Source of the DNA: Brooklawnia cerclae
GTDB taxonomy: Bacteria > Actinomycetota > Actinomycetes > Propionibacteriales > Propionibacteriaceae
DNA: 64,000 bases
Assembly (NCBI RefSeq): GCF_011758645.1
Contig: NZ_JAAMOZ010000001.1
Span: 992,001 to 1,056,000, forward strand
Direction of reading: 5' to 3'
Under the pieces are notes generated by a model, which searched no databases, was not told the origin of the DNA, and saw only the letters and a program-made list of their open reading frames with translations. Within the stretch, counting starts at the first letter, position 1; every line of letters begins with the position of its first letter. The position numbers were made by a program, and so were the translations under genes. Positions 1 through 64,000 of the stretch are shown in pieces.

Positions 1-671
1 TGCACCTGGACGAGGCCGAGCACGAGCACCTGTTCGATCTCGCTCGGCGTGCCAACGCGGGCCCGATTCCTCGGCGTAGGCCGGCCGAGCCACGTGTGCG
101 ATCCTCGATCCGGCAGGTGCTCGACACGATCAGCGAAGCCCCGGCCTGGGTACGCAACGCACGCCACGACATGCTCGCCGCGAACCGACTCGCCCTCGCC
201 CTTCACGCGCCGATGCTCACCGACCCGAAGCGTCCCGCCAACAGCGCGCGGTTCATGTTCCTCGACCCCGCAGCGAAACAGTTCTGGTGTGACTGGGAAC
301 GAGCTGCCGATGACACCGCGGCGTTCCTGCGCGCCGAAGCCGCCCAGAACCCCTACGACAAGTCACTCAGCGACCTGATCGGGGAGTTGTCGACCCGCAG
401 CGAGGACTTCCGGCAGCGCTGGGCCAAACACAACGTCCGTTTCCACCGAACCGGTACCAAGAAAATCCATCACCCGGTGGTCGGCGATCTCGACATGGGC
501 TTTCAGGCGATGGAGTTCCCGTCCGACCCGGGCCTCGTCCTGCTCGTCTACACCGCTGAACCTGGCACTCCGACGGCCGATGCCCTCAAGGTGCTCGCAT
601 CCTGGGCTGCCACCCAGGACCAGCTGAGTGCCGAGCTGTCCAGCACGAACGCCGCGACCAAAGCGGAATAG
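1..671 (+). CDS. XRE-family regulator, MmyB-like ligand-binding part (5' end missing)
   Basis: The reading frame is open from base 3, so the gene starts outside the window and its N-terminal helix-turn-helix is absent here. What is left begins with the HLDEAEHEHLFDLARRAN segment that usually links an XRE-type HTH to the MmyB-like ligand-binding domain, followed by that domain (APAWVRNARHDMLAANRLA, a YDKSLSDLIGELS stretch, and the FRQRWAKHNVR motif). Proteins of this family are soluble DNA-binding regulators, often encoded beside an oxidoreductase they control; the ligand is unknown. The next gene is a convergent aldo/keto reductase, separated by a strong hairpin, so co-regulation is possible but not shown. 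Confidence 0.8.
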   Translation, partial: HLDEAEHEHLFDLARRANAGPIPRRRPAEPRVRSSIRQVLDTISEAPAWVRNARHDMLAANRLALALHAPMLTDPKRPANSARFMFLDPAAKQFWCDWERAADDTAAFLRAEAAQNPYDKSLSDLIGELSTRSEDFRQRWAKHNVRFHRTGTKKIHHPVVGDLDMGFQAMEFPSDPGLVLLVYTAEPGTPTADALKVLASWAATQDQLSAELSSTNAATKAE

Positions 672-683
672 CCAGGGGCCACA

Positions 684-720
684 GGTCGTCCCGCCCGGTG
701 TGGCTCCGGGCGGGACGACC
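684..720. terminator. Bidirectional hairpin between convergent genes
   Basis: A perfect 15-bp stem (684-698 pairing with 706-720) has a 7-nt loop. It lies between the stop codons of the XRE-type regulator and the aldo/keto reductase, which converge. There is no T-run on either side, so it would act as an I-shaped, actinobacterial-type terminator. Confidence 0.75.
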
Positions 721-727
721 ACGGGCA

Positions 728-1636
<909 letters not shown>

Positions 1637-1639
1637 TCA

Positions 1640-2548
1640 GTGGATATCCGGCAGATGGAGTACGTGATCGCCCTCGCGGAAGAGCGCAACTTCACACGCG
1701 CCGCGGACCTGACCGGGATATCCCAGTCGGGGCTGTCGTCGGCGATCCGAAGCCTTGAGGAGGAACTGGGGACGCAACTGTTCGAGCGCACCACACGGCG
1801 GGTGGAACCGACAGCCGCCGGCCTCGCGCTGGTTCCGCACGCGCGCTCGATCCTCGACGAGGTGGCGCGCGCGAGGGACGCCGTCGTGCGGGCCAGCCGC
1901 GCGGCGACCGGATCGCTCCGTGTAGGTGCCGAGCAGTGCCTCGGCCTCGTCGATGTCGCGGCGCTGCTGGAGCGCTTCCATCGCCGGTATGCGGGTGTGA
2001 AGACGGAATTCGTCCAGGCCGGGTCGCACGATCTGGTCGAGGCGACCCGCTCCGGGGAGATCGACGTCGCGTTCGTGGCGACGAACAAACGCCTGGGAAC
2101 CTTGCGCCAGACGGTCATCGGGCAGGAGCCGCTGGTGGTGCTCCTTCCTCCGGAGCATCGCGTCGCGGCGAGCACGCCGCTGCGCTGGAGTTCGCTGGAC
2201 GGCCAGGACTTCGTCGACTTCGGCACCTCGTGGGGCGTCCGGACGCTCAACGACGAGGCACTCGCGGCGCACGGGGTGAACCGGCGTGTGCGTTGCAGCG
2301 TGAACGATGTGAACACGCTTCTCGACCTCGTGCGTCGTGGCCTGGGCATCGCGATCGTGCCGAAGCACGTCGCGGCCAAACCGGGGGCGTCGAGTCTGAT
2401 GAGCATGGCACTGCCGGGGTCGACGACACCCGACTGGACCGTGAGCGCGATCACCACCGCGCAGGAGCACACCGACATCCCCGCAGTGCTGTTCCTCGAA
2501 CTGCTCGGCGATTCCCGCGGCATGCGGGAACTGGCGACGGTGCGGTGA
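1640..2548 (+). CDS. LysR-family transcriptional regulator
   Basis: A 302-residue LysR-type regulator starting with GTG. Residues 1-60 are the winged HTH (MDIRQMEYVIALAEERNFTR, then ISQSGLSSAIRSLEEELG), and the rest is the two-lobed LysR effector-binding domain. It diverges from the aldo/keto reductase; the 75-bp gap must contain both promoters and the operator, so autoregulation plus control of the reductase is likely. The effector is unknown. The end of the protein (FLELLGDSRGMREL) is typical of actinobacterial LysR regulators near oxidoreductases. Confidence 0.9.
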   Translation: MDIRQMEYVIALAEERNFTRAADLTGISQSGLSSAIRSLEEELGTQLFERTTRRVEPTAAGLALVPHARSILDEVARARDAVVRASRAATGSLRVGAEQCLGLVDVAALLERFHRRYAGVKTEFVQAGSHDLVEATRSGEIDVAFVATNKRLGTLRQTVIGQEPLVVLLPPEHRVAASTPLRWSSLDGQDFVDFGTSWGVRTLNDEALAAHGVNRRVRCSVNDVNTLLDLVRRGLGIAIVPKHVAAKPGASSLMSMALPGSTTPDWTVSAITTAQEHTDIPAVLFLELLGDSRGMRELATVR

Positions 2549-2668
2549 GGTTGCGCGTCGGACGGGTACTGAGAGGGCCTGTTTCGAACTGGTCGGCTCG
2601 CATATCTTCGACGTTCGAGGGTGCGCGCACCCTGTGGCGCCGAGACCAGGTCGGGTGATGAGAAGACG

Positions 2669-3439
2669 ATGGCGAGCACCAGGAGACCGTGGCACGTGGG
2701 CGGTCGGCCGATCGCCGGGAGGCGGCCTGGTCGGCTGTCGGTTCCGGCGTTCGCCGTGGCGGTGCTGATCGCCTTCTCGCTCGTGGCGGTCATGCGCGGC
2801 GCGGCCGCCGTGGTCGACGTGTCGCGCATGAAGTCGTCCTGTCACATACCGATCGGGGTGTCCTGCTCGTCCGCTGGAGGCGATGACTCCCGGCTGCCCG
2901 CGACCCTCGTTCCCGAGGAGACGTTGCCCCCGACGCAGGCGATGCCGGTCGACGTCGTCCGCCTCGATGTACCTGCTTTCGCGCAGAACCCCGAACTACC
3001 CACCGGATGCGAGGCGACCGCGGTCGCGATGCTCGTCACCTACGCGGGTGCCGAGATCTCGAAGATCGAGGTTGCCGACCGGATGCCTTACAGCGCCGAC
3101 GATCCGGATCAGGGCTATGTGGGCGATCCCTACAGCGACAGCGGGTGGACCATCTACCCCGCCGCTTTCGCGCAGCTGATGGTCGAGGAAACCGGCGGCT
3201 TCTCCGACCTGACGGGGGCGACCCTGGACGATCTGCGGGAGTCACTCAGGCAGGGCAAACCGGTGGTCTGTTGGGTGGCCATGCACGGGTTCTCCGTCCA
3301 CGCCATCGTTGTCACGGGGTTCGACGCGGAGCGCTTCTACTACAACGATCCGTGGACGGGCGAGAAGGACGCGGTCATGAGCGCCGGGGAACTCGGCCAG
3401 GTCTGGGATGCCCTCGATCTGCGGGCTCTCAGCTACTGA
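2669..3439 (+). CDS. Membrane-anchored C39-like cysteine peptidase
   Basis: A 256-residue protein with a basic N-terminus and one membrane segment (about 25-42), so the rest should face outward. The C-terminal 160 residues form a peptidase C39-like domain (Peptidase_C39_2 type): Cys114 in LPTGCEATAV, His211 in HGFSVHAIVV, and the YYNDPW motif with Asn226/Asp227. The start at 2669 is preceded by GAGAAG; a start 48 bp upstream is open but has no ribosome site. There is no ABC transporter or leader peptide next to it, unlike the C39 peptidases that mature bacteriocins, so a stand-alone envelope protease is the better guess. Substrate unknown. Confidence 0.8.
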   Translation: MASTRRPWHVGGRPIAGRRPGRLSVPAFAVAVLIAFSLVAVMRGAAAVVDVSRMKSSCHIPIGVSCSSAGGDDSRLPATLVPEETLPPTQAMPVDVVRLDVPAFAQNPELPTGCEATAVAMLVTYAGAEISKIEVADRMPYSADDPDQGYVGDPYSDSGWTIYPAAFAQLMVEETGGFSDLTGATLDDLRESLRQGKPVVCWVAMHGFSVHAIVVTGFDAERFYYNDPWTGEKDAVMSAGELGQVWDALDLRALSY

Positions 3440-3572
3440 GGATCAAGGCAGCGACGTAAGCGCGGGGGCCACATCCCTGTCACGGGACACGGAGGGAATA
3501 TCCCTGCCGCCTCCTCGCGCTACACCCTCGGAATCGGCAAGAAGACAAAACTGAGGAAGAAGAGATCAGATC

Positions 3573-4964
3573 ATGCCGTACACAACCACCAACCCCTACA
3601 CCGGTGAGATCGTGAAGACCTTCCCGACCGCGACCGACGAGGAGGTCACCGCGGCGATCGCGGCGGCCGACACGGCATTCCAGTCGTGGAAGAACACCCC
3701 TATCGCCGAGCGGATGCAGGTACTCGCCAACACCGCACGGATCCTGCGTGAGCGTCACGCCGAATACGCCCAGATCCTGACCCTGGAGATGGGCAAGCTC
3801 ATCTCCGAGGCCGAAGTCGAGGTCGAGCTCAGTGCCAAGATCCTCGACTACTACGTGGAGCACGGCGCCGAGCAGTTGAACCCGCGCACGCTCCCGGCCG
3901 AAGGATTCGACGAAGGAGCCGTCAAGCTCGTCTACGAGCCCCTCGGCGTGCTCTACCTGGTCGAGCCATGGAACTTCCCCTACTACCAGATCGTGCGGGT
4001 GGGCGCACCGCAGCTGATCGCGGGCAACACTCTGCTCCTCAAGCACGCCTCGAACGTCCCGCAGGCCGCTGCCGCCTTCGAGGCTCTGTTCCGTGAGGCA
4101 GGCCTGCCGGAGGGCGTCTTCACGAACCTCTACGCCTCGCACAATCACAGCGAGCTGATCCTGTCGGACCCGCGTGTACGCGGTGTGGCGCTGACCGGCA
4201 GCGAGGCAGCCGGTGCCGCCGTGGCCGCCACGGCCGGGAAGTACCTGAAGAAGTCCACCCTCGAACTCGGAGGCATGGACGTGTTCCTCGTGCTGGACGA
4301 CGCGGACGTCGACAAGGCAGCGCAATGGGCGGTGGTGGGGCGGCACTGGAATGCTGGCCAGGTGTGCGTCTCGTCCAAGCGCCTCATCGTCGTCGACGCG
4401 GTCTACGACCGGTTCCTGGAGAAGTACCGCGACGGTGTGGCGGCGCTGAAGGCCGGTGACCCGATGGACCCGGCGACGACTCTGGCCCCGCTATCCTCGC
4501 AGGATGCTGCCGATCTCCTCGCCACGCAGGTCTCCGACGCCGTCGCCGCCGGAGCGCAGGCGGAGACGCTCGGGGATCCGGTGCCTGCGCAGGGTGCCTT
4601 CTACCAGCCCACGATCCTGACCGGCATCACTCCTGACAACCCGGGCTACATCACCGAGATGTTCGGTCCGGTCACTCAGCTGTTCCGGGTCGCCGACGAG
4701 GACGAGGCCGTGCGAGTCGCCAACGACTCCCCGTTCGGGCTCGGTGGGTCGGTGTTCACGGAAGATCCTGAGCGGGCGCGCCGTGTGGCGGCCCAGATCG
4801 ACACGGGCATGGTGTTCGTCAACCACCCCACCGGCGTCAAGGCCGACATTCCCTTCGGGGGAGTCAAGACCTCCGGTTACGGGCACGAGCTCATCGACCT
4901 CGGACTGCACGAGTTCGTCAACATCAAGGCCGTCGTCGAGACACCCATCGACGACGCGTTCTGA
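3573..4964 (+). CDS. NAD(P)-dependent aldehyde dehydrogenase (succinate-semialdehyde type)
   Basis: A 463-residue aldehyde dehydrogenase. Catalytic residues are visible: Asn134 in PWNFPY, Glu231 in LELGG, and the nucleophile Cys265 in NAGQVCVSSKR. The length (460 rather than about 490) and the MPYTTTNPYTGE start match the short succinate-semialdehyde dehydrogenase (YneI/Sad) group, which oxidises succinate semialdehyde to succinate in the 4-aminobutyrate pathway. It is monocistronic with its own purine-rich leader. No GABA aminotransferase is nearby, so the physiological aldehyde is open. Confidence 0.85.
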   Translation: MPYTTTNPYTGEIVKTFPTATDEEVTAAIAAADTAFQSWKNTPIAERMQVLANTARILRERHAEYAQILTLEMGKLISEAEVEVELSAKILDYYVEHGAEQLNPRTLPAEGFDEGAVKLVYEPLGVLYLVEPWNFPYYQIVRVGAPQLIAGNTLLLKHASNVPQAAAAFEALFREAGLPEGVFTNLYASHNHSELILSDPRVRGVALTGSEAAGAAVAATAGKYLKKSTLELGGMDVFLVLDDADVDKAAQWAVVGRHWNAGQVCVSSKRLIVVDAVYDRFLEKYRDGVAALKAGDPMDPATTLAPLSSQDAADLLATQVSDAVAAGAQAETLGDPVPAQGAFYQPTILTGITPDNPGYITEMFGPVTQLFRVADEDEAVRVANDSPFGLGGSVFTEDPERARRVAAQIDTGMVFVNHPTGVKADIPFGGVKTSGYGHELIDLGLHEFVNIKAVVETPIDDAF

Positions 4965-5147
4965 TCGGCGTCATCGTATCGGTCGTCGAACCTGGCGAGC
5001 GGGATCTCACCCCCACCCCCAGGCTGTCGTCGCGGCTTTTCGAGCGCAGAAGACCCCATCATCGGCCTCCTCGGGACGATCATGCGGGCAGTCCGGCGTC
5101 CGTGGGTTTGCGCGACAGTCGGGGGCACAGGTGCCAGAATCGACGAT

Positions 5148-5714
5148 GTGTTGAGCTCGCGACCCCCGAAGGCTGGCGAGCTGCTCGTGTCTTCTGCCGG
5201 CGGCTCGGAGGACTTCTTCGACCAATCCGTCGTCCTGCTCCTCGACTGCGACGGCGACGGTGCCCTCGGTGTCGCGCTCAACAAGCTCTCGCCGACCGAA
5301 CTCGACTCGGTGCTGCCCCAGTGGCGCGATCTGGTCGCACCCCCGCAGGTGCTGTTCGCGGGTGGGCCGGTCTCGCCGAACGGCGCCATCTGCGTCGCCA
5401 AACTGGTGGACGCGGGCGAGGACCCACCTGGGTGGCGACGGGTGATCCGCGACATCGGGTTGCTGCACCTCGATACCCCCGTCGAGCTGGCCGAGGGTGG
5501 CTACAGCAACCTGCGCATCTTCGCCGGGTACTCCGGTTGGGCCCCCGGGCAGCTGGAGGACGAACTGTCGCGTGGGCTGTGGTACCGCGCATCGGCGCGC
5601 GACGAGGACATCTTCACGGCCGAACCGACCGGACTGTGGCGCCGGGTTCTGCGTCGGCAGGGCGGGCAGGCCGCACTGATGTCCACCTGGCCGACCGACC
5701 CCGAACTGAACTGA
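5148..5714 (+). CDS. YqgE/AlgH family protein
   Basis: A 188-residue protein of the YqgE/AlgH family (DUF179), with the family motifs GELLVSS, DQSVVLLLDCDGDGALGVALN, FAGGPV, and RIFAGYSGWAPGQLEDEL. The biochemical role of this family is not settled. I place the start at the GTG at 5148 (VLSSRPPKAGELL), because the longer reading adds unconserved residues and because a -10-like CAGAAT (5135-5140) lies 7 nt upstream, which fits a leaderless transcript. The following lipoprotein gene has its own leader. Confidence 0.85.
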   Translation: MLSSRPPKAGELLVSSAGGSEDFFDQSVVLLLDCDGDGALGVALNKLSPTELDSVLPQWRDLVAPPQVLFAGGPVSPNGAICVAKLVDAGEDPPGWRRVIRDIGLLHLDTPVELAEGGYSNLRIFAGYSGWAPGQLEDELSRGLWYRASARDEDIFTAEPTGLWRRVLRRQGGQAALMSTWPTDPELN

Positions 5715-5824
5715 CCCGGTCGCCCCGGGTCGCCGTGACGCGCCAGCCCGGGAGGGGTTCTCGGTACACTGGCAGGGGTCCGGGCGGCTGTGCCGCATCG
5801 TCCCAACTGCAAGGCAGGTTCCCG

Positions 5825-6805
5825 ATGAAGCGTCTCGCCATGATCGCTATGGCAGGGCTGGTGGCGTTGTCCGCGTGCACCACCGAGCAAGACGATCCCA
5901 CCAAGGGCGTCACGGCGCTCCCCTCGGACGCGGCCGGCATCCAGGCGTCGTTCGAGGACCTCGCTCATGACCGTGGATACGACCAGATCTCGTCGGTGCA
6001 CGTCGATCCCGACCAGGGCATCGAGGTCAGCCTGCTGGCCGACGGCGCGACCGAGGACGGCCATGTGGTGACGTTGTCGTGGCCGGCGGGGCAGATCAGT
6101 GAACAGGACGGTGCGCTCGCCGAGCCGGTCCCGACGATTCCGGTGACCGACGACATCCCCATCGGTGACCTCTACACCCAGGCGCTCGACGCCATGCCGG
6201 ACTGCGCGGCCGTGGAACTCACCTGGTCGGTCATGCACAACGGGGAACAACTGGCGACCGGCATCTGCGACGGTGACGCGCAGAATCCCGGGTTCGTGTC
6301 CGTCGGCGGCAGCACGGTCGATCAGTTCGGCGACCCGTACACGGCAGCCGGTGTGCAGTCCAGGCTGGCGCTCGTGAAGTCGCTGGGCATCACGAGCATC
6401 TACCGCTTCTCGATCATCGAGGGAAGCATGCCGGTCGACGTCGCCGACGAGTCCGTGACGTTGAGCGATGGCACCACCTGCGCCTGGACGCTGTACCTCA
6501 GCAGTTGGGTCGGGACGTCCTGCGCGGACGAGGACGGTACGGGACAGAGCAGTTCGGCGGACGCGAGCACTCCCTCCGAAGCGAGTGGGACGCAGGCCGG
6601 CACTCCGATCGAGATCTCGACCATCGACCCGGCGGCGGTGGGCTCGTTGGTGGAACAGGTGAAGGCGGCCGGGGACGCGGCCGGGGGCCTCGGTGGTGGG
6701 CTCATCACGCTCGAGTTCGACTCCGGGGCCAATCAGCCGGTGCTCCGTGGGGAGACCGGCACCGGTTCCATCGTGTTCGGCCTTGACGGCCAGCGACTGG
6801 CCTGA
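5825..6805 (+). CDS. Secreted lipoprotein of unknown function
   Basis: A 326-residue protein with a lipoprotein signal peptide: MKRLAMIAMAGLVALSAC, with the lipidated Cys at position 18 in the lipobox LSAC. The mature part has no family I recognise; it contains a Ser/Thr/Ala-rich linker (about 235-260) and a Gly-rich C-terminus. The start is preceded by AAGGCAGG; a -10-like TACACT sits at 5765-5770. It stands just upstream of mtrA in the same direction but with its own leader, so a link to envelope signalling is only a positional hint. Confidence 0.8.
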   Translation: MKRLAMIAMAGLVALSACTTEQDDPTKGVTALPSDAAGIQASFEDLAHDRGYDQISSVHVDPDQGIEVSLLADGATEDGHVVTLSWPAGQISEQDGALAEPVPTIPVTDDIPIGDLYTQALDAMPDCAAVELTWSVMHNGEQLATGICDGDAQNPGFVSVGGSTVDQFGDPYTAAGVQSRLALVKSLGITSIYRFSIIEGSMPVDVADESVTLSDGTTCAWTLYLSSWVGTSCADEDGTGQSSSADASTPSEASGTQAGTPIEISTIDPAAVGSLVEQVKAAGDAAGGLGGGLITLEFDSGANQPVLRGETGTGSIVFGLDGQRLA

Positions 6806-6877
6806 CGCCGGACGCGCCGATGCACGCCGCCGATGGTTAGCATGGGGACAATGCAGGTCTGAACCGGCGAGGGGTGC

Positions 6878-7600
6878 ATGACTGAGGTGAACGGGCGCGT
6901 CGGCCCTCGGCAAACCATTCTTGTGGTGGACGACGACGCGGCATTGGCCGAGATGTTGCAGATCGTCCTGCGCCAAGAGGGATTCGACACCGAATGGTGT
7001 GCCACGGGTGATCAGGCCTACGGAGCGTTCCTGCAGGTGCAGCCGGCACTCGTGCTGCTGGACGTGATGCTGCCGGGGATGGACGGGATCCGGGTGTGCC
7101 GCCAGATCCGTGAGACGTCCGGTGTGCCGATCATCATGCTGACAGCGAGGTCCGACACCACCGATGTCGTCCGTGGTCTCGAGGAAGGGGCCGACGACTA
7201 CGTTTCGAAGCCCTTCAAGGCGAAAGAGTTGGTCGCCCGTATCCGGACAAGGCTTCGGGCGCGCGCGTCCGAGGGTGTCAGCGACGAGCTGCGGATCGGC
7301 GATCTGGTGATCTCGACCCGCTCGCACACCGTGCGCCGTGGCGAGACGGTCATCAGCCTCACCCCCCTCGAGTTCGATCTGCTGGTGGCCCTGGCACGCC
7401 GCCCGCGCCAGGTGCTGAGCCGCGAGACCCTCCTCGAGGAGGTCTGGGGCTATCGACACGCCGCCGACACCCGGCTGGTCAATGTGCATGTGCAAAGGCT
7501 CCGCTCGAAGGTCGAGCTGGACCCGGAACGGCCCGAGATAGTGATCACGGTGCGCGGCGTCGGGTACCGGGCCGGGGATACGGCGGCTGGCGTGTCCTGA
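6878..7600 (+). CDS. mtrA: Response regulator MtrA
   Basis: A 240-residue OmpR/PhoB-type response regulator. The receiver domain has the acidic pocket Asp18-Asp20, phospho-acceptor Asp62 in LLDVMLPGMDG, Thr89 and Lys111 in VSKPF. The C-terminal winged helix carries the LTPLEFDLLVALARRPRQVL and VNVHVQRLRSKVE motifs. MtrA governs cell-wall turnover, division and osmotic response in actinobacteria. It overlaps mtrB by one base (TGATG), so they are translationally coupled, and lpqB follows; this order identifies the system. Confidence 0.97.
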   Translation: MTEVNGRVGPRQTILVVDDDAALAEMLQIVLRQEGFDTEWCATGDQAYGAFLQVQPALVLLDVMLPGMDGIRVCRQIRETSGVPIIMLTARSDTTDVVRGLEEGADDYVSKPFKAKELVARIRTRLRARASEGVSDELRIGDLVISTRSHTVRRGETVISLTPLEFDLLVALARRPRQVLSRETLLEEVWGYRHAADTRLVNVHVQRLRSKVELDPERPEIVITVRGVGYRAGDTAAGVS

Positions 7601-9186
7601 TGTCGCATGCCGTCGAGCGTCCCCGGAGCCACCGGCCATCCGGCCCGCGCGGGCTGTGGGGGTCGTCCCTGCCTCTTCGCGTCATCGTCACGACGCTGGG
7701 GGCTTCGGTGCTGGTGCTCGTCCTCGGCGGCTGGATGCTTCTGCAGAACGCGTCCCGAGGCATCGTGGACGCGAAGATGCAGGCGAGTTCCGCGGAGGCC
7801 ACGACCGCGCTGCAGCGCATGCAGAACCAGTTGGACGACACCGACCTGCGAACGGAGTCGCTGCTCGAGCGCCTCGGGCAACTGGCCGACGAGGTGGGCA
7901 CCGAACCCGGCCAGTTCAAGGTGATCATCGAGGCCTCGGCCACGGTCTACATGTCGCGGGACGTGTTGCCCGCCAGCGTGCCCGAGTCTCTTCGGGAGCA
8001 ACTCGCCGACGAACCCGAGAGCGTGTTCGTGACGCCGGCCGACATCAAGTACGCCGACGGCAGCAGCACCGCCGGGGTCGCCGTCGGGGGCTGTCTGATC
8101 GCGCCGTCGGGGCAGACCTTCCCCGTCTACTTCCTGTTTCCCGCAGATCAGGAGATTCAGACGATCCTGGCTCTGCGCGGAGCGCTCTACTCGACCGGTG
8201 CTCTGCTCATCGTGGCTCTGGCCGTCATCGCCTATCTCGTCTCGCATCAGGTCACCGTCCCCATCCGTCAGGCGCGCGACGTGGCCGGGCGCATCGCCGC
8301 CGGCGATCTCGACCAGCGCCTCGAGGTGCGGGGCACCGACGAACTGGCGAGCCTGGCCACCTCCATGAACAACATGGCGGGGGAACTGCAGCGCCAGATC
8401 AGCCGGCTGGAGGATCTGTCGCGGGTGCAGCAGCAGTTCGTCTCCGACGTCAGCCATGAGTTGCGGACGCCGCTCACGACCATGCGTATGGCCGCCGAGG
8501 TGCTGTACGAGTCGCGCGACGGGTTCAGCCCCGATCACCAGCGCACCACCGAACTGCTGCACGACCAGGTGGATCGTTTCGAGTCCATGCTGACCGACCT
8601 GCTCGAGATCTCCCGGTTCGACGCGGGAGCAGCTGTCCTGAGCGCCGACGAGGTCGACGTATGGGACGTCGTGGAGCAGGAGGTCGCCGCCGAGTCGGCC
8701 GTGGCGGAGCAGATGGGCAGCCGGATCACACTGCACAAGATGGGCGCCACGACCGTCGAGGGCGACGTCCGGCGCATCCAGCGCATCGTCCGCAACCTTC
8801 TCAGCAACGCCATCGGGCTGGGGGAGGGGCGGCCGATCGTCATCGACGTCGCGGGGGACGAGGACGCGGTGGCGGTCACCGTGCGCGACCACGGGGTCGG
8901 GTTCGAGCCCTCGCAGAGCCAGATGGTCTTCCATCGCTTCTGGCGGGCGGACGAGAGCCGCAACCGGGTCGGCGGGGGCACCGGGCTCGGGCTGGCCATC
9001 TCGATCGAGGACGCGAGGCTGCACCGCGGTTGGCTGGAGGCATGGGGGCGTCCGGGTGAGGGCGCCCAGTTCCGGCTCACGCTCCCACGCACCCAGGACG
9101 TCGTCCTGGAGGATTCGCCGCTGCCCCTGGAGCCCCGTGACGCGCCCGGTGGGCCGGCCCGGCAGACGACAGGGGGGACCGCATGA
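7600..9186 (+). CDS. mtrB: Sensor histidine kinase MtrB
   Basis: A 528-residue membrane sensor kinase. Two membrane segments (about 28-50 and 203-226) flank an extracytoplasmic sensor domain; a HAMP linker follows (VPIRQARDVAGRIAAGDLDQ). The HisKA domain has the phosphorylated His286 in FVSDVSHELRTPL, and the ATPase domain shows RNLLSNAI, VRDHGVGF and GGGTGLGLAIS. It phosphorylates MtrA; the activity is modulated by the lipoprotein LpqB. It overlaps mtrA by one base and lpqB by four (ATGA). Confidence 0.97.
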   Translation: MSHAVERPRSHRPSGPRGLWGSSLPLRVIVTTLGASVLVLVLGGWMLLQNASRGIVDAKMQASSAEATTALQRMQNQLDDTDLRTESLLERLGQLADEVGTEPGQFKVIIEASATVYMSRDVLPASVPESLREQLADEPESVFVTPADIKYADGSSTAGVAVGGCLIAPSGQTFPVYFLFPADQEIQTILALRGALYSTGALLIVALAVIAYLVSHQVTVPIRQARDVAGRIAAGDLDQRLEVRGTDELASLATSMNNMAGELQRQISRLEDLSRVQQQFVSDVSHELRTPLTTMRMAAEVLYESRDGFSPDHQRTTELLHDQVDRFESMLTDLLEISRFDAGAAVLSADEVDVWDVVEQEVAAESAVAEQMGSRITLHKMGATTVEGDVRRIQRIVRNLLSNAIGLGEGRPIVIDVAGDEDAVAVTVRDHGVGFEPSQSQMVFHRFWRADESRNRVGGGTGLGLAISIEDARLHRGWLEAWGRPGEGAQFRLTLPRTQDVVLEDSPLPLEPRDAPGGPARQTTGGTA

Positions 9187-10946
9187 TGAGCCGAATCGCC
9201 AGGCACCTGGGTGTGGTCGGGGTCGTGCTGGTGCTGGCGGGCTGCGCGTCCTTCCCGACGAGCGGGCCCGTCCAACGGGCCAGCGACGCCCGCACCGCCG
9301 GTGTGGCGCCCGGAATCGACGTCGCCGCCCAGCCGCCGGATTCCGGGGCCTCGCCCGAGGCGATCCTGGACGGCTTCTTCTCCGCGCTCGAGTCGCCGGG
9401 TGAGGGCTACGCCGTGGCACGCCAGTACCTCACGGCAGAGGCCGCAGCGGCATGGGATCCGGAATCCGGCGTCACCATCTACGACACCACGGGCCAGTCG
9501 ACTGCTGTCACCGACGACGACGTGGCCATTCTCCGCGCCCCGCTCGCCGGGCGGCTGGACGCCGACGGTGTGTTCACCGCGGCCGACGAGGAGAGCCTGT
9601 CGCACGACTTCGAGATGACACAGGTCGACGGCGAATGGCGCATCGGCAACCCGGGCGACGGCGTCCTCATGTCCGTGCAGCGCTTCCGCCGCGCCTTCCG
9701 CTCGGTGCCGGTCTACTACCTGGATTCCGCGGGCGAGCGGCTCGTCGCCCAGCGTGTGTTCCTGCGCCAGGAGGACCTCGCGTCGAGTTCCCCGGACGTG
9801 CTGGTGAGAGCGCTGCTGCGCGATCCGGGCAGCTGGTTGCGCCCGGCGGTGCTCGACGTCCTGCCCAGCGAGGTGCACAGCCTCGGCACGACCGTCGACG
9901 AGGACGGCATCGCGCACGTCAACCTGAGCGCCGAGGCCGAGGCCCTGAGCGCGAACCAGCGACTTCAGGCCGCCGCTCAGCTGCTCCACACGCTGCGGTA
10001 TTTCACAGCTATCCAGGGCATCGAGATCGACGTCAACGGCCGGACGATGTCGATCCCGGGTGCCGATGCCGACGGGGTCGTGCGCACGGCTGCGGTCGCC
10101 CAGTTCGCGCCGGAGCGCCACGACGCCGACCGCGACCTGTACGGGATCAGCGACGGGGTGGTGGTGCGGATCGCCGCCGATCAGGCTTTCCCCGCCCGTG
10201 AGCCGGTGGCCGGACCGCTGGGCGGTACCTGGTCGGATCGTCCGGGACGAGTGGCCGTCTCGTGGACCGATGAGCGCTTCGGGGTCACCAGCGAGGACGG
10301 CCGGCGGCTCTACACCGCGGGATCGGAGGACGCCGAACCCACCCTCGTGTACAGCGGGACGAGTCTGGTCTCACCCCAGTTCGACACGGAGTCCGCGCTG
10401 TGGGCGGTGGACAACACGGCAGACGGCCCTGTCGCCGTGCGTGTATCCACCGACGGGAGCGTCAGTGTGCTGCCGATCGGCGAACTGGCGGGCGCCCAGG
10501 TGGTCGCGTTTCGCATCGGGCCTGACGAGACACACGTTGCGGTCGTCGCGCAGGTCGGTTCCGAGCAGCGTCTCGGCATGCTGCACCTACGGGGCACCGA
10601 CCAACTGGTGCTCGACGGCTGGCGAGAGCTGCCGGTCAACACCAGCGACGGCCCGGTGACGCGGTTCCGTGACGTCGCGTTCACCACCGCGGATCGGCTC
10701 ATGGTGCTGGGCACGAGCGATCGCTACGGCCAGTTCACCGTGTACACACTCGACATCGACGCTTCGACGGTGACGTCCCAGGGCCCGATGAGCGACGTGG
10801 ACGCGGTGGGCATCACCGCGCTGGTGTCGTCCAGCACCAGCACGGTCGCCATCGTCACATCGGCCCACCGAGGTCTGCGCTACGAGGCGCAGTACCGCTG
10901 GCCGGTCTTCGTCGAGGGTGTCACCGACCTCGCCTACCCGTCGTAG
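9183..10946 (+). CDS. lpqB: Lipoprotein LpqB, MtrAB partner
   Basis: A 587-residue lipoprotein. The signal peptide ends at Cys21 in LVLAGCASF, followed by the PTSGPVQ motif seen in LpqB proteins. The N-terminal half holds the GerMN-type domain (VLPSEVHSLGTTVDEDGIAHVNLS) and the C-terminal half is a beta-propeller-like repeat region (about 290-580). LpqB binds the outer domain of MtrB and dampens MtrA activation in mycobacteria. ATG at 9183 and a second ATG at 9186 are both possible. The gene overlaps mtrB and is the last of the operon; a repeat array follows. Confidence 0.95.
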   Translation: MMSRIARHLGVVGVVLVLAGCASFPTSGPVQRASDARTAGVAPGIDVAAQPPDSGASPEAILDGFFSALESPGEGYAVARQYLTAEAAAAWDPESGVTIYDTTGQSTAVTDDDVAILRAPLAGRLDADGVFTAADEESLSHDFEMTQVDGEWRIGNPGDGVLMSVQRFRRAFRSVPVYYLDSAGERLVAQRVFLRQEDLASSSPDVLVRALLRDPGSWLRPAVLDVLPSEVHSLGTTVDEDGIAHVNLSAEAEALSANQRLQAAAQLLHTLRYFTAIQGIEIDVNGRTMSIPGADADGVVRTAAVAQFAPERHDADRDLYGISDGVVVRIAADQAFPAREPVAGPLGGTWSDRPGRVAVSWTDERFGVTSEDGRRLYTAGSEDAEPTLVYSGTSLVSPQFDTESALWAVDNTADGPVAVRVSTDGSVSVLPIGELAGAQVVAFRIGPDETHVAVVAQVGSEQRLGMLHLRGTDQLVLDGWRELPVNTSDGPVTRFRDVAFTTADRLMVLGTSDRYGQFTVYTLDIDASTVTSQGPMSDVDAVGITALVSSSTSTVAIVTSAHRGLRYEAQYRWPVFVEGVTDLAYPS

Positions 10947-11006
10947 GGGTGTGAGTGGCAACGGAGGCTCATGGAAGGAGATCCGCGCGCTCTCAACTGC
11001 GCTAAA

Positions 11007-11447
11007 GAAACGCTGACCAATGGTCCCTGAGCCTGTCGAAGGGTCAGGGAACTGTCGTCTGGTAACGGGCTTCGACAGGCTCAGCCAGCGTTGCCCGCAT
11101 TGGTCAGCGGTTCCCTGGAGAAACGCTGATCAATGGTCCCTGAGCCTGTCGAAGGGTCGTGGAGCTGTCGTCTGGTAACGGGCTTCGACAGGCTCAGCCA
11201 GCGTTGCCCGCGTTAATCAGCGGTTCCCTGGAGAAACGCTGATCAATGGTCCCTGAGCCTGTCGAAGGGTCGTGGAGCTGTCGTCTGGTAACGGGCTTCG
11301 ACAGGCTCAGCCAGCGTTGCCCGCATTGGTCAGCGGTTCCTTAGCGAAACGCTGATCAATGGTCCCTGAGCCTGTCGAAGGGTCGTGGAGCTGTCGTCTG
11401 GCAACGGGCTTCGACAGGCTCAGCCAGCGTTGCCCGCATTAATCTGA
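11007..11447. repeat. Four tandem 113-bp units, each a nested inverted repeat
   Basis: Units start at 11007, 11120, 11233 and 11346; the period is exactly 113 bp and the last unit is cut short. In unit 1 the outer arms CGCTGACCAATG (11011-11022) and CATTGGTCAGCG (11098-11109) are perfectly complementary, as are the 15-bp inner arms CTGAGCCTGTCGAAG (11027-11041) and CTTCGACAGGCTCAG (11070-11084). Each unit can therefore fold into one large cruciform or hairpin. The array fills the gap between lpqB and comF and has no gene in it. It may end lpqB transcription. Confidence 0.95.
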
Positions 11448-11520
11448 AGTGACCCCGGCACGTTGTCCACAGCTCGCGGGAATCTGAGCCAGGACGCGAC
11501 CCCGCACCCACAATCCGGGC

Positions 11521-12252
11521 ATGTCGACGAACGAACGCGGACGGATGCTGGCCGAGTGTGTCTCGGCGGCGACCCACCTGTTCCTCGGAGCGGCGTGCCC
11601 GGGATGCGGCCGAGCCGGCCTCGGTGTGTGCATCGCGTGCCGAGCGGCACTGGAGCCCGCGGTGCACCGCGTGGAGCGGCCGCGGTGGCCGCAGTTGCCT
11701 CCCGTCGTCGCCGGTGGCGTGTACAAGCCGCCCCTGTCGCACCTGGTCGTGGCGCACAAGGAACGCGGGTGCTGGCAGCTGGCATGGCCGCTGTCGGGCC
11801 TGGTCGCGGCCGGGGTCCGCGTGATCGCGCCGGGCGAGACGCCCGGGATCGTGCTGGTGCCCGTGCCCTCCGGCGCGCAGGCCGTCCGGCAGCGCGGCTA
11901 CGACCACTGCCTGGCGCTGACGCAGGCCGCCGGACGACGGCTGGGGGTGCCGGTGCGCCGGTTCGTCCGGCGGTCGCGAGCGGCAGGCGATCAGGCTGAT
12001 CGTGACCGGGCGGGACGCCTGGCTGCCCAGCAGGACACGATGGTCGCCGATGCCGTGGCCGGTCGGGCACGGGCTCGGATCGTCCTCGTGGACGACATCG
12101 TCACCACGGGCGCCACGTGCGCCGAAGCGGTCCGCGCGCTGCGCGCCGCCGGGCACGAGGTCGCCGGGATCGCCGTGGCCTGCGAGACCGTCGTCCGTGG
12201 GCGAACGCACCGGACTTCGCGTTTCGGCGACTTCTCAGGTGTTGATGGGTAA
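11521..12252 (+). CDS. comF: ComF-family phosphoribosyltransferase-like protein
   Basis: A 243-residue ComF-family protein. A four-cysteine zinc site sits near the N-terminus (Cys26, Cys29, Cys37, Cys40) and the PRPP-binding loop VLVDDIVTTGAT lies at 188-199, with Asp191 and Asp192. In naturally competent bacteria ComF helps bring in or process DNA; in actinobacteria the gene is almost always found between lpqB and hpf, as here, but competence is usually unproven. The first base of the coding region comes 74 bp after the repeat array. No other com genes are in the window. Confidence 0.9.
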   Translation: MSTNERGRMLAECVSAATHLFLGAACPGCGRAGLGVCIACRAALEPAVHRVERPRWPQLPPVVAGGVYKPPLSHLVVAHKERGCWQLAWPLSGLVAAGVRVIAPGETPGIVLVPVPSGAQAVRQRGYDHCLALTQAAGRRLGVPVRRFVRRSRAAGDQADRDRAGRLAAQQDTMVADAVAGRARARIVLVDDIVTTGATCAEAVRALRAAGHEVAGIAVACETVVRGRTHRTSRFGDFSGVDG

Positions 12253-12403
12253 CGTTGCTTTATGGCACGACCATTCGGCACGGCGATCGTCGCACCCCAT
12301 CGTGGGGCGTTCGTTGGCTGGGGGTCGTGCTTTGTGTTTATCGCCGTGTCAGTCACGGGCGGCGTAGCGCTCCCGCGCCTGACCTCGTTGGGAAGGAGTG
12401 ATC

Positions 12404-13039
12404 ATGGACGTCAGCATCACCGGAAGGCACCTCACGATCAGTGAGGGTGCCCGCGAGCAGGTGACGGATCGTCTGACCACGACGATAGCCAAACTCAAGG
12501 ATCGCGTGATCCGGGCGGAGGTGGAGTTCACGAAGGCCGACTCGAAAGGCAGTCCGGACGACGACATCCGCTGCGAGATCACGTTGCGGGGGAAAGGGCC
12601 GGTCGTACGAGCCTGCGCGAGCGCCTCTGACAAGCTCGTCGCCTTCGACCGCGCGGAGGACAAGCTGAAGGCCCAGCTCCGGCGCGCCGCCGATCGCCGC
12701 AAGCATCGCCGCGGACTGCGCGGATCGAAGGAGCTCTCGGAGCTCGAGCTAGCCCCGATCCCGAGCACGGCCTCCGACGAGCAGGTCGTTCCCACGACCC
12801 GCGTGGCCGGGCTCGACGTCACCGGCGACGGGCCCCTGGTCGTCCGTGAGAAGCGTTTCGCGACGTCCCCTCTGACCCTCGCGCAGGCACTCGACGAGAT
12901 GGAGCTCGTCGGCCATGACTTCTTCTTGTACGTCGACGCCGAGACGCTGGAGCCCAGCGTCGTCTACCGGCGGCGTGCCTACGACTACGGGGTCATCCAC
13001 CTCAGCATCACCGAGATCGCGCAGCAGCAGGCGATCTGA
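12404..13039 (+). CDS. hpf: Ribosome hibernation promoting factor, long form
   Basis: A 211-residue long-form HPF. Residues 1-105 are the S30AE domain (MDVSITGRHLTISEGAREQV) that sits in the tRNA channel of the 30S subunit; after a linker, residues 150-211 are the C-terminal dimerisation domain (KRFATSPLTLAQALDEMEL, SVVYRRRAYDYGVIHL) that joins two 70S ribosomes into 100S dimers. The ATG at 12404 follows GGAAGGAG at ideal distance; an in-frame GTG two codons earlier overlaps that site. It is followed by a hairpin and secA, the usual actinobacterial order. Confidence 0.95.
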   Translation: MDVSITGRHLTISEGAREQVTDRLTTTIAKLKDRVIRAEVEFTKADSKGSPDDDIRCEITLRGKGPVVRACASASDKLVAFDRAEDKLKAQLRRAADRRKHRRGLRGSKELSELELAPIPSTASDEQVVPTTRVAGLDVTGDGPLVVREKRFATSPLTLAQALDEMELVGHDFFLYVDAETLEPSVVYRRRAYDYGVIHLSITEIAQQQAI

Positions 13040-13063
13040 GGCCGCGATCCCGAATCGCTGATC

Positions 13064-13104
13064 GCCCGCCATTCGCCGGTGCCCATTCCCGGCGGGTGGC
13101 GGGC
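13064..13104 (+). terminator. Nested hairpin after hpf
   Basis: Outer arms GCCCGCC (13064-13070) and GGCGGGC (13098-13104) enclose inner arms CGCCGG (13074-13079) and CCGGCG (13089-13094). No T-run follows. It lies in the 160-bp hpf-secA gap and may end hpf transcription or form part of the secA leader; a -10-like TAGGAT follows at 13122-13127. Confidence 0.5.
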
Positions 13105-13199
13105 GGCTTCCACTATGCAACTAGGATGGTTCGTGCTGCCGCGGGACAGGCGCGCATCCGGTGCGTCCGGCAGCGATCACAAGGCAAAGGACGTTTCCC

Positions 13200-16136
13200 G
13201 TGGGTTTCATGGACCGCCTGCTCAGCGTTGGCGAGGGACGCACCCTCAAGCGGCTGGAGAAGATCGCCCAACAGGTCACCAGTATCGAGGACGACTACCT
13301 CGAGATGGACGACGAGGAGTTGCGCGCCCAGACGGACGACTTCAAGCAGCGCCATGACAACGGGGAATCTCTCGACAGTCTGTTGCCCGAGGCGTTCGCC
13401 ACGGTGCGCGAGGCGTCCCGTCGCGTGCTCGGCAAACGTCCGTTCGACGTGCAGCTGATGGGCGGCGCGGCCCTGCACGAGGCAAACATCGCCGAGATGA
13501 AGACCGGCGAGGGCAAGACGATCGTCGCCCTCATGCCGAGCTACCTCAATGCTCTGGACGGACAGGGCGTTCACATCGTGACGGTGAACGACTACCTGGC
13601 CCAGTACCAGTCGGAGCAGATGGGTCGTGTGCACCACTTCCTGGGTCTCGACGTGGGCGTCATCCTCGCTCAGATGACTCCGGCGGCGCGGCGCAAGGCA
13701 TACGGCGCCGACATCACCTACGGCACGAACAACGAGTTCGGTTTCGACTACCTGCGCGACAACATGGCGCTGAGCCCCGACGATCTCGTCCAGCGCGGTC
13801 ACCACTTCGCGATCGTCGACGAGGTCGACTCGATCCTCGTCGACGAGGCCCGTACGCCGTTGATCATCTCCGGGCCGGCTGCGGAGAACAAGAAGTGGTA
13901 CCCCGTGTTCGCCCGTCTCGCCGGGCGGCTGGAACGCGATCTCGACTACGAGGTGGACGAGAAGAAGCGCACCGTGTCGGTGCTGGCACACGGCATCGAG
14001 GCCACCGAGGACATCCTCGGCATCGACAACCTCTACGAGTCGGCCAACACCCCTCTGATCGGCTACCTGAACAACTCGATCCGCGCCAAGGAACTGTTCC
14101 ATCGCGACAAGGACTACGTCGTCGAGACCGGCGAGGTGCTGATCGTCGACGAGCACACCGGGCGTACGCTCATCGGGCGCCGGTACAACGAGGGGCTGCA
14201 CCAGGCACTGGAGGCCAAGGAAGGCGTCTCGATCAAGGACGAGTACCAGACGCTCGCGACGATCACCCTGCAGAACTACTTCCGCATGTACGACAAGCTG
14301 GCCGGCATGACGGGCACGGCGAAGACCGAGGAGAGCGAGTTCCAGAAGATCTACGGCCTCGGCGTCCTGGAGATCCCGACCAACAAGCCGATGATCCGCG
14401 TCGATCAGGCCGACCTCATCTATCGCACCGAGGACGCCAAGTTCAACGCCATCGTCACCGATGTCGCCGAACGCCATGAGAACGGGCAGCCGGTGCTGAT
14501 CGGCACCGCCTCGGTCAACAAGTCCGAGATCCTGAGCAAGCGGCTGAAGCAGGCGGGCATCCCGCACCAGGTGCTGAACGCGAAACAGCATGCTCGTGAG
14601 GCCGCGATCGTGGCGATGGCCGGGCGCAAGGGCGCCGTCACCGTGGCGACCAACATGGCCGGCCGTGGCACCGACATCATGCTCGGCGGCAACCCCGAGT
14701 TCCTGGCCGATCAGGTGCTGCGCGAGAAGGGGATCGATCCGGTCGACAACCCCGAGGCGTACGAGGCGGAGTGGTCGGAGACGATGTCCGGACTGGAGGC
14801 CCAGGTCTCCGACGAGCACGATGAGGTCGTCGAGGCCGGCGGGCTCTATGTGATCGGTTCGGAGCGTCACGAGTCCCGCCGCATCGACAACCAGTTGCGT
14901 GGTCGTTCCGGCCGCCAGGGCGACCCCGGGGAGAGCCGCTTCTACCTGTCCCTGGAGGACGACCTGATGCGGCTGTTCAAGGCCGACGTGGTCGAGCGCG
15001 CGATGGTCACCATGAACCTGCCCGAGGACGAGCCGATCGAGGCCCGCCTCATCACACGGGCGATCGAGAGCGCCCAGAAGCAGGTCGAGGCGCAGAACTT
15101 CGAGATGCGCAAGAACGTCCTGAAGTACGACGATGTGATGAACCGTCAGCGTCATGCCATCTACGGCGATCGGACGAAGGTGCTGAACGGCACCGAGGTG
15201 GACGACCTGTTGCGCGTGACCGTCGATCGCGTCGTGCGGGCGGGCGTCCTGCAATACACGCAGGGGCTGCCGGACGACTGGGACCTGGACGGGCTGTGGG
15301 TCGAGATGAAGAAGCTCTACCCGGTCGCCCTCGATCCGGACGAGTGGGCCGACAACGACGACGCCCAGGCGCTGGCGGATGCCTTCTCCGAGGACGCGGC
15401 GGTTGCCTACGACCTGCGCGAGGAGAAGCTCGGCGAGCAGAACATGCGGGAGCTCGAGCGGCAGGTGTGGCTCACGGTGCTCGATCGCAAGTGGCGTGAG
15501 CACCTCTACGAGATGGACTACCTGCGCGAGGGCATCGGGCTACGGGCGATGGCCCAGCGCGATCCGCTGGTCGAGTACCAGCGAGAGGGCGCGCAGATGT
15601 TCGACGCCATGCGTGACGGCTTCGCCGAGGAGGTCGTGGGCTACCTGTTCAACATCGACGTCCAGGTTGTGCCGGCATCCGATTCCGCGCCCGCTGAGGG
15701 CGACTCGGCTGCCTCAGGTGGCGTGGACGAAGCGGGGGAGGCATCGTCGGCCGACGGGGACGATTCCGCGTCCACGAGCGAGCCCGCCGACCAGGCGTCG
15801 GCTGGTGCCGCTGGTGGTTCGCGGGCGTCCAGGAGGGCTTCTCGCAAGCCGGTGCGGCGACCGGTCGCGGTGCCGGACGCCGAGGAGGACGACGCCCCTG
15901 CGGAGACGGGGAGTGCCACCGGCTCGGTGGGGTCCATCCGCATCAAGGGCGCCGGTGACCAGGTCTCGGCCGGGAAGCTCAGCTACAGCGCCCCCGACGA
16001 GCAGGGGGACGAGGAGAAGCAGGCCACAGTGGCGGACGACGACCCCTATGCCGGTGTGGGACGCAACGCCCCGTGCCCGTGCGGGTCGGGCAAGAAGTTC
16101 AAGATGTGCCACGGACGCAACCCGAACGTCGCCTGA
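13200..16136 (+). CDS. secA: Preprotein translocase ATPase SecA
   Basis: A 978-residue SecA, the motor that pushes unfolded preproteins through SecYEG. Walker A GEGKT is at 103-107, the [15 protein letters not shown] motif begins near 207, and the helicase-like second fold carries [13 protein letters not shown] and [14 protein letters not shown]. The C-terminus has a low-complexity acidic/Ser linker (about 825-955) and the zinc site Cys959, Cys961, Cys970, His971 that binds SecB or phospholipid. GTG at 13200 is preferred over ATG at 13209, because AAAGG at 13186-13190 is well placed only for the first. This is the housekeeping SecA1 by position. Confidence 0.97.
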
Positions 16137-16153
16137 CGGTTCGGTGCCGGCGC

Positions 16154-16570
16154 TCAGCGCGTTCGGCTTCCCGGCCACAGCACAGCGAGGCCGGCGCAGC
16201 ACCATCCGCTCGTCCCTTCGGTGAGCACGGCCGTCGCGACCAGCGAGCGGCGGGACGTCTCGTAGCGGATGACGGCGTCCACGTGCCCATTGGGGTCGCG
16301 GACAAGACGGATGCTCGCCAGCCTCGCGGGATCGGCCCGGTTGTCACGCACCCAGGAGTTCAGGGTGTGCCAGGACTTGGGAGGCAGCCAGGCGCTGAAC
16401 TGCGTCGACGGCCGCCGTCCGGCCAGGGCCTCCAGGAGCGCCAGCGCTATGTGGCGGGCCAGGCGGGTGGCCACGTCGGGCACGGGGATCGTCGGGGGAC
16501 GGCTGTGAGCGGGTTCGTCCAGCAGGTCGAGCCAGCCGTCGCTACGGGGTTCCAGGATCATGGTGGGCAT
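16154..16570 (-). CDS. Rv3235-like protein (DUF6459 type)
   Basis: A 138-residue protein convergent with secA. The conserved part runs from DVATRLARHIALALLEALAGRRP through QFSAWLPPKSWHTL to the C-terminal beta strands (SIRLVRDPNGHVDAVIRYE), which resemble the Rv3235 family found beside secA in many actinobacteria. The function of that family is unknown to me. No signal peptide or membrane segment is visible. A second in-frame ATG three codons downstream (16561) is an alternative start. Confidence 0.7.
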   Translation of the reverse strand: MPTMILEPRSDGWLDLLDEPAHSRPPTIPVPDVATRLARHIALALLEALAGRRPSTQFSAWLPPKSWHTLNSWVRDNRADPARLASIRLVRDPNGHVDAVIRYETSRRSLVATAVLTEGTSGWCCAGLAVLWPGSRTR

Positions 16571-16683
16571 GGGTCACAGCATGGCCCATCTCGTGCGGGT
16601 GTGGCCCGCAGGACGCCGATCTGTGGAAAACTCGATTGAACGGGTGATCATCCAGACGCCTGCGGGCGGGAGGGAGGGCCGTC

Positions 16684-17154
16684 ATGGCGCGGTTGCTGGT
16701 GTGCGTGCCGGTGGATCGTGAGCAGGCGCGTGTGATCGCGTCCGGGCTGGATCTGCCCGGCCCACTGCCGGTCTTCACCGTGACCCCCGAACTGCTCGGC
16801 ACCTTCGGTCTGGAGGCGTCCGACACCGAGGAAGCCGAGTACGCGGCATTGCTGCTTGCCAGCATCTATGCACTGGCCCGGCACGGGGAGCGGCTCGTCC
16901 TCACCGCACAGGTCGACGACGGGCTGCTGGACGCCGGCTTCGAACAGACCAACGGGGGGCGGCTGCTGCGCGAGCTGCGAGCGCCCTCGGTCGAGGCGTG
17001 GTTCGCCGATGACGGTGACGCTCCCGTGGCGGGCGCGGCAGCTGCCGCGGCCGGGCTGGAACTGGACGCGGCATGGGAGACCCCCGAGGTGGCCGACCTG
17101 CTGGCCGGCCACGATCTCTTGTGGCACTCGATCGTCGAACTCGGTCGGGACTAG
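16684..17154 (+). CDS. DUF6912-like protein
   Basis: A 156-residue cytosolic protein. The start MARLLVCVPVDREQARVIAS, the LPVFTVTPEL segment and the acidic EEAEYAALLLASIYALAR helix look like DUF6912, a small family of unknown function found near secA in actinobacteria. It contains an Ala-rich stretch (about 118-128). It is followed by Ku after two bases, so the two are probably co-transcribed; whether that has functional meaning is unclear. Confidence 0.65.
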   Translation: MARLLVCVPVDREQARVIASGLDLPGPLPVFTVTPELLGTFGLEASDTEEAEYAALLLASIYALARHGERLVLTAQVDDGLLDAGFEQTNGGRLLRELRAPSVEAWFADDGDAPVAGAAAAAAGLELDAAWETPEVADLLAGHDLLWHSIVELGRD

Positions 17155-17156
17155 CC

Positions 17157-18005
17157 ATGCCCAGGGCGATCTGGGACGGGGTCATCAGCTTCGGGCTCAT
17201 CGTCATTCCGGTGAAGCTCTACGGTGCGACCGAGGAGAAGGATCCCGTCCTGCACCAGGTGCATGCCGAGGACGGCGGCCGCATCCGCTATCGGCGTGTC
17301 TGCGAGAAGTGCGGTGAGGAGATTCCGTTCGAGGGCATCGCACGGGGCTTCGAGGCCCCCGACGGGCGGGTCGCGGTGCTCACGAGACAGGACATGACGC
17401 AACTGCCGTTGCGAAGCGGCAAGACGGTCGAGATCGTGCAGTTCGTCGACGAGTCGGAGATCGACCCCGTGTACTTCGAGAAGACCTACCTCGTCGAGGC
17501 CACGGGGGTCGGTGCCAAGCCCTACGTCCTCCTGCGCGACGCACTGGCAGCCACCCGGCGAGCCGGAGTGGTGAAGGTCGCCTTGCGTTCACGCGAGTCG
17601 TTGGCGCTGGTCCGGCCCCGGGGTGACCTGTTGGTCATGGACACGATGCTGTGGCCCGACGAGGTGCGCGACCCCGCTTTCGCCCGTCCGTCCGCCGAGG
17701 TTATCGCGAGCCGTGCCGAGGTCGGTATGGCGGAGTCGTTCATCGAGCAGATGACGGGGCCCTGGCGTCCGGACGACTTCTCCGACGGCTACAGGGCCGC
17801 GCTGGAGCAGCTGGTGGCGGCCCGCCTGTCCGGTGTGCCGCTGCCGGAGGAGGCGCCGACGTCCGCGGACCAGGGCGGCGAGGTGGTCGACCTGATGGCG
17901 GCGTTGCGCGCCTCGGTGGAGGCGGCACGAAAGCGCCGCCAGAGCGCGGGTGATGCGTCCCCGGGGGCCGACAGCGGGCAGGGTAGGACGGAAGAGGCCG
18001 GCTGA
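17157..18005 (+). CDS. ku: Ku protein, non-homologous end joining
   Basis: A 282-residue bacterial Ku. The N-terminus MPRAIWDGVISFGLIVIPVKLY, the Cys-containing YRRVCEKCGEEI segment and the ring-forming beta-barrel core (VEIVQFVDESEIDPVYFEKTY) are typical; the C-terminus is a basic tail (EAARKRRQ) that can bind DNA or recruit ligase. Ku dimers thread onto broken DNA ends. The usual partner, LigD, is not in this window. The start lies two bases after the stop of the DUF6912-like gene and a 69-aa unknown protein follows. Confidence 0.95.
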   Translation: MPRAIWDGVISFGLIVIPVKLYGATEEKDPVLHQVHAEDGGRIRYRRVCEKCGEEIPFEGIARGFEAPDGRVAVLTRQDMTQLPLRSGKTVEIVQFVDESEIDPVYFEKTYLVEATGVGAKPYVLLRDALAATRRAGVVKVALRSRESLALVRPRGDLLVMDTMLWPDEVRDPAFARPSAEVIASRAEVGMAESFIEQMTGPWRPDDFSDGYRAALEQLVAARLSGVPLPEEAPTSADQGGEVVDLMAALRASVEAARKRRQSAGDASPGADSGQGRTEEAG

Positions 18006-18047
18006 CATGGGCCGGTGGCAGGTGATCGGCGCGGAAGGGGCTGTGGC

Positions 18048-18257
18048 ATGACGACGCGCATACAGGTGGACGACGAGCCGACCGCCCAGGCGATGGCTCA
18101 GACTTTGGAGTCCGCGGGCCTGGAGGTGGCGGTGGTGACCGTCGGCGGGCAGGACGAGCAGCCAGACGGTTTCCTGGTCGCCACGCCTGCGGGGGCGAGC
18201 GAGGTCGCTGCGCTCCTGCCGAAGGGCACCCGGATCAGCGAGGACGGTATCGGCTGA
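18048..18257 (+). CDS. Small protein of unknown function
   Basis: A 69-residue acidic protein starting MTTRIQVDDEPTAQAMAQTL, preceded by GGAAGGGG at good distance. It looks like one small alpha/beta domain (strands at RIQV, LEVAVVTV and GFLVAT with a helix after the first). I do not recognise the family. It lies 42 bp after ku in the same direction and before a strong terminator, so it may be the last gene of that unit. Confidence 0.65.
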   Translation: MTTRIQVDDEPTAQAMAQTLESAGLEVAVVTVGGQDEQPDGFLVATPAGASEVAALLPKGTRISEDGIG

Positions 18258-18290
18258 TCGCCGCGGGGGATCGGTACCGCGAGCAGAACA

Positions 18291-18335
18291 CGGGGCGGGG
18301 CCGTCATCGGTGGTCCGACGGACGACCCCGCCCCG
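18291..18335. terminator. Strong hairpin closing the ku unit and the catabolic operon
   Basis: The 15-nt arms CGGGGCGGGGCCGTC (18291-18305) and GACGACCCCGCCCCG (18321-18335) pair with a single G-T mismatch. It lies between two convergent units (ku side and the transaldolase-like gene), so it probably works in both directions. Confidence 0.8.
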
Positions 18336-18357
18336 GGATCAGGTCACTCCCTGGAGG

Positions 18358-19680
18358 TCACTTCTCGCCCTGAGCGGCCTTCATGAACCGGCGCTGGTAA
18401 CTGACGACCTGGTTCGTCGAGGTGAACCGTGCCAGGTAGCTGGGCTCCGCGGTCACCACGACGCGATCCGCCATGTCCTCGAACTCCTCGCTGGCCAGCA
18501 GCCTGTCGATGTCGGGGTAGTTCTGGTCACCCTCCATCGAGCAGATGATGAGCCGCGTGTCAGGAAGGTTGGCGTTGCGTAGCACGCGCAGGTTGTGGCG
18601 GACGCCGTCCAGACCGTCGCTGCCCTCGTCGTCCTCGATGTGCCGGTACTCGACGACGGTGCGGGCCTTCTCGACCGCCTGGTCGGGGTCGAAGCCCTCG
18701 TCGGCACCCGAGAGGTAGTCGGTCGAGAGCATGTAGTCGCGCAACTGCACCTTGGCGTCGGCATCACCGGCATCGATGCGATCGAGCAACTCGACGAACT
18801 TGCGTGACTGCACCAGGCGATGGCGGATGAACGAGTTGATGAAGTACGGCCGGGCCTGCAAGGCCATCTGGGTCTGGTAGGGCTCGAACATCAGCGTGTA
18901 GTTGATGCGGTAGCCGGCCTCGTGCAGCTTGAGCGCGAGGTTGTGCCCGCGCAGGGCGTCGGCGGTGCCGGGCTCCCAGTAGCGGGTGTCCAACCGGCCG
19001 TTGCCCTCCAGCAACTGCCCGACGTTGTCGGCGTTCACGGGGCCGGTGTGCGGCACCTTGATGACGACCCGCCATTCCGAGAGCATCTCCTTGAAGAACG
19101 CCGCCTCCTCGAGGATCTTGTTGAAGTCGGGCTCGAAGGGGTTGTTCAGTTCGACCGAGATGTCGACACCGGGGCCCAGGATGCGTCCGAGCTCGGCCAT
19201 CACCTCGTCCCGGGTCGAGAACTTGTGACCGACGTTGGCCTTGTCGTTGTTGATGAACAGGTCGTAGATGATGCCCGGGTTGCAGGTGAGGTTGCCGAGC
19301 AGCGGCGCGATGGGCTCGACCTCGTACGGATTCGCGCTGTCAGCGGAGTAGATCACGTTGGTGGGCCGCTTGCGTCCGTCGGAGTCGTACGAGATGTCTC
19401 GGACGAGGTTCACGTTGAGCAGGCCGTCGGGCTCCAGGTCGTACTCGAAGCGGAAACCCGCGGGGGTGTGCCCGTCAGCGGGCTTGAAGTAGTCGCAGAT
19501 CCGGGCGAACTCGTCGGTGACGCCGATGTACGTCGCACGCTCGGCGATGATCGAGAGTTCCACCGGGTCGAGTCGCTTGTCGAGGACGCGCGTCAGGTGG
19601 TCGCTGACACCACGTGCCGGCTGCAGTCCGAGCGAACGGACGTAGAGGTTCAGCGGCGGCGTGAGGGGGTCGTACGGCAT
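18358..19680 (-). CDS. Transaldolase-like protein with long N-terminal extension
   Basis: A 440-residue protein. From about residue 108 on it follows the transaldolase barrel: strand IYSADSAN with Asp114 where transaldolase has its catalytic Asp, TCNPGIIY (132-139) like TTNPSLI, Lys208 in VIKVPHTG as the Schiff-base lysine, and INYTLMFEPYQTQMALQA (259-276) like INVTLIFSLEQA. The first 107 residues are an extension not found in ordinary transaldolases, and the C-terminus is also longer. A ketose/aldose transaldol reaction or a related retro-aldol cleavage is likely. It is the last gene of the leftward operon that also codes for an FGGY kinase, an aldolase and a transporter. Confidence 0.7.
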   Translation of the reverse strand: MPYDPLTPPLNLYVRSLGLQPARGVSDHLTRVLDKRLDPVELSIIAERATYIGVTDEFARICDYFKPADGHTPAGFRFEYDLEPDGLLNVNLVRDISYDSDGRKRPTNVIYSADSANPYEVEPIAPLLGNLTCNPGIIYDLFINNDKANVGHKFSTRDEVMAELGRILGPGVDISVELNNPFEPDFNKILEEAAFFKEMLSEWRVVIKVPHTGPVNADNVGQLLEGNGRLDTRYWEPGTADALRGHNLALKLHEAGYRINYTLMFEPYQTQMALQARPYFINSFIRHRLVQSRKFVELLDRIDAGDADAKVQLRDYMLSTDYLSGADEGFDPDQAVEKARTVVEYRHIEDDEGSDGLDGVRHNLRVLRNANLPDTRLIICSMEGDQNYPDIDRLLASEEFEDMADRVVVTAEPSYLARFTSTNQVVSYQRRFMKAAQGEK

Positions 19681-19686
19681 TGTCTA

Positions 19687-20166
19687 TCAGGCTCCTTTGG
19701 GTGAGTTCTTGCGGGGGAGGAGATTGCGTTCGGCCAGCCCGCGCTCGATGGTCGTGATGGCGCGGGTGTGGCGGACGATGAGGTATCCCAGCGGAATGAG
19801 GAAGATGGCCAGTGCCATCGACAACGGTGCGTTGGTGGGATAGATGAACACGATGGCGATGATCACGACGAAGCCGCCGAGGGTCTCTCGCAGGCGTGCA
19901 CCCTGAAGGTGCTTGCGCGTGTCGAGCAGATTGGCGAGGATGGCTTTCTTCTCCGACGTCGTCTGTTCACGCGACAGATCCTGGTAGAGCTCGGTGCGAT
20001 GTTCCGTCGCGTCCCGCCGCTGCAGGATGAAGCCCCGGACGAGGTAGGCGACCGCGATCACCGCCACTCCCACCGCGAAGGGGTATTGCCCACGTGACCA
20101 GAAGATCGTGGACAGCACACCGCATGACGCGATCGTCATGAGGTAGAAAGCCCATCGGTTCGTCAT
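19687..20166 (-). CDS. Small membrane protein of the catabolic operon
   Basis: A 159-residue protein with two pairs of membrane segments (about 8-24 and 30-48, then 95-112 and 117-133) and a charged cytoplasmic loop between them (QRRDATEHRTELYQDLSREQ). I recognise no family. Its start codon overlaps the stop of the FGGY kinase (ATGA), so its translation is coupled to a catabolic enzyme; it ends 6 bp before the transaldolase-like gene. A transport or anchoring role is a guess. Confidence 0.75.
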   Translation of the reverse strand: MTNRWAFYLMTIASCGVLSTIFWSRGQYPFAVGVAVIAVAYLVRGFILQRRDATEHRTELYQDLSREQTTSEKKAILANLLDTRKHLQGARLRETLGGFVVIIAIVFIYPTNAPLSMALAIFLIPLGYLIVRHTRAITTIERGLAERNLLPRKNSPKGA

Positions 20167-21497
20167 GCAGCCAGCCTTCCGTTGTGATGGCGGACGAGTT
20201 CGACGTTGCCCAGCACGGAGCAGTTGTCGACCACCTCGAAGGTGAAGCCGGGGAACTCCTGTTCCTTCAACTTGATGAACGCGGGGCCCGACAATCCACC
20301 CGTGAGCTTGATCACGCTGTCGAGATCGACGACGTCAGACGCGAGCTTGACCACGTCGTACAGCACCCGGTTCATCGACTTGAGCATGGCGGCGAGCATC
20401 TCGTCCCGGGTGGCCGCCAGGGTGAGGCCGTGCCAGGCACCGGTTCGCTTCTCCAGGCTCTGCCGGTCGCCGGTGAGGTAGGGGTCGAAGGTGACCTCGC
20501 CGTCGGCGACGAACCGCTCGACACAGCTGGGCAGGTACTCGTTGTTGAACGTGGCGCGGTCGAGCTCGCGGCAGAACTGCTCGTAGAACCAGTCGATGCC
20601 GAAACCGCCCGCGGTGGTGGCGTAGATCTGCCAGACGCCCGGCAGGGCGGAGTTGCGCAGGTAGTAGCCGGGGTTGGTGACGGGCTTGTCGATCAGGATG
20701 CTGACCATGTCGCTGCTGCCGGCGGTGTTCATAATGCGGCCGGCGCGGTCGTTGCGGGCGCCCATCTGGGCCGAGGCCATGTCGTTGGTGCCGACGGCGA
20801 CGGGGATCCCAGCCGGGATGCCGAAACGCTCGGCCACCTCGGGCAGCAGCGTGCCCAGGAACTCACCGGGGTTGCGGATGTCGCCGAACCACTCGTGCTT
20901 GAGCCCGAAGGCGTCGAGCAACTCCGCCGACCAGCCGCCCTGGGAGGTCGTCTCGTACAGGCCCAGCATGGACGCGTTCACGAGGTCGACCATCCATTCG
21001 CCGGTGAGGCGGTGGTGCACATAGGTCGGCAGGTGCCCGATGCGGTACGTGTTCTCCAGCACCTCGGGCTCGTTCTGCTGCATCCACAGGATGGTCATGA
21101 TGCCGGCGCCGCCCGCGAAGGGGTAGATGCCCGCGATGGACAGGTACCGCTCCTTGCCGACGACCTCGTCGATGTAGTCGGTGATGGCGCGGCTGCGGCG
21201 GTCCATGTGCGTGATGATGTTCGGGTAGGCCAGCGTCCCGTCCTCGGCGATGAAGACCGGCGAGGGGGAGAACGTGTCGTAGCACAGGGCGCCGACCTGC
21301 GAGCGGAGATCGGCGGGCAGCCGCTGCGCGGCCTGCTCGGTGGCTTCGAAGAGCACGTCCGGATCGATCTCGACCTTCTCTCCCGGCAGCAGGATGTAGG
21401 GGTATTCCTGCTTCTGCGAGGCGAGCACGGTGAGGTTGTCGTCCAGCACCTCCATCTTGACTGTGGAGGTGCCGAAGTCGATGGACAGGTAATACAT
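20163..21497 (-). CDS. FGGY-family carbohydrate kinase
   Basis: A 444-residue kinase of the FGGY family, which phosphorylates sugars or polyols with ATP. The N-terminal phosphate loop reads SIDFGTSTVKMEV (5-17), the catalytic base is Asp239 in AVGTNDMASAQMG, and the adenine loop is KLTGGLSG near 404. The subfamily (xylulose, erythritol, apulose, or other) cannot be set from motifs. It sits 18 bp after the DHDPS-like aldolase and overlaps the membrane-protein gene by four bases, so all are one operon. Confidence 0.85.
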   Translation of the reverse strand: MYYLSIDFGTSTVKMEVLDDNLTVLASQKQEYPYILLPGEKVEIDPDVLFEATEQAAQRLPADLRSQVGALCYDTFSPSPVFIAEDGTLAYPNIITHMDRRSRAITDYIDEVVGKERYLSIAGIYPFAGGAGIMTILWMQQNEPEVLENTYRIGHLPTYVHHRLTGEWMVDLVNASMLGLYETTSQGGWSAELLDAFGLKHEWFGDIRNPGEFLGTLLPEVAERFGIPAGIPVAVGTNDMASAQMGARNDRAGRIMNTAGSSDMVSILIDKPVTNPGYYLRNSALPGVWQIYATTAGGFGIDWFYEQFCRELDRATFNNEYLPSCVERFVADGEVTFDPYLTGDRQSLEKRTGAWHGLTLAATRDEMLAAMLKSMNRVLYDVVKLASDVVDLDSVIKLTGGLSGPAFIKLKEQEFPGFTFEVVDNCSVLGNVELVRHHNGRLAA

Positions 21498-21515
21498 CGC
21501 GGTGATGATCCCTTC

Positions 21516-22436
21516 TCAGGCCTGGAAGTTGTGGAGTCGTTCGAGACCGGACTCCAGCGCGGTGCGGATCTCGGCCTCCTGCTCGGGGGTGACGGGGCGG
21601 ATCGGGCGGCGCGGGGCGCCGGCGTGGTAGCCGCGCAGGTTCATGGCGGCCTTCAGACTCGCGACCCCCTGCTTGCCACCGCCGCTCTTCGCCACGGCGG
21701 CCAGGATGCGGTAGTAGCGGCGAGCGGCCTCGGGGCTCTCGCCGAAGTAGAGGTCGGTGAGCCGGGCGCACTCGTCGGGCAGGTAGTCGGACGCGGAGAC
21801 GACGCCGCCGATGCCCCCGAAGGCGAGGGCGGTCATGATGTTGCTCAACGAGCCGGCGAGCACTTCGAAGTCGTCGCGAGCCCCGGCGGCGAGCATGTAG
21901 TCGGCCATCATGGCGGGCGAGGTGTCCTTGATGCCGTCGATGTTCGGGTGGTTGGCCAACTCGGTCAGCGCGTTCGGCGGGACGACGACCCCGTTGGCGT
22001 AGCCCGGGGCCACGTACAGGAGGATCGGGACCGGGCTGGCATCCGCGACCGCGGTGTAGTAGTCGATGAGTGCCGGCCCGTTCGCCAGCTTGGCGAAGTA
22101 GTTGGGGGTCAGGACGGAGATGTAGTCGATCCGGTCCATCCAGGGTTCCAGCGATCTGATGAACTCGATCGTGGTGCGCGTGGACTCACGGCCCGCGCCG
22201 GCGATGAGGGTCTTGTCGCCCTTGAGCCCGGCGGCCGTGCCGATCACGGTGCGGGACTCGTCGTCGTCGAGCGCCTTGAACTCGCCGTTCGTGCCGAGCA
22301 CCATGTAGCCGGCGACGCCGGTTTCCCCCCACAGCCCGAAGTTGTGCTCCAGTGCGGCGACGTCGACGGCGTCGTCCCTGCCGGCATCGAAGGGTGTGGC
22401 GACGGGGATGATGATGCCGCGCAGTTTCTCGCTCAT
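21516..22436 (-). CDS. DHDPS/NAL-family aldolase
   Basis: A 306-residue class I aldolase of the dihydrodipicolinate synthase family. The pyruvate-binding loop is GTNGEF (48-53), the catalytic Tyr is Tyr141 in LLYVAPGYANG, and the Schiff-base Lys is Lys170 in IDGIKDTSP. True DapA proteins act in lysine synthesis, but this copy is in a catabolic operon, so cleavage of a 2-keto-3-deoxy sugar acid, or a related dehydration, is more likely. The start at 22436 follows AAAGGAG; the apparent longer frame upstream is non-coding. Confidence 0.85.
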   Translation of the reverse strand: MSEKLRGIIIPVATPFDAGRDDAVDVAALEHNFGLWGETGVAGYMVLGTNGEFKALDDDESRTVIGTAAGLKGDKTLIAGAGRESTRTTIEFIRSLEPWMDRIDYISVLTPNYFAKLANGPALIDYYTAVADASPVPILLYVAPGYANGVVVPPNALTELANHPNIDGIKDTSPAMMADYMLAAGARDDFEVLAGSLSNIMTALAFGGIGGVVSASDYLPDECARLTDLYFGESPEAARRYYRILAAVAKSGGGKQGVASLKAAMNLRGYHAGAPRRPIRPVTPEQEAEIRTALESGLERLHNFQA

Positions 22437-22522
22437 GGATCTCCTTTGTTCGATGGATCGACTCGTCGATGGCCTGGGGGACGTGGGGGCGGCCCCTTTC
22501 GGTGGCCGCCCCCACGTGGTGG

Positions 22523-24016
22523 TTAGAGCGCTTGGAAGAACTGGATGAGGCCGATCACGCCCATGACGGTCATGGCCACGCCGGAGATCGCGAGGATCAC
22601 CTGCATGAGTGGCTTCATACGCAGATTCGCCGGTAGCACCTTGTGTTCTGTGTAGAGCAGGATGAACGCCCACAGGCCCAGGGCGAACACGCCGCCAAGG
22701 ATGCCCGCGAACGAGATCACCACCGTGTAGCTCACACCCGAGACGGCGAGGATGATGGCAGTGCCGAGGGTGTAGGTGGCGACGGCGAGCTTGACCTTGA
22801 ACCAGTTCTTCGGGTTGTTCAGGGCCGGGAAGGCCGGCGAGAACGCCTCACGGAACGTGTACGGATAGGTCGTCGTCAGCAGTGCCTGCATCGAACCCCA
22901 GAAGGCGCACCAGATGGCCAGCTGATACAGGTACTTCAACACCGGGAGGATGTTCGTGAAGAACCGTGCCTGCTCCTCCAGGATGTTCGTGTCGCTCGGC
23001 ACCTGACGCACCCCGTCGGTGCCGAGGATGACGGTGCCGAGGATCATGAAGGTCATGGCGAAGATGCCGACCGCGATGAACGAGGTGACGGCGTCGATCT
23101 TGACGGCCTTGACGCCGAGGCGAGCGCGATCGAGGTTCTCGTCGTCCTGGGCGATCGGGATGAGTTGGCCAGGGCCCAGCGCCTGAAGCTGCGCGTTGAT
23201 CTCCGCGTTGTCGGAGCGGCCGAGCATGCCCCAGGTCTTCTCGCGGAAGGTACCGACGTAGCCGATGTAGTCGTAGAGGCCGCCGCCGAGAGCGCCCAGG
23301 TACGAGATGATCTCCATCGGGATGGCGCGTGCGGCGACCGACGGGAAGTCGGCCTGCACCCAGTCCGGGTAGCTGCTGGGCAGCTGCGGCAGGAGGCCCT
23401 CGAGGACGCCGCCCCAGTTCGGGGTCGAGACGAACACCGCGATGAGCGAGAAGAACACCATGATGCCGACGATGACGGTCTGCAGGTTCTCGACGACGCT
23501 GAAGTTCTTGATCCACAGCGTCGCGTAGGCGATGAGGCCCCACAGGATGCCTGCCCACAGCCAGTTGCCGCTCTGACCGGTGAAGGTCCACGGGGTCCAC
23601 TGCGACAGGGCGAGGATGTAGGCGACGCACCATGCCGGGAAGCAGACGGCCGCGAGGATGCCGAAGAACACGGCCAGCCAGTGGCGGCCGATGCCCGACG
23701 TGCCGACGCCGGGGAGCAGGTGCCCCATGCGCTGGAACGGATGCTCACCGGTGATCACCATGTAGCGACCGGCGGCGTAGGTCACCGTGGCCTTGAAGAT
23801 CGCACCGAAGAGGAACGTCCACAGGATCGTGTAACCAAAAATGGCGCCACCGCGAGTGGCGGAGAAGATCTCGCCGTTGCCGATGGTGACCGAGGCCAGG
23901 ATGAAACCCGGGCCGACAATGCTCAACAGGTCGAAGAACTTCTTGGAAGAGAGCTTCGGCTCTTGTTCGGGATACCGCAGAGGCTCCAGTACGGGTTGTT
24001 CAACCCCAGTACTCAT
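22523..24016 (-). CDS. Nramp-like membrane transporter lacking metal motifs
   Basis: A 497-residue protein with 11-12 membrane segments and the Nramp (SLC11) fold signature GPGFILASVTIGNGE near 35-49. Real metal-ion Nramps have DPGN in the first helix and MPH in the sixth; here the first is replaced by ASVTIGNGE and I find no MPH (the region reads EIISYLGALGGGLYDYIGY). It is the first gene of the leftward operon, with a clear AAAGGAG site before the ATG at 24016. Given the motifs and neighbours, it is probably not a metal importer; uptake of the island's organic substrate is my inference. Confidence 0.8.
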   Translation of the reverse strand: MSTGVEQPVLEPLRYPEQEPKLSSKKFFDLLSIVGPGFILASVTIGNGEIFSATRGGAIFGYTILWTFLFGAIFKATVTYAAGRYMVITGEHPFQRMGHLLPGVGTSGIGRHWLAVFFGILAAVCFPAWCVAYILALSQWTPWTFTGQSGNWLWAGILWGLIAYATLWIKNFSVVENLQTVIVGIMVFFSLIAVFVSTPNWGGVLEGLLPQLPSSYPDWVQADFPSVAARAIPMEIISYLGALGGGLYDYIGYVGTFREKTWGMLGRSDNAEINAQLQALGPGQLIPIAQDDENLDRARLGVKAVKIDAVTSFIAVGIFAMTFMILGTVILGTDGVRQVPSDTNILEEQARFFTNILPVLKYLYQLAIWCAFWGSMQALLTTTYPYTFREAFSPAFPALNNPKNWFKVKLAVATYTLGTAIILAVSGVSYTVVISFAGILGGVFALGLWAFILLYTEHKVLPANLRMKPLMQVILAISGVAMTVMGVIGLIQFFQAL

Positions 24017-24314
24017 CGGATCGCTCCTTTGTGACCGGGGAGCTGCGCCGGGTGCGACAGCTCCGGAACCGCCACCGACCCGCCGAACAATATTGATACG
24101 GGCGAGTCGTGGGTGGAATGCGTCGCGCGGCATGCGTGACGCGGAGGATGGCTGAAGTCCAGCGCCTCGGCGGGCCGGTTCGTCACGGCGGATGTCCTCG
24201 GTTCGTTCCGGGGGATCGCCTGACCGGTACGCTTGTTGATCGCTGGCAACGCTGCCTCCTTTTTCGGCTGGAGGGCGTCGGCCCGTGGGGCACCTTTGCC
24301 GTCCAGCTTCCTAT

Positions 24315-24344
24315 AGCATAGTTGGCCAAACGTGAGTCGGTCAA
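24315..24344 (-). promoter_or_regulatory. Promoter P1 of the leftward operon with overlapping palindrome
   Basis: On the minus strand a -35 TTGACC (24339-24344) and a -10 TATGCT (24315-24320) are separated by 18 bp. The -10 lies within CTATAGCATAG (24311-24321), a CTAT-N3-ATAG palindrome that could be a repressor operator. The transcript would have a leader of about 290 nt before the transporter start. Confidence 0.55.
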
Positions 24345-24506
24345 GAAGGCTCGCGCTTCGGGAAGACGACCGTCGGGGCTTGTCAGAACCCGTCGGTCGT
24401 CACCGGATTGGCGTCCAATCGCGGCTTCTCCGGGGCGCTGTCACGCGGCGACGGCGACTCCCGGACGTCCTTGATGTCGGCCGAGCCATCCAACCAACTT
24501 TCCTAT

Positions 24507-24535
24507 ATCATAGTGGTGTCCGGAGGGTTTGTGAA
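24507..24535 (-). promoter_or_regulatory. Promoter P2 of the leftward operon with overlapping palindrome
   Basis: A second minus-strand promoter reads -35 TTCACA (24530-24535), 17 bp, -10 TATGAT (24507-24512). The -10 again lies in a CTAT-N3-ATAG palindrome (CTATATCATAG, 24503-24513), 192 bp from the first. The repeated arrangement in a 626-bp gene-free gap argues for specific regulation. The rightward gene's own promoter is not evident. Confidence 0.5.
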
Positions 24536-24642
24536 AACCCGAGGCTCCCGGAGGTCAGCCCATCGTCCGAGTTGGCCTCCCGGCCGCTGGCAACGAAGCC
24601 ACGTGCCCACACACGCACGTGTCACCTGAAAGGGAGTAGTGC

Positions 24643-25596
24643 ATGCAGATCAACAAGATCGCGGTCGTCGGGGCAGGCTACATGGGGGGTGGCATCGCGC
24701 AGGAGTACGCGATCGCCGGGCACCCTGTCGTCCTGGCCGACGTGGACGCGGAACTGACGCGTAAGAACCGGGCACGCCTCGTCGCGGAGGCCAAGGACTG
24801 GGAGGAGCGAGGCCTGTTCCGTCCGGGTGAGGCCGCCCTCGTCGAGCAGAACCTCTCCGCGGGCGAGAGCATCGAGGCGGCCGTGGCCGACGCCGATTAC
24901 ATCCAGGAAGCCGTTCCGGAGGTGCCCGAGATCAAGGAGCAGGTGTATCGCCGGATCGAAGCGGCCTGCCGGCCCGACGCCGTGATCGCGAGCAACACCT
25001 CCACCCTGCCGATCGGGCAGCTGGCCGAGGCCCTCGAGCACAAGGGACGCTTCCTCGGCGTCCACTTCTCTAACCCCGCGCCGTTCATCCCCGGCGTCGA
25101 GATCATCGCCCACGAGGGAACAGACGAGGCGATCGTCCCCGATGTCGAGGCGCTGGTCGCCCAGACCGGCAAGCTCACCGCGCGTGTCAAGGACTCGCCC
25201 GGTTTCTGCCTCAACCGCCTGCAGTACGCGCTGCTCAAGGAGGCCATCAACATGGTGGACGAGGGGGTCGTCACGGCCGAGGACCTCGACATCGTCGTGC
25301 GGACGACCTTCGGGTTCCGTCTGCCGTTCTTCGGGCCGTTCGCCATCGCCGACATGGCAGGTCTGGACGTCTACCTGAACTGCTTCCGCACCTTCGAGGA
25401 CCACTACGGTGAGCGTTTCGCCACCCCCGAGGGCCTCAAGGAACTCGTCGCGGGTGGCCATCTCGGCACGAAGAAGGGTGGCGGTTTCGTGATCCCGGCG
25501 GGCGACACCACCGAGTTGGTCGCCTACCGCAACACTGCCTACGGACGCCTGGCACGCCTGGTGGACGAACTCGGCCAGGCGCCGGCCGTCAAGTGA
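24643..25596 (+). CDS. 3-hydroxyacyl-CoA dehydrogenase-like hydroxyacid dehydrogenase
   Basis: A 317-residue NAD-dependent dehydrogenase. The Rossmann motif is GAGYMGGG (10-17), Asp33 at the end of the second strand favours NAD, and the catalytic pair His141/Glu (GVHFSNPAPF, with Asn144) and SNTST (117-121) are in place. The C-terminal all-helical domain includes DSPGFCLNRLQYALLKEA. Relatives include 3-hydroxyacyl-CoA dehydrogenase, carnitine dehydrogenase and L-gulonate 3-dehydrogenase; no other beta-oxidation gene is nearby, so oxidation of a free beta-hydroxy sugar acid is likelier. It is the first gene of a rightward pair with the TIM-barrel gene. Confidence 0.8.
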   Translation: MQINKIAVVGAGYMGGGIAQEYAIAGHPVVLADVDAELTRKNRARLVAEAKDWEERGLFRPGEAALVEQNLSAGESIEAAVADADYIQEAVPEVPEIKEQVYRRIEAACRPDAVIASNTSTLPIGQLAEALEHKGRFLGVHFSNPAPFIPGVEIIAHEGTDEAIVPDVEALVAQTGKLTARVKDSPGFCLNRLQYALLKEAINMVDEGVVTAEDLDIVVRTTFGFRLPFFGPFAIADMAGLDVYLNCFRTFEDHYGERFATPEGLKELVAGGHLGTKKGGGFVIPAGDTTELVAYRNTAYGRLARLVDELGQAPAVK

Positions 25597-25634
25597 CACC
25601 ACCAGAATCCGACACGCACAAAGGAACACAGACC

Positions 25635-26576
25635 ATGCCCAAGTACACCGCTGACAATTGGCCGATCGCCTGCCCGATGCTCTTGTTCGGGGGTCTGGAC
25701 TCCAAGGGGGGCCCGATCCAGGATGCGGCGCCCGAGGAGTGGGACCGGCAGATGCGTGAGGTCTCGCTGATGGGCTTCACCGAGATGGACCCGCTCGACG
25801 TGTGGGTCCGCGTCGGCGACCTGTCGCCCGAGCGGCTCGACCTGTTCAAGCAGGTGATGGCTGCCAACAACCTGACCATCCCGGGAGTCTCGACCTCGCG
25901 CAAGAGCTTGGTGGACGCCGACCGCGGCGCCGATTACCTGGCCTACGGCCATCGGGTCATCGATGCTGCGGTTCTGCTGGGGGCTCGCTACGTGAGCTTC
26001 GGGTTCTTCCAGGCGACCACTCCGGCGCAGAACGCCGCGATCTGGTTCTGGCTGGCCGACGGGTACAAGGACTCGCCCGATCCCGAGATCTACCAACTCG
26101 CGGTCGCGCGCGTCCGTGAACTGGCGAAGCACGCGGCATCCGTGGGCATCGAGATCACCCTCGAGATGTACGAGGACACGTACCTGGGCAGCTCCGAGGG
26201 TTGCCTTCAGTTCGTCCAGGACGTCGACCATCCCGCCTGCGGCCTGAACCCCGACTTCGGGAACCTCGTCCGCCTGCACCGGCCGTTGGAACCGATCACC
26301 GAGGCGTTCGAGCGGATGCTGCCGTACACGAACTACTGGCACATCAAGAACTACACGCGTGACTTCGATCCGGCCACCGGCTCCTACGCGACGCACCCGG
26401 TTCCCCTGGGCGGCGGGTACGTGAACTATCGGCCCATCATCGCCCGTGCCCTGGAACTCGGTTTCGAGGGCGCCTTCATGGTGGAGCACTACGGGTCCGA
26501 CTCGCTGTGGAACCTGGCCGAGAGCCGCGAGTACCTGAGGTCGGTGCTGCGCACCAAGCTGGCTCTTCAGGACTGA
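25635..26576 (+). CDS. Xylose-isomerase-like TIM-barrel protein
   Basis: A 313-residue protein of the sugar phosphate isomerase/epimerase (xylose-isomerase-like TIM barrel) family. A metal site can be read from Glu177 (TLEMYED), Asp207 (NPDFGNL), His236 (YWHIKNY) and Glu284 (VEHYG). Members include isomerases, epimerases, 3-oxo-isoapionate decarboxylase (OiaC) and IolE dehydratase, so the reaction is open. It starts after AAAGGAAC, 38 bp behind the dehydrogenase, so substrate flow dehydrogenase to TIM barrel (oxidation, then decarboxylation or isomerisation) is plausible. Confidence 0.8.
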   Translation: MPKYTADNWPIACPMLLFGGLDSKGGPIQDAAPEEWDRQMREVSLMGFTEMDPLDVWVRVGDLSPERLDLFKQVMAANNLTIPGVSTSRKSLVDADRGADYLAYGHRVIDAAVLLGARYVSFGFFQATTPAQNAAIWFWLADGYKDSPDPEIYQLAVARVRELAKHAASVGIEITLEMYEDTYLGSSEGCLQFVQDVDHPACGLNPDFGNLVRLHRPLEPITEAFERMLPYTNYWHIKNYTRDFDPATGSYATHPVPLGGGYVNYRPIIARALELGFEGAFMVEHYGSDSLWNLAESREYLRSVLRTKLALQD

Positions 26577-26584
26577 GCGGGGTT

Positions 26585-26770
26585 GATCGTCCTTTCGACA
26601 GGCTCAAGGACCTTTTCCCTGAGCCTGTCGAAAGACGTTTCTGAGCTTGTCGAAGAGCTTGAGTTCGTCGGGAGGGGAAAGGACCTTTCGACGGGCTCAA
26701 GGGCCTTTCGACGGGCTCAAGGGCCTTTCGACAAGCTCAAGGAACGCTCGTTGAGCCTGTCGAAACGAGA
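26585..26770. repeat. Cluster of TTCGACA-GGCTCA repeats between convergent genes
   Basis: About eight copies, in both directions, of a short repeat with core TTCGAC(A/G)(G/A)GCTCA or its complement TGAGC(C/T)TGTCGAA fill the 200-bp gap between the TIM-barrel gene and the LarA-like gene. Three head-to-tail copies of CCTTTCGAC(G/A)(G/A)GCTCAAGGG lie at about 26690-26744. The core is the same as the inner arms of the 113-bp array at 11 kb, but the arrangement differs. It could serve as a bidirectional terminator. Confidence 0.85.
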
Positions 26771-26776
26771 TGAGTC

Positions 26777-28069
26777 CTAGTGCGGGGCTGCCGCAGGGAA
26801 GAGGTCGTCGTTGTCGTCGAAGACCAACTCGGCGGGCTCGTCCACCTGCGTGAGGGCGGGGTTGTCGCGGACCTCGTCCAAGAGGGGCTCGGAGACCAGG
26901 ATCTCCTGGACGTCGAGGGTGTTGACGATCCGTACGATCCGGAGGGACAGGGGATCGGGGTTGAGAGTGAGCCGCTCGGCGCACTGGATCGCCATCTTCT
27001 GATTCGGCATGTGCGGCGGCACACGTGAGCCGGCTATGCCGTTCGAGGTCACGCCATTGGTGAACATGGCCACCCAGTCGATGTCGTCGAACAGGCGTTT
27101 GGTGGTGATGTCGGCCAGCCCGATGCCCGTGCTGTTGCCGTGCGACTCCGGCGTCATGTCGAGCACCACGATCTGGTTCACGTGCATGTCGGGGTTCTTC
27201 ACCCCGATCAGCGAGCGTCCCAACACATTGGGATCCATGCCGTCACCCGAGATGTTCTTGCCCATCCAGTCGACCACCAGCACATCGATGTCATGGATCA
27301 GCAGCCGTGGCAGATGCTGACGGCTCTCGGCCAGCAGATCCGGCTCGACGTCGACGATCCGGTCGGTGGGGACGAGCACCACGTCGCGGGTCTGGTCGAG
27401 CGCGTTCTCCAGCACCGCCACCCCGAAGATGATGTTGCCCTTCTCGAAGATCACCGGGGCGATCTTCTCGATGGACTCCCCGGCGCGTCCCAGCCCTCGT
27501 GAGTGCGCCTGGAGTGCACCCCGATGTTTGCCGGTGCCGATGGTGGCCATCTTCATCAGCCCCGACTCGATCGGGCCGACGATGTCGGTGTGCGCCTTCA
27601 CCCGGTTCGTCAGGATGACGCCGTCACAGTTGAGCGCGTCGGTGGAGTACAGCACATCGAGGCCGTCGACCTCGCCCAGCTTGGTCACGTCCAGGCTGGA
27701 GACGATCTCGCAACCCGTGACGTCGGGGGTGAACCCCATACCGAGGAGCATGTCGCGCTGCCCTTCGGCGGTGGCCCCACCGTGGCTGCCCATCGCGGGG
27801 ATGACCACGGGGGTGGCTCCCTGCTGTTTCACCCAGTCCGCGAGTGTGCGCACGATGAGCGGCATGTTGGCGATGCCTCGGGAGCCCGCCGTGATGCCGA
27901 TCCGCTGACCCGAGGCCACCAGGCCGTGGTACTCCGGGGCGGCCAGCTGCCCGGTGATCCGTCCCGGCACATCGTCCAGGGTCGGCGCGGGCAGGTCCTG
28001 GTGGACGCGGGCGAATCGCGGAATCGGGATCTCGTCGAGGATGAGGTTCAGTGAGTTCTTCACGGTCAT
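26777..28069 (-). CDS. LarA-like (DUF2088) protein
   Basis: A 430-residue protein of the nickel-dependent lactate racemase family (LarA, DUF2088 N-terminal domain). PAMGSHGGAT (91-100) matches the ATGTH-type motif around LarA His108, and VKAHTDIVGPIESGLMKM (157-174) covers the region of the second His and cofactor lysine. Relatives racemise or epimerise 2-hydroxy acids with a nickel-pincer nucleotide. No larB, larC or larE maturation gene is in the window. I use the ATG at 28069; an ATG at 28111 overlaps dhaKL and is an alternative. It follows dhaKL in one operon. Confidence 0.75.
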   Translation of the reverse strand: MTVKNSLNLILDEIPIPRFARVHQDLPAPTLDDVPGRITGQLAAPEYHGLVASGQRIGITAGSRGIANMPLIVRTLADWVKQQGATPVVIPAMGSHGGATAEGQRDMLLGMGFTPDVTGCEIVSSLDVTKLGEVDGLDVLYSTDALNCDGVILTNRVKAHTDIVGPIESGLMKMATIGTGKHRGALQAHSRGLGRAGESIEKIAPVIFEKGNIIFGVAVLENALDQTRDVVLVPTDRIVDVEPDLLAESRQHLPRLLIHDIDVLVVDWMGKNISGDGMDPNVLGRSLIGVKNPDMHVNQIVVLDMTPESHGNSTGIGLADITTKRLFDDIDWVAMFTNGVTSNGIAGSRVPPHMPNQKMAIQCAERLTLNPDPLSLRIVRIVNTLDVQEILVSEPLLDEVRDNPALTQVDEPAELVFDDNDDLFPAAAPH

Positions 28070-28100
28070 GTCCTGGTATGGGTCGCGATGGGCAGGGAGG

Positions 28101-29831
28101 TCAGAGCGCATCGAAGGTGCCCGCGTCGCCGAGGGCCTTCATGAGCAGGGAGAACGAAACCGCGCCCGGGTCGGGCACGCCGAGAGATTTGTTCCCGAGC
28201 ACTCGCGAGCGCCCGAGTCTCGAGACGAAATCGGCGGTCTGGTCGGCGGCCGCTTGTGCCGCGTCGGATGCCTGGCGCCAGGCATCCGCGAACCGAGTGC
28301 CGCCTTCCACAGCGGACGACAGCGTCTGCGTGAAGGGAACGAGGGAGTCCACGATCGTCTTGTCGCCGGGCTTCGCCCCACCGAGCCGCTGGACCGCGGA
28401 CACCGCCGCCGCGACGGCGTCCGCGACGGTCGTCGCCGTGGCAGGCTCCTGATCGCCCAGCACGCCGCCGATCGCGGTGAGCATCGAGCCCCAGAGCGCT
28501 CCGGACGTGCCACCGGCGCTCTCCGCCCACTGTGCTCCGGCCCTGACCAGGGTGGTCCCGGCCCCGGCGTCGGCCTGGGCGGCGTCCTTCGCCGCCGAGA
28601 AGGCGCCCGTGGCGCCGAAGCGCATGCCCTGTCCGTGGTCACCGTCGCCGGCGATCGCGTCCAGGTGGCCGAGTTCCTCCTCCTTGTCGACGGTCACCTG
28701 CTGCATCAGCTGCAGTGCGGTCACCACCTTGGCCGCCAGCGCCCGGGAGGCCTCGCTGCCCGGGACGATGGGCTCGGCATGCGGTTCCTCGGCCGAGGCC
28801 ACGTCGCGATGCTCGCGATGGGTCACCGCGCCGCGGCGGAAGGCGATGGTGTCCACCGGGGCGGTCCACAGCGTTTCCAGTTCGTCGTCCAGGAAGGTGA
28901 GGGTCAAGGAGACACCGGCCATGTCGAGGCTCGTCATCAGTTCGCCCACCTCGGGCAGGACGGGGGTGATACCGACCTGGGAGAGCCGTTCGGCGACACG
29001 GTTCCAGGTGACGTAGAGTTCCTCGACCTTGATCGTCCCCAGGCCGTTGAGCAGGACGATCGCGCGTCCCGTGTACCCGTCGGTGCCGATCGCAGGTGCT
29101 TCCGCGAGGACTCCGTCCACCAGCAGGTCGGCCACGCCGGCCGCCGATCCCATCGGCACCTCGTAGATGCCGGGTTCCCCGTGGACGCCGAGCCCGACCG
29201 ACATCTGTCCGGCCGGCACGTGGAACAGGGGCTCGCCGGCACCGGGGAGCGTGCAGCCGTCGAAGGCGACGCCGAGCGACCGGGTGCGGTCGTTGGCCTT
29301 CCATGCGAGTGCCTCGACCTCGTCGATGGACTTGCCCGCCTCCGCGGCCGCGCCCGCGATCTTGAAGACCACGACGTCGCCGCAGACCCCGCGGCGCTTG
29401 CGGAGCTGGTCGGCAGGGGCGGAGGCTACATCGTCGGACACCTCGATCGTCCGCACGTCGATGCCTTCGGCACGCAGCCGTTCGGCGGCCTGGCCGAAGT
29501 GGAGCACGTCACCCGCGTAGTTGCCGTAGGCCAGGACGACGCCGCCGCCGTTGTCCGCGGCCTTCACCACGGAGTATGCCTGCGAGGCCGACGGCGAGGC
29601 GAAGACATTGCCGCAGACCGCGCCATGGGCCATGCCCGGGCCGACCCATCCCGCGAACGCGGGGTAGTGCCCGGAGCCGCCTCCGACCACCAGCGCCACC
29701 TGCCCCTGCGGGCTTGCTGTGGCGCGCACCGCACCGCCATGGACGGCGGTGAGGTATTGCGGGTAGGCCGAGGCCATGCCCGCGACGGCCTCCGTAGCGA
29801 AGCTTGATGGGTCATTGAACAACCGAGTCAT
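28101..29831 (-). CDS. Fused ATP-dependent dihydroxyacetone kinase (DhaK-DhaL)
   Basis: A 576-residue kinase. Residues 1-335 are the DhaK domain, with GGGSGH (50-55) and His217 in GLGVHGEPG, which binds the keto group covalently. After a linker (about 335-360), residues 360-576 are the DhaL nucleotide domain with GDGDHG (395-400). This ATP-using fusion phosphorylates dihydroxyacetone or, in relatives such as DerK and LerK, erythrulose. A GAGGAG site precedes the start and a gap of 203 bp with its own candidate promoter separates it from the transketolase genes. The LarA-like gene follows. Confidence 0.9.
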   Translation of the reverse strand: MTRLFNDPSSFATEAVAGMASAYPQYLTAVHGGAVRATASPQGQVALVVGGGSGHYPAFAGWVGPGMAHGAVCGNVFASPSASQAYSVVKAADNGGGVVLAYGNYAGDVLHFGQAAERLRAEGIDVRTIEVSDDVASAPADQLRKRRGVCGDVVVFKIAGAAAEAGKSIDEVEALAWKANDRTRSLGVAFDGCTLPGAGEPLFHVPAGQMSVGLGVHGEPGIYEVPMGSAAGVADLLVDGVLAEAPAIGTDGYTGRAIVLLNGLGTIKVEELYVTWNRVAERLSQVGITPVLPEVGELMTSLDMAGVSLTLTFLDDELETLWTAPVDTIAFRRGAVTHREHRDVASAEEPHAEPIVPGSEASRALAAKVVTALQLMQQVTVDKEEELGHLDAIAGDGDHGQGMRFGATGAFSAAKDAAQADAGAGTTLVRAGAQWAESAGGTSGALWGSMLTAIGGVLGDQEPATATTVADAVAAAVSAVQRLGGAKPGDKTIVDSLVPFTQTLSSAVEGGTRFADAWRQASDAAQAAADQTADFVSRLGRSRVLGNKSLGVPDPGAVSFSLLMKALGDAGTFDAL

Positions 29832-29918
29832 CGTCGACTCCTCAGGTCAGGGGAGAGTTACCGGAACTGCTGCGGGGCCACCCGGCGTCGCGCCGGTCAC
29901 CCCGCTCGGCAGTAAAAA

Positions 29919-29930
29919 ATCATACATGAT
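29919..29930 (-). promoter_or_regulatory. Candidate -10 and operator upstream of dhaKL
   Basis: The palindrome ATCAT-AC-ATGAT (29919-29930) contains a minus-strand TATGAT -10 (29919-29924). No good -35 is found 17 bp upstream. The AT-rich island stands in a GC-rich gap and resembles the -10/palindrome arrangement at 24.3 and 24.5 kb. Confidence 0.4.
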
Positions 29931-29991
29931 CGATGCTTTGGTGACGCCGCCGGTCACCGGGCGTGACCCCAGCGCCGTCGGCGTCGCGTGA

Positions 29992-30025
29992 CTTTCCGGT
30001 GCAGGCCTCCACCCGCACCGGAAAG
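29992..30025 (-). terminator. Hairpin after the transketolase genes
   Basis: A perfect 11-bp stem, CTTTCCGGTGC (29992-30002) with GCACCGGAAAG (30015-30025), begins 10 bp after the stop codon of the transketolase C-terminal subunit. It lacks a T-run. It separates the rpiB-like/transketolase unit from dhaKL, which then needs its own promoter. Confidence 0.65.
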
Positions 30026-30034
30026 CCGTCGTCC

Positions 30035-30967
30035 TCAACGCGACACGAACTCGGTCACCTGCCGGACGATGCCGGCGGCGTCCAGTCCCGCGTACTCCAG
30101 CAGGCCGTCGTAGGGCCCCGAGGGCGCGTAGGCGTGCGGGACGCCGACCAGACGCATCCGGGTCGGCTGCTCCTGGGCGAGCAGTTCGGCGACCGCTCCG
30201 CCGAGACCACCTGTGACGTAGTGCTCCTCCACCGTGACCACCGCTCCCGTGCGGGCGGCGGACGCGCAGATCAGCTCGGCGTCCAGATGGGAGGGGGTCG
30301 GCATGCCGATGAGATCGACGCCGATGCCCCGCTCGGTCAGGAGGTCGACGGCCGCGACGGTCTCCGTGGTGATGTAACCGGTGGTGATGACCGTCACGTC
30401 CGAGCCCTCGCGCAGGTGGCGTCCCTTGCCGATGACCACCGGCTCCTCATCGAAGAGGTCGGGCAGGGGCTGGGCGCCGATGCGCGTGTAGGTGGGCCCG
30501 TCGTGCTCGATCATCGCGGCCACGCAACTGCGCAACTCGCCGGGGTCGCTCGGCGCGAAGACCACGACCCCGGGGATCATGCGGATGATCGCATAGTCCT
30601 CGAGGGAGTGGTGCGTGGCACCGAGGTCGGAGTACGTGAAGCCGCCGTTGCGCCCGACGATCTTGGCGTTCTGGCGCATGTAGCCGAGATCGTTGCGGAA
30701 CATCTCGTAGTTGCGGCTCGTGACGAACGGCGCGATGGCCGCGAACACCGGGATGAGTCCCGTGGACGCCATTCCGGACGCGATGCCGGTGACGCCCTGC
30801 TCCATGATCCCGAACTCGAAATAGCGGTCGGGGTGCGCCGTGGCGAACTCGCCGAACCCGGAACTCTTGCCCGAGTCGGCCGACAGCACGACGATGCGTT
30901 CGTTGTCGTCGGCCAGGGCCGTCACTGCCCGCCCGAACTCCTTGCGGGGATCCGTCAGACCACTCAC
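30035..30967 (-). CDS. Transketolase, C-terminal subunit
   Basis: A 310-residue protein corresponding to the middle and C-terminal domains of transketolase. The Glu that activates the thiamine ring is Glu56 in FEFGIMEQGVTG. Together with the preceding gene it makes a two-subunit enzyme, a form seen in archaea and in specialised pathways such as apulose-4-phosphate transketolase (AptAB) and sulfo-transketolase (SqwGH). Its GTG start overlaps the stop of the N-terminal subunit gene (GTGA). A separate housekeeping transketolase presumably lies elsewhere. Confidence 0.88.
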   Translation of the reverse strand: MSGLTDPRKEFGRAVTALADDNERIVVLSADSGKSSGFGEFATAHPDRYFEFGIMEQGVTGIASGMASTGLIPVFAAIAPFVTSRNYEMFRNDLGYMRQNAKIVGRNGGFTYSDLGATHHSLEDYAIIRMIPGVVVFAPSDPGELRSCVAAMIEHDGPTYTRIGAQPLPDLFDEEPVVIGKGRHLREGSDVTVITTGYITTETVAAVDLLTERGIGVDLIGMPTPSHLDAELICASAARTGAVVTVEEHYVTGGLGGAVAELLAQEQPTRMRLVGVPHAYAPSGPYDGLLEYAGLDAAGIVRQVTEFVSR

Positions 30968-31833
30968 TTCACCGCTCCCTCAAGCTGCTTCGCGGAGTTC
31001 TCGAGCTGTGCGATCCTCGCGTCCAACTCGGCGACCGCGCGGGCCAACTCGTCGTCCTTGGGCTTCCAGTAGTGGTAGGCGGCCTGGTCCTCGGCGAAGG
31101 CGAGGCCCTTGGCCTTGACCGTGTGGGCGACGATGAGGCTCGGCTTCCCGGATTCGAACGGGGTCGCGTCGAGTGCCTCCAGCACCTGGGACATGTCGTT
31201 GCCGTCGATCTCACGGGTCGCCCAGCCGAAGGCCGCGAACTTGCCCGCGATGGGCGCCATGCTCATCACGTCGGACACGCGGCCCGAGATCTGCAGGTCG
31301 TTGTTGTCGACGACGACCACGAGGTTGTCGGCTCCGTGGTGGGCGGCCGCGGCAGCAGCCTCCCAGTTGGAGCCCTCGGGCAACTCGCCGTCGCCGGTGA
31401 CCACGAAGACGCGCGCGGCGATGCCCTGCTTGCGCAGCCCCAGCGCCATGCCCGTGGCGATCGACAGGCCGTGGCCGAGCGCCCCGGTGTTGGCCTCGAC
31501 GCCCGGCAGCTTGTGCATGTCGGGATGCCCGCCGAGAGCCGTCCTCATGGCGCCGTAGGTGTCGAGGAGGGACGTGTCGAAGAATCCTCGCTCCGCCAGC
31601 ACGGCGTACTGGCCCATGGCCTTGTGGCCGGCCGACAGCAGGAAGCGGTCACGCTCGGGCCAGTCGGGCCGTGCCGGGTCGACGCGCATGATGTCGAAAT
31701 AGAGGGCCGTCAGGACGTCGATCGCCGACATGGCGCCGCCGAGGTGGCCGGAGTGGCCGGTCTCGATCATGCGGACCACGTTGCGCCGACACCTTGCCGC
31801 GATGAGCTCGAGGTTGGCGACGCGGTCGCTCAC
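30964..31833 (-). CDS. Transketolase, N-terminal subunit
   Basis: A 289-residue thiamine diphosphate-binding subunit. The cofactor/Mg motif begins with GDGEL (147-151) and ends with NNDLQISG (177-184); GHSGHLGGAMS near 26-36 is a family hallmark. It transfers two-carbon units together with the C-terminal subunit. The GTG start overlaps the stop of the RpiB-like gene by four bases, giving three coupled genes. Confidence 0.88.
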   Translation of the reverse strand: MSDRVANLELIAARCRRNVVRMIETGHSGHLGGAMSAIDVLTALYFDIMRVDPARPDWPERDRFLLSAGHKAMGQYAVLAERGFFDTSLLDTYGAMRTALGGHPDMHKLPGVEANTGALGHGLSIATGMALGLRKQGIAARVFVVTGDGELPEGSNWEAAAAAAHHGADNLVVVVDNNDLQISGRVSDVMSMAPIAGKFAAFGWATREIDGNDMSQVLEALDATPFESGKPSLIVAHTVKAKGLAFAEDQAAYHYWKPKDDELARAVAELDARIAQLENSAKQLEGAVK

Positions 31834-32270
31834 AGCTGCTCGGCCTCGATCTCGGTGATCCGGGCGACCTTGGCGCCGCTACGCGAGTTCGGGTCGAACG
31901 AGTTCTTCAGGTACTCCTCGAGCAGCACCTTGGCCACCTCGACACCGATCACCTGCTGGCCCATGGCGATCATGTTGGCGTTGTTCGACAGGGTCGCGCG
32001 CTGAGCCTGGTAGACGTCGGACAGCAGGGCGCAGTAGGCGCCCTTGACCTTGTTGGCGGCGATGGAGACGCCGATTCCCGTGCCGCAGACCACGACGCCC
32101 CGGTCGGCCTTGCCGGCGGCGACGTCGCGGGCCACATCGGCGGCGACGTTGGCGTAGATCGGATCGTCCGAACCGTAGTCGACGGTCTCGTGACCGAGCG
32201 ATTCGGCCTTCTCGATGAGGGCCTTCTTCAGGTCTGCGGCGTTCGGGTCACAGCCGAATGCGATCTTCAT
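31830..32270 (-). CDS. RpiB/LacAB-family isomerase, probably for an acyclic sugar phosphate
   Basis: A 146-residue isomerase. The base Cys62 in VVVCGTGIGVSIAANK is kept. The DH motif near the N-terminus is DPN here (GCDPNAADLK), and the ring-opening histidine of RpiB (in RQHNDTN of E. coli) is replaced (ATLSNNANM). That suggests a substrate that cannot form a ring, such as a tetrose or tetrulose 4-phosphate, as for DerI. The ATG at 32270 follows CGGAGGAAAA. It heads the operon with the two transketolase subunits. Confidence 0.82.
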   Translation of the reverse strand: MKIAFGCDPNAADLKKALIEKAESLGHETVDYGSDDPIYANVAADVARDVAAGKADRGVVVCGTGIGVSIAANKVKGAYCALLSDVYQAQRATLSNNANMIAMGQQVIGVEVAKVLLEEYLKNSFDPNSRSGAKVARITEIEAEQL

Positions 32271-32334
32271 TTTTCCTCCGGGCGGTTGTCGGGCCGGGCA
32301 GCGGGACGCATCATCGCGCCGCCTTTCGTCATTC

Positions 32335-32346
32335 AGGATATATGAT
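32335..32346. promoter_or_regulatory. AT-rich element between rpiB-like gene and SDR
   Basis: AGGATATATGAT is the only AT-rich stretch in the 196-bp divergent gap. It contains a plus-strand TATGAT and shares the ATGAT half-site with the palindrome upstream of dhaKL. It could be an operator/-10 region for either gene, but no -35 is clear. Confidence 0.35.
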
Positions 32347-32466
32347 TCTTCCGAGGTTCGGCAGTCGGGTCGGCCGGGCGAGGACGCACCGGACCACCCG
32401 TCAGCGAGCACCTCAACCATACGGACCCGCGAGGCCGCGGGTCGGGACAGTTCAAAGGAGAAACGC

Positions 32467-33246
32467 ATGTCCGAAACCGGAAACCCGTTCCCACCCGCTC
32501 GTACGGCCGTCGTCACAGGCTGCGGGCATCCGGCGGGCATCGGGCGCCGGGTGGCGCGCCGCCTGGCGCAGTCCGGCTACAGCATCGCCGCGCTCGACAT
32601 CAACCCCCAGGTCGCCGATTTCGGCGTCGAGCTGGCCGCGGAGTTCCCCGGCCTGGCCGTGGCCGGTTTCGTCTGCGACATCGCGGACGAGGACTCGGTG
32701 AAGGCCGCGTGGGAGCGCATCGATGCGGAATTGCCCCCGGTCACGGGCCTGGCCAACGTCGCCGGCATCGCATGCCCGACCCCGTTGTTCGAGCTCACCG
32801 TGGAGGAGTTCGACCGGGTGATGGCCGTCAACGCGCGGGGCACGATGCTCATGATGAAGTACGGGGCGCAGCGCATGAGGACCACCGGCGTCGGCCGGAT
32901 GGTCAACTTCTCGTCGATCACCGCCTACGACGGGGGCGGGACGTTCAGCAAGATCGCCTACGCGGCCGCGAAGGCCGCTGTGATCGGTCTGGCGCGTGGT
33001 GGCGCTCGCGAGCTCGGTCAGTACGGGATCACCTGCAACGCGATCTGTCCCGGCCCGATCGACACTGAGATCATGGGTGGCAAGCTGACCGACGATCGGA
33101 AGGCCTCGATGTCGGCCGACATCCCGCTCGGCCGGGTCGGTCAGCCGACCGAGATCGCTAACGTGGTCGATTTCCTCCTGTCGGAGGGTGCGAGCTTCGT
33201 CAACGGCGCCACCTTCAACGTCGACGGCGGCAAGCACATGAAGTGA
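32467..33246 (+). CDS. Short-chain dehydrogenase/reductase at island edge
   Basis: A 259-residue SDR. The cofactor motif is TGCGHPAGIG (17-26), with two residues more than the usual TGxxxGxG; Asp43 after the second strand points to NAD. Catalytic residues are Asn121, Ser149 (NFSSITAY), Tyr164 and Lys168 (YAAAK). It is divergent from the rpiB-like gene and has an ideal AAAGGAG site, so it looks like part of the island: oxidation of a polyol to a ketose (as D-threitol dehydrogenase does) would fit, but the substrate is unknown. Confidence 0.85.
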   Translation: MSETGNPFPPARTAVVTGCGHPAGIGRRVARRLAQSGYSIAALDINPQVADFGVELAAEFPGLAVAGFVCDIADEDSVKAAWERIDAELPPVTGLANVAGIACPTPLFELTVEEFDRVMAVNARGTMLMMKYGAQRMRTTGVGRMVNFSSITAYDGGGTFSKIAYAAAKAAVIGLARGGARELGQYGITCNAICPGPIDTEIMGGKLTDDRKASMSADIPLGRVGQPTEIANVVDFLLSEGASFVNGATFNVDGGKHMK

Positions 33247-33268
33247 GCGATCTCTCGCTCCGGGAACA

Positions 33269-33299
33269 GACGGGCTCCCCGGTTCGCGGGGAGCCCGTC
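33269..33299. terminator. Hairpin closing the island
   Basis: A perfect 13-bp stem (33269-33281 with 33287-33299) and a 5-nt loop lie between the SDR and the convergent DUF2505 gene. No T-run; likely bidirectional. Confidence 0.8.
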
Positions 33300-33314
33300 G
33301 GCACGAATGGGAAA

Positions 33315-33806
33315 TCAGACCAGGTCGCCGGTGAGGTACTTGTTGCCGACGTCCTGCTGCAGGTCGATGACCCGCTGCACATACGGGGCCGCGGCCTCCT
33401 CGAGCTTGCCGCCGACCAGCGGGATGTTGATCGAGAACTCGGCCTCGTAGTCGACAGTGGTGCCCGGCTGGCCGGCGACCGTCGCCGCCTGGGTGTTCGC
33501 CGTGCCGGCCAGCTTCGCGGGCAGGCCTGCGACCTTGACGGTCACCTCGCCGTCGCGTCCCCCGTCGGCGCGCACGGGCTGCCAGGTGATGTCGAGATCG
33601 ATGCTGAGGGTCGGTCCGGTGAACTGCTTGGCGCGGGCGGGGGCGGGAACCTCGGCGTGCACGTGGCTCACCTGGTCGCTTCCGGCGACCTCCCAGGTAG
33701 TGGCACCGGTTTCTTTGGCTACCGCGGTCAGCCATTTCTCGTCGGCCATCATGGCGTGGACGGTTGCTGGATCGGCGGCATAGGAGTGACGAATGCTGAT
33801 GTGCAT
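33315..33806 (-). CDS. DUF2505 protein
   Basis: A 163-residue protein beginning MHISIRHSYAADPATVHAMM, the start typical of the actinobacterial DUF2505 family (a START-like fold, function unknown). No signal peptide. The minus-strand sequence CACAAT just upstream (33815-33820) lies about 8 nt from the ATG, so the gene may be leaderless; a GTG two codons earlier is an alternative. It diverges from the glutamate dehydrogenase gene. Confidence 0.8.
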   Translation of the reverse strand: MHISIRHSYAADPATVHAMMADEKWLTAVAKETGATTWEVAGSDQVSHVHAEVPAPARAKQFTGPTLSIDLDITWQPVRADGGRDGEVTVKVAGLPAKLAGTANTQAATVAGQPGTTVDYEAEFSINIPLVGGKLEEAAAPYVQRVIDLQQDVGNKYLTGDLV

Positions 33807-33925
33807 GACCACTATTGTGCTGCACGCCGGTGGCAGTGCCGACTAGGCTGTCTCCGGCACGAGACCGGTCCCGGGGACGCGGTCCGACAAGTGCGGTGAC
33901 GTGTGGATGCAGGGGTGCGTTGGGT

Positions 33926-36900
33926 ATGAGTGAGGACGTCGGTGCATCACGGAATGCCCGCGAACAGTTGCATCGCGAGATCGCCGGGATACTGGCTGAA
34001 CAGGTGCCGGACATGGCCGGGGCACAGCGCCTCGGTGAGTTCTGCGGGAACTACTTCCGGCACGCGGACGCCTCGCCGCTGCTGAGGCGTCCGGCCGCAC
34101 AGATCGCGGCGGGTGTGCTCCGGCACGTGGGGCTGGGACGCATGCGTCCACCCGGCACCTCGCCCTTCGAGCTGTTCACCCCCGACCCGCAGCACGACGG
34201 CTGGGACGCCGACGGGCACACCGTGCTCGCGCTGGTCGCCGACGACAAGGCGTGGCTCGTCGACACGGTCACTCTGGCCGTGGAGGAACAGGGATGGGCG
34301 TTGCGCGAACTCGTCCATCCGCAGCTCCACGTCGTCCGCGATCCCCAGGGTGCGCTCGTCGAGCCGGGAGCCCCCGGTGGCCGCGTGATCGCCGAGTCGT
34401 GGATCTGGATGGAGCTCTACCCGCCGCTGGGCGCTTCCGCCGACCGTGCAATGCCCGCGTTGGCCCGGGCCGTCGCGGCGAGCCTGGCCGATCTGGACGC
34501 CGTGACCGCGGACTTCCCCGAGATGCGCCGCCTGGTCCTCGAAGGGGCCGAACTGGCCGCGAGGAGCGGGCACCCGGAGGCCGCCGGGGTGGCCGAGATG
34601 CTGCGTTGGCTCAGCGACGACCGGTTCGTCCTGCTGGGGTTGCGTGACTTCGACGTGGTCGACAGGGGCGGCGAAGCCGGTCAGCGGTTCCGTCCGCGGC
34701 CCGGCGGGCTGGGCACGCTACGCGACGACGAGCGGGCGTCCGCGGCATTCGGCGCATCCGTCGATCCCGGGACCCTGCTGGTGATCACCAAGGACTCCGA
34801 GCGCTCGCGCGTGCGCCGGGCGAACCATCCCGACTATCTCGGTCTGTGGCTCCACGACGACCAGGGACGACGGTTCGAGCGCCGCATCCTGGGGTTGTTC
34901 ACCCAGGCGGCGCTCGCCGAGCCCGTGTGGCGCATCCCGGTGCTGCGTGACAAGGCGGACCGCATCGCGTCCGCCATCGGATACGACCCCGACTCCTACG
35001 GCGGACGAGCGGTCGCCGCCGCCATCGAGGCCCATCCGCGCACCGAACTCCTCCAGGCCGACGTCGCCGAGCTGACACCGATCATCGCCGAGGTGGCGGA
35101 GTTGGAGAACCAGCGGGGCGTCCTGAGCTTCTTCCGGCGTGCCGCCTGGGGCCGGTTCCTGACGGCGCTCATCTACTTCCCACGCGAGCGGTACAACACC
35201 GCGGTGCGCCAGCGGATCCTCGGGCTGCTCACCCAGGCCACCGGTGCGGAGTCGTCGCAGTGGAGCGTCCAGGTGTCGGAATCGACCTTGGCAAGGCTCT
35301 ACGTCACCCTGAAGATGCCGTCCGGGGTCGAACTGCCGCTCCTCGATCCCGACGAGTTGCGCCCGGCGATCGCGGAGGCGACCCGCGACTGGGAGGAGCG
35401 GTTCATCGACCTCGCCGAGCACCTGGACAGTTCGCGTCGTGGTGTCGAGTGGTCGGAGGCCTACAGGCAGGCGTACTCGCCGGCCGAGGCGATCGACGAC
35501 CTTCTCGCCCTCGACCGGGTCGGCGGCCCGGACGACATGGCGCAGACCCTCTACACCCCCGAGGCGCCCGAGAACGGTGTCGACGTGCGCCTGAAGATCC
35601 TGCGGGTGGGCTCCGAGATGGTGCTGTCGCAGGTGTTGCCCCACCTGTCGAGCCTGGGAGTCGACGTCGTCGACGAGCGTCCGTTCGACATCGAGTTGAG
35701 GGGCACCCCGGCCCACGTCTACGACTTCGGCCTGCACCTGCCGGACGTCCCGGAGCGGCTGGACGGCTGGCCGGAGGAGGAGAAGGCCCGGTTCGTCACC
35801 GCCCTGGCGGCGAGCTTCGTCGGCCTGAGTGAGCCCGACGGGCTCAACCGCCTCATCACCGATGCCGGGCTCACCTGGCAGCAGGTGTCGGTGCTCCGGG
35901 CTGTCTCCCGTTATCTGCGGCAGGTCGGGACCACCTACTCGCAGCCCTACATCGCCCAGGCGCTGCATCGCCAGCGCCGGATCGCGCGCAGACTGGTCGC
36001 GCTGTTCGAAGCCAGGTTCGACCCGCGCGCTCCCGGCGACGAGGCCCGCCAGGATGCCGTCGAGCGGCTGCGCGCCGAGGTGCTCACCGCTCTGGACGAC
36101 GTGACCGCGCTCGACGAGGACAGGATCCTGCGGCAGTTCCTCGGCGTCATCGGGGCCACCGTCCGGACGAACTACTACGCCCTCGACAACAGCACGCTGC
36201 CCAGCGGCACACCGCGTCCCGGACGCGGGGCACTGGCCCTGAAGCTCGACCCGGGAGCCCTCGACTTCGTGACCACGCCACAGCCCGAGCACGAGATATT
36301 CGTCTGCTCGCCGCAGGTGGAGGGCGTCCACCTGCGTTACGGCAGGGTCGCGCGCTGCGGCATCCGGTGGTCGGACCGTGCCGAGGACTACCGCACCGAG
36401 GTGATGGGGCTGGTCAAGGCGCAGATGGTCAAGAACGCGATCATCGTGCCCGTCGGAGCCAAGGGCGGATTCCATCCGCTCCGGCTGGCAGGTCTCGACG
36501 GCCCCGCGCGCGAGGCCGAGGGACGGGCCGGCTACGCCGCGTTCATCCGGGCTCTGCTCAGCGTGACCGACGACCTGCGGGGTGGTCGGACGGTGCGTCC
36601 GGCGAACGTGGTGGCCCTCGATGGCGACGATCCGTACCTGGTGGTGGCCGCGGACAAGGGCACCGCGAGCTTCAGCGACCTGGCCAACCGGATTTCCCAC
36701 GAACGCGGCTTCTGGCTCGGCGACGCCTTTGCGTCCGGCGGCTCGGAGGGCTACGACCACAAGGTGATGGGCATCACGGCGCGTGGCGCGTGGGTGTCGG
36801 CCATCAGGCACTTCGCGGAGATGGGGACCGACTGCCAGACGCAGGAGTTCACCTGCGTGGGCATCGGCGACATGTCGGGCGACGTCTTCGGCAACGGCAT

Positions 36901-38731
36901 GCTGCTGTCGCGTCACACGCGCCTGGTGGCAGCGTTCGACCATCGGCACATCTTCCTCGACCCGAATCCCGATCCCGAGACGTCCTATGCCGAACGGGAA
37001 CGGCTGTTCCAACTCGACCGGTCGAGCTGGGACGACTATCGCCGCGAGGCGATCAGCGCCGGTGGCGGGGTGTACGGACGCAGGGTCAAGTCGATCCCGA
37101 TGTCGGGGCAGGTGCGCGAGGCACTGGGCCTCGGGCCCGAGATCACCGAACTGACGCCGAACCAGGTGATTCAGGCGATTCTGCGCGCCCCGGTCGACCT
37201 CATGTGGAACGGCGGCATCGGCACCTGGGTGAAGGCCGGCACGCAACCGCATTCGGCGGCCGGTGATCGCGCCAACGACGCCGTCCGGGTGGACGCGAAC
37301 CAGGTGCGGGCCAAGGCGGTCGTCGAGGGCGGGAACCTGGGGTGGACGCAGGCCGCCCGCGTCGAGTACGCCCGGGCCGGCGGGCGCATCAACACCGACT
37401 TCATCGACAACTCGGCGGGCGTGAGCACCTCGGACTACGAGGTGAACATCAAGATCCTCCTCGATGCCGAGGTGGCCGGGGGCAGGCTGGCCCCGGACGA
37501 TCGCAACGACCTGCTGCGCCGGATGACCGACGAGGTGACCCGGCTCGTCCTCGACCAGAACGTCGGGCAGAACCGGGCGCTGGCCGACGCGTTGTACGAC
37601 GCTCCGGAATGCATCGGCTACCACGAGGACCTGATGGCTTCACTCGAAGTCGCCGGATACGTGCATCGCGCGCTGGACGGTCTGCCGAGCACGGCCGAGA
37701 TCTCCGAGCGCACGGCTGCCGGCCGGGGGCTGGTGGCTCCCGAACTCTGCACGCTGCTGGCGACGGCGAAGATCGCCCTGGCCGATGAGCTGCTCGCCTC
37801 CGATCTGCCCGACGACCCGTACCTGGCCGATCGTCTCGTCAAGTACTTCCCGTCGCCGCTGCGCGAGCGGTTCGCCGACCGCATGCCGTCGCATCCTCTG
37901 GCGCGTCAGATCATCACGACGGTCGCCGTCAACCGGTTCGTCGACTCGCAGGGCATCGTCGCGGCGCACAGGCTCGGGGCGGAGACCGGGGCGGGGGCCG
38001 CCGACGTCGTCCGGGCACAGCTCGCGGCACGTAACCTGCTGGACGCCGGCTGGCTCGAGACCCGCACTGCGAAGTCCGACCTGCCCGCGGCCGTGAAGAC
38101 CACCCTGCGGGTGCGGATCCGCGACGTCGTCGAGCGGGGCACGCGCTGGCTGCTGCACGAGCAGGGCGCCGACTTCGACATCGACCGGGTCGTGGGCGAA
38201 CTCAAGCCCGGTGTGCGCGAGGCGATGAAATACCTGCCCCGGCTCATGGGGGAGCGGCACGCCTCGGCCGCGTCCGAGCTTGCCGCCGAGGGGGTTCCCG
38301 CCGAGCTGGCGGGGCGCCTGTCCGCCTGGCCGGACGCGCACCTGGCGCTGCCGATCGTCCGCGTCGCCTCCCGGTGCGGGCGCGACGTGGCCACCACGGC
38401 CGAGGTGTACTACCGCCTCGGCGCCGGGCTCGGCATCGACGAGACCCTGCGGGCGGCCGAGGGTCTGCCGAGGAACGGCCGGTGGGAGATCATGGCGCGC
38501 GCGGCCATCCGGGACGAACTCATCAACGCACAGGAGACGGTCACCGCGGCTGCTCTCACCGCGTGCAACGATCCCGGGGCGGACGCCGACCGGATCGTGG
38601 ACACCTGGTGGGAGGCGCATCCGCGGGCGCGGGACCAGCGGACCCTCATGGACGAGGCGAGTGCCGGGCAGGTGGACCTGGCCCGTGTGTCGGTGGCGGC
38701 GGGCAGCCTGCGCGCACTTCTGGGACGCTGA
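33926..38731 (+). CDS. gdh: Large NAD-specific glutamate dehydrogenase
   Basis: A 1601-residue enzyme of the large NAD-GDH class (about 180 kDa), which converts glutamate to 2-oxoglutarate and ammonia. The N-terminal half holds ACT-like regulatory domains; the catalytic core carries VKAQMVKNAIIVPVGAKGGF, with Lys846 in GAKGG, and NTDFIDNSAGVSTSDYEVN. The C-terminal helical region (about 1250-1601) is specific to this class. The start at 33926 follows AGGGGTG; upstream sequence in frame is low in conservation. It is probably monocistronic. In mycobacteria this enzyme is controlled by GarA; no garA is here. Confidence 0.95.
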   Translation: MSEDVGASRNAREQLHREIAGILAEQVPDMAGAQRLGEFCGNYFRHADASPLLRRPAAQIAAGVLRHVGLGRMRPPGTSPFELFTPDPQHDGWDADGHTVLALVADDKAWLVDTVTLAVEEQGWALRELVHPQLHVVRDPQGALVEPGAPGGRVIAESWIWMELYPPLGASADRAMPALARAVAASLADLDAVTADFPEMRRLVLEGAELAARSGHPEAAGVAEMLRWLSDDRFVLLGLRDFDVVDRGGEAGQRFRPRPGGLGTLRDDERASAAFGASVDPGTLLVITKDSERSRVRRANHPDYLGLWLHDDQGRRFERRILGLFTQAALAEPVWRIPVLRDKADRIASAIGYDPDSYGGRAVAAAIEAHPRTELLQADVAELTPIIAEVAELENQRGVLSFFRRAAWGRFLTALIYFPRERYNTAVRQRILGLLTQATGAESSQWSVQVSESTLARLYVTLKMPSGVELPLLDPDELRPAIAEATRDWEERFIDLAEHLDSSRRGVEWSEAYRQAYSPAEAIDDLLALDRVGGPDDMAQTLYTPEAPENGVDVRLKILRVGSEMVLSQVLPHLSSLGVDVVDERPFDIELRGTPAHVYDFGLHLPDVPERLDGWPEEEKARFVTALAASFVGLSEPDGLNRLITDAGLTWQQVSVLRAVSRYLRQVGTTYSQPYIAQALHRQRRIARRLVALFEARFDPRAPGDEARQDAVERLRAEVLTALDDVTALDEDRILRQFLGVIGATVRTNYYALDNSTLPSGTPRPGRGALALKLDPGALDFVTTPQPEHEIFVCSPQVEGVHLRYGRVARCGIRWSDRAEDYRTEVMGLVKAQMVKNAIIVPVGAKGGFHPLRLAGLDGPAREAEGRAGYAAFIRALLSVTDDLRGGRTVRPANVVALDGDDPYLVVAADKGTASFSDLANRISHERGFWLGDAFASGGSEGYDHKVMGITARGAWVSAIRHFAEMGTDCQTQEFTCVGIGDMSGDVFGNGMLLSRHTRLVAAFDHRHIFLDPNPDPETSYAERERLFQLDRSSWDDYRREAISAGGGVYGRRVKSIPMSGQVREALGLGPEITELTPNQVIQAILRAPVDLMWNGGIGTWVKAGTQPHSAAGDRANDAVRVDANQVRAKAVVEGGNLGWTQAARVEYARAGGRINTDFIDNSAGVSTSDYEVNIKILLDAEVAGGRLAPDDRNDLLRRMTDEVTRLVLDQNVGQNRALADALYDAPECIGYHEDLMASLEVAGYVHRALDGLPSTAEISERTAAGRGLVAPELCTLLATAKIALADELLASDLPDDPYLADRLVKYFPSPLRERFADRMPSHPLARQIITTVAVNRFVDSQGIVAAHRLGAETGAGAADVVRAQLAARNLLDAGWLETRTAKSDLPAAVKTTLRVRIRDVVERGTRWLLHEQGADFDIDRVVGELKPGVREAMKYLPRLMGERHASAASELAAEGVPAELAGRLSAWPDAHLALPIVRVASRCGRDVATTAEVYYRLGAGLGIDETLRAAEGLPRNGRWEIMARAAIRDELINAQETVTAAALTACNDPGADADRIVDTWWEAHPRARDQRTLMDEASAGQVDLARVSVAAGSLRALLGR

Positions 38732-38794
38732 CCGGACGGCGCGTCAGGCGCCGAGTCCCTGTCGCGCCGGGAGCACGTGCGGGAGTATGGAGGC

Positions 38795-39655
38795 ATGCGG
38801 ATCGACCTGCACACACATTCCTCGGTGTCCGACGGAACCGACACCCCGACGCGGCTCGTCCTGAAGGCCCAGGCGGCCGGACTGGACGTCATCGCGCTCA
38901 CCGACCACGACACCCTGCTCGGGTTGGACGAGGCGGCCGAGGCGGGCCGGCGCGTGGGTGTCAAGGTTCTGGCCGGGGTGGAGGTGAGCACCCAGCTGCG
39001 AGGAGCGGAAGTGCACCTGCTCGGTTACGGCATCGGGCAGCATGACGAGGCGTTCAACGAGGAGCTGGCGAGGGGCAGGGCATCGCGCGAGCAGAGGCTG
39101 CCGGCGATGCTGACCAGGCTGGCGGCCCTCGGGCTGCCGTTGGACCTGTCCGAGGTCATGGCGCAGAGGAAATCGGCCAACGTCACCGTCGGCCGCCCCC
39201 ATGTCGCCGATGCGATGGTCGCTCGTGGCTATGTGGCCAACAGGGACGAGGCGTTCGCGAAGTATCTCGACCGCACCGGCCCGGCCTACGTCCCCCGCTC
39301 CATGGTGGATCTCGGCAGGGGCATCGACCTCATTCATGAGGCAGGGGGTGCGGCGGTGCTGGCCCACCCGGGAATCCGGGAGATGGCCGAGGCATTGACG
39401 GGCGACGTGATCGCCGGGTTGACGTCCGAGCACGGCCTGGACGGGATCGAGGTGGACTACCCGTTGCACGACGCGTCGACCCGTGACCTCTACCACCGCA
39501 TCGGAGCTCGCCTGGGACTGGTGCGCACCGGCGGAAGCGACTACCACGGCTCGGGAAAGGTCGACCATCCGCTGGGCGTGGCCACGGCCAGGGAATCGGC
39601 CTACCGCGAACTCCTGCGTCGGATCCGCTCACACGGAGGCCTCGCCCCCGTGTGA
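38795..39655 (+). CDS. PHP-domain phosphoesterase
   Basis: A 286-residue PHP-family metal-dependent hydrolase. Metal ligands appear in DLHTHSSVSDG, LTDHDT, LAHPG and GSDYHG. Relatives include RNase AM/YciV (TrpH) and 3',5'-nucleoside bisphosphate phosphatases. ATG at 38795 gives the canonical MRIDLHTHS start. It stands 63 bp after the glutamate dehydrogenase and 90 bp before trpS; nearness to trpS fits the old name TrpH but does not set the substrate. Confidence 0.85.
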   Translation: MRIDLHTHSSVSDGTDTPTRLVLKAQAAGLDVIALTDHDTLLGLDEAAEAGRRVGVKVLAGVEVSTQLRGAEVHLLGYGIGQHDEAFNEELARGRASREQRLPAMLTRLAALGLPLDLSEVMAQRKSANVTVGRPHVADAMVARGYVANRDEAFAKYLDRTGPAYVPRSMVDLGRGIDLIHEAGGAAVLAHPGIREMAEALTGDVIAGLTSEHGLDGIEVDYPLHDASTRDLYHRIGARLGLVRTGGSDYHGSGKVDHPLGVATARESAYRELLRRIRSHGGLAPV

Positions 39656-39745
39656 GCGGGAATCGCTAAGCTGTCAGGGCTGGCCGGCGCAGTCGGCGGG
39701 ACGACGACCGGTCGGTGTGGCCGACCGAGGACGAGGAGTGCGACG

Positions 39746-40867
39746 ATGACACAGGCCCAGGTGGCCGACGACGACCAGGGCGATGCGCTGAGCGAGTCGA
39801 CATCGGAGGCGTCGCTGCGTGCGAGCGAGCGGCGCAGCGTGGCGATCGAGGCAGATCTGGCCGTCCATCCCGAGCGCTATCGCATGCTGACGGGCGACCG
39901 GCCCACGGGCGAACTGCACATCGGCCACTACTTCGGCTCGCTGGCCAACCGGGTCAAGCTGCAGGATCTCGGAGTCGACTCCTGGGTGCTGATCGCCGAC
40001 TACCAGGTGATCACCGACCGTGACGGCGTCGGGGCCATCCGCGAGCGTGTGTACTCGGCGGTCGCCAACTATCTGGCCGTCGGCATCGACCCGCAGCGTT
40101 CGGTGATCTTCGCGCACAGCGCGGTGCCTGCGCTCAACCAGTTGCTCCTGCCGTTCCTGTCCCTGGTCACCGACGCCGAACTGCGGCGCAACCCGACCGT
40201 GAAGAGCGAGCTCGAGGCGACAGGCGATCGTCCGATGTCGGGACTCATGCTCACCTACCCTGTGCACCAGGCCGCCGACATCCTGTTCTGCAAGGCCAAC
40301 CTCGTGCCCGTCGGCAAGGACCAGCTGCCGCATCTGGAACAGACCCGGGCAGTGGCACGCCGGTTCGACGAGAGGTACGGGCGTGCCGACTCGGACAAGC
40401 CCGTCTTCCCGCAGCCCGAGGCCCTGCTGTCGTCCGGCGCGCTCATCCTCGGGCTCGACGGGACGAAGATGAGCAAGTCCCGCGGCAACACGATCGAGAT
40501 CGGCATGACCGCCGACGAGACGGCCAAGCTGATCAAGAGGGCTGTCACCGACTCGGATCGTCACATCACCTACGATCCGGTGAGCCGGCCCGAGGTGAGC
40601 AATCTGGTCAATCTCGCGGCCCTGTGCCTCGATCGCACCCCGGAGTCGATCGCCGAGGAGATCGGCGACGGCGGGGGCGGCGGGCTCAAGAAACTGGTGA
40701 CCGCCGCTGTCAACGAGAAGTTCGCCCCGATAAGGGAACGAAGGTCGCAGATCGTCGGCGATCAGGGATACCTGCGTGAGGTGTTGATGAGAGGCATCGA
40801 ACGAGCCAACGAAGTGGCCGACGCCACTCTGACCGAGGTGCGCACCGCCATGCAGATGGTGTATTGA
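39746..40867 (+). CDS. trpS: Tryptophanyl-tRNA synthetase, divergent type
   Basis: A 373-residue class I synthetase. The HIGH signature is at 58-61 (GELHIGHYFGSL) and KMSKS at 241-245. The first 45 residues are an extension. The wording of the conserved blocks (TGDRPTGELHIGH, SAVPALNQLLLPFLSLVTD, YPVHQAADILFCKANLVPVG) resembles the TrpRS II group of Deinococcus and some actinobacteria rather than the common bacterial form. The GAGGACGAGGAG site precedes the ATG, and a CGGTCGG-TGTGG-CCGACCG hairpin at 39709-39727 lies in the leader. It may be the only or an auxiliary TrpRS. Confidence 0.9.
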   Translation: MTQAQVADDDQGDALSESTSEASLRASERRSVAIEADLAVHPERYRMLTGDRPTGELHIGHYFGSLANRVKLQDLGVDSWVLIADYQVITDRDGVGAIRERVYSAVANYLAVGIDPQRSVIFAHSAVPALNQLLLPFLSLVTDAELRRNPTVKSELEATGDRPMSGLMLTYPVHQAADILFCKANLVPVGKDQLPHLEQTRAVARRFDERYGRADSDKPVFPQPEALLSSGALILGLDGTKMSKSRGNTIEIGMTADETAKLIKRAVTDSDRHITYDPVSRPEVSNLVNLAALCLDRTPESIAEEIGDGGGGGLKKLVTAAVNEKFAPIRERRSQIVGDQGYLREVLMRGIERANEVADATLTEVRTAMQMVY

Positions 40868-40930
40868 GCACTCATGTGCTGATGGCGGTTCACTGACCTT
40901 CGGGCGAGGCATGCCGAGCCCGAGCAGGGA

Positions 40931-40963
40931 CGACCCCCTGGGGCGGGGATGCCCAGGGGGTCG
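40931..40963. terminator. Hairpin after trpS
   Basis: Arms CGACCCCCTGGG (40931-40942) and CCCAGGGGGTCG (40952-40963) are perfectly complementary with a 9-nt loop. It lies between trpS and a convergent SDR gene, about 64 bp past the trpS stop, and is likely bidirectional. Confidence 0.8.
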
Positions 40964-40992
40964 TTGCACGCAGATCGGCTGCGGAGCCGCGA

Positions 40993-41748
40993 TCAGCTGA
41001 AGTACTGGCCGCCGTTGATGTCGATCGTCGCGCCGGTCACGAAGCCCCATTCGTCGGAGCAGAGCGACAGCACTGGCCCGGCGACGTCCGCCGGATGACC
41101 GGGCTTCTTCAGGGCGATGCCCTCGATCGCCGCGGCGCGCCCCTCGGGGGTGTTGAACAGTTCGTGGAACGGGGTGTCGAGGATCAGGCCGGGCGCCACC
41201 GCGTTCACCCGGATCTGCCGGGGAGCAAGATCCTTGGCCAGAGCCTTCGTGAAGCCGATCGACGCGGCCTTCGAGGTCGCGTACGCGACGGACCCGGCCC
41301 CACCACCGTTCTCGCCCGCCAGGGACGCCACGTTGACGATGCTGCCGCCGTCGGCGATCACCGGCAGCACCGCCTTGCTGACCAGGAACGTGCTCGTCAT
41401 GTTGACGTCCTGCACCTTGTGCCACAACTCGGCCGTGAGGTCGGCGAGCGAAGCACGCTGCACCATCCCGCCGGCGTTGTTGACCAGGATGTCGAGCCCG
41501 CCGAACTCCTTCGCCACCTGTGCGACGACGGCGTTCACCTGGGCCTCGTCGGTGGCGTCGAGCTGAAGCGCCAGCGGCTCGCTGCCGCTGAGGCTTCGGA
41601 GCTCGTCGATGACGGAGGCCTCGGGCTCGTGGGTGAGCCAGGTGAAGGCCACCTTGGCCCCGCGCTCGGCGAACGCACGGACGATCCCGAGACCGATGCC
41701 GACGCCGCCGCCGGTCACGAGTACGCGCTTGTTGCTGAAATCAGTCAT
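40993..41748 (-). CDS. Short-chain dehydrogenase/reductase
   Basis: A 251-residue classical SDR: TGGGVGIG at 12-19, NNAGG at 90-94, and the catalytic Ser142, Tyr156 and Lys160 (YATSK). The C-terminus (TGATIDINGGQYFS) is typical of FabG-like enzymes. It is encoded downstream of the DEAD-box helicase gene in the same direction with a gap of 47 bp. There is no functional hint from neighbours. Confidence 0.9.
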   Translation of the reverse strand: MTDFSNKRVLVTGGGVGIGLGIVRAFAERGAKVAFTWLTHEPEASVIDELRSLSGSEPLALQLDATDEAQVNAVVAQVAKEFGGLDILVNNAGGMVQRASLADLTAELWHKVQDVNMTSTFLVSKAVLPVIADGGSIVNVASLAGENGGGAGSVAYATSKAASIGFTKALAKDLAPRQIRVNAVAPGLILDTPFHELFNTPEGRAAAIEGIALKKPGHPADVAGPVLSLCSDEWGFVTGATIDINGGQYFS

Positions 41749-41795
41749 GGACGCATTCTCGCAGGCGCGTGTGACCGTCGTCCGGGGCCCGTGCG

Positions 41796-43298
41796 TCAGG
41801 CCTCCGGTCCCTGCTGGGCGACGGGGTGCCCGCCGGTCTCGTGGGCCGCGGGCTCGACGACCTCACCGTTGCGGCGGCGGACGCGCTTGCGTCGCGGTCG
41901 GTCGGCCGATCCGTCGTCGCGCGGTCCGCGCTCCTTGTCGCCGTGGTGCTTGTCGTCGCCGTGGTGCTTGTCGCCATGCTTGCCCTTGTGGGCATCATGC
42001 TTGTGGTCACCGTGGTGCTTGTCGTCATGATGGGGGACGGCCCCGGGCAAGCGTCCGGTCGTCCCTTCGGGAATCTGCAGGTCGGCCAGCAGATGCGGGC
42101 TGGTGGAGTAGGTCTCGGCCGGTTCGTTGAACTCGAGGCCGAGCGACTTGTTGATCACCTTCCAGCGGGTGATGTCCTGCCAGTCGACGAGCGTCACCGC
42201 GACGCCGAGGTTCCCGGCGCGACCGGTGCGGCCGATGCGATGGACGTACTGCTGCGGGTCGTCGGGAACCTCGTAGTTCACGACGTGGCTGACCCCCGAG
42301 ACGTCGATGCCACGTGCGGCCACGTCCGTGGCCACCAGCACCTTCGTCTCACCCCGGCGGAATCGCTTCAGCGTCTTCTCGCGCTGGGCCTGGTTGAGGT
42401 CCCCGTGGATCGATCCGGCCGCGAAACCCCGGTCGACGAGCTCGTCGGCCAGACGTTGGGCCGAACGCTTCGTCCGGGTGAAGACCATGACCTTCTCGGT
42501 GGCCGGCGACTGGAGGAGCTTGCCGATGATCTCGGGCTTGTCCAGCTCGTGAGCCTGGTAGATGTACTGGGTCGTGTCGGGGACCGTGGCCTGGGCGTCC
42601 TGGCCCTCGGCGCGCACATGAACCGGCTGGCGCAGGCTGGAGCGGGCCAGGGCCACGATCTGGGCGGGCATCGTGGCGCTGAACATCAGGGTCTGCCGAT
42701 CGCCGGGCGTCATGCCCGAAAGCCGCTCGACGTCCGGGAGGAAGCCCAGGTCGAGCATCTCGTCGGCCTCGTCCAGCACCATCACCCGCACGGCCGACAG
42801 ATCGAGCGCATGGCGATGCGCCAGGTCGAGCAGACGACCGGGCGTGCCCACGACGACCTCCACGCCCTCACGCAACGCGTCCAGCTGCTCGTCGTACCCG
42901 ACGCCGCCGTAGATCGTGATGATGCGGGCGCCCAGATGCCGCGCGGCCACGGTGAGGTCCGTGGACACCTGGAGTGCCAGCTCGCGGGTGGGCGCCAGGA
43001 CGAGGGCCTGGGGCTTGCCGTAGTGGTCGAACTCGTCGAAGTCGTCGCTGGAGGGAAGGACGAGGCGCTGCAGCAGCGGGGTGCCGAAGGCGAGTGTCTT
43101 GCCCGTGCCGGTGCGGGCCTGACCGATCAGGTCGGCGCCCGTGAGCGCGATCGGGATGGCCAGTTCCTGGATCGGGAACGGATGGGTGATGCCCTCGTCG
43201 GCAAGCGCCCGGATGATGGGCTCGGCCACCCCGAGGTCGGCGAAGGTCGTGGTGGCATCGGTCTGGGTGTGACCGGCCGGGAAGTCGGTTTGAGTCAT
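41796..43298 (-). CDS. DEAD-box RNA helicase with His-rich tail (RhlE-like)
   Basis: A 500-residue helicase. The Q motif (FPIQELAIPI, Gln44), Walker A ARTGTGKT (61-68), VLDEADEML (about 180-190), FSATMP and HRIGRTGRAG are all in place. After the second RecA domain, residues 423-455 are an Asp/His/Lys stretch of HHGD-type repeats, followed by a basic cluster RPRRKRVRRR (467-476). By synteny with Rv3211 it is the RhlE-type cold/RNA-decay helicase. The His-rich tail is unusual and might bind metal or RNA. Its promoter region is divergent with the ferritin-like gene. Confidence 0.93.
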   Translation of the reverse strand: MTQTDFPAGHTQTDATTTFADLGVAEPIIRALADEGITHPFPIQELAIPIALTGADLIGQARTGTGKTLAFGTPLLQRLVLPSSDDFDEFDHYGKPQALVLAPTRELALQVSTDLTVAARHLGARIITIYGGVGYDEQLDALREGVEVVVGTPGRLLDLAHRHALDLSAVRVMVLDEADEMLDLGFLPDVERLSGMTPGDRQTLMFSATMPAQIVALARSSLRQPVHVRAEGQDAQATVPDTTQYIYQAHELDKPEIIGKLLQSPATEKVMVFTRTKRSAQRLADELVDRGFAAGSIHGDLNQAQREKTLKRFRRGETKVLVATDVAARGIDVSGVSHVVNYEVPDDPQQYVHRIGRTGRAGNLGVAVTLVDWQDITRWKVINKSLGLEFNEPAETYSTSPHLLADLQIPEGTTGRLPGAVPHHDDKHHGDHKHDAHKGKHGDKHHGDDKHHGDKERGPRDDGSADRPRRKRVRRRNGEVVEPAAHETGGHPVAQQGPEA

Positions 43299-43497
43299 GT
43301 GCTGTCTTTCACCCGCCGGGGGCGGCAGTTTGGTCGGCCAGGCCTTCGACCCGGCACGGGAGCCACACAATGCACGAGACGTTGCGCGGGGCGCTCGGAC
43401 GCGCCACCAGCCAGTTTAGCCGCCGACGACCACTTTCAGGCGAAGGCGCTGGTGGCGCCGCGAGCCAGCGCTGGGTTTGCCCGGTTAGCCTGAAGAT

Positions 43498-44169
43498 GTG
43501 ACCACCGAACCGCCTCAAGATCCGGGGACTTCGCTGCTTGCCCTGCTGGCCTACGTCAACCTGTGCTCGGCGGAGGAGTTGATGCGCCGCTCCGCCGGCG
43601 AGACGGACCTGACCGAGCGATTGCCCGTGGGCCGGGTCGCCGCCGATCAGCTGGCGCGGTACGCACGCCTGTCGGAGGCGATCCCCGGCGGCGTGCCGGG
43701 CGTGCTGGCGGCGATGCAGCCCGTCATCAGCCCGGTGGACGAGTTCATCCGGCTCACCCAGCCCCGCGTCCGCGGGGAGGCGATGGTGCGGCTCGTGGCC
43801 GTGACCGGCATGGAACTCGAGATCGTCCAGCGTGTGGCCGACGGGCTGGACGAGGCCGCGCGGGAGGTCCTCGCGCTGACTCCGGGCACGTGGCGGGCCA
43901 TGGACTACGGCAGCGCCGGAGTGCTGGAGGGTGTCACCGGCATGATCCACGGGCTGGACGAATTGTCGAACTACTCCCGGCGCGTGCTGGGCGAGGCCGC
44001 GGCCGCGGGGCAGCGACTGCTCGTCCGAGACACGGGACTACGTGCGCTGGCCGCGGGGCAGACTCCGTCCGGCGGGGTCGACGATCCCCTCGCACGGTCT
44101 ATCGCATGCCTGGACGACGTGCTGGTCGCCACATCGGCCAGACTCGCCCAACTGGGGCTGCGTTCCTGA
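43498..44169 (+). CDS. Ferritin-like fold protein (Rv3210c type)
   Basis: A 223-residue all-helical protein of the ferritin-like group seen beside the DEAD helicase in actinobacteria (as Rv3210c beside Rv3211). Motifs such as AAMQPVISPVDEFIRLTQPR and the MELEIVQRVADGLDE helix fit, but the metal-binding glutamates and histidines of true ferritins are not obvious. The role is unknown. The GTG at 43498 lies 6 nt after a -10-like TAGCCT (43486-43491), consistent with a leaderless transcript. Confidence 0.8.
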   Translation: MTTEPPQDPGTSLLALLAYVNLCSAEELMRRSAGETDLTERLPVGRVAADQLARYARLSEAIPGGVPGVLAAMQPVISPVDEFIRLTQPRVRGEAMVRLVAVTGMELEIVQRVADGLDEAAREVLALTPGTWRAMDYGSAGVLEGVTGMIHGLDELSNYSRRVLGEAAAAGQRLLVRDTGLRALAAGQTPSGGVDDPLARSIACLDDVLVATSARLAQLGLRS

Positions 44170-44243
44170 GGGCCCGGCGGATCCTTCTGGGGCAGGCCGG
44201 CGGGAGCCACGGAGAGCACGCCGGGCCTGACCCGGAAGAGCCC

Positions 44244-44483
44244 TCAGGCCTCGTCGGAGCCGAAGCCGAAGCCCACGGGATGGGTGAGCTCCTGACCGAG
44301 ATCGACGTAGCCGATCTGATCGGCCGGAATCAGCAGTTTGCGGCCCTTGGTGGCCTCGACCACGAACAGGCCGTCCTCGGTCGCCAACGCCTCGCGCAGC
44401 CCCTTCTCGAGCTGAGCGGCGTTCTTGTCGGTTTCAACGGTGAGCTCGCGTCCAATGTTCTGTACGCCAATCCTGATCTCCAC
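44244..44483 (-). CDS. DUF3107 protein (Rv3208A/TB9.4 type)
   Basis: A 79-residue small protein: MEIRIGVQNIGRELTVETDK, then KGRKLLIPADQIGYVDLG. This is the DUF3107 family known from M. tuberculosis TB9.4 (Rv3208A), and the neighbours match that genome. Function unknown; it looks like a single alpha/beta domain. It is convergent with the ferritin-like gene and downstream of cspA in the same direction, beyond a terminator. Confidence 0.9.
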   Translation of the reverse strand: MEIRIGVQNIGRELTVETDKNAAQLEKGLREALATEDGLFVVEATKGRKLLIPADQIGYVDLGQELTHPVGFGFGSDEA

Positions 44484-44545
44484 GGGCTCAAAGGTACCCG
44501 ACGGTTGCGAAGGCCGCGGCCCGCGAAACGGTCAGGATATGCGGA

Positions 44546-44574
44546 CGGGGCCGCACCATGACGGTGCGGCCCCG
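44546..44574. terminator. Hairpin after the cold-shock gene
   Basis: A perfect 12-bp stem, CGGGGCCGCACC (44546-44557) with GGTGCGGCCCCG (44563-44574), has a 5-nt loop. It is 24 bp past the stop codon of the minus-strand csp gene. Confidence 0.8.
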
Positions 44575-44597
44575 AGGTTGAAGCGACGAAGAGGTGA

Positions 44598-44804
44598 TCA
44601 GCCGATCACCCGAACGGCATCCGCCTGCTTGCCCTTGGGGCCCTGGGTGATGTCGAACTCCACCTTCTGCCCCTCTTCGAGGGAACGGAAGCCGGAGGCC
44701 TCGATGGCCGTGTAATGGACGAAGACGTCGTCATTCGATCCCTCAACGGCGATGAAGCCGTAGCCCTTCTCGGCATTGAACCATTTGACGGTTCCCTGCG
44801 CCAT
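44598..44804 (-). CDS. cspA: Cold-shock protein
   Basis: A 68-residue cold-shock domain protein. RNP1 reads KGYGFI (14-19) and RNP2 is DVFVHYT; the start [18 protein letters not shown] is canonical. It binds single-stranded RNA or DNA as a chaperone. The start codon follows TAGGAG. Upstream there are about 150-200 nt without coding content, consistent with the long cold-responsive leader of csp mRNAs. It diverges from the adnA-like gene. Confidence 0.95.
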
Positions 44805-44975
44805 GTGATCTCCTATTGCATCTTTCCGGGGTCGCACCGCGCGGCCCCCTGCCGTCCCAGCCCCTGGGGGATGGAGCAAGAACGGGAACAGCTCGGGTAT
44901 TGCTGCGTCCTGGCCTTGCGGCAGCACTACCACTCTTCCACAACCACGGGGCGATTGTCAGTGCGGCCAGTGGAA

Positions 44976-45004
44976 TTGTCGGTGGTCCGTGATTGCATTG
45001 TGAT
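44976..45004 (+). promoter_or_regulatory. Candidate promoter for adnA-adnB
   Basis: A -35 TTGTCG (44976-44981), a 17-bp spacer and a -10 TGTGAT (44999-45004) point toward the adnA-like gene; transcription would start near 45011, which leaves either ATG 45033 or ATG 45072 as start codon. Confidence 0.4.
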
Positions 45005-45071
45005 CGTGAGCGGACGTGGCGCGGTGGGCCGGATGGTGCTGGGGACGAGTGAACAGGCCACGACTTCATCA

Positions 45072-48000
45072 ATGACCGGGCTTGTCGCTGCGAAGTTTCC
45101 GGTCGAGCCACGGCCACTCACGCCGATCCAGGACGCTGTCGTCGAGGCCGCGGGGCATCAGGGGGCGGCCGTCATGGCGGTGGGCGGGCCCGGGACGGGG
45201 AAGACGACGGCACTGGTGGCCACGGTGCTCGACAGGGTGCGTGCCGGGGTTCCGCTCTCGCGGATGGCGGTGCTGACCGGTTCACGACCGGCGGCCCAGC
45301 AGCTGCGAGCGCGCATAGTGGCGGCGGTCGGGGTGACGCAGCGTGGTCTGCAGGTGACGACCGTGCACGGCTGGTGCCAGGGGTTGCAGCGACGGTTCGG
45401 CGATCCCTCCGCGCCCGCGAGGCTGTTGACGGCTCCGGAGCAGGAGTTCCGCGTCCGCGAGCTGCTCGACGGGGCGGATCCCACGATCTGGCCGTCCCAG
45501 GTGCGCCCGGCACTGGGGACGAGGGCCTTCGCCAGGGAGGTGCGCCAGATGCTCGCGCGGGCCCGGCAGCTGGGTCTCGATCCCTTAGGGATGAGACGCG
45601 CGGGCACGGCCGCGACGCGTCCCGAGTGGGTGGGGGCCGCCCGGTTCTTCGACGAGTATCTCGACGTGCTCGATGCCGAGGGCGTCATCGACTACGCCGA
45701 ACTCGTCCACCGCACCCGCTTGCTGCTCACCGTTGCCGCGGTGCGCTCGCGGCTGGCCGAGGAGGCACCGATCGTCCTGTGCGACGAGTTCGCCGAACTC
45801 GACCCGGGGATGATCAACCTGCTCGCCGACGCGCACGACGCCGGGTGCACCGTGGTCGGGTTCGCCGACCCCGACACGAGCGTCTTCGGCTTCCGTGGCG
45901 CCGACCCGCGCGCGGTGGCCGACTTCGGGCAGCGCTTCGATGCACCGGATCGCAAGGCCCTCGTGCTGCGGCTCGACGACAACCTGCGCAGCGTCCCCGG
46001 AATCGTCTCGGCGGTCATGTCCGTGTCCGCACGCGTCCCCAGCCGCGGGGCCGCACGCGCTCCGGGTCTGTCGGTCGACGCGCAGAACCCCGGTGTACGG
46101 GCGGTCGTCCTGCCCGATGCCGGTCAGCAGGCGGACTGGGTCGCGGCCGAGTTGAGGCGGGCGAATCTCTCCGAGGGCATCGACTGGTCGCAGATGGCCG
46201 TCATCACCCGGTCGGGGCGGGGAGCGGTCTCCGGCCTCGCCCGGCGGCTGGCGGCGAACGGCATTCCCGTGCGGGTCGCCGGGGACGAGATCGCGCTGAG
46301 CGAGGAGGTTGCGGTGAGGCACCTGCTCGGCGTCCTCACCACGGCGCTCGGGCTCTCCCAGGGGGAGCCCATCTCGCCTGCGCGGGCGACGCGGCTGCTG
46401 AGGTCACCGATCGGTGGGCTGGACGCTCTCGGGCTGCGGCGGCTGGGCCGCGAGCTGAGGCGGCGGGCGGTCGAGCGGGACGACCGGTTCGCCCCGGCGC
46501 CGTCGGACGTGCTGATGGCCTCCGAACTGCAGACGGGGGTGCTCGTCAGCGACGAGGACGCGGATCTGTCGGTCGAGTTGACCGGCCTCGTGCGCCTGCG
46601 TGGGCTGCTGACCGACCTCTCCCGGCTCCTGACGCGCGGCGCCGATTCCGCGACGCTGCTGTGGCGGGCCTGGTCGGGAACCCCGTGGCCGGCCCGGCTG
46701 CGCGCCGCCGCTCTGGGCGGAGGAGACGGTGCCCAGCGCGCCCACCGGGATCTGGACGCGGTGCTCGCGCTGTTCGACGTCGCCGGACGCAGCACCGAAC
46801 TCGTTGGTGACAAGGGGATGCGCCTTCTGCTCGCCGAGGTCGAGGGGCAGCAGATCCCCGGTGACACGGCCCGCGAGACCGGGCGACAGGCCTCGGCTGT
46901 AGACCTGCTGACCGTGCATCGGGCCAAGGGCCTGGAATGGCGGCTGGTCGTGCTCGTGGGCCTGGAGGAGGGCGCATGGCCGCGTGCGGGGGCGCCGGCG
47001 AGTCTGTTGCAGCCTGAGCAGCTGGCGGCCGACGGGCCGCAGCCGCCGCCGACCTACGCCGAGCGGCTGGCCGACGAGCGGCGTGCCTTCCTGCTGGCCG
47101 TGAGCCGTGCGCGCGAGCGGCTCGTCGCCACGGCGGTCACCGGCGTGAGCGGGGAGGGCGGCGGGCCCTCCCGGTTCCTCACCGAGTTGGGGGTGCCGGT
47201 CGAGCAGGGCCGTCCCGTCGGGGGCCCGACGACGATCGACGGCCTGATCGCGGAGTTGCGCCGCGTCGCCGCGGATCAGTCGGCCTCGTCCGACGTACGC
47301 GAGGCCGCGGCCGGGGAGCTGGGATGGCTGACGTCGCAGAACGACGACTCCGGGCGTCCGCTGGCGCCGGGAGCCGATCCCGACCACTGGTGGGGATTGC
47401 GCGACTACACCCGGGGGCGAGTTCCGCTCGCACCGCGGGATCGTCCCGTACGCCTGACCGGCAGCGAGGTGGAACAACTGCGGGCATGCCCGCGCATGTG
47501 GTTCCTGCAGCACCGGGCACGAGCCGATCAGTCGCCGCGCTCGTCGGCCACGCTCGGCACGGTCGTCCACGCACTCGCGCAGTACGCCCTGACATCGGGC
47601 GTCGATGTGAGAACCCTGATCGAGCGGCTCGACGACGTCTGGGGGGAGATCAGCTTCGACGCCGCCTGGCTGTCCGCGTCGGAGCGATCGGCGGCGCTGG
47701 CCGCGCTGGAGAGGTTCGCGGCCTGGGCATCGTCCAACGACCACCGGCGGATTCTCGGCGTCGAGGTGCCGTTCGAGGTGCCCGTGGTCGTCGGTGGCCA
47801 TGACGTGATGATCGTCGGCACCGTCGATCGCCTGGAGGTGGACGCCGATGACAGGCTTCGCATCGTGGACTTCAAGACCGGCCGCAGTGCCCCGACCCGG
47901 GCCCAGGTGGCGGGCATGGATCAGCTCGGTGTCTACCAGCTGGCAGGCAGCCTGGGGGCGTTCGACGAACTCAGCGGCGGTCTACGGGGGCTCGCCGATG

Positions 48001-48248
48001 CCGAACTGGTCTATCTGCGCATCGAGGACGCGGGTGGGTATCCGAAAGTGATGCTGCAGCCGTCGTTGGACGACCATCCGGTGCTGGAGGACGCAGCCGG
48101 CCCGGGCCCGACCTGGGTGCACGACCATCTCGCGGAGGCGGCGGCCACCGTCCGTTCGGAGCGCTTCCCGGCACGTCTGCAGTCGAGGTGCCGCTTCTGC
48201 GCGTTCCAGATCGGCTGCCCGGCACAGCCCGAAGGGACACTGGCATGA
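45072..48248 (+). CDS. adnA: AdnA-like helicase-nuclease subunit
   Basis: A 1058-residue UvrD-type helicase with a C-terminal RecB-like nuclease, the length of mycobacterial AdnA. Walker A is GGPGTGKT (38-45). Motif II reads CDEFAEL (Asp238, Glu239, Ala241 in place of Gln) and motif III ADPDTSVFGF (Thr269 in place of Gln), so the motor may be weak. The nuclease has Asp933 and Lys935 in IVDFKTG, and Cys806, Cys1040, Cys1043, Cys1049 should hold a 4Fe-4S cluster. AdnAB resects double-strand breaks. The start is uncertain (45033 or 45072). It overlaps adnB by four bases. Confidence 0.88.
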   Translation: MTGLVAAKFPVEPRPLTPIQDAVVEAAGHQGAAVMAVGGPGTGKTTALVATVLDRVRAGVPLSRMAVLTGSRPAAQQLRARIVAAVGVTQRGLQVTTVHGWCQGLQRRFGDPSAPARLLTAPEQEFRVRELLDGADPTIWPSQVRPALGTRAFAREVRQMLARARQLGLDPLGMRRAGTAATRPEWVGAARFFDEYLDVLDAEGVIDYAELVHRTRLLLTVAAVRSRLAEEAPIVLCDEFAELDPGMINLLADAHDAGCTVVGFADPDTSVFGFRGADPRAVADFGQRFDAPDRKALVLRLDDNLRSVPGIVSAVMSVSARVPSRGAARAPGLSVDAQNPGVRAVVLPDAGQQADWVAAELRRANLSEGIDWSQMAVITRSGRGAVSGLARRLAANGIPVRVAGDEIALSEEVAVRHLLGVLTTALGLSQGEPISPARATRLLRSPIGGLDALGLRRLGRELRRRAVERDDRFAPAPSDVLMASELQTGVLVSDEDADLSVELTGLVRLRGLLTDLSRLLTRGADSATLLWRAWSGTPWPARLRAAALGGGDGAQRAHRDLDAVLALFDVAGRSTELVGDKGMRLLLAEVEGQQIPGDTARETGRQASAVDLLTVHRAKGLEWRLVVLVGLEEGAWPRAGAPASLLQPEQLAADGPQPPPTYAERLADERRAFLLAVSRARERLVATAVTGVSGEGGGPSRFLTELGVPVEQGRPVGGPTTIDGLIAELRRVAADQSASSDVREAAAGELGWLTSQNDDSGRPLAPGADPDHWWGLRDYTRGRVPLAPRDRPVRLTGSEVEQLRACPRMWFLQHRARADQSPRSSATLGTVVHALAQYALTSGVDVRTLIERLDDVWGEISFDAAWLSASERSAALAALERFAAWASSNDHRRILGVEVPFEVPVVVGGHDVMIVGTVDRLEVDADDRLRIVDFKTGRSAPTRAQVAGMDQLGVYQLAGSLGAFDELSGGLRGLADAELVYLRIEDAGGYPKVMLQPSLDDHPVLEDAAGPGPTWVHDHLAEAAATVRSERFPARLQSRCRFCAFQIGCPAQPEGTLA

Positions 48249-51200
48249 CCATGGGGCACCCAGTCGCGATCGACAGCCCCGGGCGGCTTGCTGATCTGCT
48301 CGACATCCCCTTCAGCGACGAGCAGTTGGCGGCCATCACGGCACCGCTGGAGCCGGGGGTGATCATCGCGGGTGCGGGCACGGGCAAGACGACGGTCATG
48401 GCAGCCCGCGTCGTGTGGCTGGTCGGCACCGGTCAGGTGCAGCCCGCCCAGGTGCTGGGGCTGACGTTCACCCGGAAGGCGGCCGCCGAGCTGTCGGCCA
48501 GGGTCGAGAACGCGCTCGAGTCGGCGGGAATCCTGGGGTCGGACGGCCCGGACGAATCCGGTCGGCAGGTGGTCATGACCTACGACGCGTTCGCCGGGCG
48601 CGTGCTGGGCGAGCACGGACTGCGGATGGGTGTGGAGACCGACCAGGTGATGATCACCGACGCCACCAGGTATCGGTTGGCCGCGTCGGTGGTCGCGGAG
48701 GCGAGAGGGCCGTTCCGGTACCTGTCGCGTGTGCTGCCCCCGACCGTGGTCGAACGAGTGCTGCGACTCGACGGCCAGCTGCGGTCACACCTGGTCTCCA
48801 CCCAGGAGTTGCGCGAGTTCGATGACGCCCTGGTCAAGGATCTGGCCGACGTGCCGTTGTATCGCGGCAGGCCGACCGCCGCGGTGCGCGACGCCGTGGC
48901 AGCGGCGGGGGAGCGCGACGAACTCGCGGGGCTCGTCGACGACTACCAGGAGATGAAACGCCGTCTCGGTGCCGTCGAGTTCGCCGATCAGATGGCCAAC
49001 GCCTGCACGCTGGTCGACCGGGTTCCCGGAGTCGCCAGAGCCTTGCGAGGGCAGTTCGCCGTCGTCCTGCTGGACGAGTACCAGGACACGTCGTCCGCGC
49101 AGGCGCGGCTGCTGCACGGGCTCTTCTCGGGCCGGGACGCTCTATCGGGGCGGGGACACCCCGTGACGGCGGTCGGCGACCCGTTCCAGGCCATCTACGG
49201 TTGGCGCGGTGCCGCGCCCAGCAACATCCTGCAGTTCGCCCACGATTTCCCGCGCGGGGACGGGACACCGGCGACCGCCTACGCGCTCACCGTCAACCGG
49301 CGCAGCCGGCCGGCGATCCTCGTGGCGGCGAACGAACTGTCGGCGCCGCTACGGGCCGACGAGCGTCTCCGGGCGGTGGGGGCCGACGGACGCCCGGTGG
49401 ACCAGATGCTGCACGCTCCCGCGGGCAAGCGGGGCGGTGAGTTGCAGGTCGCCTGCTTCGACACCTGGCCGCAGGAGGTCGACTGGGTGTCCGACCGTGT
49501 CGCGGCGGCCCACGATTCCGGTCGGGCGGCCTCATGGTCGCAGATCGCGGTGCTCGTCCGGCGCAACGCCGACATCGGGCCGCTGTTCGGGGCGCTGTCG
49601 GACCGGGACGTCCCGGTGGAGATCGTCGGCCTCGGCGGGCTCCTGCGGTTGCCGGAGGTGGCCGACGTGGTGGCGACGCTGACGGTGATCGACGACGTGA
49701 CCGCCAACCCGGAAGTCGTGCGCCTGCTGTCCGGGCCCAGGTGGCGCATCGGGGAACAGGACCTCGCGGTGCTGGGGACCAGGGCTCGTGAACTGGCCGG
49801 CCGTGCGACTCCCGACGAGGCCGGGAACGGCCTCGACGACGTGTTGCGTCGAGCCGTCGCCACTGTCGACACCAGCGAGCTGAGCTGTCTCATGGACGCG
49901 ATCGACGATCCCGGGGAGGCGCCGTTGTCGTCCGAGGGAAGGCGGCGGCTCGCGGCTTTCAGCGCCGAACTCCGCGGGTTGCGCGCGCATCGCGACGAGC
50001 CGGTGTTGGAACTCACCCACCGGGTCATCGATGCTCTGGGGGTGGGCCTTGAGCTCCAGGCCGATGCCGAATTGTTCCGCGCCGACCGACGAGCCCAACT
50101 GGTCCGCTTCGTCGACGCGGTCGCCGAGTATGTGGACGTCGATGGCGACGGGAGTCTGGGAGGGCTCCTGGCCTGGCTGGATGCCGAATTGGAGCACGGC
50201 GTCGGGCTCGATCAGGCGCTGCCCACCAGCGAGGACTCGGTCAAACTCATGACCGTTCACCGGGCCAAGGGGCTCGAATGGGACGTCGTGTTCGTGCCGA
50301 GCCTGGTCGGTCGCGTGTTTCCCAACGACACGGTGAACGACAAGTGGACGACCAACTCGGCCGTCCTGCCCGCGTCGTTGCGAGGGGATCGGCAGTGGGT
50401 GCCGCAACTGGACGACCTGTCCACCCAGGGGTTGAAGGTCTACCCGGACGCGTTGCGAGCGGCGCAACGACAGTCCGAGGACCGGTTGGCCTACGTGGCG
50501 GTGACGCGTGCCCGCAACCTGGTGGTCGCGAGCGCGCACCACTGGCGTCCGGGTGAGGTGCGGGTGCGTCCTGCTTCTCCCTACTTCGAGGTGCTCGAAC
50601 GGCTCGCACGGCTCGCCGGCGGGGTGGTCGCCTGGTCGGATCCGCCGCCGGAGAACCCCGCGCCGCCGGCCCTGTCCGAGCAGACCTGGCCGGTGCCTCT
50701 CGACGAGGAGCGGCGGCGTGCCCAACAGGAGGCGGCCGATCTGGTGCGTCACAGCGTGATCGCCCCGGAGCCCGGCACCGGCCGGTCGCTGGACGTCGCG
50801 CTGCGGCAGACCGCCTGGCACGAGCTCGCCGAGGGTCTCGTCGCCGAGGAGCGACGCCGTCGGGCGCGCGCCGTGCCGGTCGAGTTGCCGAGGTCGGTCT
50901 CCGCGTCCGCGCTCATGGTGGCGCACCGCGACCCGGCGGCGTTCGCCTCGCAACTCATGCGTCCGATGCCGCGGCCCGTGAGCACGAGGGCCGGGGTGGG
51001 GACGCGGTTCCATCACTGGCTCGAACTCCGGTTCAACAGACCGTTGTCCCTGACCGATGACGACGACTTCGATGCTCCCGAGGATCCGGACGAGCCTGCG
51101 ACCGACCTGCAACTCGCCCGGCTGATGGGCGCGTTCCAGCGCGGCCGGTTCGCCGACCGCGTCCCCGTGGCGGTGGAGGAGCCGTTCATCCTCGTCGTCG

Positions 51201-51505
51201 GCCACCAGCAGATCCGAGGCCGCATCGATGCCGTGTTCACTTCGAGTGACGCCGACTTCGACTACCTGGTCGTCGACTGGAAGACCTCCACGTCGTCTCC
51301 CGACCCGCTCCAGTTGTCGCTCTACCGGGTGGCGTGGGCCCAGAGCCTGGGCATCCCCGAGTCCAGGGTGGATGCCGCCTTCTACCATGTGATCTCCGAC
51401 GAACTGGAGCGGCCGGAGGGGCTGCTGGACACCGCCGGGATCACCCGGCTGGTGACGGGTCTCGCGCCATGTTCGCCCGGCTCGCCCGGATCCCAGCCGC
51501 GCTAG
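48245..51505 (+). CDS. adnB: AdnB-like helicase-nuclease subunit
   Basis: A 1086-residue UvrD-family helicase with RecB-like nuclease. Walker A is GAGTGKTT (43-50), motif II LLDEYQDTS (Asp277), motif III GDPFQAIYGWRGA and motif V/VI VKLMTVHRAKGLEWD, all intact. The nuclease has Asp1011 and Lys1013 in VVDWKTS. In mycobacteria AdnB is the driving motor of the AdnAB dimer. The ATGA overlap with adnA ensures equal synthesis. nudC starts 9 bp downstream. Together with RecBCD nearby, the cell has two end-resection machines. Confidence 0.9.
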   Translation: MTMGHPVAIDSPGRLADLLDIPFSDEQLAAITAPLEPGVIIAGAGTGKTTVMAARVVWLVGTGQVQPAQVLGLTFTRKAAAELSARVENALESAGILGSDGPDESGRQVVMTYDAFAGRVLGEHGLRMGVETDQVMITDATRYRLAASVVAEARGPFRYLSRVLPPTVVERVLRLDGQLRSHLVSTQELREFDDALVKDLADVPLYRGRPTAAVRDAVAAAGERDELAGLVDDYQEMKRRLGAVEFADQMANACTLVDRVPGVARALRGQFAVVLLDEYQDTSSAQARLLHGLFSGRDALSGRGHPVTAVGDPFQAIYGWRGAAPSNILQFAHDFPRGDGTPATAYALTVNRRSRPAILVAANELSAPLRADERLRAVGADGRPVDQMLHAPAGKRGGELQVACFDTWPQEVDWVSDRVAAAHDSGRAASWSQIAVLVRRNADIGPLFGALSDRDVPVEIVGLGGLLRLPEVADVVATLTVIDDVTANPEVVRLLSGPRWRIGEQDLAVLGTRARELAGRATPDEAGNGLDDVLRRAVATVDTSELSCLMDAIDDPGEAPLSSEGRRRLAAFSAELRGLRAHRDEPVLELTHRVIDALGVGLELQADAELFRADRRAQLVRFVDAVAEYVDVDGDGSLGGLLAWLDAELEHGVGLDQALPTSEDSVKLMTVHRAKGLEWDVVFVPSLVGRVFPNDTVNDKWTTNSAVLPASLRGDRQWVPQLDDLSTQGLKVYPDALRAAQRQSEDRLAYVAVTRARNLVVASAHHWRPGEVRVRPASPYFEVLERLARLAGGVVAWSDPPPENPAPPALSEQTWPVPLDEERRRAQQEAADLVRHSVIAPEPGTGRSLDVALRQTAWHELAEGLVAEERRRRARAVPVELPRSVSASALMVAHRDPAAFASQLMRPMPRPVSTRAGVGTRFHHWLELRFNRPLSLTDDDDFDAPEDPDEPATDLQLARLMGAFQRGRFADRVPVAVEEPFILVVGHQQIRGRIDAVFTSSDADFDYLVVDWKTSTSSPDPLQLSLYRVAWAQSLGIPESRVDAAFYHVISDELERPEGLLDTAGITRLVTGLAPCSPGSPGSQPR

Positions 51506-51514
51506 CCTCAACGC

Positions 51515-52387
51515 ATGATCACCGAGCGCGACCGGAGCATCGACCTCAGCCCCTGGGACAGCACACCGATCCTCGACCACGCCGGCGACCAGCGTGATCC
51601 GGACGACATCGCCCGGGCCTGGCGCGATCCGAGGACGCGCCTCCTGCTCATCGATCGGGAGTCACGCTTCCGCGACGAGGAGTTCGGCGTGCCCGTCGAC
51701 GGCGATCTGGACGATCGGACCGCCTTTCTCGGGGTGGCCGAGGGAGTGCCGTGGTTCGCCCGCCGGGCCGAGCCCCTGGACGACGGGGTGACGATCCGCG
51801 ACCCCGCCCTGTCGGGTCTGCAGTACCAGGTCGTGAGTGCGGGGCTGGCCGTGCTCAACTGGATCGAGTCGGCGCGCTACTGCTCGCGTTGCGGTGGTGG
51901 TCTGCGGCGCACCAAGGGCGGGTTCGCCGCCGTGTGCCTGCTGTGCGGACGGGAACACTTCCCGCGCACCGACCCCGCAGTCATCGTGGCGGTGCTCGAC
52001 CCGGACGACCGGGTCTTCCTCGCGCATCAGGGCACATGGGCGGCCGGGCGTGCCTCGATCCTGGCGGGCTTCGTCGAGGCAGGAGAGAGCGCCGAGAACG
52101 CCGTCCACCGCGAACTCGCGGAGGAGGCCTCGCTGGTCATCGACTCGCTGCATTTCCTCGGATCACAGCCCTGGCCGTTCCCGCGCTCGCTGATGCTGGC
52201 CTACGTCGCGCGCAGCCGGTCGGCGGGAACGGTCGACGGCGAGGAACTGGAATGGGGAGGTTGGTACAGCAGGCAGGACGTCGAGACAGCCGTCGGAAAC
52301 GGGGAACTCTCCTTGCCCGGGCCCGGATCGGTCGCTCGGCGAGTGCTGGACGCCTGGCGCGCGGGCAGCCTGCCGCTGCCCGAATGA
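51515..52387 (+). CDS. nudC: NADH pyrophosphatase / NAD-decapping Nudix hydrolase
   Basis: A 290-residue NudC. It has an N-terminal domain, a four-Cys zinc ribbon (YCSRCGG and CLLCG) and a C-terminal Nudix domain with the NADH-type SQPWPFPRS motif. NudC hydrolyses NADH and removes NAD caps from RNA. The Nudix box is GFVEAGESAENAVHRELAEE followed by ASL, where the near-invariant Gly before the last hydrophobic residue is Ser. It follows adnB by 9 bp, as in mycobacterial synteny. Convergent recD ends 8 bp away. Confidence 0.92.
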   Translation: MITERDRSIDLSPWDSTPILDHAGDQRDPDDIARAWRDPRTRLLLIDRESRFRDEEFGVPVDGDLDDRTAFLGVAEGVPWFARRAEPLDDGVTIRDPALSGLQYQVVSAGLAVLNWIESARYCSRCGGGLRRTKGGFAAVCLLCGREHFPRTDPAVIVAVLDPDDRVFLAHQGTWAAGRASILAGFVEAGESAENAVHRELAEEASLVIDSLHFLGSQPWPFPRSLMLAYVARSRSAGTVDGEELEWGGWYSRQDVETAVGNGELSLPGPGSVARRVLDAWRAGSLPLPE

Positions 52388-52395
52388 GGCCGCGC

Positions 52396-54261
52396 TCAGC
52401 TGGATCCGAGTCGCTCGCCCAGACCGGTGGCTCGGTGTGCCGGCGTTCCGATGGCTTTCACCACCGACTCGCGGGTGCCCAGGATCCTCACCCGATGCCG
52501 CGCCCGTGTCACCGCCGTGTACAGGAGTTCACGGCTCAGCAGCGGTGAACTCGGCGGCGGCAGGACGACCGTCACCGTGCCGTATTCGCTGCCCTGCGAC
52601 TTGTGCACGGTGAGCGCATGCATGGTCTCGACCGAGTCCAGGAGCCAGGGCGAGCGTAGACGCGGACGATCCCCGTCGGGCAGCGCGACCTGGGCATGGT
52701 CGCCACCCAGCATGACCACCCCGGTGTCCCCGTTGGCGATGCCGACGTCGGGAGCGTTCCGGGTGACCAGGATCGGGCGGCCCGCGTACCACTCGCCGTC
52801 GCGTCCGTAGCCGGGCACATCGTGTCGCAGAATTTGGGCCACGGCGCGCGACCATTGCGACACGCCGTATCGCCCGGCCCGATGCGCACACAGCAGGCGG
52901 TGGTCGTCCAGCACCGACAAAGCAGTGGCGGCGTCCCCGGCGAGGGCGGCGGTTCGGATGCTCGCCGCCTGCCGCACGAGTTCGGCGCCGAGATCGGATC
53001 CCCCCGACAGGAGCGTCGGGTCGGGGTCGCGGTCGACGAACCGCAGGCCGTCGGGCTGCTCGTCGAGCAGGGCCAGCGCCGCGTCCGGATCGCCGTCGCG
53101 GATCGCCGTCGCGAGCCGCTGGATGGCTCCGCTCGACCGGTGGTTGTATCTCAGAACGGTGATGGCGCTCGTCGCCTCGCCCGGGCCGGCGGGCAGACCG
53201 GCGGCGACGATGTCGGCGAGCACGGCACCGGCCTCGACCGACGCCAGCTGGTCGGGATCGCCCACGAGGACCAGACGCGCGGTGGCGGGGAGCGCTGCGA
53301 GCAGCGCTGCCATGAGCCCGAGCGACACCATCGACATCTCGTCCACGATGACCACGTCGTAGGGCATCGGGTTGCCGGCATTGCGCCGGAAACCGTTGCC
53401 GGGTACGGCTCCGAGGAGCGAGTGCAGCGTCCGGGCCCTGTCCACCCGGAGGTTTCTCCAGTGCTCGTGGGGGTTGCCGGTGCCGGTGAGCGAGTTGTCC
53501 AGCGACTGCTGCATGCGGGTGGCGGCCTTGCCCGTGTTCGCCGCCAGGGCGACCGTCGTCGGCCCGCTCGCCAGGGAATCGAGGACGCGCAGCAACTGCG
53601 CCACGGTGGTGGTCTTCCCGGTTCCCGGGCCCCCGGCGATGACGCTCGTCCACGTCGTCGCAGCGGTGCGGACGGCTTGGCGCTGCTCGATCGAACGCTC
53701 AGGGCCGTCGACCGAGCCGGCGTCGCGCTCAAGGGGGTGGAAGGCGGCCTCGACCGCCGCGTCCACGAGCTCGGCAGGAAGCAGGGGCGGGACCAGCGCC
53801 AGCCGTTCGAGCAGGCCGATCCGCACCTGTTCCTCGGTGCGCCAGTTGCGTTCCAGGTACAGGTTCGTCCCCACGAGCCGTAATGGTCGTTCGTTGGCGG
53901 GGGCCTGCGTGCCGGTGTGCACGAGCCGCGAACCGCCTACCGCGTCGAGCCATTCGTCGATCGGTGGCCAGGGAAGCCCTGAGGTGTCCGTGGCGCCGGG
54001 GACGTCGCCAGGGCCATCATCGTCGGGAGTCTCGAGCACGGTGACCGAGGCCCTGGCCTGGTCGAGGGGCAGGCACACCGATCCGGTGTCCTGGTGCCGC
54101 AGGCACAGCGCGGCGGCCAGCAGAACCCGTTGGTCGGTCTCGCCGGAGGCCAGACCGAGCGTCTGCGCCAGGTGCACCGCCGAGGCCCCGAGCACCCCGG
54201 CGCGGGCGAACTCGGCGAGCAGACCGGTCGCCGAGACGGGAACGGCCCGTGGATCAACCAC
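52396..54261 (-). CDS. recD: Exodeoxyribonuclease V alpha subunit RecD
   Basis: A 621-residue SF1B helicase, the fast 5'-3' motor of RecBCD. Walker A GGPGTGKTTT, VIVDEMSMVSL, LVGDPDQLASVEAG, and the C-terminal LTVHKSQGSEY and LLYTAVTRAR motifs are all visible. I use the GTG at 54261 because AGGAGG is at the right distance; a GTG at 54270 lies directly on that site. The start is inside or just beyond the end of recB, so the two are coupled. It is the last gene of recC-recB-recD. Confidence 0.92.
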   Translation of the reverse strand: MVDPRAVPVSATGLLAEFARAGVLGASAVHLAQTLGLASGETDQRVLLAAALCLRHQDTGSVCLPLDQARASVTVLETPDDDGPGDVPGATDTSGLPWPPIDEWLDAVGGSRLVHTGTQAPANERPLRLVGTNLYLERNWRTEEQVRIGLLERLALVPPLLPAELVDAAVEAAFHPLERDAGSVDGPERSIEQRQAVRTAATTWTSVIAGGPGTGKTTTVAQLLRVLDSLASGPTTVALAANTGKAATRMQQSLDNSLTGTGNPHEHWRNLRVDRARTLHSLLGAVPGNGFRRNAGNPMPYDVVIVDEMSMVSLGLMAALLAALPATARLVLVGDPDQLASVEAGAVLADIVAAGLPAGPGEATSAITVLRYNHRSSGAIQRLATAIRDGDPDAALALLDEQPDGLRFVDRDPDPTLLSGGSDLGAELVRQAASIRTAALAGDAATALSVLDDHRLLCAHRAGRYGVSQWSRAVAQILRHDVPGYGRDGEWYAGRPILVTRNAPDVGIANGDTGVVMLGGDHAQVALPDGDRPRLRSPWLLDSVETMHALTVHKSQGSEYGTVTVVLPPPSSPLLSRELLYTAVTRARHRVRILGTRESVVKAIGTPAHRATGLGERLGSS

Positions 54262-57200
54262 GTCGCTCACCTCCTGCGAGAATCCGGGAGGCTTCCACGA
54301 TCATGTCCGCCGGTGGCAGCCAGGTGAACACCCCGGCGGGCATGCCGTCGATCAGCGGGGTGTCGTGGCCCACCATGCCGCGGACGAACAGGTAACCCAC
54401 CCCGCCGAGGTGCGTCTGCGGACGATACCCAGGAAGACGCCAGGCGAGATAGCGATGGAGGGCGACACCGTACAGGAGCGCCTGGAGCGGGTAGTGGGCG
54501 GCGATCATGGTGGCGGTCATGGTGGCGGGGGAGTAGTGGGCGGCGGTGAGGGGTTCATCGGGTGGGGCCGGGACCCGGTTGGTCTTGTAGTCGAGGATGA
54601 CGAAGCGTTGCGCCCGCGTCCCATCGGGGGGCGGAACCCGCAACGCGACGTCGATCGAGCCCGTGAGGAACCCTGCCAGCACTGTGGTCGCGGCCGCGGA
54701 GGTGCCCAGGGCCTCACCGTAGGAACGCAGAGGGTCGCCGGGAGGAAGCCATCGTCCGAACAACCCTGCGAGATCCTCCAGCCGGCTGCGACCCACCTGC
54801 CCGCCGAGCGGCAGTTCGAAGTCGAGTTCGGCCAGCCGATTGATCGCTCCGAGGTCTCGAAGCGATCGGCCGTCGGTGAGCACGCCCAGCGGGGTCTCGA
54901 CGGTCTCGCGCAGCCCCGCGACCAGGCTGGGGCGGTCGAGCCCTTCCAGCTGGTACTGGTCGGCGAACTCCGCCACAGCGGCGGCAAGGTCGTCGTCCAG
55001 GGTCGACGATGCCGGGTCGACCTGCTCCAGCACCTGGTGGACGAGGCTGCCGAACTGCGTGCCTCCGGGCGACGAGGCCAGGCGGGACGCCGGCGACGTG
55101 CCGGTGTTCCCCGGCGTTCCCGCGAGCGGCGGGACGGCGACCCCGGCCACGTCCTCGAGTTCCATGTCCGAGGTGTCGTCGAGCGCCTCGGGACGCATGG
55201 CCTCGTCGTGGATGTCCCGGGTCAGCCCGGTGTACGAGGTGCGTACCCAGTCGCGGTCAATGCGGTCGACGAACGTGCGTGCCTCCAGCACACCGGTGCT
55301 CGGGGCGTCCGGCGCGTGAGTATTTCGCCGCGGCAGGGGATCGGGTGGGTCGAACACGGTGAGCCCGACCCCTGGCCTGAGCGGGAGGTCGTCGGCGGGG
55401 CAGAGCGGATAGCCGGGCTCGGGTGGTGTGTGCGGCTGCGTGTTCGACAGGAGCCGGTGGAGCGGCGAACTAGGCGTGTTGTACTGCGTCGGCGACCACC
55501 AGCAGACGAGCAGGGACTGGGCCCGGGTGCAGGCCACGTAGAAGGAACGCAACGACTCGGCGAGGTCCTCGGCCCAGTACCGCTCGGCCCGTTCCTCCCG
55601 CGAGGCGGGCGGGGCCACGTCCAGGACGCGGACACCGTCGAGGTGGCCCAGCATGGGCACGTCGTCCTCGGAGGTTCCCGATCGCGAGTCGGCGGCCTGG
55701 GGGACGAGCACGATCGGGAACTGGAGCCCCTTGGCCTGGTGGACGGTCATCACCCGGACGGCCGGACGATCCGTCGGCAGGCGCCGTGTCCGTTCGTCCT
55801 GATCGGCGCCCGCGTGCTGCATCGCCCGGCGCAGGTGCTCGGTGAGCGCCGTCGCGTCGAGCCGCTGCCGGGTCTGGGCCTCGTTGAGGAGTTCGGCGAT
55901 GTGCCGCAGGTCGGTGATCATCGCCTCGCCGTCGGGCGCGTCGAGGAGCCGGCCGTACAGGTCGCGTGCGGCGACGAGGGTCTCGAAGACGGCTGCGATC
56001 CCATGCGTGGTCAACAGCCGGGAACACCGGTTGACCAGCGATGTCAGTTCGACGATCGGCCCGGCGTCGGGGTCGGCCAGCTCGTCGCTGGTCCACCCCA
56101 GCAGACGCGTCAGGCCGGCCCGCCGGATCGTCCATCGCGAAGGGTCCTCGAGCGCTTCGAGGACGACCAGCCACTCCCTGGCCGCCGGGGAGCCGAACAC
56201 GCTGGCCTCGCCGGTGAACACCGCGGAGTGCCCGGCGGCGCGGAGCGCCCGGTGGACGGCCGTCCCGAAGGCATTGGTCGAGACGAGGACGGCGATGTCG
56301 CTCGGGCGCACCGGGCGCGAACCCTCGCCCTCGACCAGCCGGTACCCGCCGTTCAGCAGCCGGTCGACCTGCCCGACGACGTCGCGGCGGACCAGTTCTC
56401 GGGCATCGGCCACCCTCAGCGATCCGCGCGAGCGCAGCGCCCGCACCTCGACCGCGGTGTCGAGTTCATGACCGTCGTGTGACAGCCGCGACCCGGGGCG
56501 ATCGGCCTCCACCCGCGCAAGGGGGATCGGCGTCGAGGCGGTGCCCAGGTCGACCGGTCCGAAGATCATCTCGATGCCCCTGACGACGGGGGAGTCCGAG
56601 CGGTAGTTCGTGTCCATCCGCAGGGCATGTTGCGCCTGCGACTTCGCCGCCGTGTACGTCTCGATGTCGCCGCCCCGGAAACGGTAGATCGCCTGCTTCG
56701 GATCGCCGATCAGCACCATGGTGGAGCGGCCGTGGAAGGCGGCGCGGAGGAACTCCCACTGCTGGGGATCGGTGTCCTGGAACTCGTCGACGAGAACGAG
56801 GCGGAAGCGTCGTCCGAGAAGGTCGGCGGCCGGCGGGCCGGTGACCGGGTCGGTGAGGGCGCTGGCCAGGCGTCCGATCATGTCGTCGTAGTCGAGGACG
56901 CGCCGCAGCCGTTTCCGCCGGTCGTATTCGGCGCGGACCGCCGACGCGAAACTCACCCGGGCCGCCGACTCCTCGTCCGGGGGATGGAGCACCTCGGTGG
57001 GATGTGCGAGCGCCTGCCTGCCGAGGACCTGTGCGTACGACCAGGGCAGCGAGCCCCAGACGTGCTCGTCGGACAGGTACACGTCGGCCACCACCTCGCC
57101 GCCCAGCACATCGAGGTCGCTCCCCAGCCGGGTCGCCGGGTCGTGGTCCGCCAGCAGGCCGAGTTCGGTCAGCATGCGTCCGGCGAACGTGTGCAGGGTG

Positions 57201-57571
57201 AGGATGGGGGCCGCGTCCACGTCGGCCGCGGCATCGTCCAGCCGCGTGAGGCGCTGGGCGAGCGTTGCGCGATCGCCGTCGGCGAGCAGCCGGTCGACGT
57301 CGTCGCCGGGGCACGGCCCTCCCGCGAGCACGGCGGCCACCGCGGCGCGGGAGGAGACGAGCCGACCGCGGATCGCGTCCCGTAGCTCGGCGGTGGCGCG
57401 GCGGCTGAAGGTGACGGCCAGGACGTCGTCGAGCCGATGGCCGTCGGCGACGAAGCGGGCGACCAACCCCGCGATCGAGTACGTCTTGCCCGTCCCGGCG
57501 CTGGCCTCCAGCACCGTGGTGGTGCGCTCGGGCGGCAGCGGGCCTGTGAGGCGGAACACGTCGTCGGTCAC
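54254..57571 (-). CDS. recB: Exodeoxyribonuclease V beta subunit RecB
   Basis: A 1105-residue helicase-nuclease. Walker A EASAGTGKT begins near residue 22, motif II is LVDEFQDTDPQQW, motif III IGDPKQAIYRFRGGD, and VMTVHQAKGLQFP lies near 700. The C-terminal nuclease has FVILDYKTNR with the catalytic Asp and Lys, followed by QALLYGVALHRYL. The GTG at 57571 overlaps the recC stop (GTGA) and has an AGGAGG site. RecB is the 3'-5' motor and the only nuclease of RecBCD. Confidence 0.93.
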   Translation of the reverse strand: MTDDVFRLTGPLPPERTTTVLEASAGTGKTYSIAGLVARFVADGHRLDDVLAVTFSRRATAELRDAIRGRLVSSRAAVAAVLAGGPCPGDDVDRLLADGDRATLAQRLTRLDDAAADVDAAPILTLHTFAGRMLTELGLLADHDPATRLGSDLDVLGGEVVADVYLSDEHVWGSLPWSYAQVLGRQALAHPTEVLHPPDEESAARVSFASAVRAEYDRRKRLRRVLDYDDMIGRLASALTDPVTGPPAADLLGRRFRLVLVDEFQDTDPQQWEFLRAAFHGRSTMVLIGDPKQAIYRFRGGDIETYTAAKSQAQHALRMDTNYRSDSPVVRGIEMIFGPVDLGTASTPIPLARVEADRPGSRLSHDGHELDTAVEVRALRSRGSLRVADARELVRRDVVGQVDRLLNGGYRLVEGEGSRPVRPSDIAVLVSTNAFGTAVHRALRAAGHSAVFTGEASVFGSPAAREWLVVLEALEDPSRWTIRRAGLTRLLGWTSDELADPDAGPIVELTSLVNRCSRLLTTHGIAAVFETLVAARDLYGRLLDAPDGEAMITDLRHIAELLNEAQTRQRLDATALTEHLRRAMQHAGADQDERTRRLPTDRPAVRVMTVHQAKGLQFPIVLVPQAADSRSGTSEDDVPMLGHLDGVRVLDVAPPASREERAERYWAEDLAESLRSFYVACTRAQSLLVCWWSPTQYNTPSSPLHRLLSNTQPHTPPEPGYPLCPADDLPLRPGVGLTVFDPPDPLPRRNTHAPDAPSTGVLEARTFVDRIDRDWVRTSYTGLTRDIHDEAMRPEALDDTSDMELEDVAGVAVPPLAGTPGNTGTSPASRLASSPGGTQFGSLVHQVLEQVDPASSTLDDDLAAAVAEFADQYQLEGLDRPSLVAGLRETVETPLGVLTDGRSLRDLGAINRLAELDFELPLGGQVGRSRLEDLAGLFGRWLPPGDPLRSYGEALGTSAAATTVLAGFLTGSIDVALRVPPPDGTRAQRFVILDYKTNRVPAPPDEPLTAAHYSPATMTATMIAAHYPLQALLYGVALHRYLAWRLPGYRPQTHLGGVGYLFVRGMVGHDTPLIDGMPAGVFTWLPPADMIVEASRILAGGERRG

Positions 57572-60500
57572 CACGTCGCCTCCTGCCCCGGATGCCACCG
57601 CTCGACGGCGTCGGCCACCGGCCGCCACAGCCAGGCTGCAAGCGTCTCGAAGCGCGAGCCCCCGTCGGCGCCCGGCGGATCGTCCGCGTGCGGGCGCTCG
57701 GCCACCAGATCGTCGAAGGTCGGGAAGAAATACCGCCAGTTGGGGTCCTTGTCGGCCTCGGAGGCATATTCCTGGCGTGCCGCATCGGCAGGTTCGCCCC
57801 GCCGCCAGGTGTACATGCCGCACCGGGTGGCCGCCGTCGACGGGGGAAGCGGAAGCACCCGCACGAGACCTGATTCACGCAGCCTGAGCATCTCGCCGAG
57901 GAGCCCGAGTGCCCTGGCGCGGTCGGGTGGGCGCAGCCGCTCACGTCTGCGGCCGATGACGATCGCCTCGGCGGAGCTCTGCCCCAGGGCGCCGGACGCG
58001 GCCAGGGCCAGCACCTGGATCCATGCCGCGAGCGCGTCGGGGGCACGGAGCCTGCCGTTGCGGTGGAGGACGATCCGATTGCCGTACACGCGCACCCGGG
58101 CGGTCAGGACGCGGCCGCCGAGATCCAGTGTGCAGTCGAGGTCGTCCGCCGGCCCCGACCGGGCCGCCTGGATGCACCGGGCGATCTCCTCTGCCTGTTC
58201 GAACTGGTCGCTCAGCACCCGTTCACCGAGCCTGCCCGGCAGGACGCGGCCCGCGAGCCACTCGCTGTCGACGGCGTCCCGCGCGTCGTACCCCTCGACC
58301 ATGGCGTCGAGCAGCGCGGTGCCGACCTGCCACTCCTGCAGACTGTCCGGGACGATGGGCAGATCAGGGTCGAGCACACGGTCGCGGTTGCCCAGCGTGA
58401 CGCCCACACGCCTGCGGAGGAGTTCACGTGCCGGGTTCTGGTAGAAGGCGATCAGGTCGTCGAGGTCGACGGGCTCCGGCTCGGGCGCCGTGCCGTGGGC
58501 GCGGAGCCGGATCGGCTCGGCGGGGGTGGTCGGCGGGTGCGCGAGCGCCAGAGCGCCCCTCAATGCCTGCTGATCGAAGCTCGCGGGCGGCTCGCTGCCG
58601 ACGGAGCGGAACGACGCCCAGTCGTAGGGCTGGAGCGGATGCCAGGCTACGAGGGTGTCCCGTTCCTGTTCGGGACGCCACCGGCCCGCCATCCCCTCGA
58701 CGGCGGCGGCGTCGAGGATGCCCGACACACTGAGCGGGCAGGGCCGGGCCTGACCGGTGCGCTCGTCGGCGCCCTGGGTGACGACGATGAAGGTCTCGCG
58801 GGCCGACAGCAGCGCGTCGAGGAGACGCTGGCGGTTGCGTTCGCGGCGCGTCCGGGTCCAGTGCAACTCGGTCCCCGAGCCGGGTCTGGCCAGCAGATCG
58901 TCCCCGTCGAGGTCCGGGGCACCGGGGAACACGCGGTCGTCCAGACCCAGGACGCAGACCACTCGCGCCTCGATGGCGGCGAGGTCGCCGAGCCCCGCGA
59001 ACAGCAGCGATCCGGTGCCGAAGTTGGGTCGCCTGCGATGGCCCGTCGTCCGGTCGGTCAGCCAGACGGCGATGTCGCCCGCGTCGAGGTCAGGGCCCTC
59101 GTCGCCGCCGTCCCGGGAGAGCCGCGCCAACTCCGACAGTGCGTGGGTGATCTGCCAACCGTCCTCGAAGGGCACGTCGACCAGCAACTCGATCGCTTCG
59201 CGGAGCCTGGCCGCCCACGATGCGGCGGAGCAGGGCTGGGCGAACGTTCCGGTCGTCTTGCGCACCCGCGACACGATCTCGGCGAGCACCCCGATGACGT
59301 CGGCGTCCGAGGGATCGACCCCGGCAACAGGCGTCAGCATGTCGAGCCGCGTAGGGGGAAGATCGGTCAAGGTCAGGCTGAGGAGCAGTCGCTGCACCCC
59401 CATGAGCCAGGTCGACTGTGAGAACGGGACGCCGTTGCGCCGGCGCTGGGCTCGGTCCATTCCCCATCGGATTCCCGCATCGGCGACGAGTTCGCGCAGC
59501 CGGTCGAGCTGGTCACGGTCGAGGCCGAATCGGTGTGCGACCGGTGGGGACTGACAGAGGTCGACCAGGTCGGTCACCGTCGCGCGTCCCGACTGCAGAG
59601 CGAACAGCTGCGCGAGTACGCCCAGGACCGGATTGCCGGAGGCCACTGACGGGGCGGCGATGGCGGCGCGCAGGCGGTGCCCGGGATGAAGGTCGTCGGC
59701 GCCGTCGGCGGCGAGCCCGAAGGATGCGGCGATCAGCGGCGCGTACAACTCGAGATCGGGGCTGAGCACGACGATGTCGCGGGGCTGCAGCGTGGGGTCG
59801 TCCGTGAGAAGGCCGCACAGCACGTCACGCAGCACCTCCACCTGGCGGTCGGGGCCGTGGCAGGCGTGCACCTGCAGACTCGGATCCCACGTCCTGGCTC
59901 CTGCCGGCGGCAGGTTGCGCCGGAGATCGTCCTGGACCGCGTGCAGCAGAGTGCCGTCGGGGTTCACATCGGGGCTCGTCCCGAGCGGGGCGCGCCGCCC
60001 GTATCGCCGGACGAAAGGTGAGCCCTCGTCTCCGTCGGCCGGCGTGGAACCCGCCAACTGGATGAGGTCGATGTCGTGGTGGGCCGCGAGCGCGGCGTAC
60101 AGCTCCGACTGGGAGGGCGGGGGATCGTCCACCGCGAGGACGACGATCCGGGCGGGCAGCGTGGGCGCGGGTGCCGCTCGCAGGCCGTCGAGCAGCCGGG
60201 AGCGCCGGGCACCGGGGTCGTCCCCGTGCCGGTCCCGCAGGGCACGCCACAGGCGCGGCTGCCAGGCGTCCCGGTCGGCCAGCACCCGGCCGGCGGCGTC
60301 CACGTCGGAGCCCCGGCTCCAGGCGTCGATCATGCCGGGGGCGTCACGCGCGTACCGGAGCAGCAGGCCGGCGACACGATTCGCGGTCGCCCAGGCGCGT
60401 CCGGGCCGGGTGCCCGGTGCGCCGAGGTGACGATGTACGTCGCCGAACTCGGGCTCCTCGCGTTGCAGTTCGGCCAGCACCGCGAACGGCAGCGCGGAGG

Positions 60501-60780
60501 GCGACCAGGGGTCGTCCTCGCTGTCTGCCTGAGCGCGACGCCACAGGCCCTCGGGCGTGGTGAACTCGATGCCCGCGCTGATGCCGGGACCGTCCGCACG
60601 CTCGGCGAGGGTCTGCGAGAGCGCCCGCTGGTGTGCCGACCCGGGCGTGACGACGAGGTCGAGTTCCAGAGGCGCGCCGGGGGAGTCGTGGAGAATCGTG
60701 GCAGCGACGTCGCAGGCCTGACTCCAGGTCGTCACCGGGTGCAGACGCGGGCCTGACCCGAATGCTCCTGCTGGAGTCAC
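57568..60780 (-). CDS. recC: Exodeoxyribonuclease V gamma subunit RecC
   Basis: A 1070-residue RecC, which splits the DNA and reads Chi. Recognisable segments are the N-terminal LDLVVTPGSAHQRALSQTL, ARIVVLAVDDPPPSQSELYA, QPRDIVVLSPDLELYAPLI, and the C-terminal inactive-nuclease-like region near AASGALGQSSAEAIVIGRR. The GTG at 60780 follows GAGG at good distance; longer readings overlap the uvrD2 control region. It heads recC-recB-recD and diverges from uvrD2. Confidence 0.92.
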   Translation of the reverse strand: MTPAGAFGSGPRLHPVTTWSQACDVAATILHDSPGAPLELDLVVTPGSAHQRALSQTLAERADGPGISAGIEFTTPEGLWRRAQADSEDDPWSPSALPFAVLAELQREEPEFGDVHRHLGAPGTRPGRAWATANRVAGLLLRYARDAPGMIDAWSRGSDVDAAGRVLADRDAWQPRLWRALRDRHGDDPGARRSRLLDGLRAAPAPTLPARIVVLAVDDPPPSQSELYAALAAHHDIDLIQLAGSTPADGDEGSPFVRRYGRRAPLGTSPDVNPDGTLLHAVQDDLRRNLPPAGARTWDPSLQVHACHGPDRQVEVLRDVLCGLLTDDPTLQPRDIVVLSPDLELYAPLIAASFGLAADGADDLHPGHRLRAAIAAPSVASGNPVLGVLAQLFALQSGRATVTDLVDLCQSPPVAHRFGLDRDQLDRLRELVADAGIRWGMDRAQRRRNGVPFSQSTWLMGVQRLLLSLTLTDLPPTRLDMLTPVAGVDPSDADVIGVLAEIVSRVRKTTGTFAQPCSAASWAARLREAIELLVDVPFEDGWQITHALSELARLSRDGGDEGPDLDAGDIAVWLTDRTTGHRRRPNFGTGSLLFAGLGDLAAIEARVVCVLGLDDRVFPGAPDLDGDDLLARPGSGTELHWTRTRRERNRQRLLDALLSARETFIVVTQGADERTGQARPCPLSVSGILDAAAVEGMAGRWRPEQERDTLVAWHPLQPYDWASFRSVGSEPPASFDQQALRGALALAHPPTTPAEPIRLRAHGTAPEPEPVDLDDLIAFYQNPARELLRRRVGVTLGNRDRVLDPDLPIVPDSLQEWQVGTALLDAMVEGYDARDAVDSEWLAGRVLPGRLGERVLSDQFEQAEEIARCIQAARSGPADDLDCTLDLGGRVLTARVRVYGNRIVLHRNGRLRAPDALAAWIQVLALAASGALGQSSAEAIVIGRRRERLRPPDRARALGLLGEMLRLRESGLVRVLPLPPSTAATRCGMYTWRRGEPADAARQEYASEADKDPNWRYFFPTFDDLVAERPHADDPPGADGGSRFETLAAWLWRPVADAVERWHPGQEATW

Positions 60781-60991
60781 GCCGCGCACCTCGTTTCGCC
60801 GGATATCGCCGGATCCCCTCAGGATCCCACCGTTCGGGACCAACCCTAGGAGTCGTTTGTGACATTTCTCCAGCGCGACATCGCCGCATCGCCGGGCTGT
60901 TCGCCCGGCGGGGTCACCGGCGCGCGAACCCCGGAGCAGGGAGCCCCGGGTCTGTCGGAGCGCTGACCTAGAGTGAGTGCCCGTGGAATCC

Positions 60992-62830
60992 ATGGGGCGG
61001 TTGGGGGCGGACGAGGTGCTGGGCGGTCTCGACCCCCAGCAGCGAGTTGTGGCGACCTCCTTCGGATCGCCCGTCGTCGTGCTGGCCGGCGCCGGGACGG
61101 GCAAGACCCGCGCGATCACCCATCGCATCGCCTACGGGGCATTGACGGGGCGGATCGATCCTCGCCGGGCCCTGGCGGTCACCTTCACGACGAAGGCTGC
61201 GGGGGAGTTGCGATCACGGCTGCACTCTCTCGGCGTGCCGGGTGTGCAGGCCCGCACCTTCCATTCGGCGGCGCTGCGGCAGCTGTCGTACTTCTGGCCC
61301 CGGGTGAACGGCACCGAACTGCCTCCTGTGGCGTCCAGCGTCCTCGGCCTGGTCGCTGAGGCCGCTCGTCCCCTCGGCGTCGAGCTGGAGACCGGGCTGC
61401 TGCGCGACCTGGCGGGCGAGATCAGCTGGGCCAAGGTGTCCAACGTTCCCGCCGACCGTTACCCGGAACTCGCGGGCGCGGCGGGACGCAGTGTGGCCGC
61501 ACTCGACCCCGATCAGGTCTCGGACGTGCTGGTGCGGTACGAGCAGGTCAAGAAACGCCGCGCGGTGATCGACTTCGACGACATCCTGCTGTGCACCATC
61601 GCCCTGCTCCACGAGCACCCGGAGGTCGCCGAGCAGGTCCGCGCACAGTACCGGCATCTCACGGTGGACGAGTTCCAGGACGTCAGCCCCGTCCAGCGCA
61701 CGTTGCTCGAGTTGTGGCTGGGCGAGGGCAGGGACGTCTGCGTGGTGGGCGACCCGAACCAGGCGATCCACACCTTCGCGGGTGCCCAACCGCGCTATCT
61801 CGAGGGTTTCGCGCGCGAGCACCCGGGTGCGCTCACTCTGCGACTCGAGACGAATCACCGCTCGACCCCCGAGGTGCTGGAGGCCGCGAACGCGACGATG
61901 GGGCGCGGTCTGCGGCTGCGGGCCGTGAGGCCTGCGGGCCCGCGGGTCGAGGTGGCCATGAGCGCCGACGAGCCCTCCGAGGCCGCCGAGGTCGCCGAAT
62001 GGCTGCGCCTCAGGCACGAGGCCGGAATCACGTGGGCCGAGCAGGCCGTGCTGTTCCGTATCAACGCGCAGGCCGAGATGGTGCAGGAGGCGCTGGACGA
62101 GGCCGGTGTTCCCTGCGTCCTACGGGACGCCGAGGGACGCGGCCGATCGCGCGATCACCGTTCGTCCGTGGTGGACGCGGTGACGCTGTCGACGATCCAC
62201 TCGGCCAAGGGACTCGAGTGGGAGGCCGTGGCCGTCATCGGCCTCACCGAGGGGATGCTGCCCTTCGTCCTGGCCACGACGCCGGCACAGATCGCCGAGG
62301 AACGGCGGCTGCTCCATGTCGCGATCACCCGCGCGCGTACAGACCTGCGGCTGTCGTGGGCCCCCGGCGGGGCTTCGGGGCACGGCCAGCGTCAACCGTC
62401 CAGGTTCCTGCGCGACTGTGGGCTGACGGGCGGAACATCGTCCACCACGACCATGCCGGTGCGACGACGCGCCCGACCACGGACGTTGCCCCTGTGCCGG
62501 GTGTGCGGGCGCTCACTGAGCGAGGCCGCCGAGATCAAACTCGGGCGTCACGCGGACTGCCCGGGCGACGTCGACGTCGAGTTGTTCGAGGCACTCCGGG
62601 CCTGGCGGCTGCGGTGCGCGCGGGAGCAGTCGCTGCCCGCGTTCGTCATCTTCACCGAGGCGACGCTGCGGGCGCTGGCCGAGCAGCGGCCGAGCGACCG
62701 TGCGGGGCTCCTGCGCATCCAGGGAATCGGAATCGACAAGGCCGAACGGTATGGGGATCAGGTGTTGGGGATCATCCGTGCCGGTGGGCCGGCCACTGGC
62801 GACGTCACCACGACGCACAAGCGGGGGTGA
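60992..62830 (+). CDS. uvrD2: UvrD2-like helicase with HRDC domain, internally shortened
   Basis: A 612-residue SF1A helicase. Walker A AGAGTGKT (32-39), VDEFQDVSP, GDPNQAIHTFAGA and LSTIHSAKGLEW are intact. A zinc-like site includes Cys502, Cys505 and a downstream HADC, and a C-terminal HRDC domain follows (about 540-600), both marks of UvrD2 (Rv3198c). Between PCVLRDAEG and AVTLSTIHSAKGLEW there are only about 20 residues, whereas UvrD2 usually has near 100 there, so part of domain 2B is missing in frame. GTG at 60983 (leaderless after TAGAGT) is an alternative start. Confidence 0.9.
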   Translation: MGRLGADEVLGGLDPQQRVVATSFGSPVVVLAGAGTGKTRAITHRIAYGALTGRIDPRRALAVTFTTKAAGELRSRLHSLGVPGVQARTFHSAALRQLSYFWPRVNGTELPPVASSVLGLVAEAARPLGVELETGLLRDLAGEISWAKVSNVPADRYPELAGAAGRSVAALDPDQVSDVLVRYEQVKKRRAVIDFDDILLCTIALLHEHPEVAEQVRAQYRHLTVDEFQDVSPVQRTLLELWLGEGRDVCVVGDPNQAIHTFAGAQPRYLEGFAREHPGALTLRLETNHRSTPEVLEAANATMGRGLRLRAVRPAGPRVEVAMSADEPSEAAEVAEWLRLRHEAGITWAEQAVLFRINAQAEMVQEALDEAGVPCVLRDAEGRGRSRDHRSSVVDAVTLSTIHSAKGLEWEAVAVIGLTEGMLPFVLATTPAQIAEERRLLHVAITRARTDLRLSWAPGGASGHGQRQPSRFLRDCGLTGGTSSTTTMPVRRRARPRTLPLCRVCGRSLSEAAEIKLGRHADCPGDVDVELFEALRAWRLRCAREQSLPAFVIFTEATLRALAEQRPSDRAGLLRIQGIGIDKAERYGDQVLGIIRAGGPATGDVTTTHKRG

Positions 62831-62859
62831 CCGGGGTGCCAGCTCCCCGTCACCCCCGC
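62821..62859. terminator. Long hairpin between uvrD2 and the zinc-ribbon gene
   Basis: The arms at 62821-62836 and 62845-62859 are complementary with one bulged C; the uvrD2 stop codon lies within the left arm. Genes on both sides converge, so it is probably bidirectional. Confidence 0.75.
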
Positions 62860-62872
62860 ACGAGGATGTCCG

Positions 62873-63034
62873 CTAGGCCCTGCCAAGAATGCGGTTCAGA
62901 TTGGTGCCGCACACGGGACACTTGGCCTTCGCCATCTTGGTGCCCTTGTCGTTAACGACGACCTTGCCCTTGGCGGAGCGCTTCTCCTTGCACTTGACGC
63001 AGTAGAACTCGCCTTCATAGGTTTCCTCAGCCAC
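62873..63034 (-). CDS. 53-aa zinc-ribbon protein (DUF5679 type)
   Basis: A 53-residue protein with two CxxC pairs: Cys12 and Cys15 (FYCVKCK), Cys39 and Cys42 (KCPVCG). The rest is rich in Lys (GKVVVNDKGTKMAKAK), the pattern of DUF5679, which is common beside uvrD2 in actinobacteria and of unknown function; RNA or ribosome binding is a guess. The GTG at 63034 follows GGAGGAG. It is short but well supported by codon use and the two CxxC pairs. Confidence 0.85.
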   Translation of the reverse strand: MAEETYEGEFYCVKCKEKRSAKGKVVVNDKGTKMAKAKCPVCGTNLNRILGRA

Positions 63035-63463
63035 AGTCTCCTCCTCTGTCGTGGGGCCAAGCAGTCTGCCGGTGATCGCTGTGAGCGCTCGGCGACTGTG
63101 GGCACAACCCTATCTGTATGCGCAGCGTGTGCGCTTGTCCCAGGCCCGAGTGCCTCAAATTGGGTGAACCGGACGTTCCTGGCCGCAGGTCGGGCGCCTC
63201 CCGCGTCCCGCCGGACGCGACGCGAGGCCCTCGGGGCTCAGTTCGCGCGCCTTCCCCTGCGTGCGACCGGCCGTCCGAGGGCCTCCCGAAAAAAGTACTG
63301 CCCGCCCGGGGAAGGCGTCAAGGATGCACCCGCCCCGCGGGGACGTCCGCACGGTGCCCGAAGCGTCGGTCGCCGGGGGCTCCGGCGACCTGCGAGCGGC
63401 CCGGGGGTGTCCACGCCGCAGCCGGCGCACGTAGGCTGGGGCTTCGACGAAATGGGGGGCCCG
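63035..63463. other. Gene-free stretch
   Basis: 429 bp without a supported gene. Both strands have open frames of 100-150 codons, but they are rich in Arg/Pro/Gly and without conserved blocks. A -10-like TAGGCT at 63432-63437 may serve the downstream metallopeptidase gene. The stretch CCGAAAAAAG at about 63286-63295 is the only A-rich spot; I see no known element. Confidence 0.5.
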
Positions 63464-64000
63464 ATGGCGACACATCGGCGACGGCGGCCGGTGACCGAGA
63501 ACCTGCCGACCCGCGAGCTCACGCTGCCGGCGTCCCTGCCGCCGGGGGTCTCACGGGTTGAGGTGCGCCGCAGCGCCCGCCGCCGCAAGACGGTCTCGGC
63601 GCGGGTGGAGGGAGACACGGCCGTCCTCCTGCTGCCCGACGGGATGAGCCGCGCCGACGAGCAGCGATGGGTCACGACGATGGTCGCCCGGCTGGCGAGC
63701 CGCCGGCACCGGGCGCCCGGCAGCGACGACGAACTCGCGGCACGCGCCGCGATCGTCGCCCGGCGTCACCTGGAGCCGGCGGTCGGCCAGGCGCTCCGTC
63801 CGACGTCCGTGCGCTGGGTGACGACGATGAATCAGCGCTGGGCGTCGTGCAGCACCGACGCGGGGACCATTCGCGTCAGCCATCGCCTGCAGCAGATGCC
63901 CGACTGGGTGCTCGACTACGTGCTGGCCCACGAACTCGTCCACCTGCTGGTGCCCGATCACGGGCCGAGGTTCCAGGAACTGTTGGCGCACTACCCGCAG
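63464..64000 (+). CDS. YgjP-like zinc metallopeptidase (3' end missing)
   Basis: The first 179 residues of a YgjP-like (DUF45/M48-type) metallopeptidase. The zinc motif is HELVH (His156, Glu157, His160) with a third His in PDHGPRF (166), and the preceding NQRWASCSTDAGTIRVSHRL is the family hallmark. It is cytosolic by the absence of a signal. The gene runs off the window. The ATG at 63464 follows GGGGGG; another in-frame ATG lies 12 bp upstream. Its place after uvrD2 and the zinc-ribbon gene is the usual actinobacterial order. Confidence 0.88.
   Translation, partial: MATHRRRRPVTENLPTRELTLPASLPPGVSRVEVRRSARRRKTVSARVEGDTAVLLLPDGMSRADEQRWVTTMVARLASRRHRAPGSDDELAARAAIVARRHLEPAVGQALRPTSVRWVTTMNQRWASCSTDAGTIRVSHRLQQMPDWVLDYVLAHELVHLLVPDHGPRFQELLAHYPQ

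Follow-up and report, generated by a model that had tools for sequence, protein, structure and literature searches.

Known pathways related to the locus

D-apionate can be degraded through a branch that uses a decarboxylase of the xylose isomerase family, in which a C5 acid is converted to erythrulose and further to erythrose-4-phosphate by enzymes with the names ApnO, OiaC, LerK, LerI and DerI. In Pantoea (locus L088), the genes tkt and rpiB and those for an MFS transporter, a DhaKL kinase, a TPI-like isomerase, a TIM barrel protein and an enzyme of the apionate oxidoisomerase family (PF16896) are present in one locus, and in Paracoccus the PF16896 gene adjoins genes for OiaX and a four-carbon acid sugar kinase. 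We regard the Pantoea and Paracoccus loci as a parallel C5-acid route. Another related system is the D-apiose pathway with AplK, AptA and AptB. Apiose is said to be the subject of Carter 2018, and threitol that of Huang 2015.

The window analyzed here is a 64,000-nucleotide stretch of the Brooklawnia cerclae genome, and its positions 18358-33246 contain a block of 13 genes. Like the D-apionate branch (cf. Pantoea L088), the block places an acid dehydrogenase and a transketolase in the same locus as DhaKL, RpiB and an AP_endonuc_2 TIM barrel. In contrast to this branch, it has a 3HCDH-type dehydrogenase in place of the PF16896 enzyme, a TIM barrel of another subfamily, a split transketolase and no TPI-like gene in the cluster, and it adds a LarA homologue as well as Nramp-like, DHDPS, FGGY and transaldolase (TAL)-like proteins. 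None of the 13 block proteins belongs to PF16896; a protein of this family is encoded elsewhere in the genome, adjoining a second DhaKL, as is one TPI-like isomerase. The block most likely serves to degrade a sugar acid to a four-carbon sugar phosphate, and it joins enzymes that recur as a set to several that are seldom found.

Gene organization and conservation

The gene families listed in the initial annotation were recovered in the block by Pfam or NCBIfam profiles; a 159-aa ORF (ORF159, 19687-20166) was absent from its list. Gene overlaps had been taken there as a sign of two tight operons. Four-base overlaps are real at three junctions (FGGY/ORF159, 20163-20166; TktN/TktC, 30964-30967; RpiB/TktN, 31830-31833), but by strand the genes are arranged as four transcription units, not two. 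Unit A (18358-24016, minus strand) encodes the Nramp-like, DHDPS, FGGY, ORF159 and transaldolase-like proteins, the second unit (24643-26576, plus strand) the 3HCDH enzyme and the TIM barrel, the third (26777-32270, minus strand) the LarA homologue, DhaKL, TktC, TktN and RpiB, and the fourth (32467-33246, plus strand) an SDR dehydrogenase. An apparent overlap of the 3HCDH and TIM genes was rejected as a longest-ORF artefact, since a good ribosome-binding site precedes the start codon at 25635.

All 13 genes are colinear in three of seven congeners, with protein identities of 49-87% (in congener L038, the compared stretch ends within the transaldolase-like gene). This identical gene order indicates that the operons are linked; the possibility, raised earlier, that they are unlinked in close relatives finds no example among the three congeners having the LarA homologue, all of which keep the linkage. 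The named relatives are Propionibacteriaceae. Ku is present in two of the four congeners without the LarA homologue, and other genes follow Ku there. As the initial annotation stated, no regulator lies inside the block: the Pfam and NCBIfam profile scan detected no regulator family among the 13 proteins. A four-carbon acid pathway, which would use a DUF1537 kinase and a class II aldolase, was discarded as well, with no acid-sugar kinase or 3-oxo-tetronate-phosphate decarboxylase family among the 13 proteins in these scans.

Recurrence of the core enzymes in other genomes

In other actinobacteria, the TIM barrel, 3HCDH enzyme, DhaKL and RpiB are found again as a group, and such loci often also encode a TPI-like isomerase and acid-type transporters. 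Twelve other loci of the class have a close TIM relative, and within the compared stretches DhaKL and RpiB were each found in 10 of them, 3HCDH relatives (55-64% identity) near the TIM protein in eight, and SDR relatives (at least 40% identity as the threshold, 46-65% as observed) near the core in four. Actinobacterial clusters with the four core families (L057-L061, L064, L067 and L086) have four to five enzymes homologous to those of the block, with about 42-65% identity. Unlike the block, several of these clusters encode a regulator of the GntR/FCD type (confirmed by profile in L057, L060, L061 and L064), a TPI-like protein (confirmed by profile in L057, L059, L060 and L061) and GntP or MFS transporters.

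An acid-type transporter with some family support is present in at least six of the 12 class loci. L057 (279 bits, cut-off 293) and L058 encode a GntP family transporter, L059 and L060 a protein whose best match, under the model cut-off, is a D-galactonate-type MFS transporter, L062 and L063 TctA, and L061 and L064 an MFS protein of unspecified kind. The four loci without an acid-type transporter include L056 with none seen, L065 and L067 with sugar-type ABC genes (judged by eye), and L066 with a Bmp-type ABC system. Relatives of the Nramp, DHDPS, FGGY, TAL, LarA and split transketolase proteins were absent near the core in all 12 loci at 1e-8, including L057-L061, L064 and L067, and from L086 at 1e-6. 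The place of these six families in the pathway is therefore assigned from linkage within one genus only.

Outside the actinobacteria, an alphaproteobacterial TIM relative is accompanied by GntR, DhaKL, PdxA and a tricarboxylate transporter in four of the four annotated plasmid loci examined, from 93 records (the DhaKL of plasmid locus L076 was found in a separate comparison). Where a locus contains PdxA or an isopropylmalate/tartrate-type dehydrogenase, that enzyme itself could decarboxylate, giving the TIM protein another job.

These comparisons modify the earlier view that the gene set matches no single pathway, since its core recurs in other actinobacterial families; the absence of a proven substrate stands, as none turned up for this catabolic block in the searched sources. 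The 13-gene set is not described in the literature searched, which comprised titles, abstract starts and passages and left most subscription papers outside, nor in the passages covered of PMC7583248, PMC11770544, PMC12611868, PMC12780249, PMC6302742, PMC11747546 and PMC13001218.

Enzymes of the core and neighbouring genes

The 3HCDH-type NAD dehydrogenase (24643..25596, plus strand) contains the 3HCDH_N and 3HCDH domains, with the NAD domain scoring 171 bits. Acyl-CoA dehydrogenases are at least as close to this enzyme as the lambda-crystallin type, and its neighbours in NCBIfam and PDB did not separate acyl-CoA from sugar-acid dehydrogenases. We propose that it may oxidise the 3-hydroxy group of a sugar acid. 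The xylose-isomerase-like TIM barrel (25635..26576, plus strand; AP_endonuc_2 92 bits) belongs to the 5TNV family (351 bits against 5TNV), and its residues E177, D207, H236 and E284, which we take to be metal ligands, are invariant in 18 aligned sequences. A role as 3-oxo-acid decarboxylase or isomerase is proposed. BLASTP at 1e-4 gave no match between this protein and the Pantoea TIM barrel, though both match AP_endonuc_2. Thus, a decarboxylase function is not inherited from the Pantoea protein, and identification of the TIM barrel as OiaC was dropped on this ground.

The fused DhaKL kinase (28101..29831, minus strand; Dak1 and Dak2 domains) shares 50% identity with the Pantoea kinase and 54-62% with kinases of Paracoccus, its own genome and two actinobacterial loci, as against 39% with the third DhaKL of its own genome, and is a putative ketotetrose kinase. 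The RpiB/DerI-like isomerase (31830..32270 with the called start, minus strand; LacAB_rpiB 139 bits) scored above the cut-off of the general RpiB model NF004051 (147 versus 135 bits) and below that of the D-erythrulose-4-phosphate isomerase model NF051858 (132 versus 240 bits). It is proposed to isomerise D-erythrulose 4-phosphate to D-erythrose 4-phosphate. The SDR dehydrogenase (32467..33246, plus strand; adh_short_C2 200 bits) possibly catalyses an entry or side reaction.

DhaKL and RpiB would also suit catabolism of polyols through erythrulose, of the threitol or erythritol type, in which the SDR would form erythrulose from a tetritol, DhaKL and RpiB would lead on to erythrose 4-phosphate, and the acid-acting enzymes would be accessory. 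Routes of this kind, which yield erythrose 4-phosphate from either erythritol or threitol, are presented for Mycolicibacterium smegmatis in passages of PMC12780249. However, the SDR reached 160 bits with the GolD/DthD model against a cut-off of 286, at least half of the 12 loci that have the core in other genomes encode an acid-type transporter, and the LarA homologue and the 3HCDH enzyme would be left unexplained. Hence we consider a polyol substrate unlikely.

The split transketolase consists of a C-terminal subunit (30035..30967, minus strand; Transket_pyr and Transketolase_C) and an N-terminal subunit (30964..31833, minus strand; Transketolase_N 162 bits). Together with the FGGY kinase and the SDR, it is shared with the D-apiose pathway, whose non-oxidative route would proceed by isomerisation to apulose, phosphorylation, and cleavage by a split transketolase of the AptA/AptB type. 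The subunit architecture is right for this route and the identity to AptA/AptB of E. coli SE15 is 45%/35%, but another split transketolase of the genome is equally close (45%/33%) and a comparison of the FGGY kinase with E. coli AplK gave no match at 1e-4. On these two grounds, the block is a poor fit to the apiose transketolase pathway. In addition, the ribose-type ABC genes of the E. coli locus are absent from the block, while acid-type enzymes are extra to the route, with RpiB, the LarA homologue and the 3HCDH enzyme left over, which makes D-apiose breakdown improbable here. From the resemblances suggested in the initial annotation, we therefore retain those to erythrulose and sugar-acid breakdown and find the D-apiose transketolase reading weak.

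The LarA homologue

The third unit also encodes a LarA homologue (26777..28069, minus strand) assigned to group 22 of the nickel-pincer isomerases (NF052515, 468 bits, cut-off 400). Its H110 and H174 (ORF numbering) align with the catalytic histidine pair of canonical LarA in a weak alignment (E 0.011), and H110, H174, K187 and H203 are invariant in 18 sequences; no relative with a solved structure was found by sequence at E 0.1. The genes for synthesis of the NPN cofactor, larC, larB and larE, are located together elsewhere in the genome, each above its profile cut-off, and may serve a canonical LarA. LarC is present in 22 of 37 genomes, including all 15 that carry the LarA homologue (P 2e-5), but relatedness and the occurrence of other LarA proteins confound this association. 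The genome of the block itself has such a protein, the canonical one.

Relatives of the LarA homologue in other bacteria adjoin sugar-acid genes: a group 22 protein adjoins TTT, enolase and UxaA genes in Sporomusa and Lut, four-carbon kinase and PdxA genes in Rubrobacter, and a 40% identical LarA relative adjoins UxaC in Paenibacillus. The phrase "group 22" is absent from the main text of PMC7583248, PMC11770544 and PMC12611868, and the passages covered of these papers give no activity for the group. The block protein is predicted to be a sugar-acid C2 epimerase.

Proteins of unit A

The first gene of unit A (22523..24016 with the called start, minus strand) encodes an Nramp-like membrane transporter (Pfam Nramp 40 bits, cut-off 29.8; NF037982 77 bits, cut-off 50), which is conserved in three congeners. 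Nramp metal transporters contain the metal-binding motif DPGN in TM1. In the block protein, GNGE is aligned with this motif, with the Asp replaced by Gly and the Asn by Glu, indicating that the metal motif is lost, and we propose that the protein may be an organic-acid permease. In Haladaptatus, genes for full-length Nramp relatives (34-35% identity) adjoin UxaA and enolase-type genes; the Rubrobacter Nramp gene beside the group 22 enzyme gave no tblastn match to the block protein at 1e-6.

The next gene encodes a DHDPS-family aldolase or dehydratase (21516..22436 with the called start, minus strand; Pfam DHDPS 113 bits), whose best solved relative is human 4-hydroxy-2-oxoglutarate aldolase (143 bits). 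The FGGY carbohydrate kinase (20163..21497, minus strand; FGGY_N 118 bits) shares 86-87% identity with its congener counterparts and is distant from named kinases, the best NCBIfam model being XylB (148 bits versus a cut-off of 380). ORF159 (minus strand), which overlaps the FGGY gene by four bases, has 49-51% identity in three congeners and no family match in Pfam or NCBIfam; judged by eye from its hydrophobic sequence, it is probably a small membrane protein.

The last protein of unit A (18358..19680, minus strand) is transaldolase/FSA-like with a long N-terminal extension and lies above the TAL_FSA cut-off of class I transaldolases (34.5 versus 27 bits). Among 394 genomes of the class, it matches its own genome only; its other matches are in the three congeners and one Tessaracoccus (TAL_FSA 29.1 bits for the latter), and a plasmid search with it produced no match. 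Lys208, located in VIKVPHT, is invariant across three aligned sequences and is a candidate Schiff-base lysine; a weak local match to an FSA covers residues 243-300, with Lys208 outside the alignment, and the AlphaFold model (pLDDT 46) was too poor for use. The DHDPS, FGGY and transaldolase-like proteins probably constitute a second arm for a related substrate.

Alternatively, the block may hold two adjacent pathways, with unit A serving one substrate, the TIM, 3HCDH, LarA, DhaKL, transketolase, RpiB and SDR proteins another, and their neighbourhood being historical. Consistent with this, the thresholds applied gave few matches to unit A proteins in the class, relatives of these proteins are absent from the stretches of all 12 class loci at 1e-8, and the Tessaracoccus transaldolase-like protein occurs without other unit A proteins, save an FGGY protein with 25% identity at a distance of 4.6 kb. 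The same gene order in three congeners with interleaved strands argues against it, as does the motif TATATSAT in both divergent promoter regions, and we regard two separate pathways as rather unlikely. This motif, a candidate operator or -10 element, occurs between the Nramp and 3HCDH genes (24504..24511, plus strand) and between the RpiB and SDR genes (32339..32346, plus strand), giving two matches in 64 kb against 0.06 expected, for a motif picked by eye from alignments and an expectation calculated post hoc. It is also found in the RpiB/SDR region of L038, L039 and L040 and is missing from one of the two divergent regions in L039 and L040; no exact words of at least 10 bases are shared between both intergenic regions in the three genomes compared.

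Proposed pathway

The gene families, their conserved linkage and the reappearance of the core at other loci, many of which have acid-type transporters, are directly established. For the block as one pathway, we infer steps and substrates by which a sugar acid would be broken down to D-erythrose 4-phosphate, a proposal we hold at about even confidence; the likeliest starting compound would be a C5 aldonate or a branched C5 acid. The acid would be imported by the Nramp-like permease and inverted at C2 by the nickel-pincer LarA homologue, yielding the epimer accepted by the dehydrogenase. The 3HCDH-type enzyme would then oxidise the 3-hydroxyl with NAD, and the TIM barrel would decarboxylate the 3-oxo acid, or isomerise it and thereby drive decarboxylation, to the ketotetrose erythrulose. 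Phosphorylation by DhaKL would be followed by conversion of erythrulose 4-phosphate to erythrose 4-phosphate by RpiB, and the split transketolase would pass the product to the pentose phosphate pathway. The SDR may bring in erythrulose or an aldehyde from the side.

More tentatively, and with well under even confidence, the block may represent an undescribed aldonate pathway, with group 22 C2 inversion before 3-oxidation and decarboxylation, import by a non-metal Nramp fold, and a second arm in which a new FGGY kinase would form a ketose phosphate for cleavage by a new, deeply divergent aldolase of the transaldolase type. The sources searched contained no assigned role for group 22, the 5TNV family or the sugar-acid-linked Nramp relatives. 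If right, the proposed pathway would provide a physiological context and a likely substrate class for the uncharacterised nickel-pincer group, the 5TNV TIM barrels and these Nramp relatives, and, with four colinear copies of the block at hand, a few purified enzymes and a small panel of sugar acids would suffice for an easy test.

Organization and linkage of the catabolic block

The 13 genes at 18358-33246 are arranged as four units. Unit A, on the minus strand, encodes an Nramp-like protein (22523-24016), a DHDPS-family protein (21516-22436), an FGGY kinase (20163-21497), a 159-aa ORF (19687-20166), and a transaldolase-like protein (18358-19680). The plus-strand unit B comprises a 3HCDH-type dehydrogenase (24643-25596) and a TIM-barrel protein of the 5TNV family (25635-26576), and the minus-strand unit C contains RpiB (31830-32270), the N and C parts of a split transketolase (30964-31833 and 30035-30967), a DhaKL kinase (28101-29831), and a LarA homologue (26777-28069). 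An SDR (32467-33246) forms the plus-strand unit D. Apart from the 159-aa ORF, the genes were assigned by family profiles (NCBIfam group 22 for the LarA homologue), and their coordinates reflect chosen starts. The solved structure nearest to the DHDPS protein is human 4-hydroxy-2-oxoglutarate aldolase, a likeness that leaves the substrate unfixed.

In a sample of 37 genomes (B. cerclae and relatives), the LarA homologue was present in 15, and among congeners in three of seven. Gene order and relative strands of all 13 genes were the same by tblastn in all three LarA-carrying congeners (in one of them, L038, the fetched stretch ends within the transaldolase-like gene, with Ku beyond it), and therefore the operons are linked. 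The initial annotation had described a catabolic island matching no single known pathway. The island is sound as an observation, and the block is a coherent, conserved catabolic set, but its TIM, 3HCDH, DhaKL, and RpiB genes have parallels in other actinobacteria (see below). Unlinked operons in close relatives, which would have counted against the initial description, were not seen in the three carriers, all of which keep the colinear order. At 1e-40, the LarA homologue was found in four of 147 genomes of the family sample, namely B. cerclae and the three congeners. Two of the four congeners lacking it have Ku followed by other genes; three of these four are draft assemblies of at least 300 contigs each. 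The presence or absence of the block varies inside one genus.

Within the block, the two divergent intergenic regions carry one TATATSAT sequence apiece, a motif that may be a -10 element. These are the only two matches in 64 kb versus 0.06 expected, for a motif picked post hoc from viewed alignments. It occurs in both divergent regions of L038, but in only one region of the other two congener stretches.

A recurring core in other genomes

A close relative of the TIM protein was found in 13 of 296 class-sample genomes at 14 places, two of them in B. cerclae. All 12 places in other genomes were compared with their flanks (20 kb each; 12 kb for L065). Relatives of DhaKL and RpiB were each near the TIM gene at ten of these class loci, 3HCDH relatives at eight, and SDR relatives (at least 40% identity) at four, with no relatives of the Nramp, DHDPS, FGGY, transaldolase, LarA, or split transketolase proteins at 1e-8 at any of the 12. 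TPI-like proteins accompany TIM at eight loci (L057, L059-L062, and L065 by profile; L058 and L064 by eye). Family support for an acid transporter was obtained at six of the 12 loci, namely GntP (L057 and L058), MFS proteins with a sub-threshold best match to a D-galactonate transporter (L059 and L060), and TctA (L062 and L063), or at eight when two plain MFS proteins (L061 and L064) are counted. L066 has a Bmp-type ABC transporter, sugar-type ABC genes lie near L065 and L067 (by eye), and no transporter was seen in the compared stretch of L056. At L063, an isopropylmalate/tartrate-dehydrogenase-type enzyme adjoins TIM.

TIM relatives also occur in 93 plasmid records, of which six loci were examined. 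All four usefully annotated loci combine GntR, PdxA, a tripartite tricarboxylate transporter, and DhaKL (identified by tblastn in L076). The other two loci lack annotation; tblastn identified TIM, DhaKL, RpiB, 3HCDH, and SDR in the locus from Arthrobacter, and TIM and DhaKL in that from Sinorhizobium.

Several loci show other arrangements. L056 (8559-10618) represents the core in minimal form: 3HCDH is paired with TIM, and relatives of DhaKL and RpiB are both absent from the stretch. At L066 (6615-15484), TIM, DhaKL, and RpiB relatives adjoin an adenosine-deaminase family protein and the Bmp-type transporter, an arrangement at odds with a simple aldonate substrate. Around the second 5TNV-family protein of B. 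cerclae (51% identical; L055, 9917-10897) lie genes that by eye resemble GntR, MFS transporters, and a 2-hydroxyacid dehydrogenase, with no 3HCDH, DhaKL, or RpiB relatives in that stretch.

Unit A proteins and the LarA homologue

The transaldolase-like protein matched only its own genome among 394 class genomes, as did the FGGY kinase (at 1e-80) and the Nramp-like protein (at 1e-40) among 246, thresholds that exclude weaker relatives. A scan of genome contigs for the transaldolase-like protein revealed two loci, in the MAG Propionibacterium sp. AS27yjCOA_218 and in Tessaracoccus sp. SD287 (59% identity). Its queries, a pair of short peptides drawn from three closely related sequences (that of the MAG among them), can have missed more distant relatives. 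Next to the Tessaracoccus gene there were no other unit A proteins, except a 25% identical FGGY protein at 4.6 kb.

We read the Nramp-like protein as an organic-acid permease. In its alignment, DPGN is aligned to GNGE, and Haladaptatus relatives (34-35% identity over 91% of the length) adjoin UxaA, LUD, and enolase-type genes. Rubrobacter also has an Nramp gene near its group 22 gene, but tblastn at 1e-6 did not match it to the Nramp-like protein of the block. This Rubrobacter indicoceani plasmid locus (L075, 1979-10260) includes Nramp family, Lut, four-carbon acid sugar kinase, PdxA, and group 22 genes.

The LarA homologue scored 468 bits (cut-off 400) against nickel pincer isomerase group 22. 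In Sporomusa and Rubrobacter, proteins assigned to group 22 by profile have sugar-acid genes as neighbours, and in Paenibacillus a LarA relative (40%) adjoins UxaC, an SDR, and larEBC. In LarA, protons are carried by His108 and His174, and the cofactor is bound by Lys184 and His200 (PMC11770544); the two-histidine mechanism is described in PMC12611868. H110, H174, K187, and H203 are invariant across 18 aligned relatives. H110 and H174, which align weakly (E 0.011) with two histidines of the canonical LarA of B. cerclae, are predicted counterparts of the proton carriers, and K187 and H203 are probably those of the cofactor-binding residues. The activities reported in the parts consulted of PMC7583248 and PMC11770544 act on 2-hydroxy acids, and group 22 is unnamed in their main text.

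The genes larC, larB, and larE are clustered at a distance of 1.06 Mb from the block. Next to this larE-larB-larC operon (L068, G000:C1:2070000-2086000) are a gene of LacI type (by eye) and a second catabolic operon, which encodes a GPH-type transporter, a zinc-type dehydrogenase, and another split transketolase. The canonical LarA (Lar_N, LarA_C; L093, 18834-20000) was not reported in an own-genome search with the window homologue. The same stretch carries another possible sugar-acid locus (5705-9859), with consecutive genes for a UPF0261 protein, a class II aldolase, an MFS-like transporter, and a TPI-like isomerase, then a GntR-like gene.

Parallel loci and proposed pathway

A locus elsewhere in the B. 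cerclae genome is a putative C5-acid parallel: an apionate-oxidoisomerase-like PF16896 protein (phosphogluconate dehydrogenase C-terminal type) adjoins an MFS transporter and a second copy of DhaKL, which shares 58% identity with that of the block (L079, G000:C1:2222000-2241999, 9278-14156). Neighbours of the family in Paracoccus are OiaX and a kinase for four-carbon acid sugars, and in Pantoea they are transketolase, RpiB, MFS, DhaKL, a TPI-like protein, and an AP_endonuc_2 TIM barrel; the name apionate oxidoisomerase fits this context. Identities between the DhaKL of the block and the kinases of Pantoea, Paracoccus, the second own-genome copy, and two actinobacterial loci are 50-62%, against 39% for the third own-genome paralogue. 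These values make it a candidate ketotetrose-type kinase. The window TIM protein had no match to the Pantoea one at 1e-4, and therefore we infer its decarboxylase role from context alone.

In the order that fits best, an acid would be imported, epimerised at C2, subjected to 3-oxidation, and decarboxylated to erythrulose, which would be phosphorylated and isomerised to erythrose 4-phosphate, the last step being transketolase. Processing of L-erythrulose 1-phosphate requires a TPI-like isomerase. None is encoded among the 13 genes, and therefore the pathway would proceed through D-erythrulose from a D-series acid, or a TPI-like enzyme would be supplied in trans; elsewhere, the genome encodes one that shares 53% identity with the L057 protein. 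The block is built on a recurring sugar-acid/ketotetrose core, to which it adds six families for which no relatives were found around the core at the 12 class loci compared.
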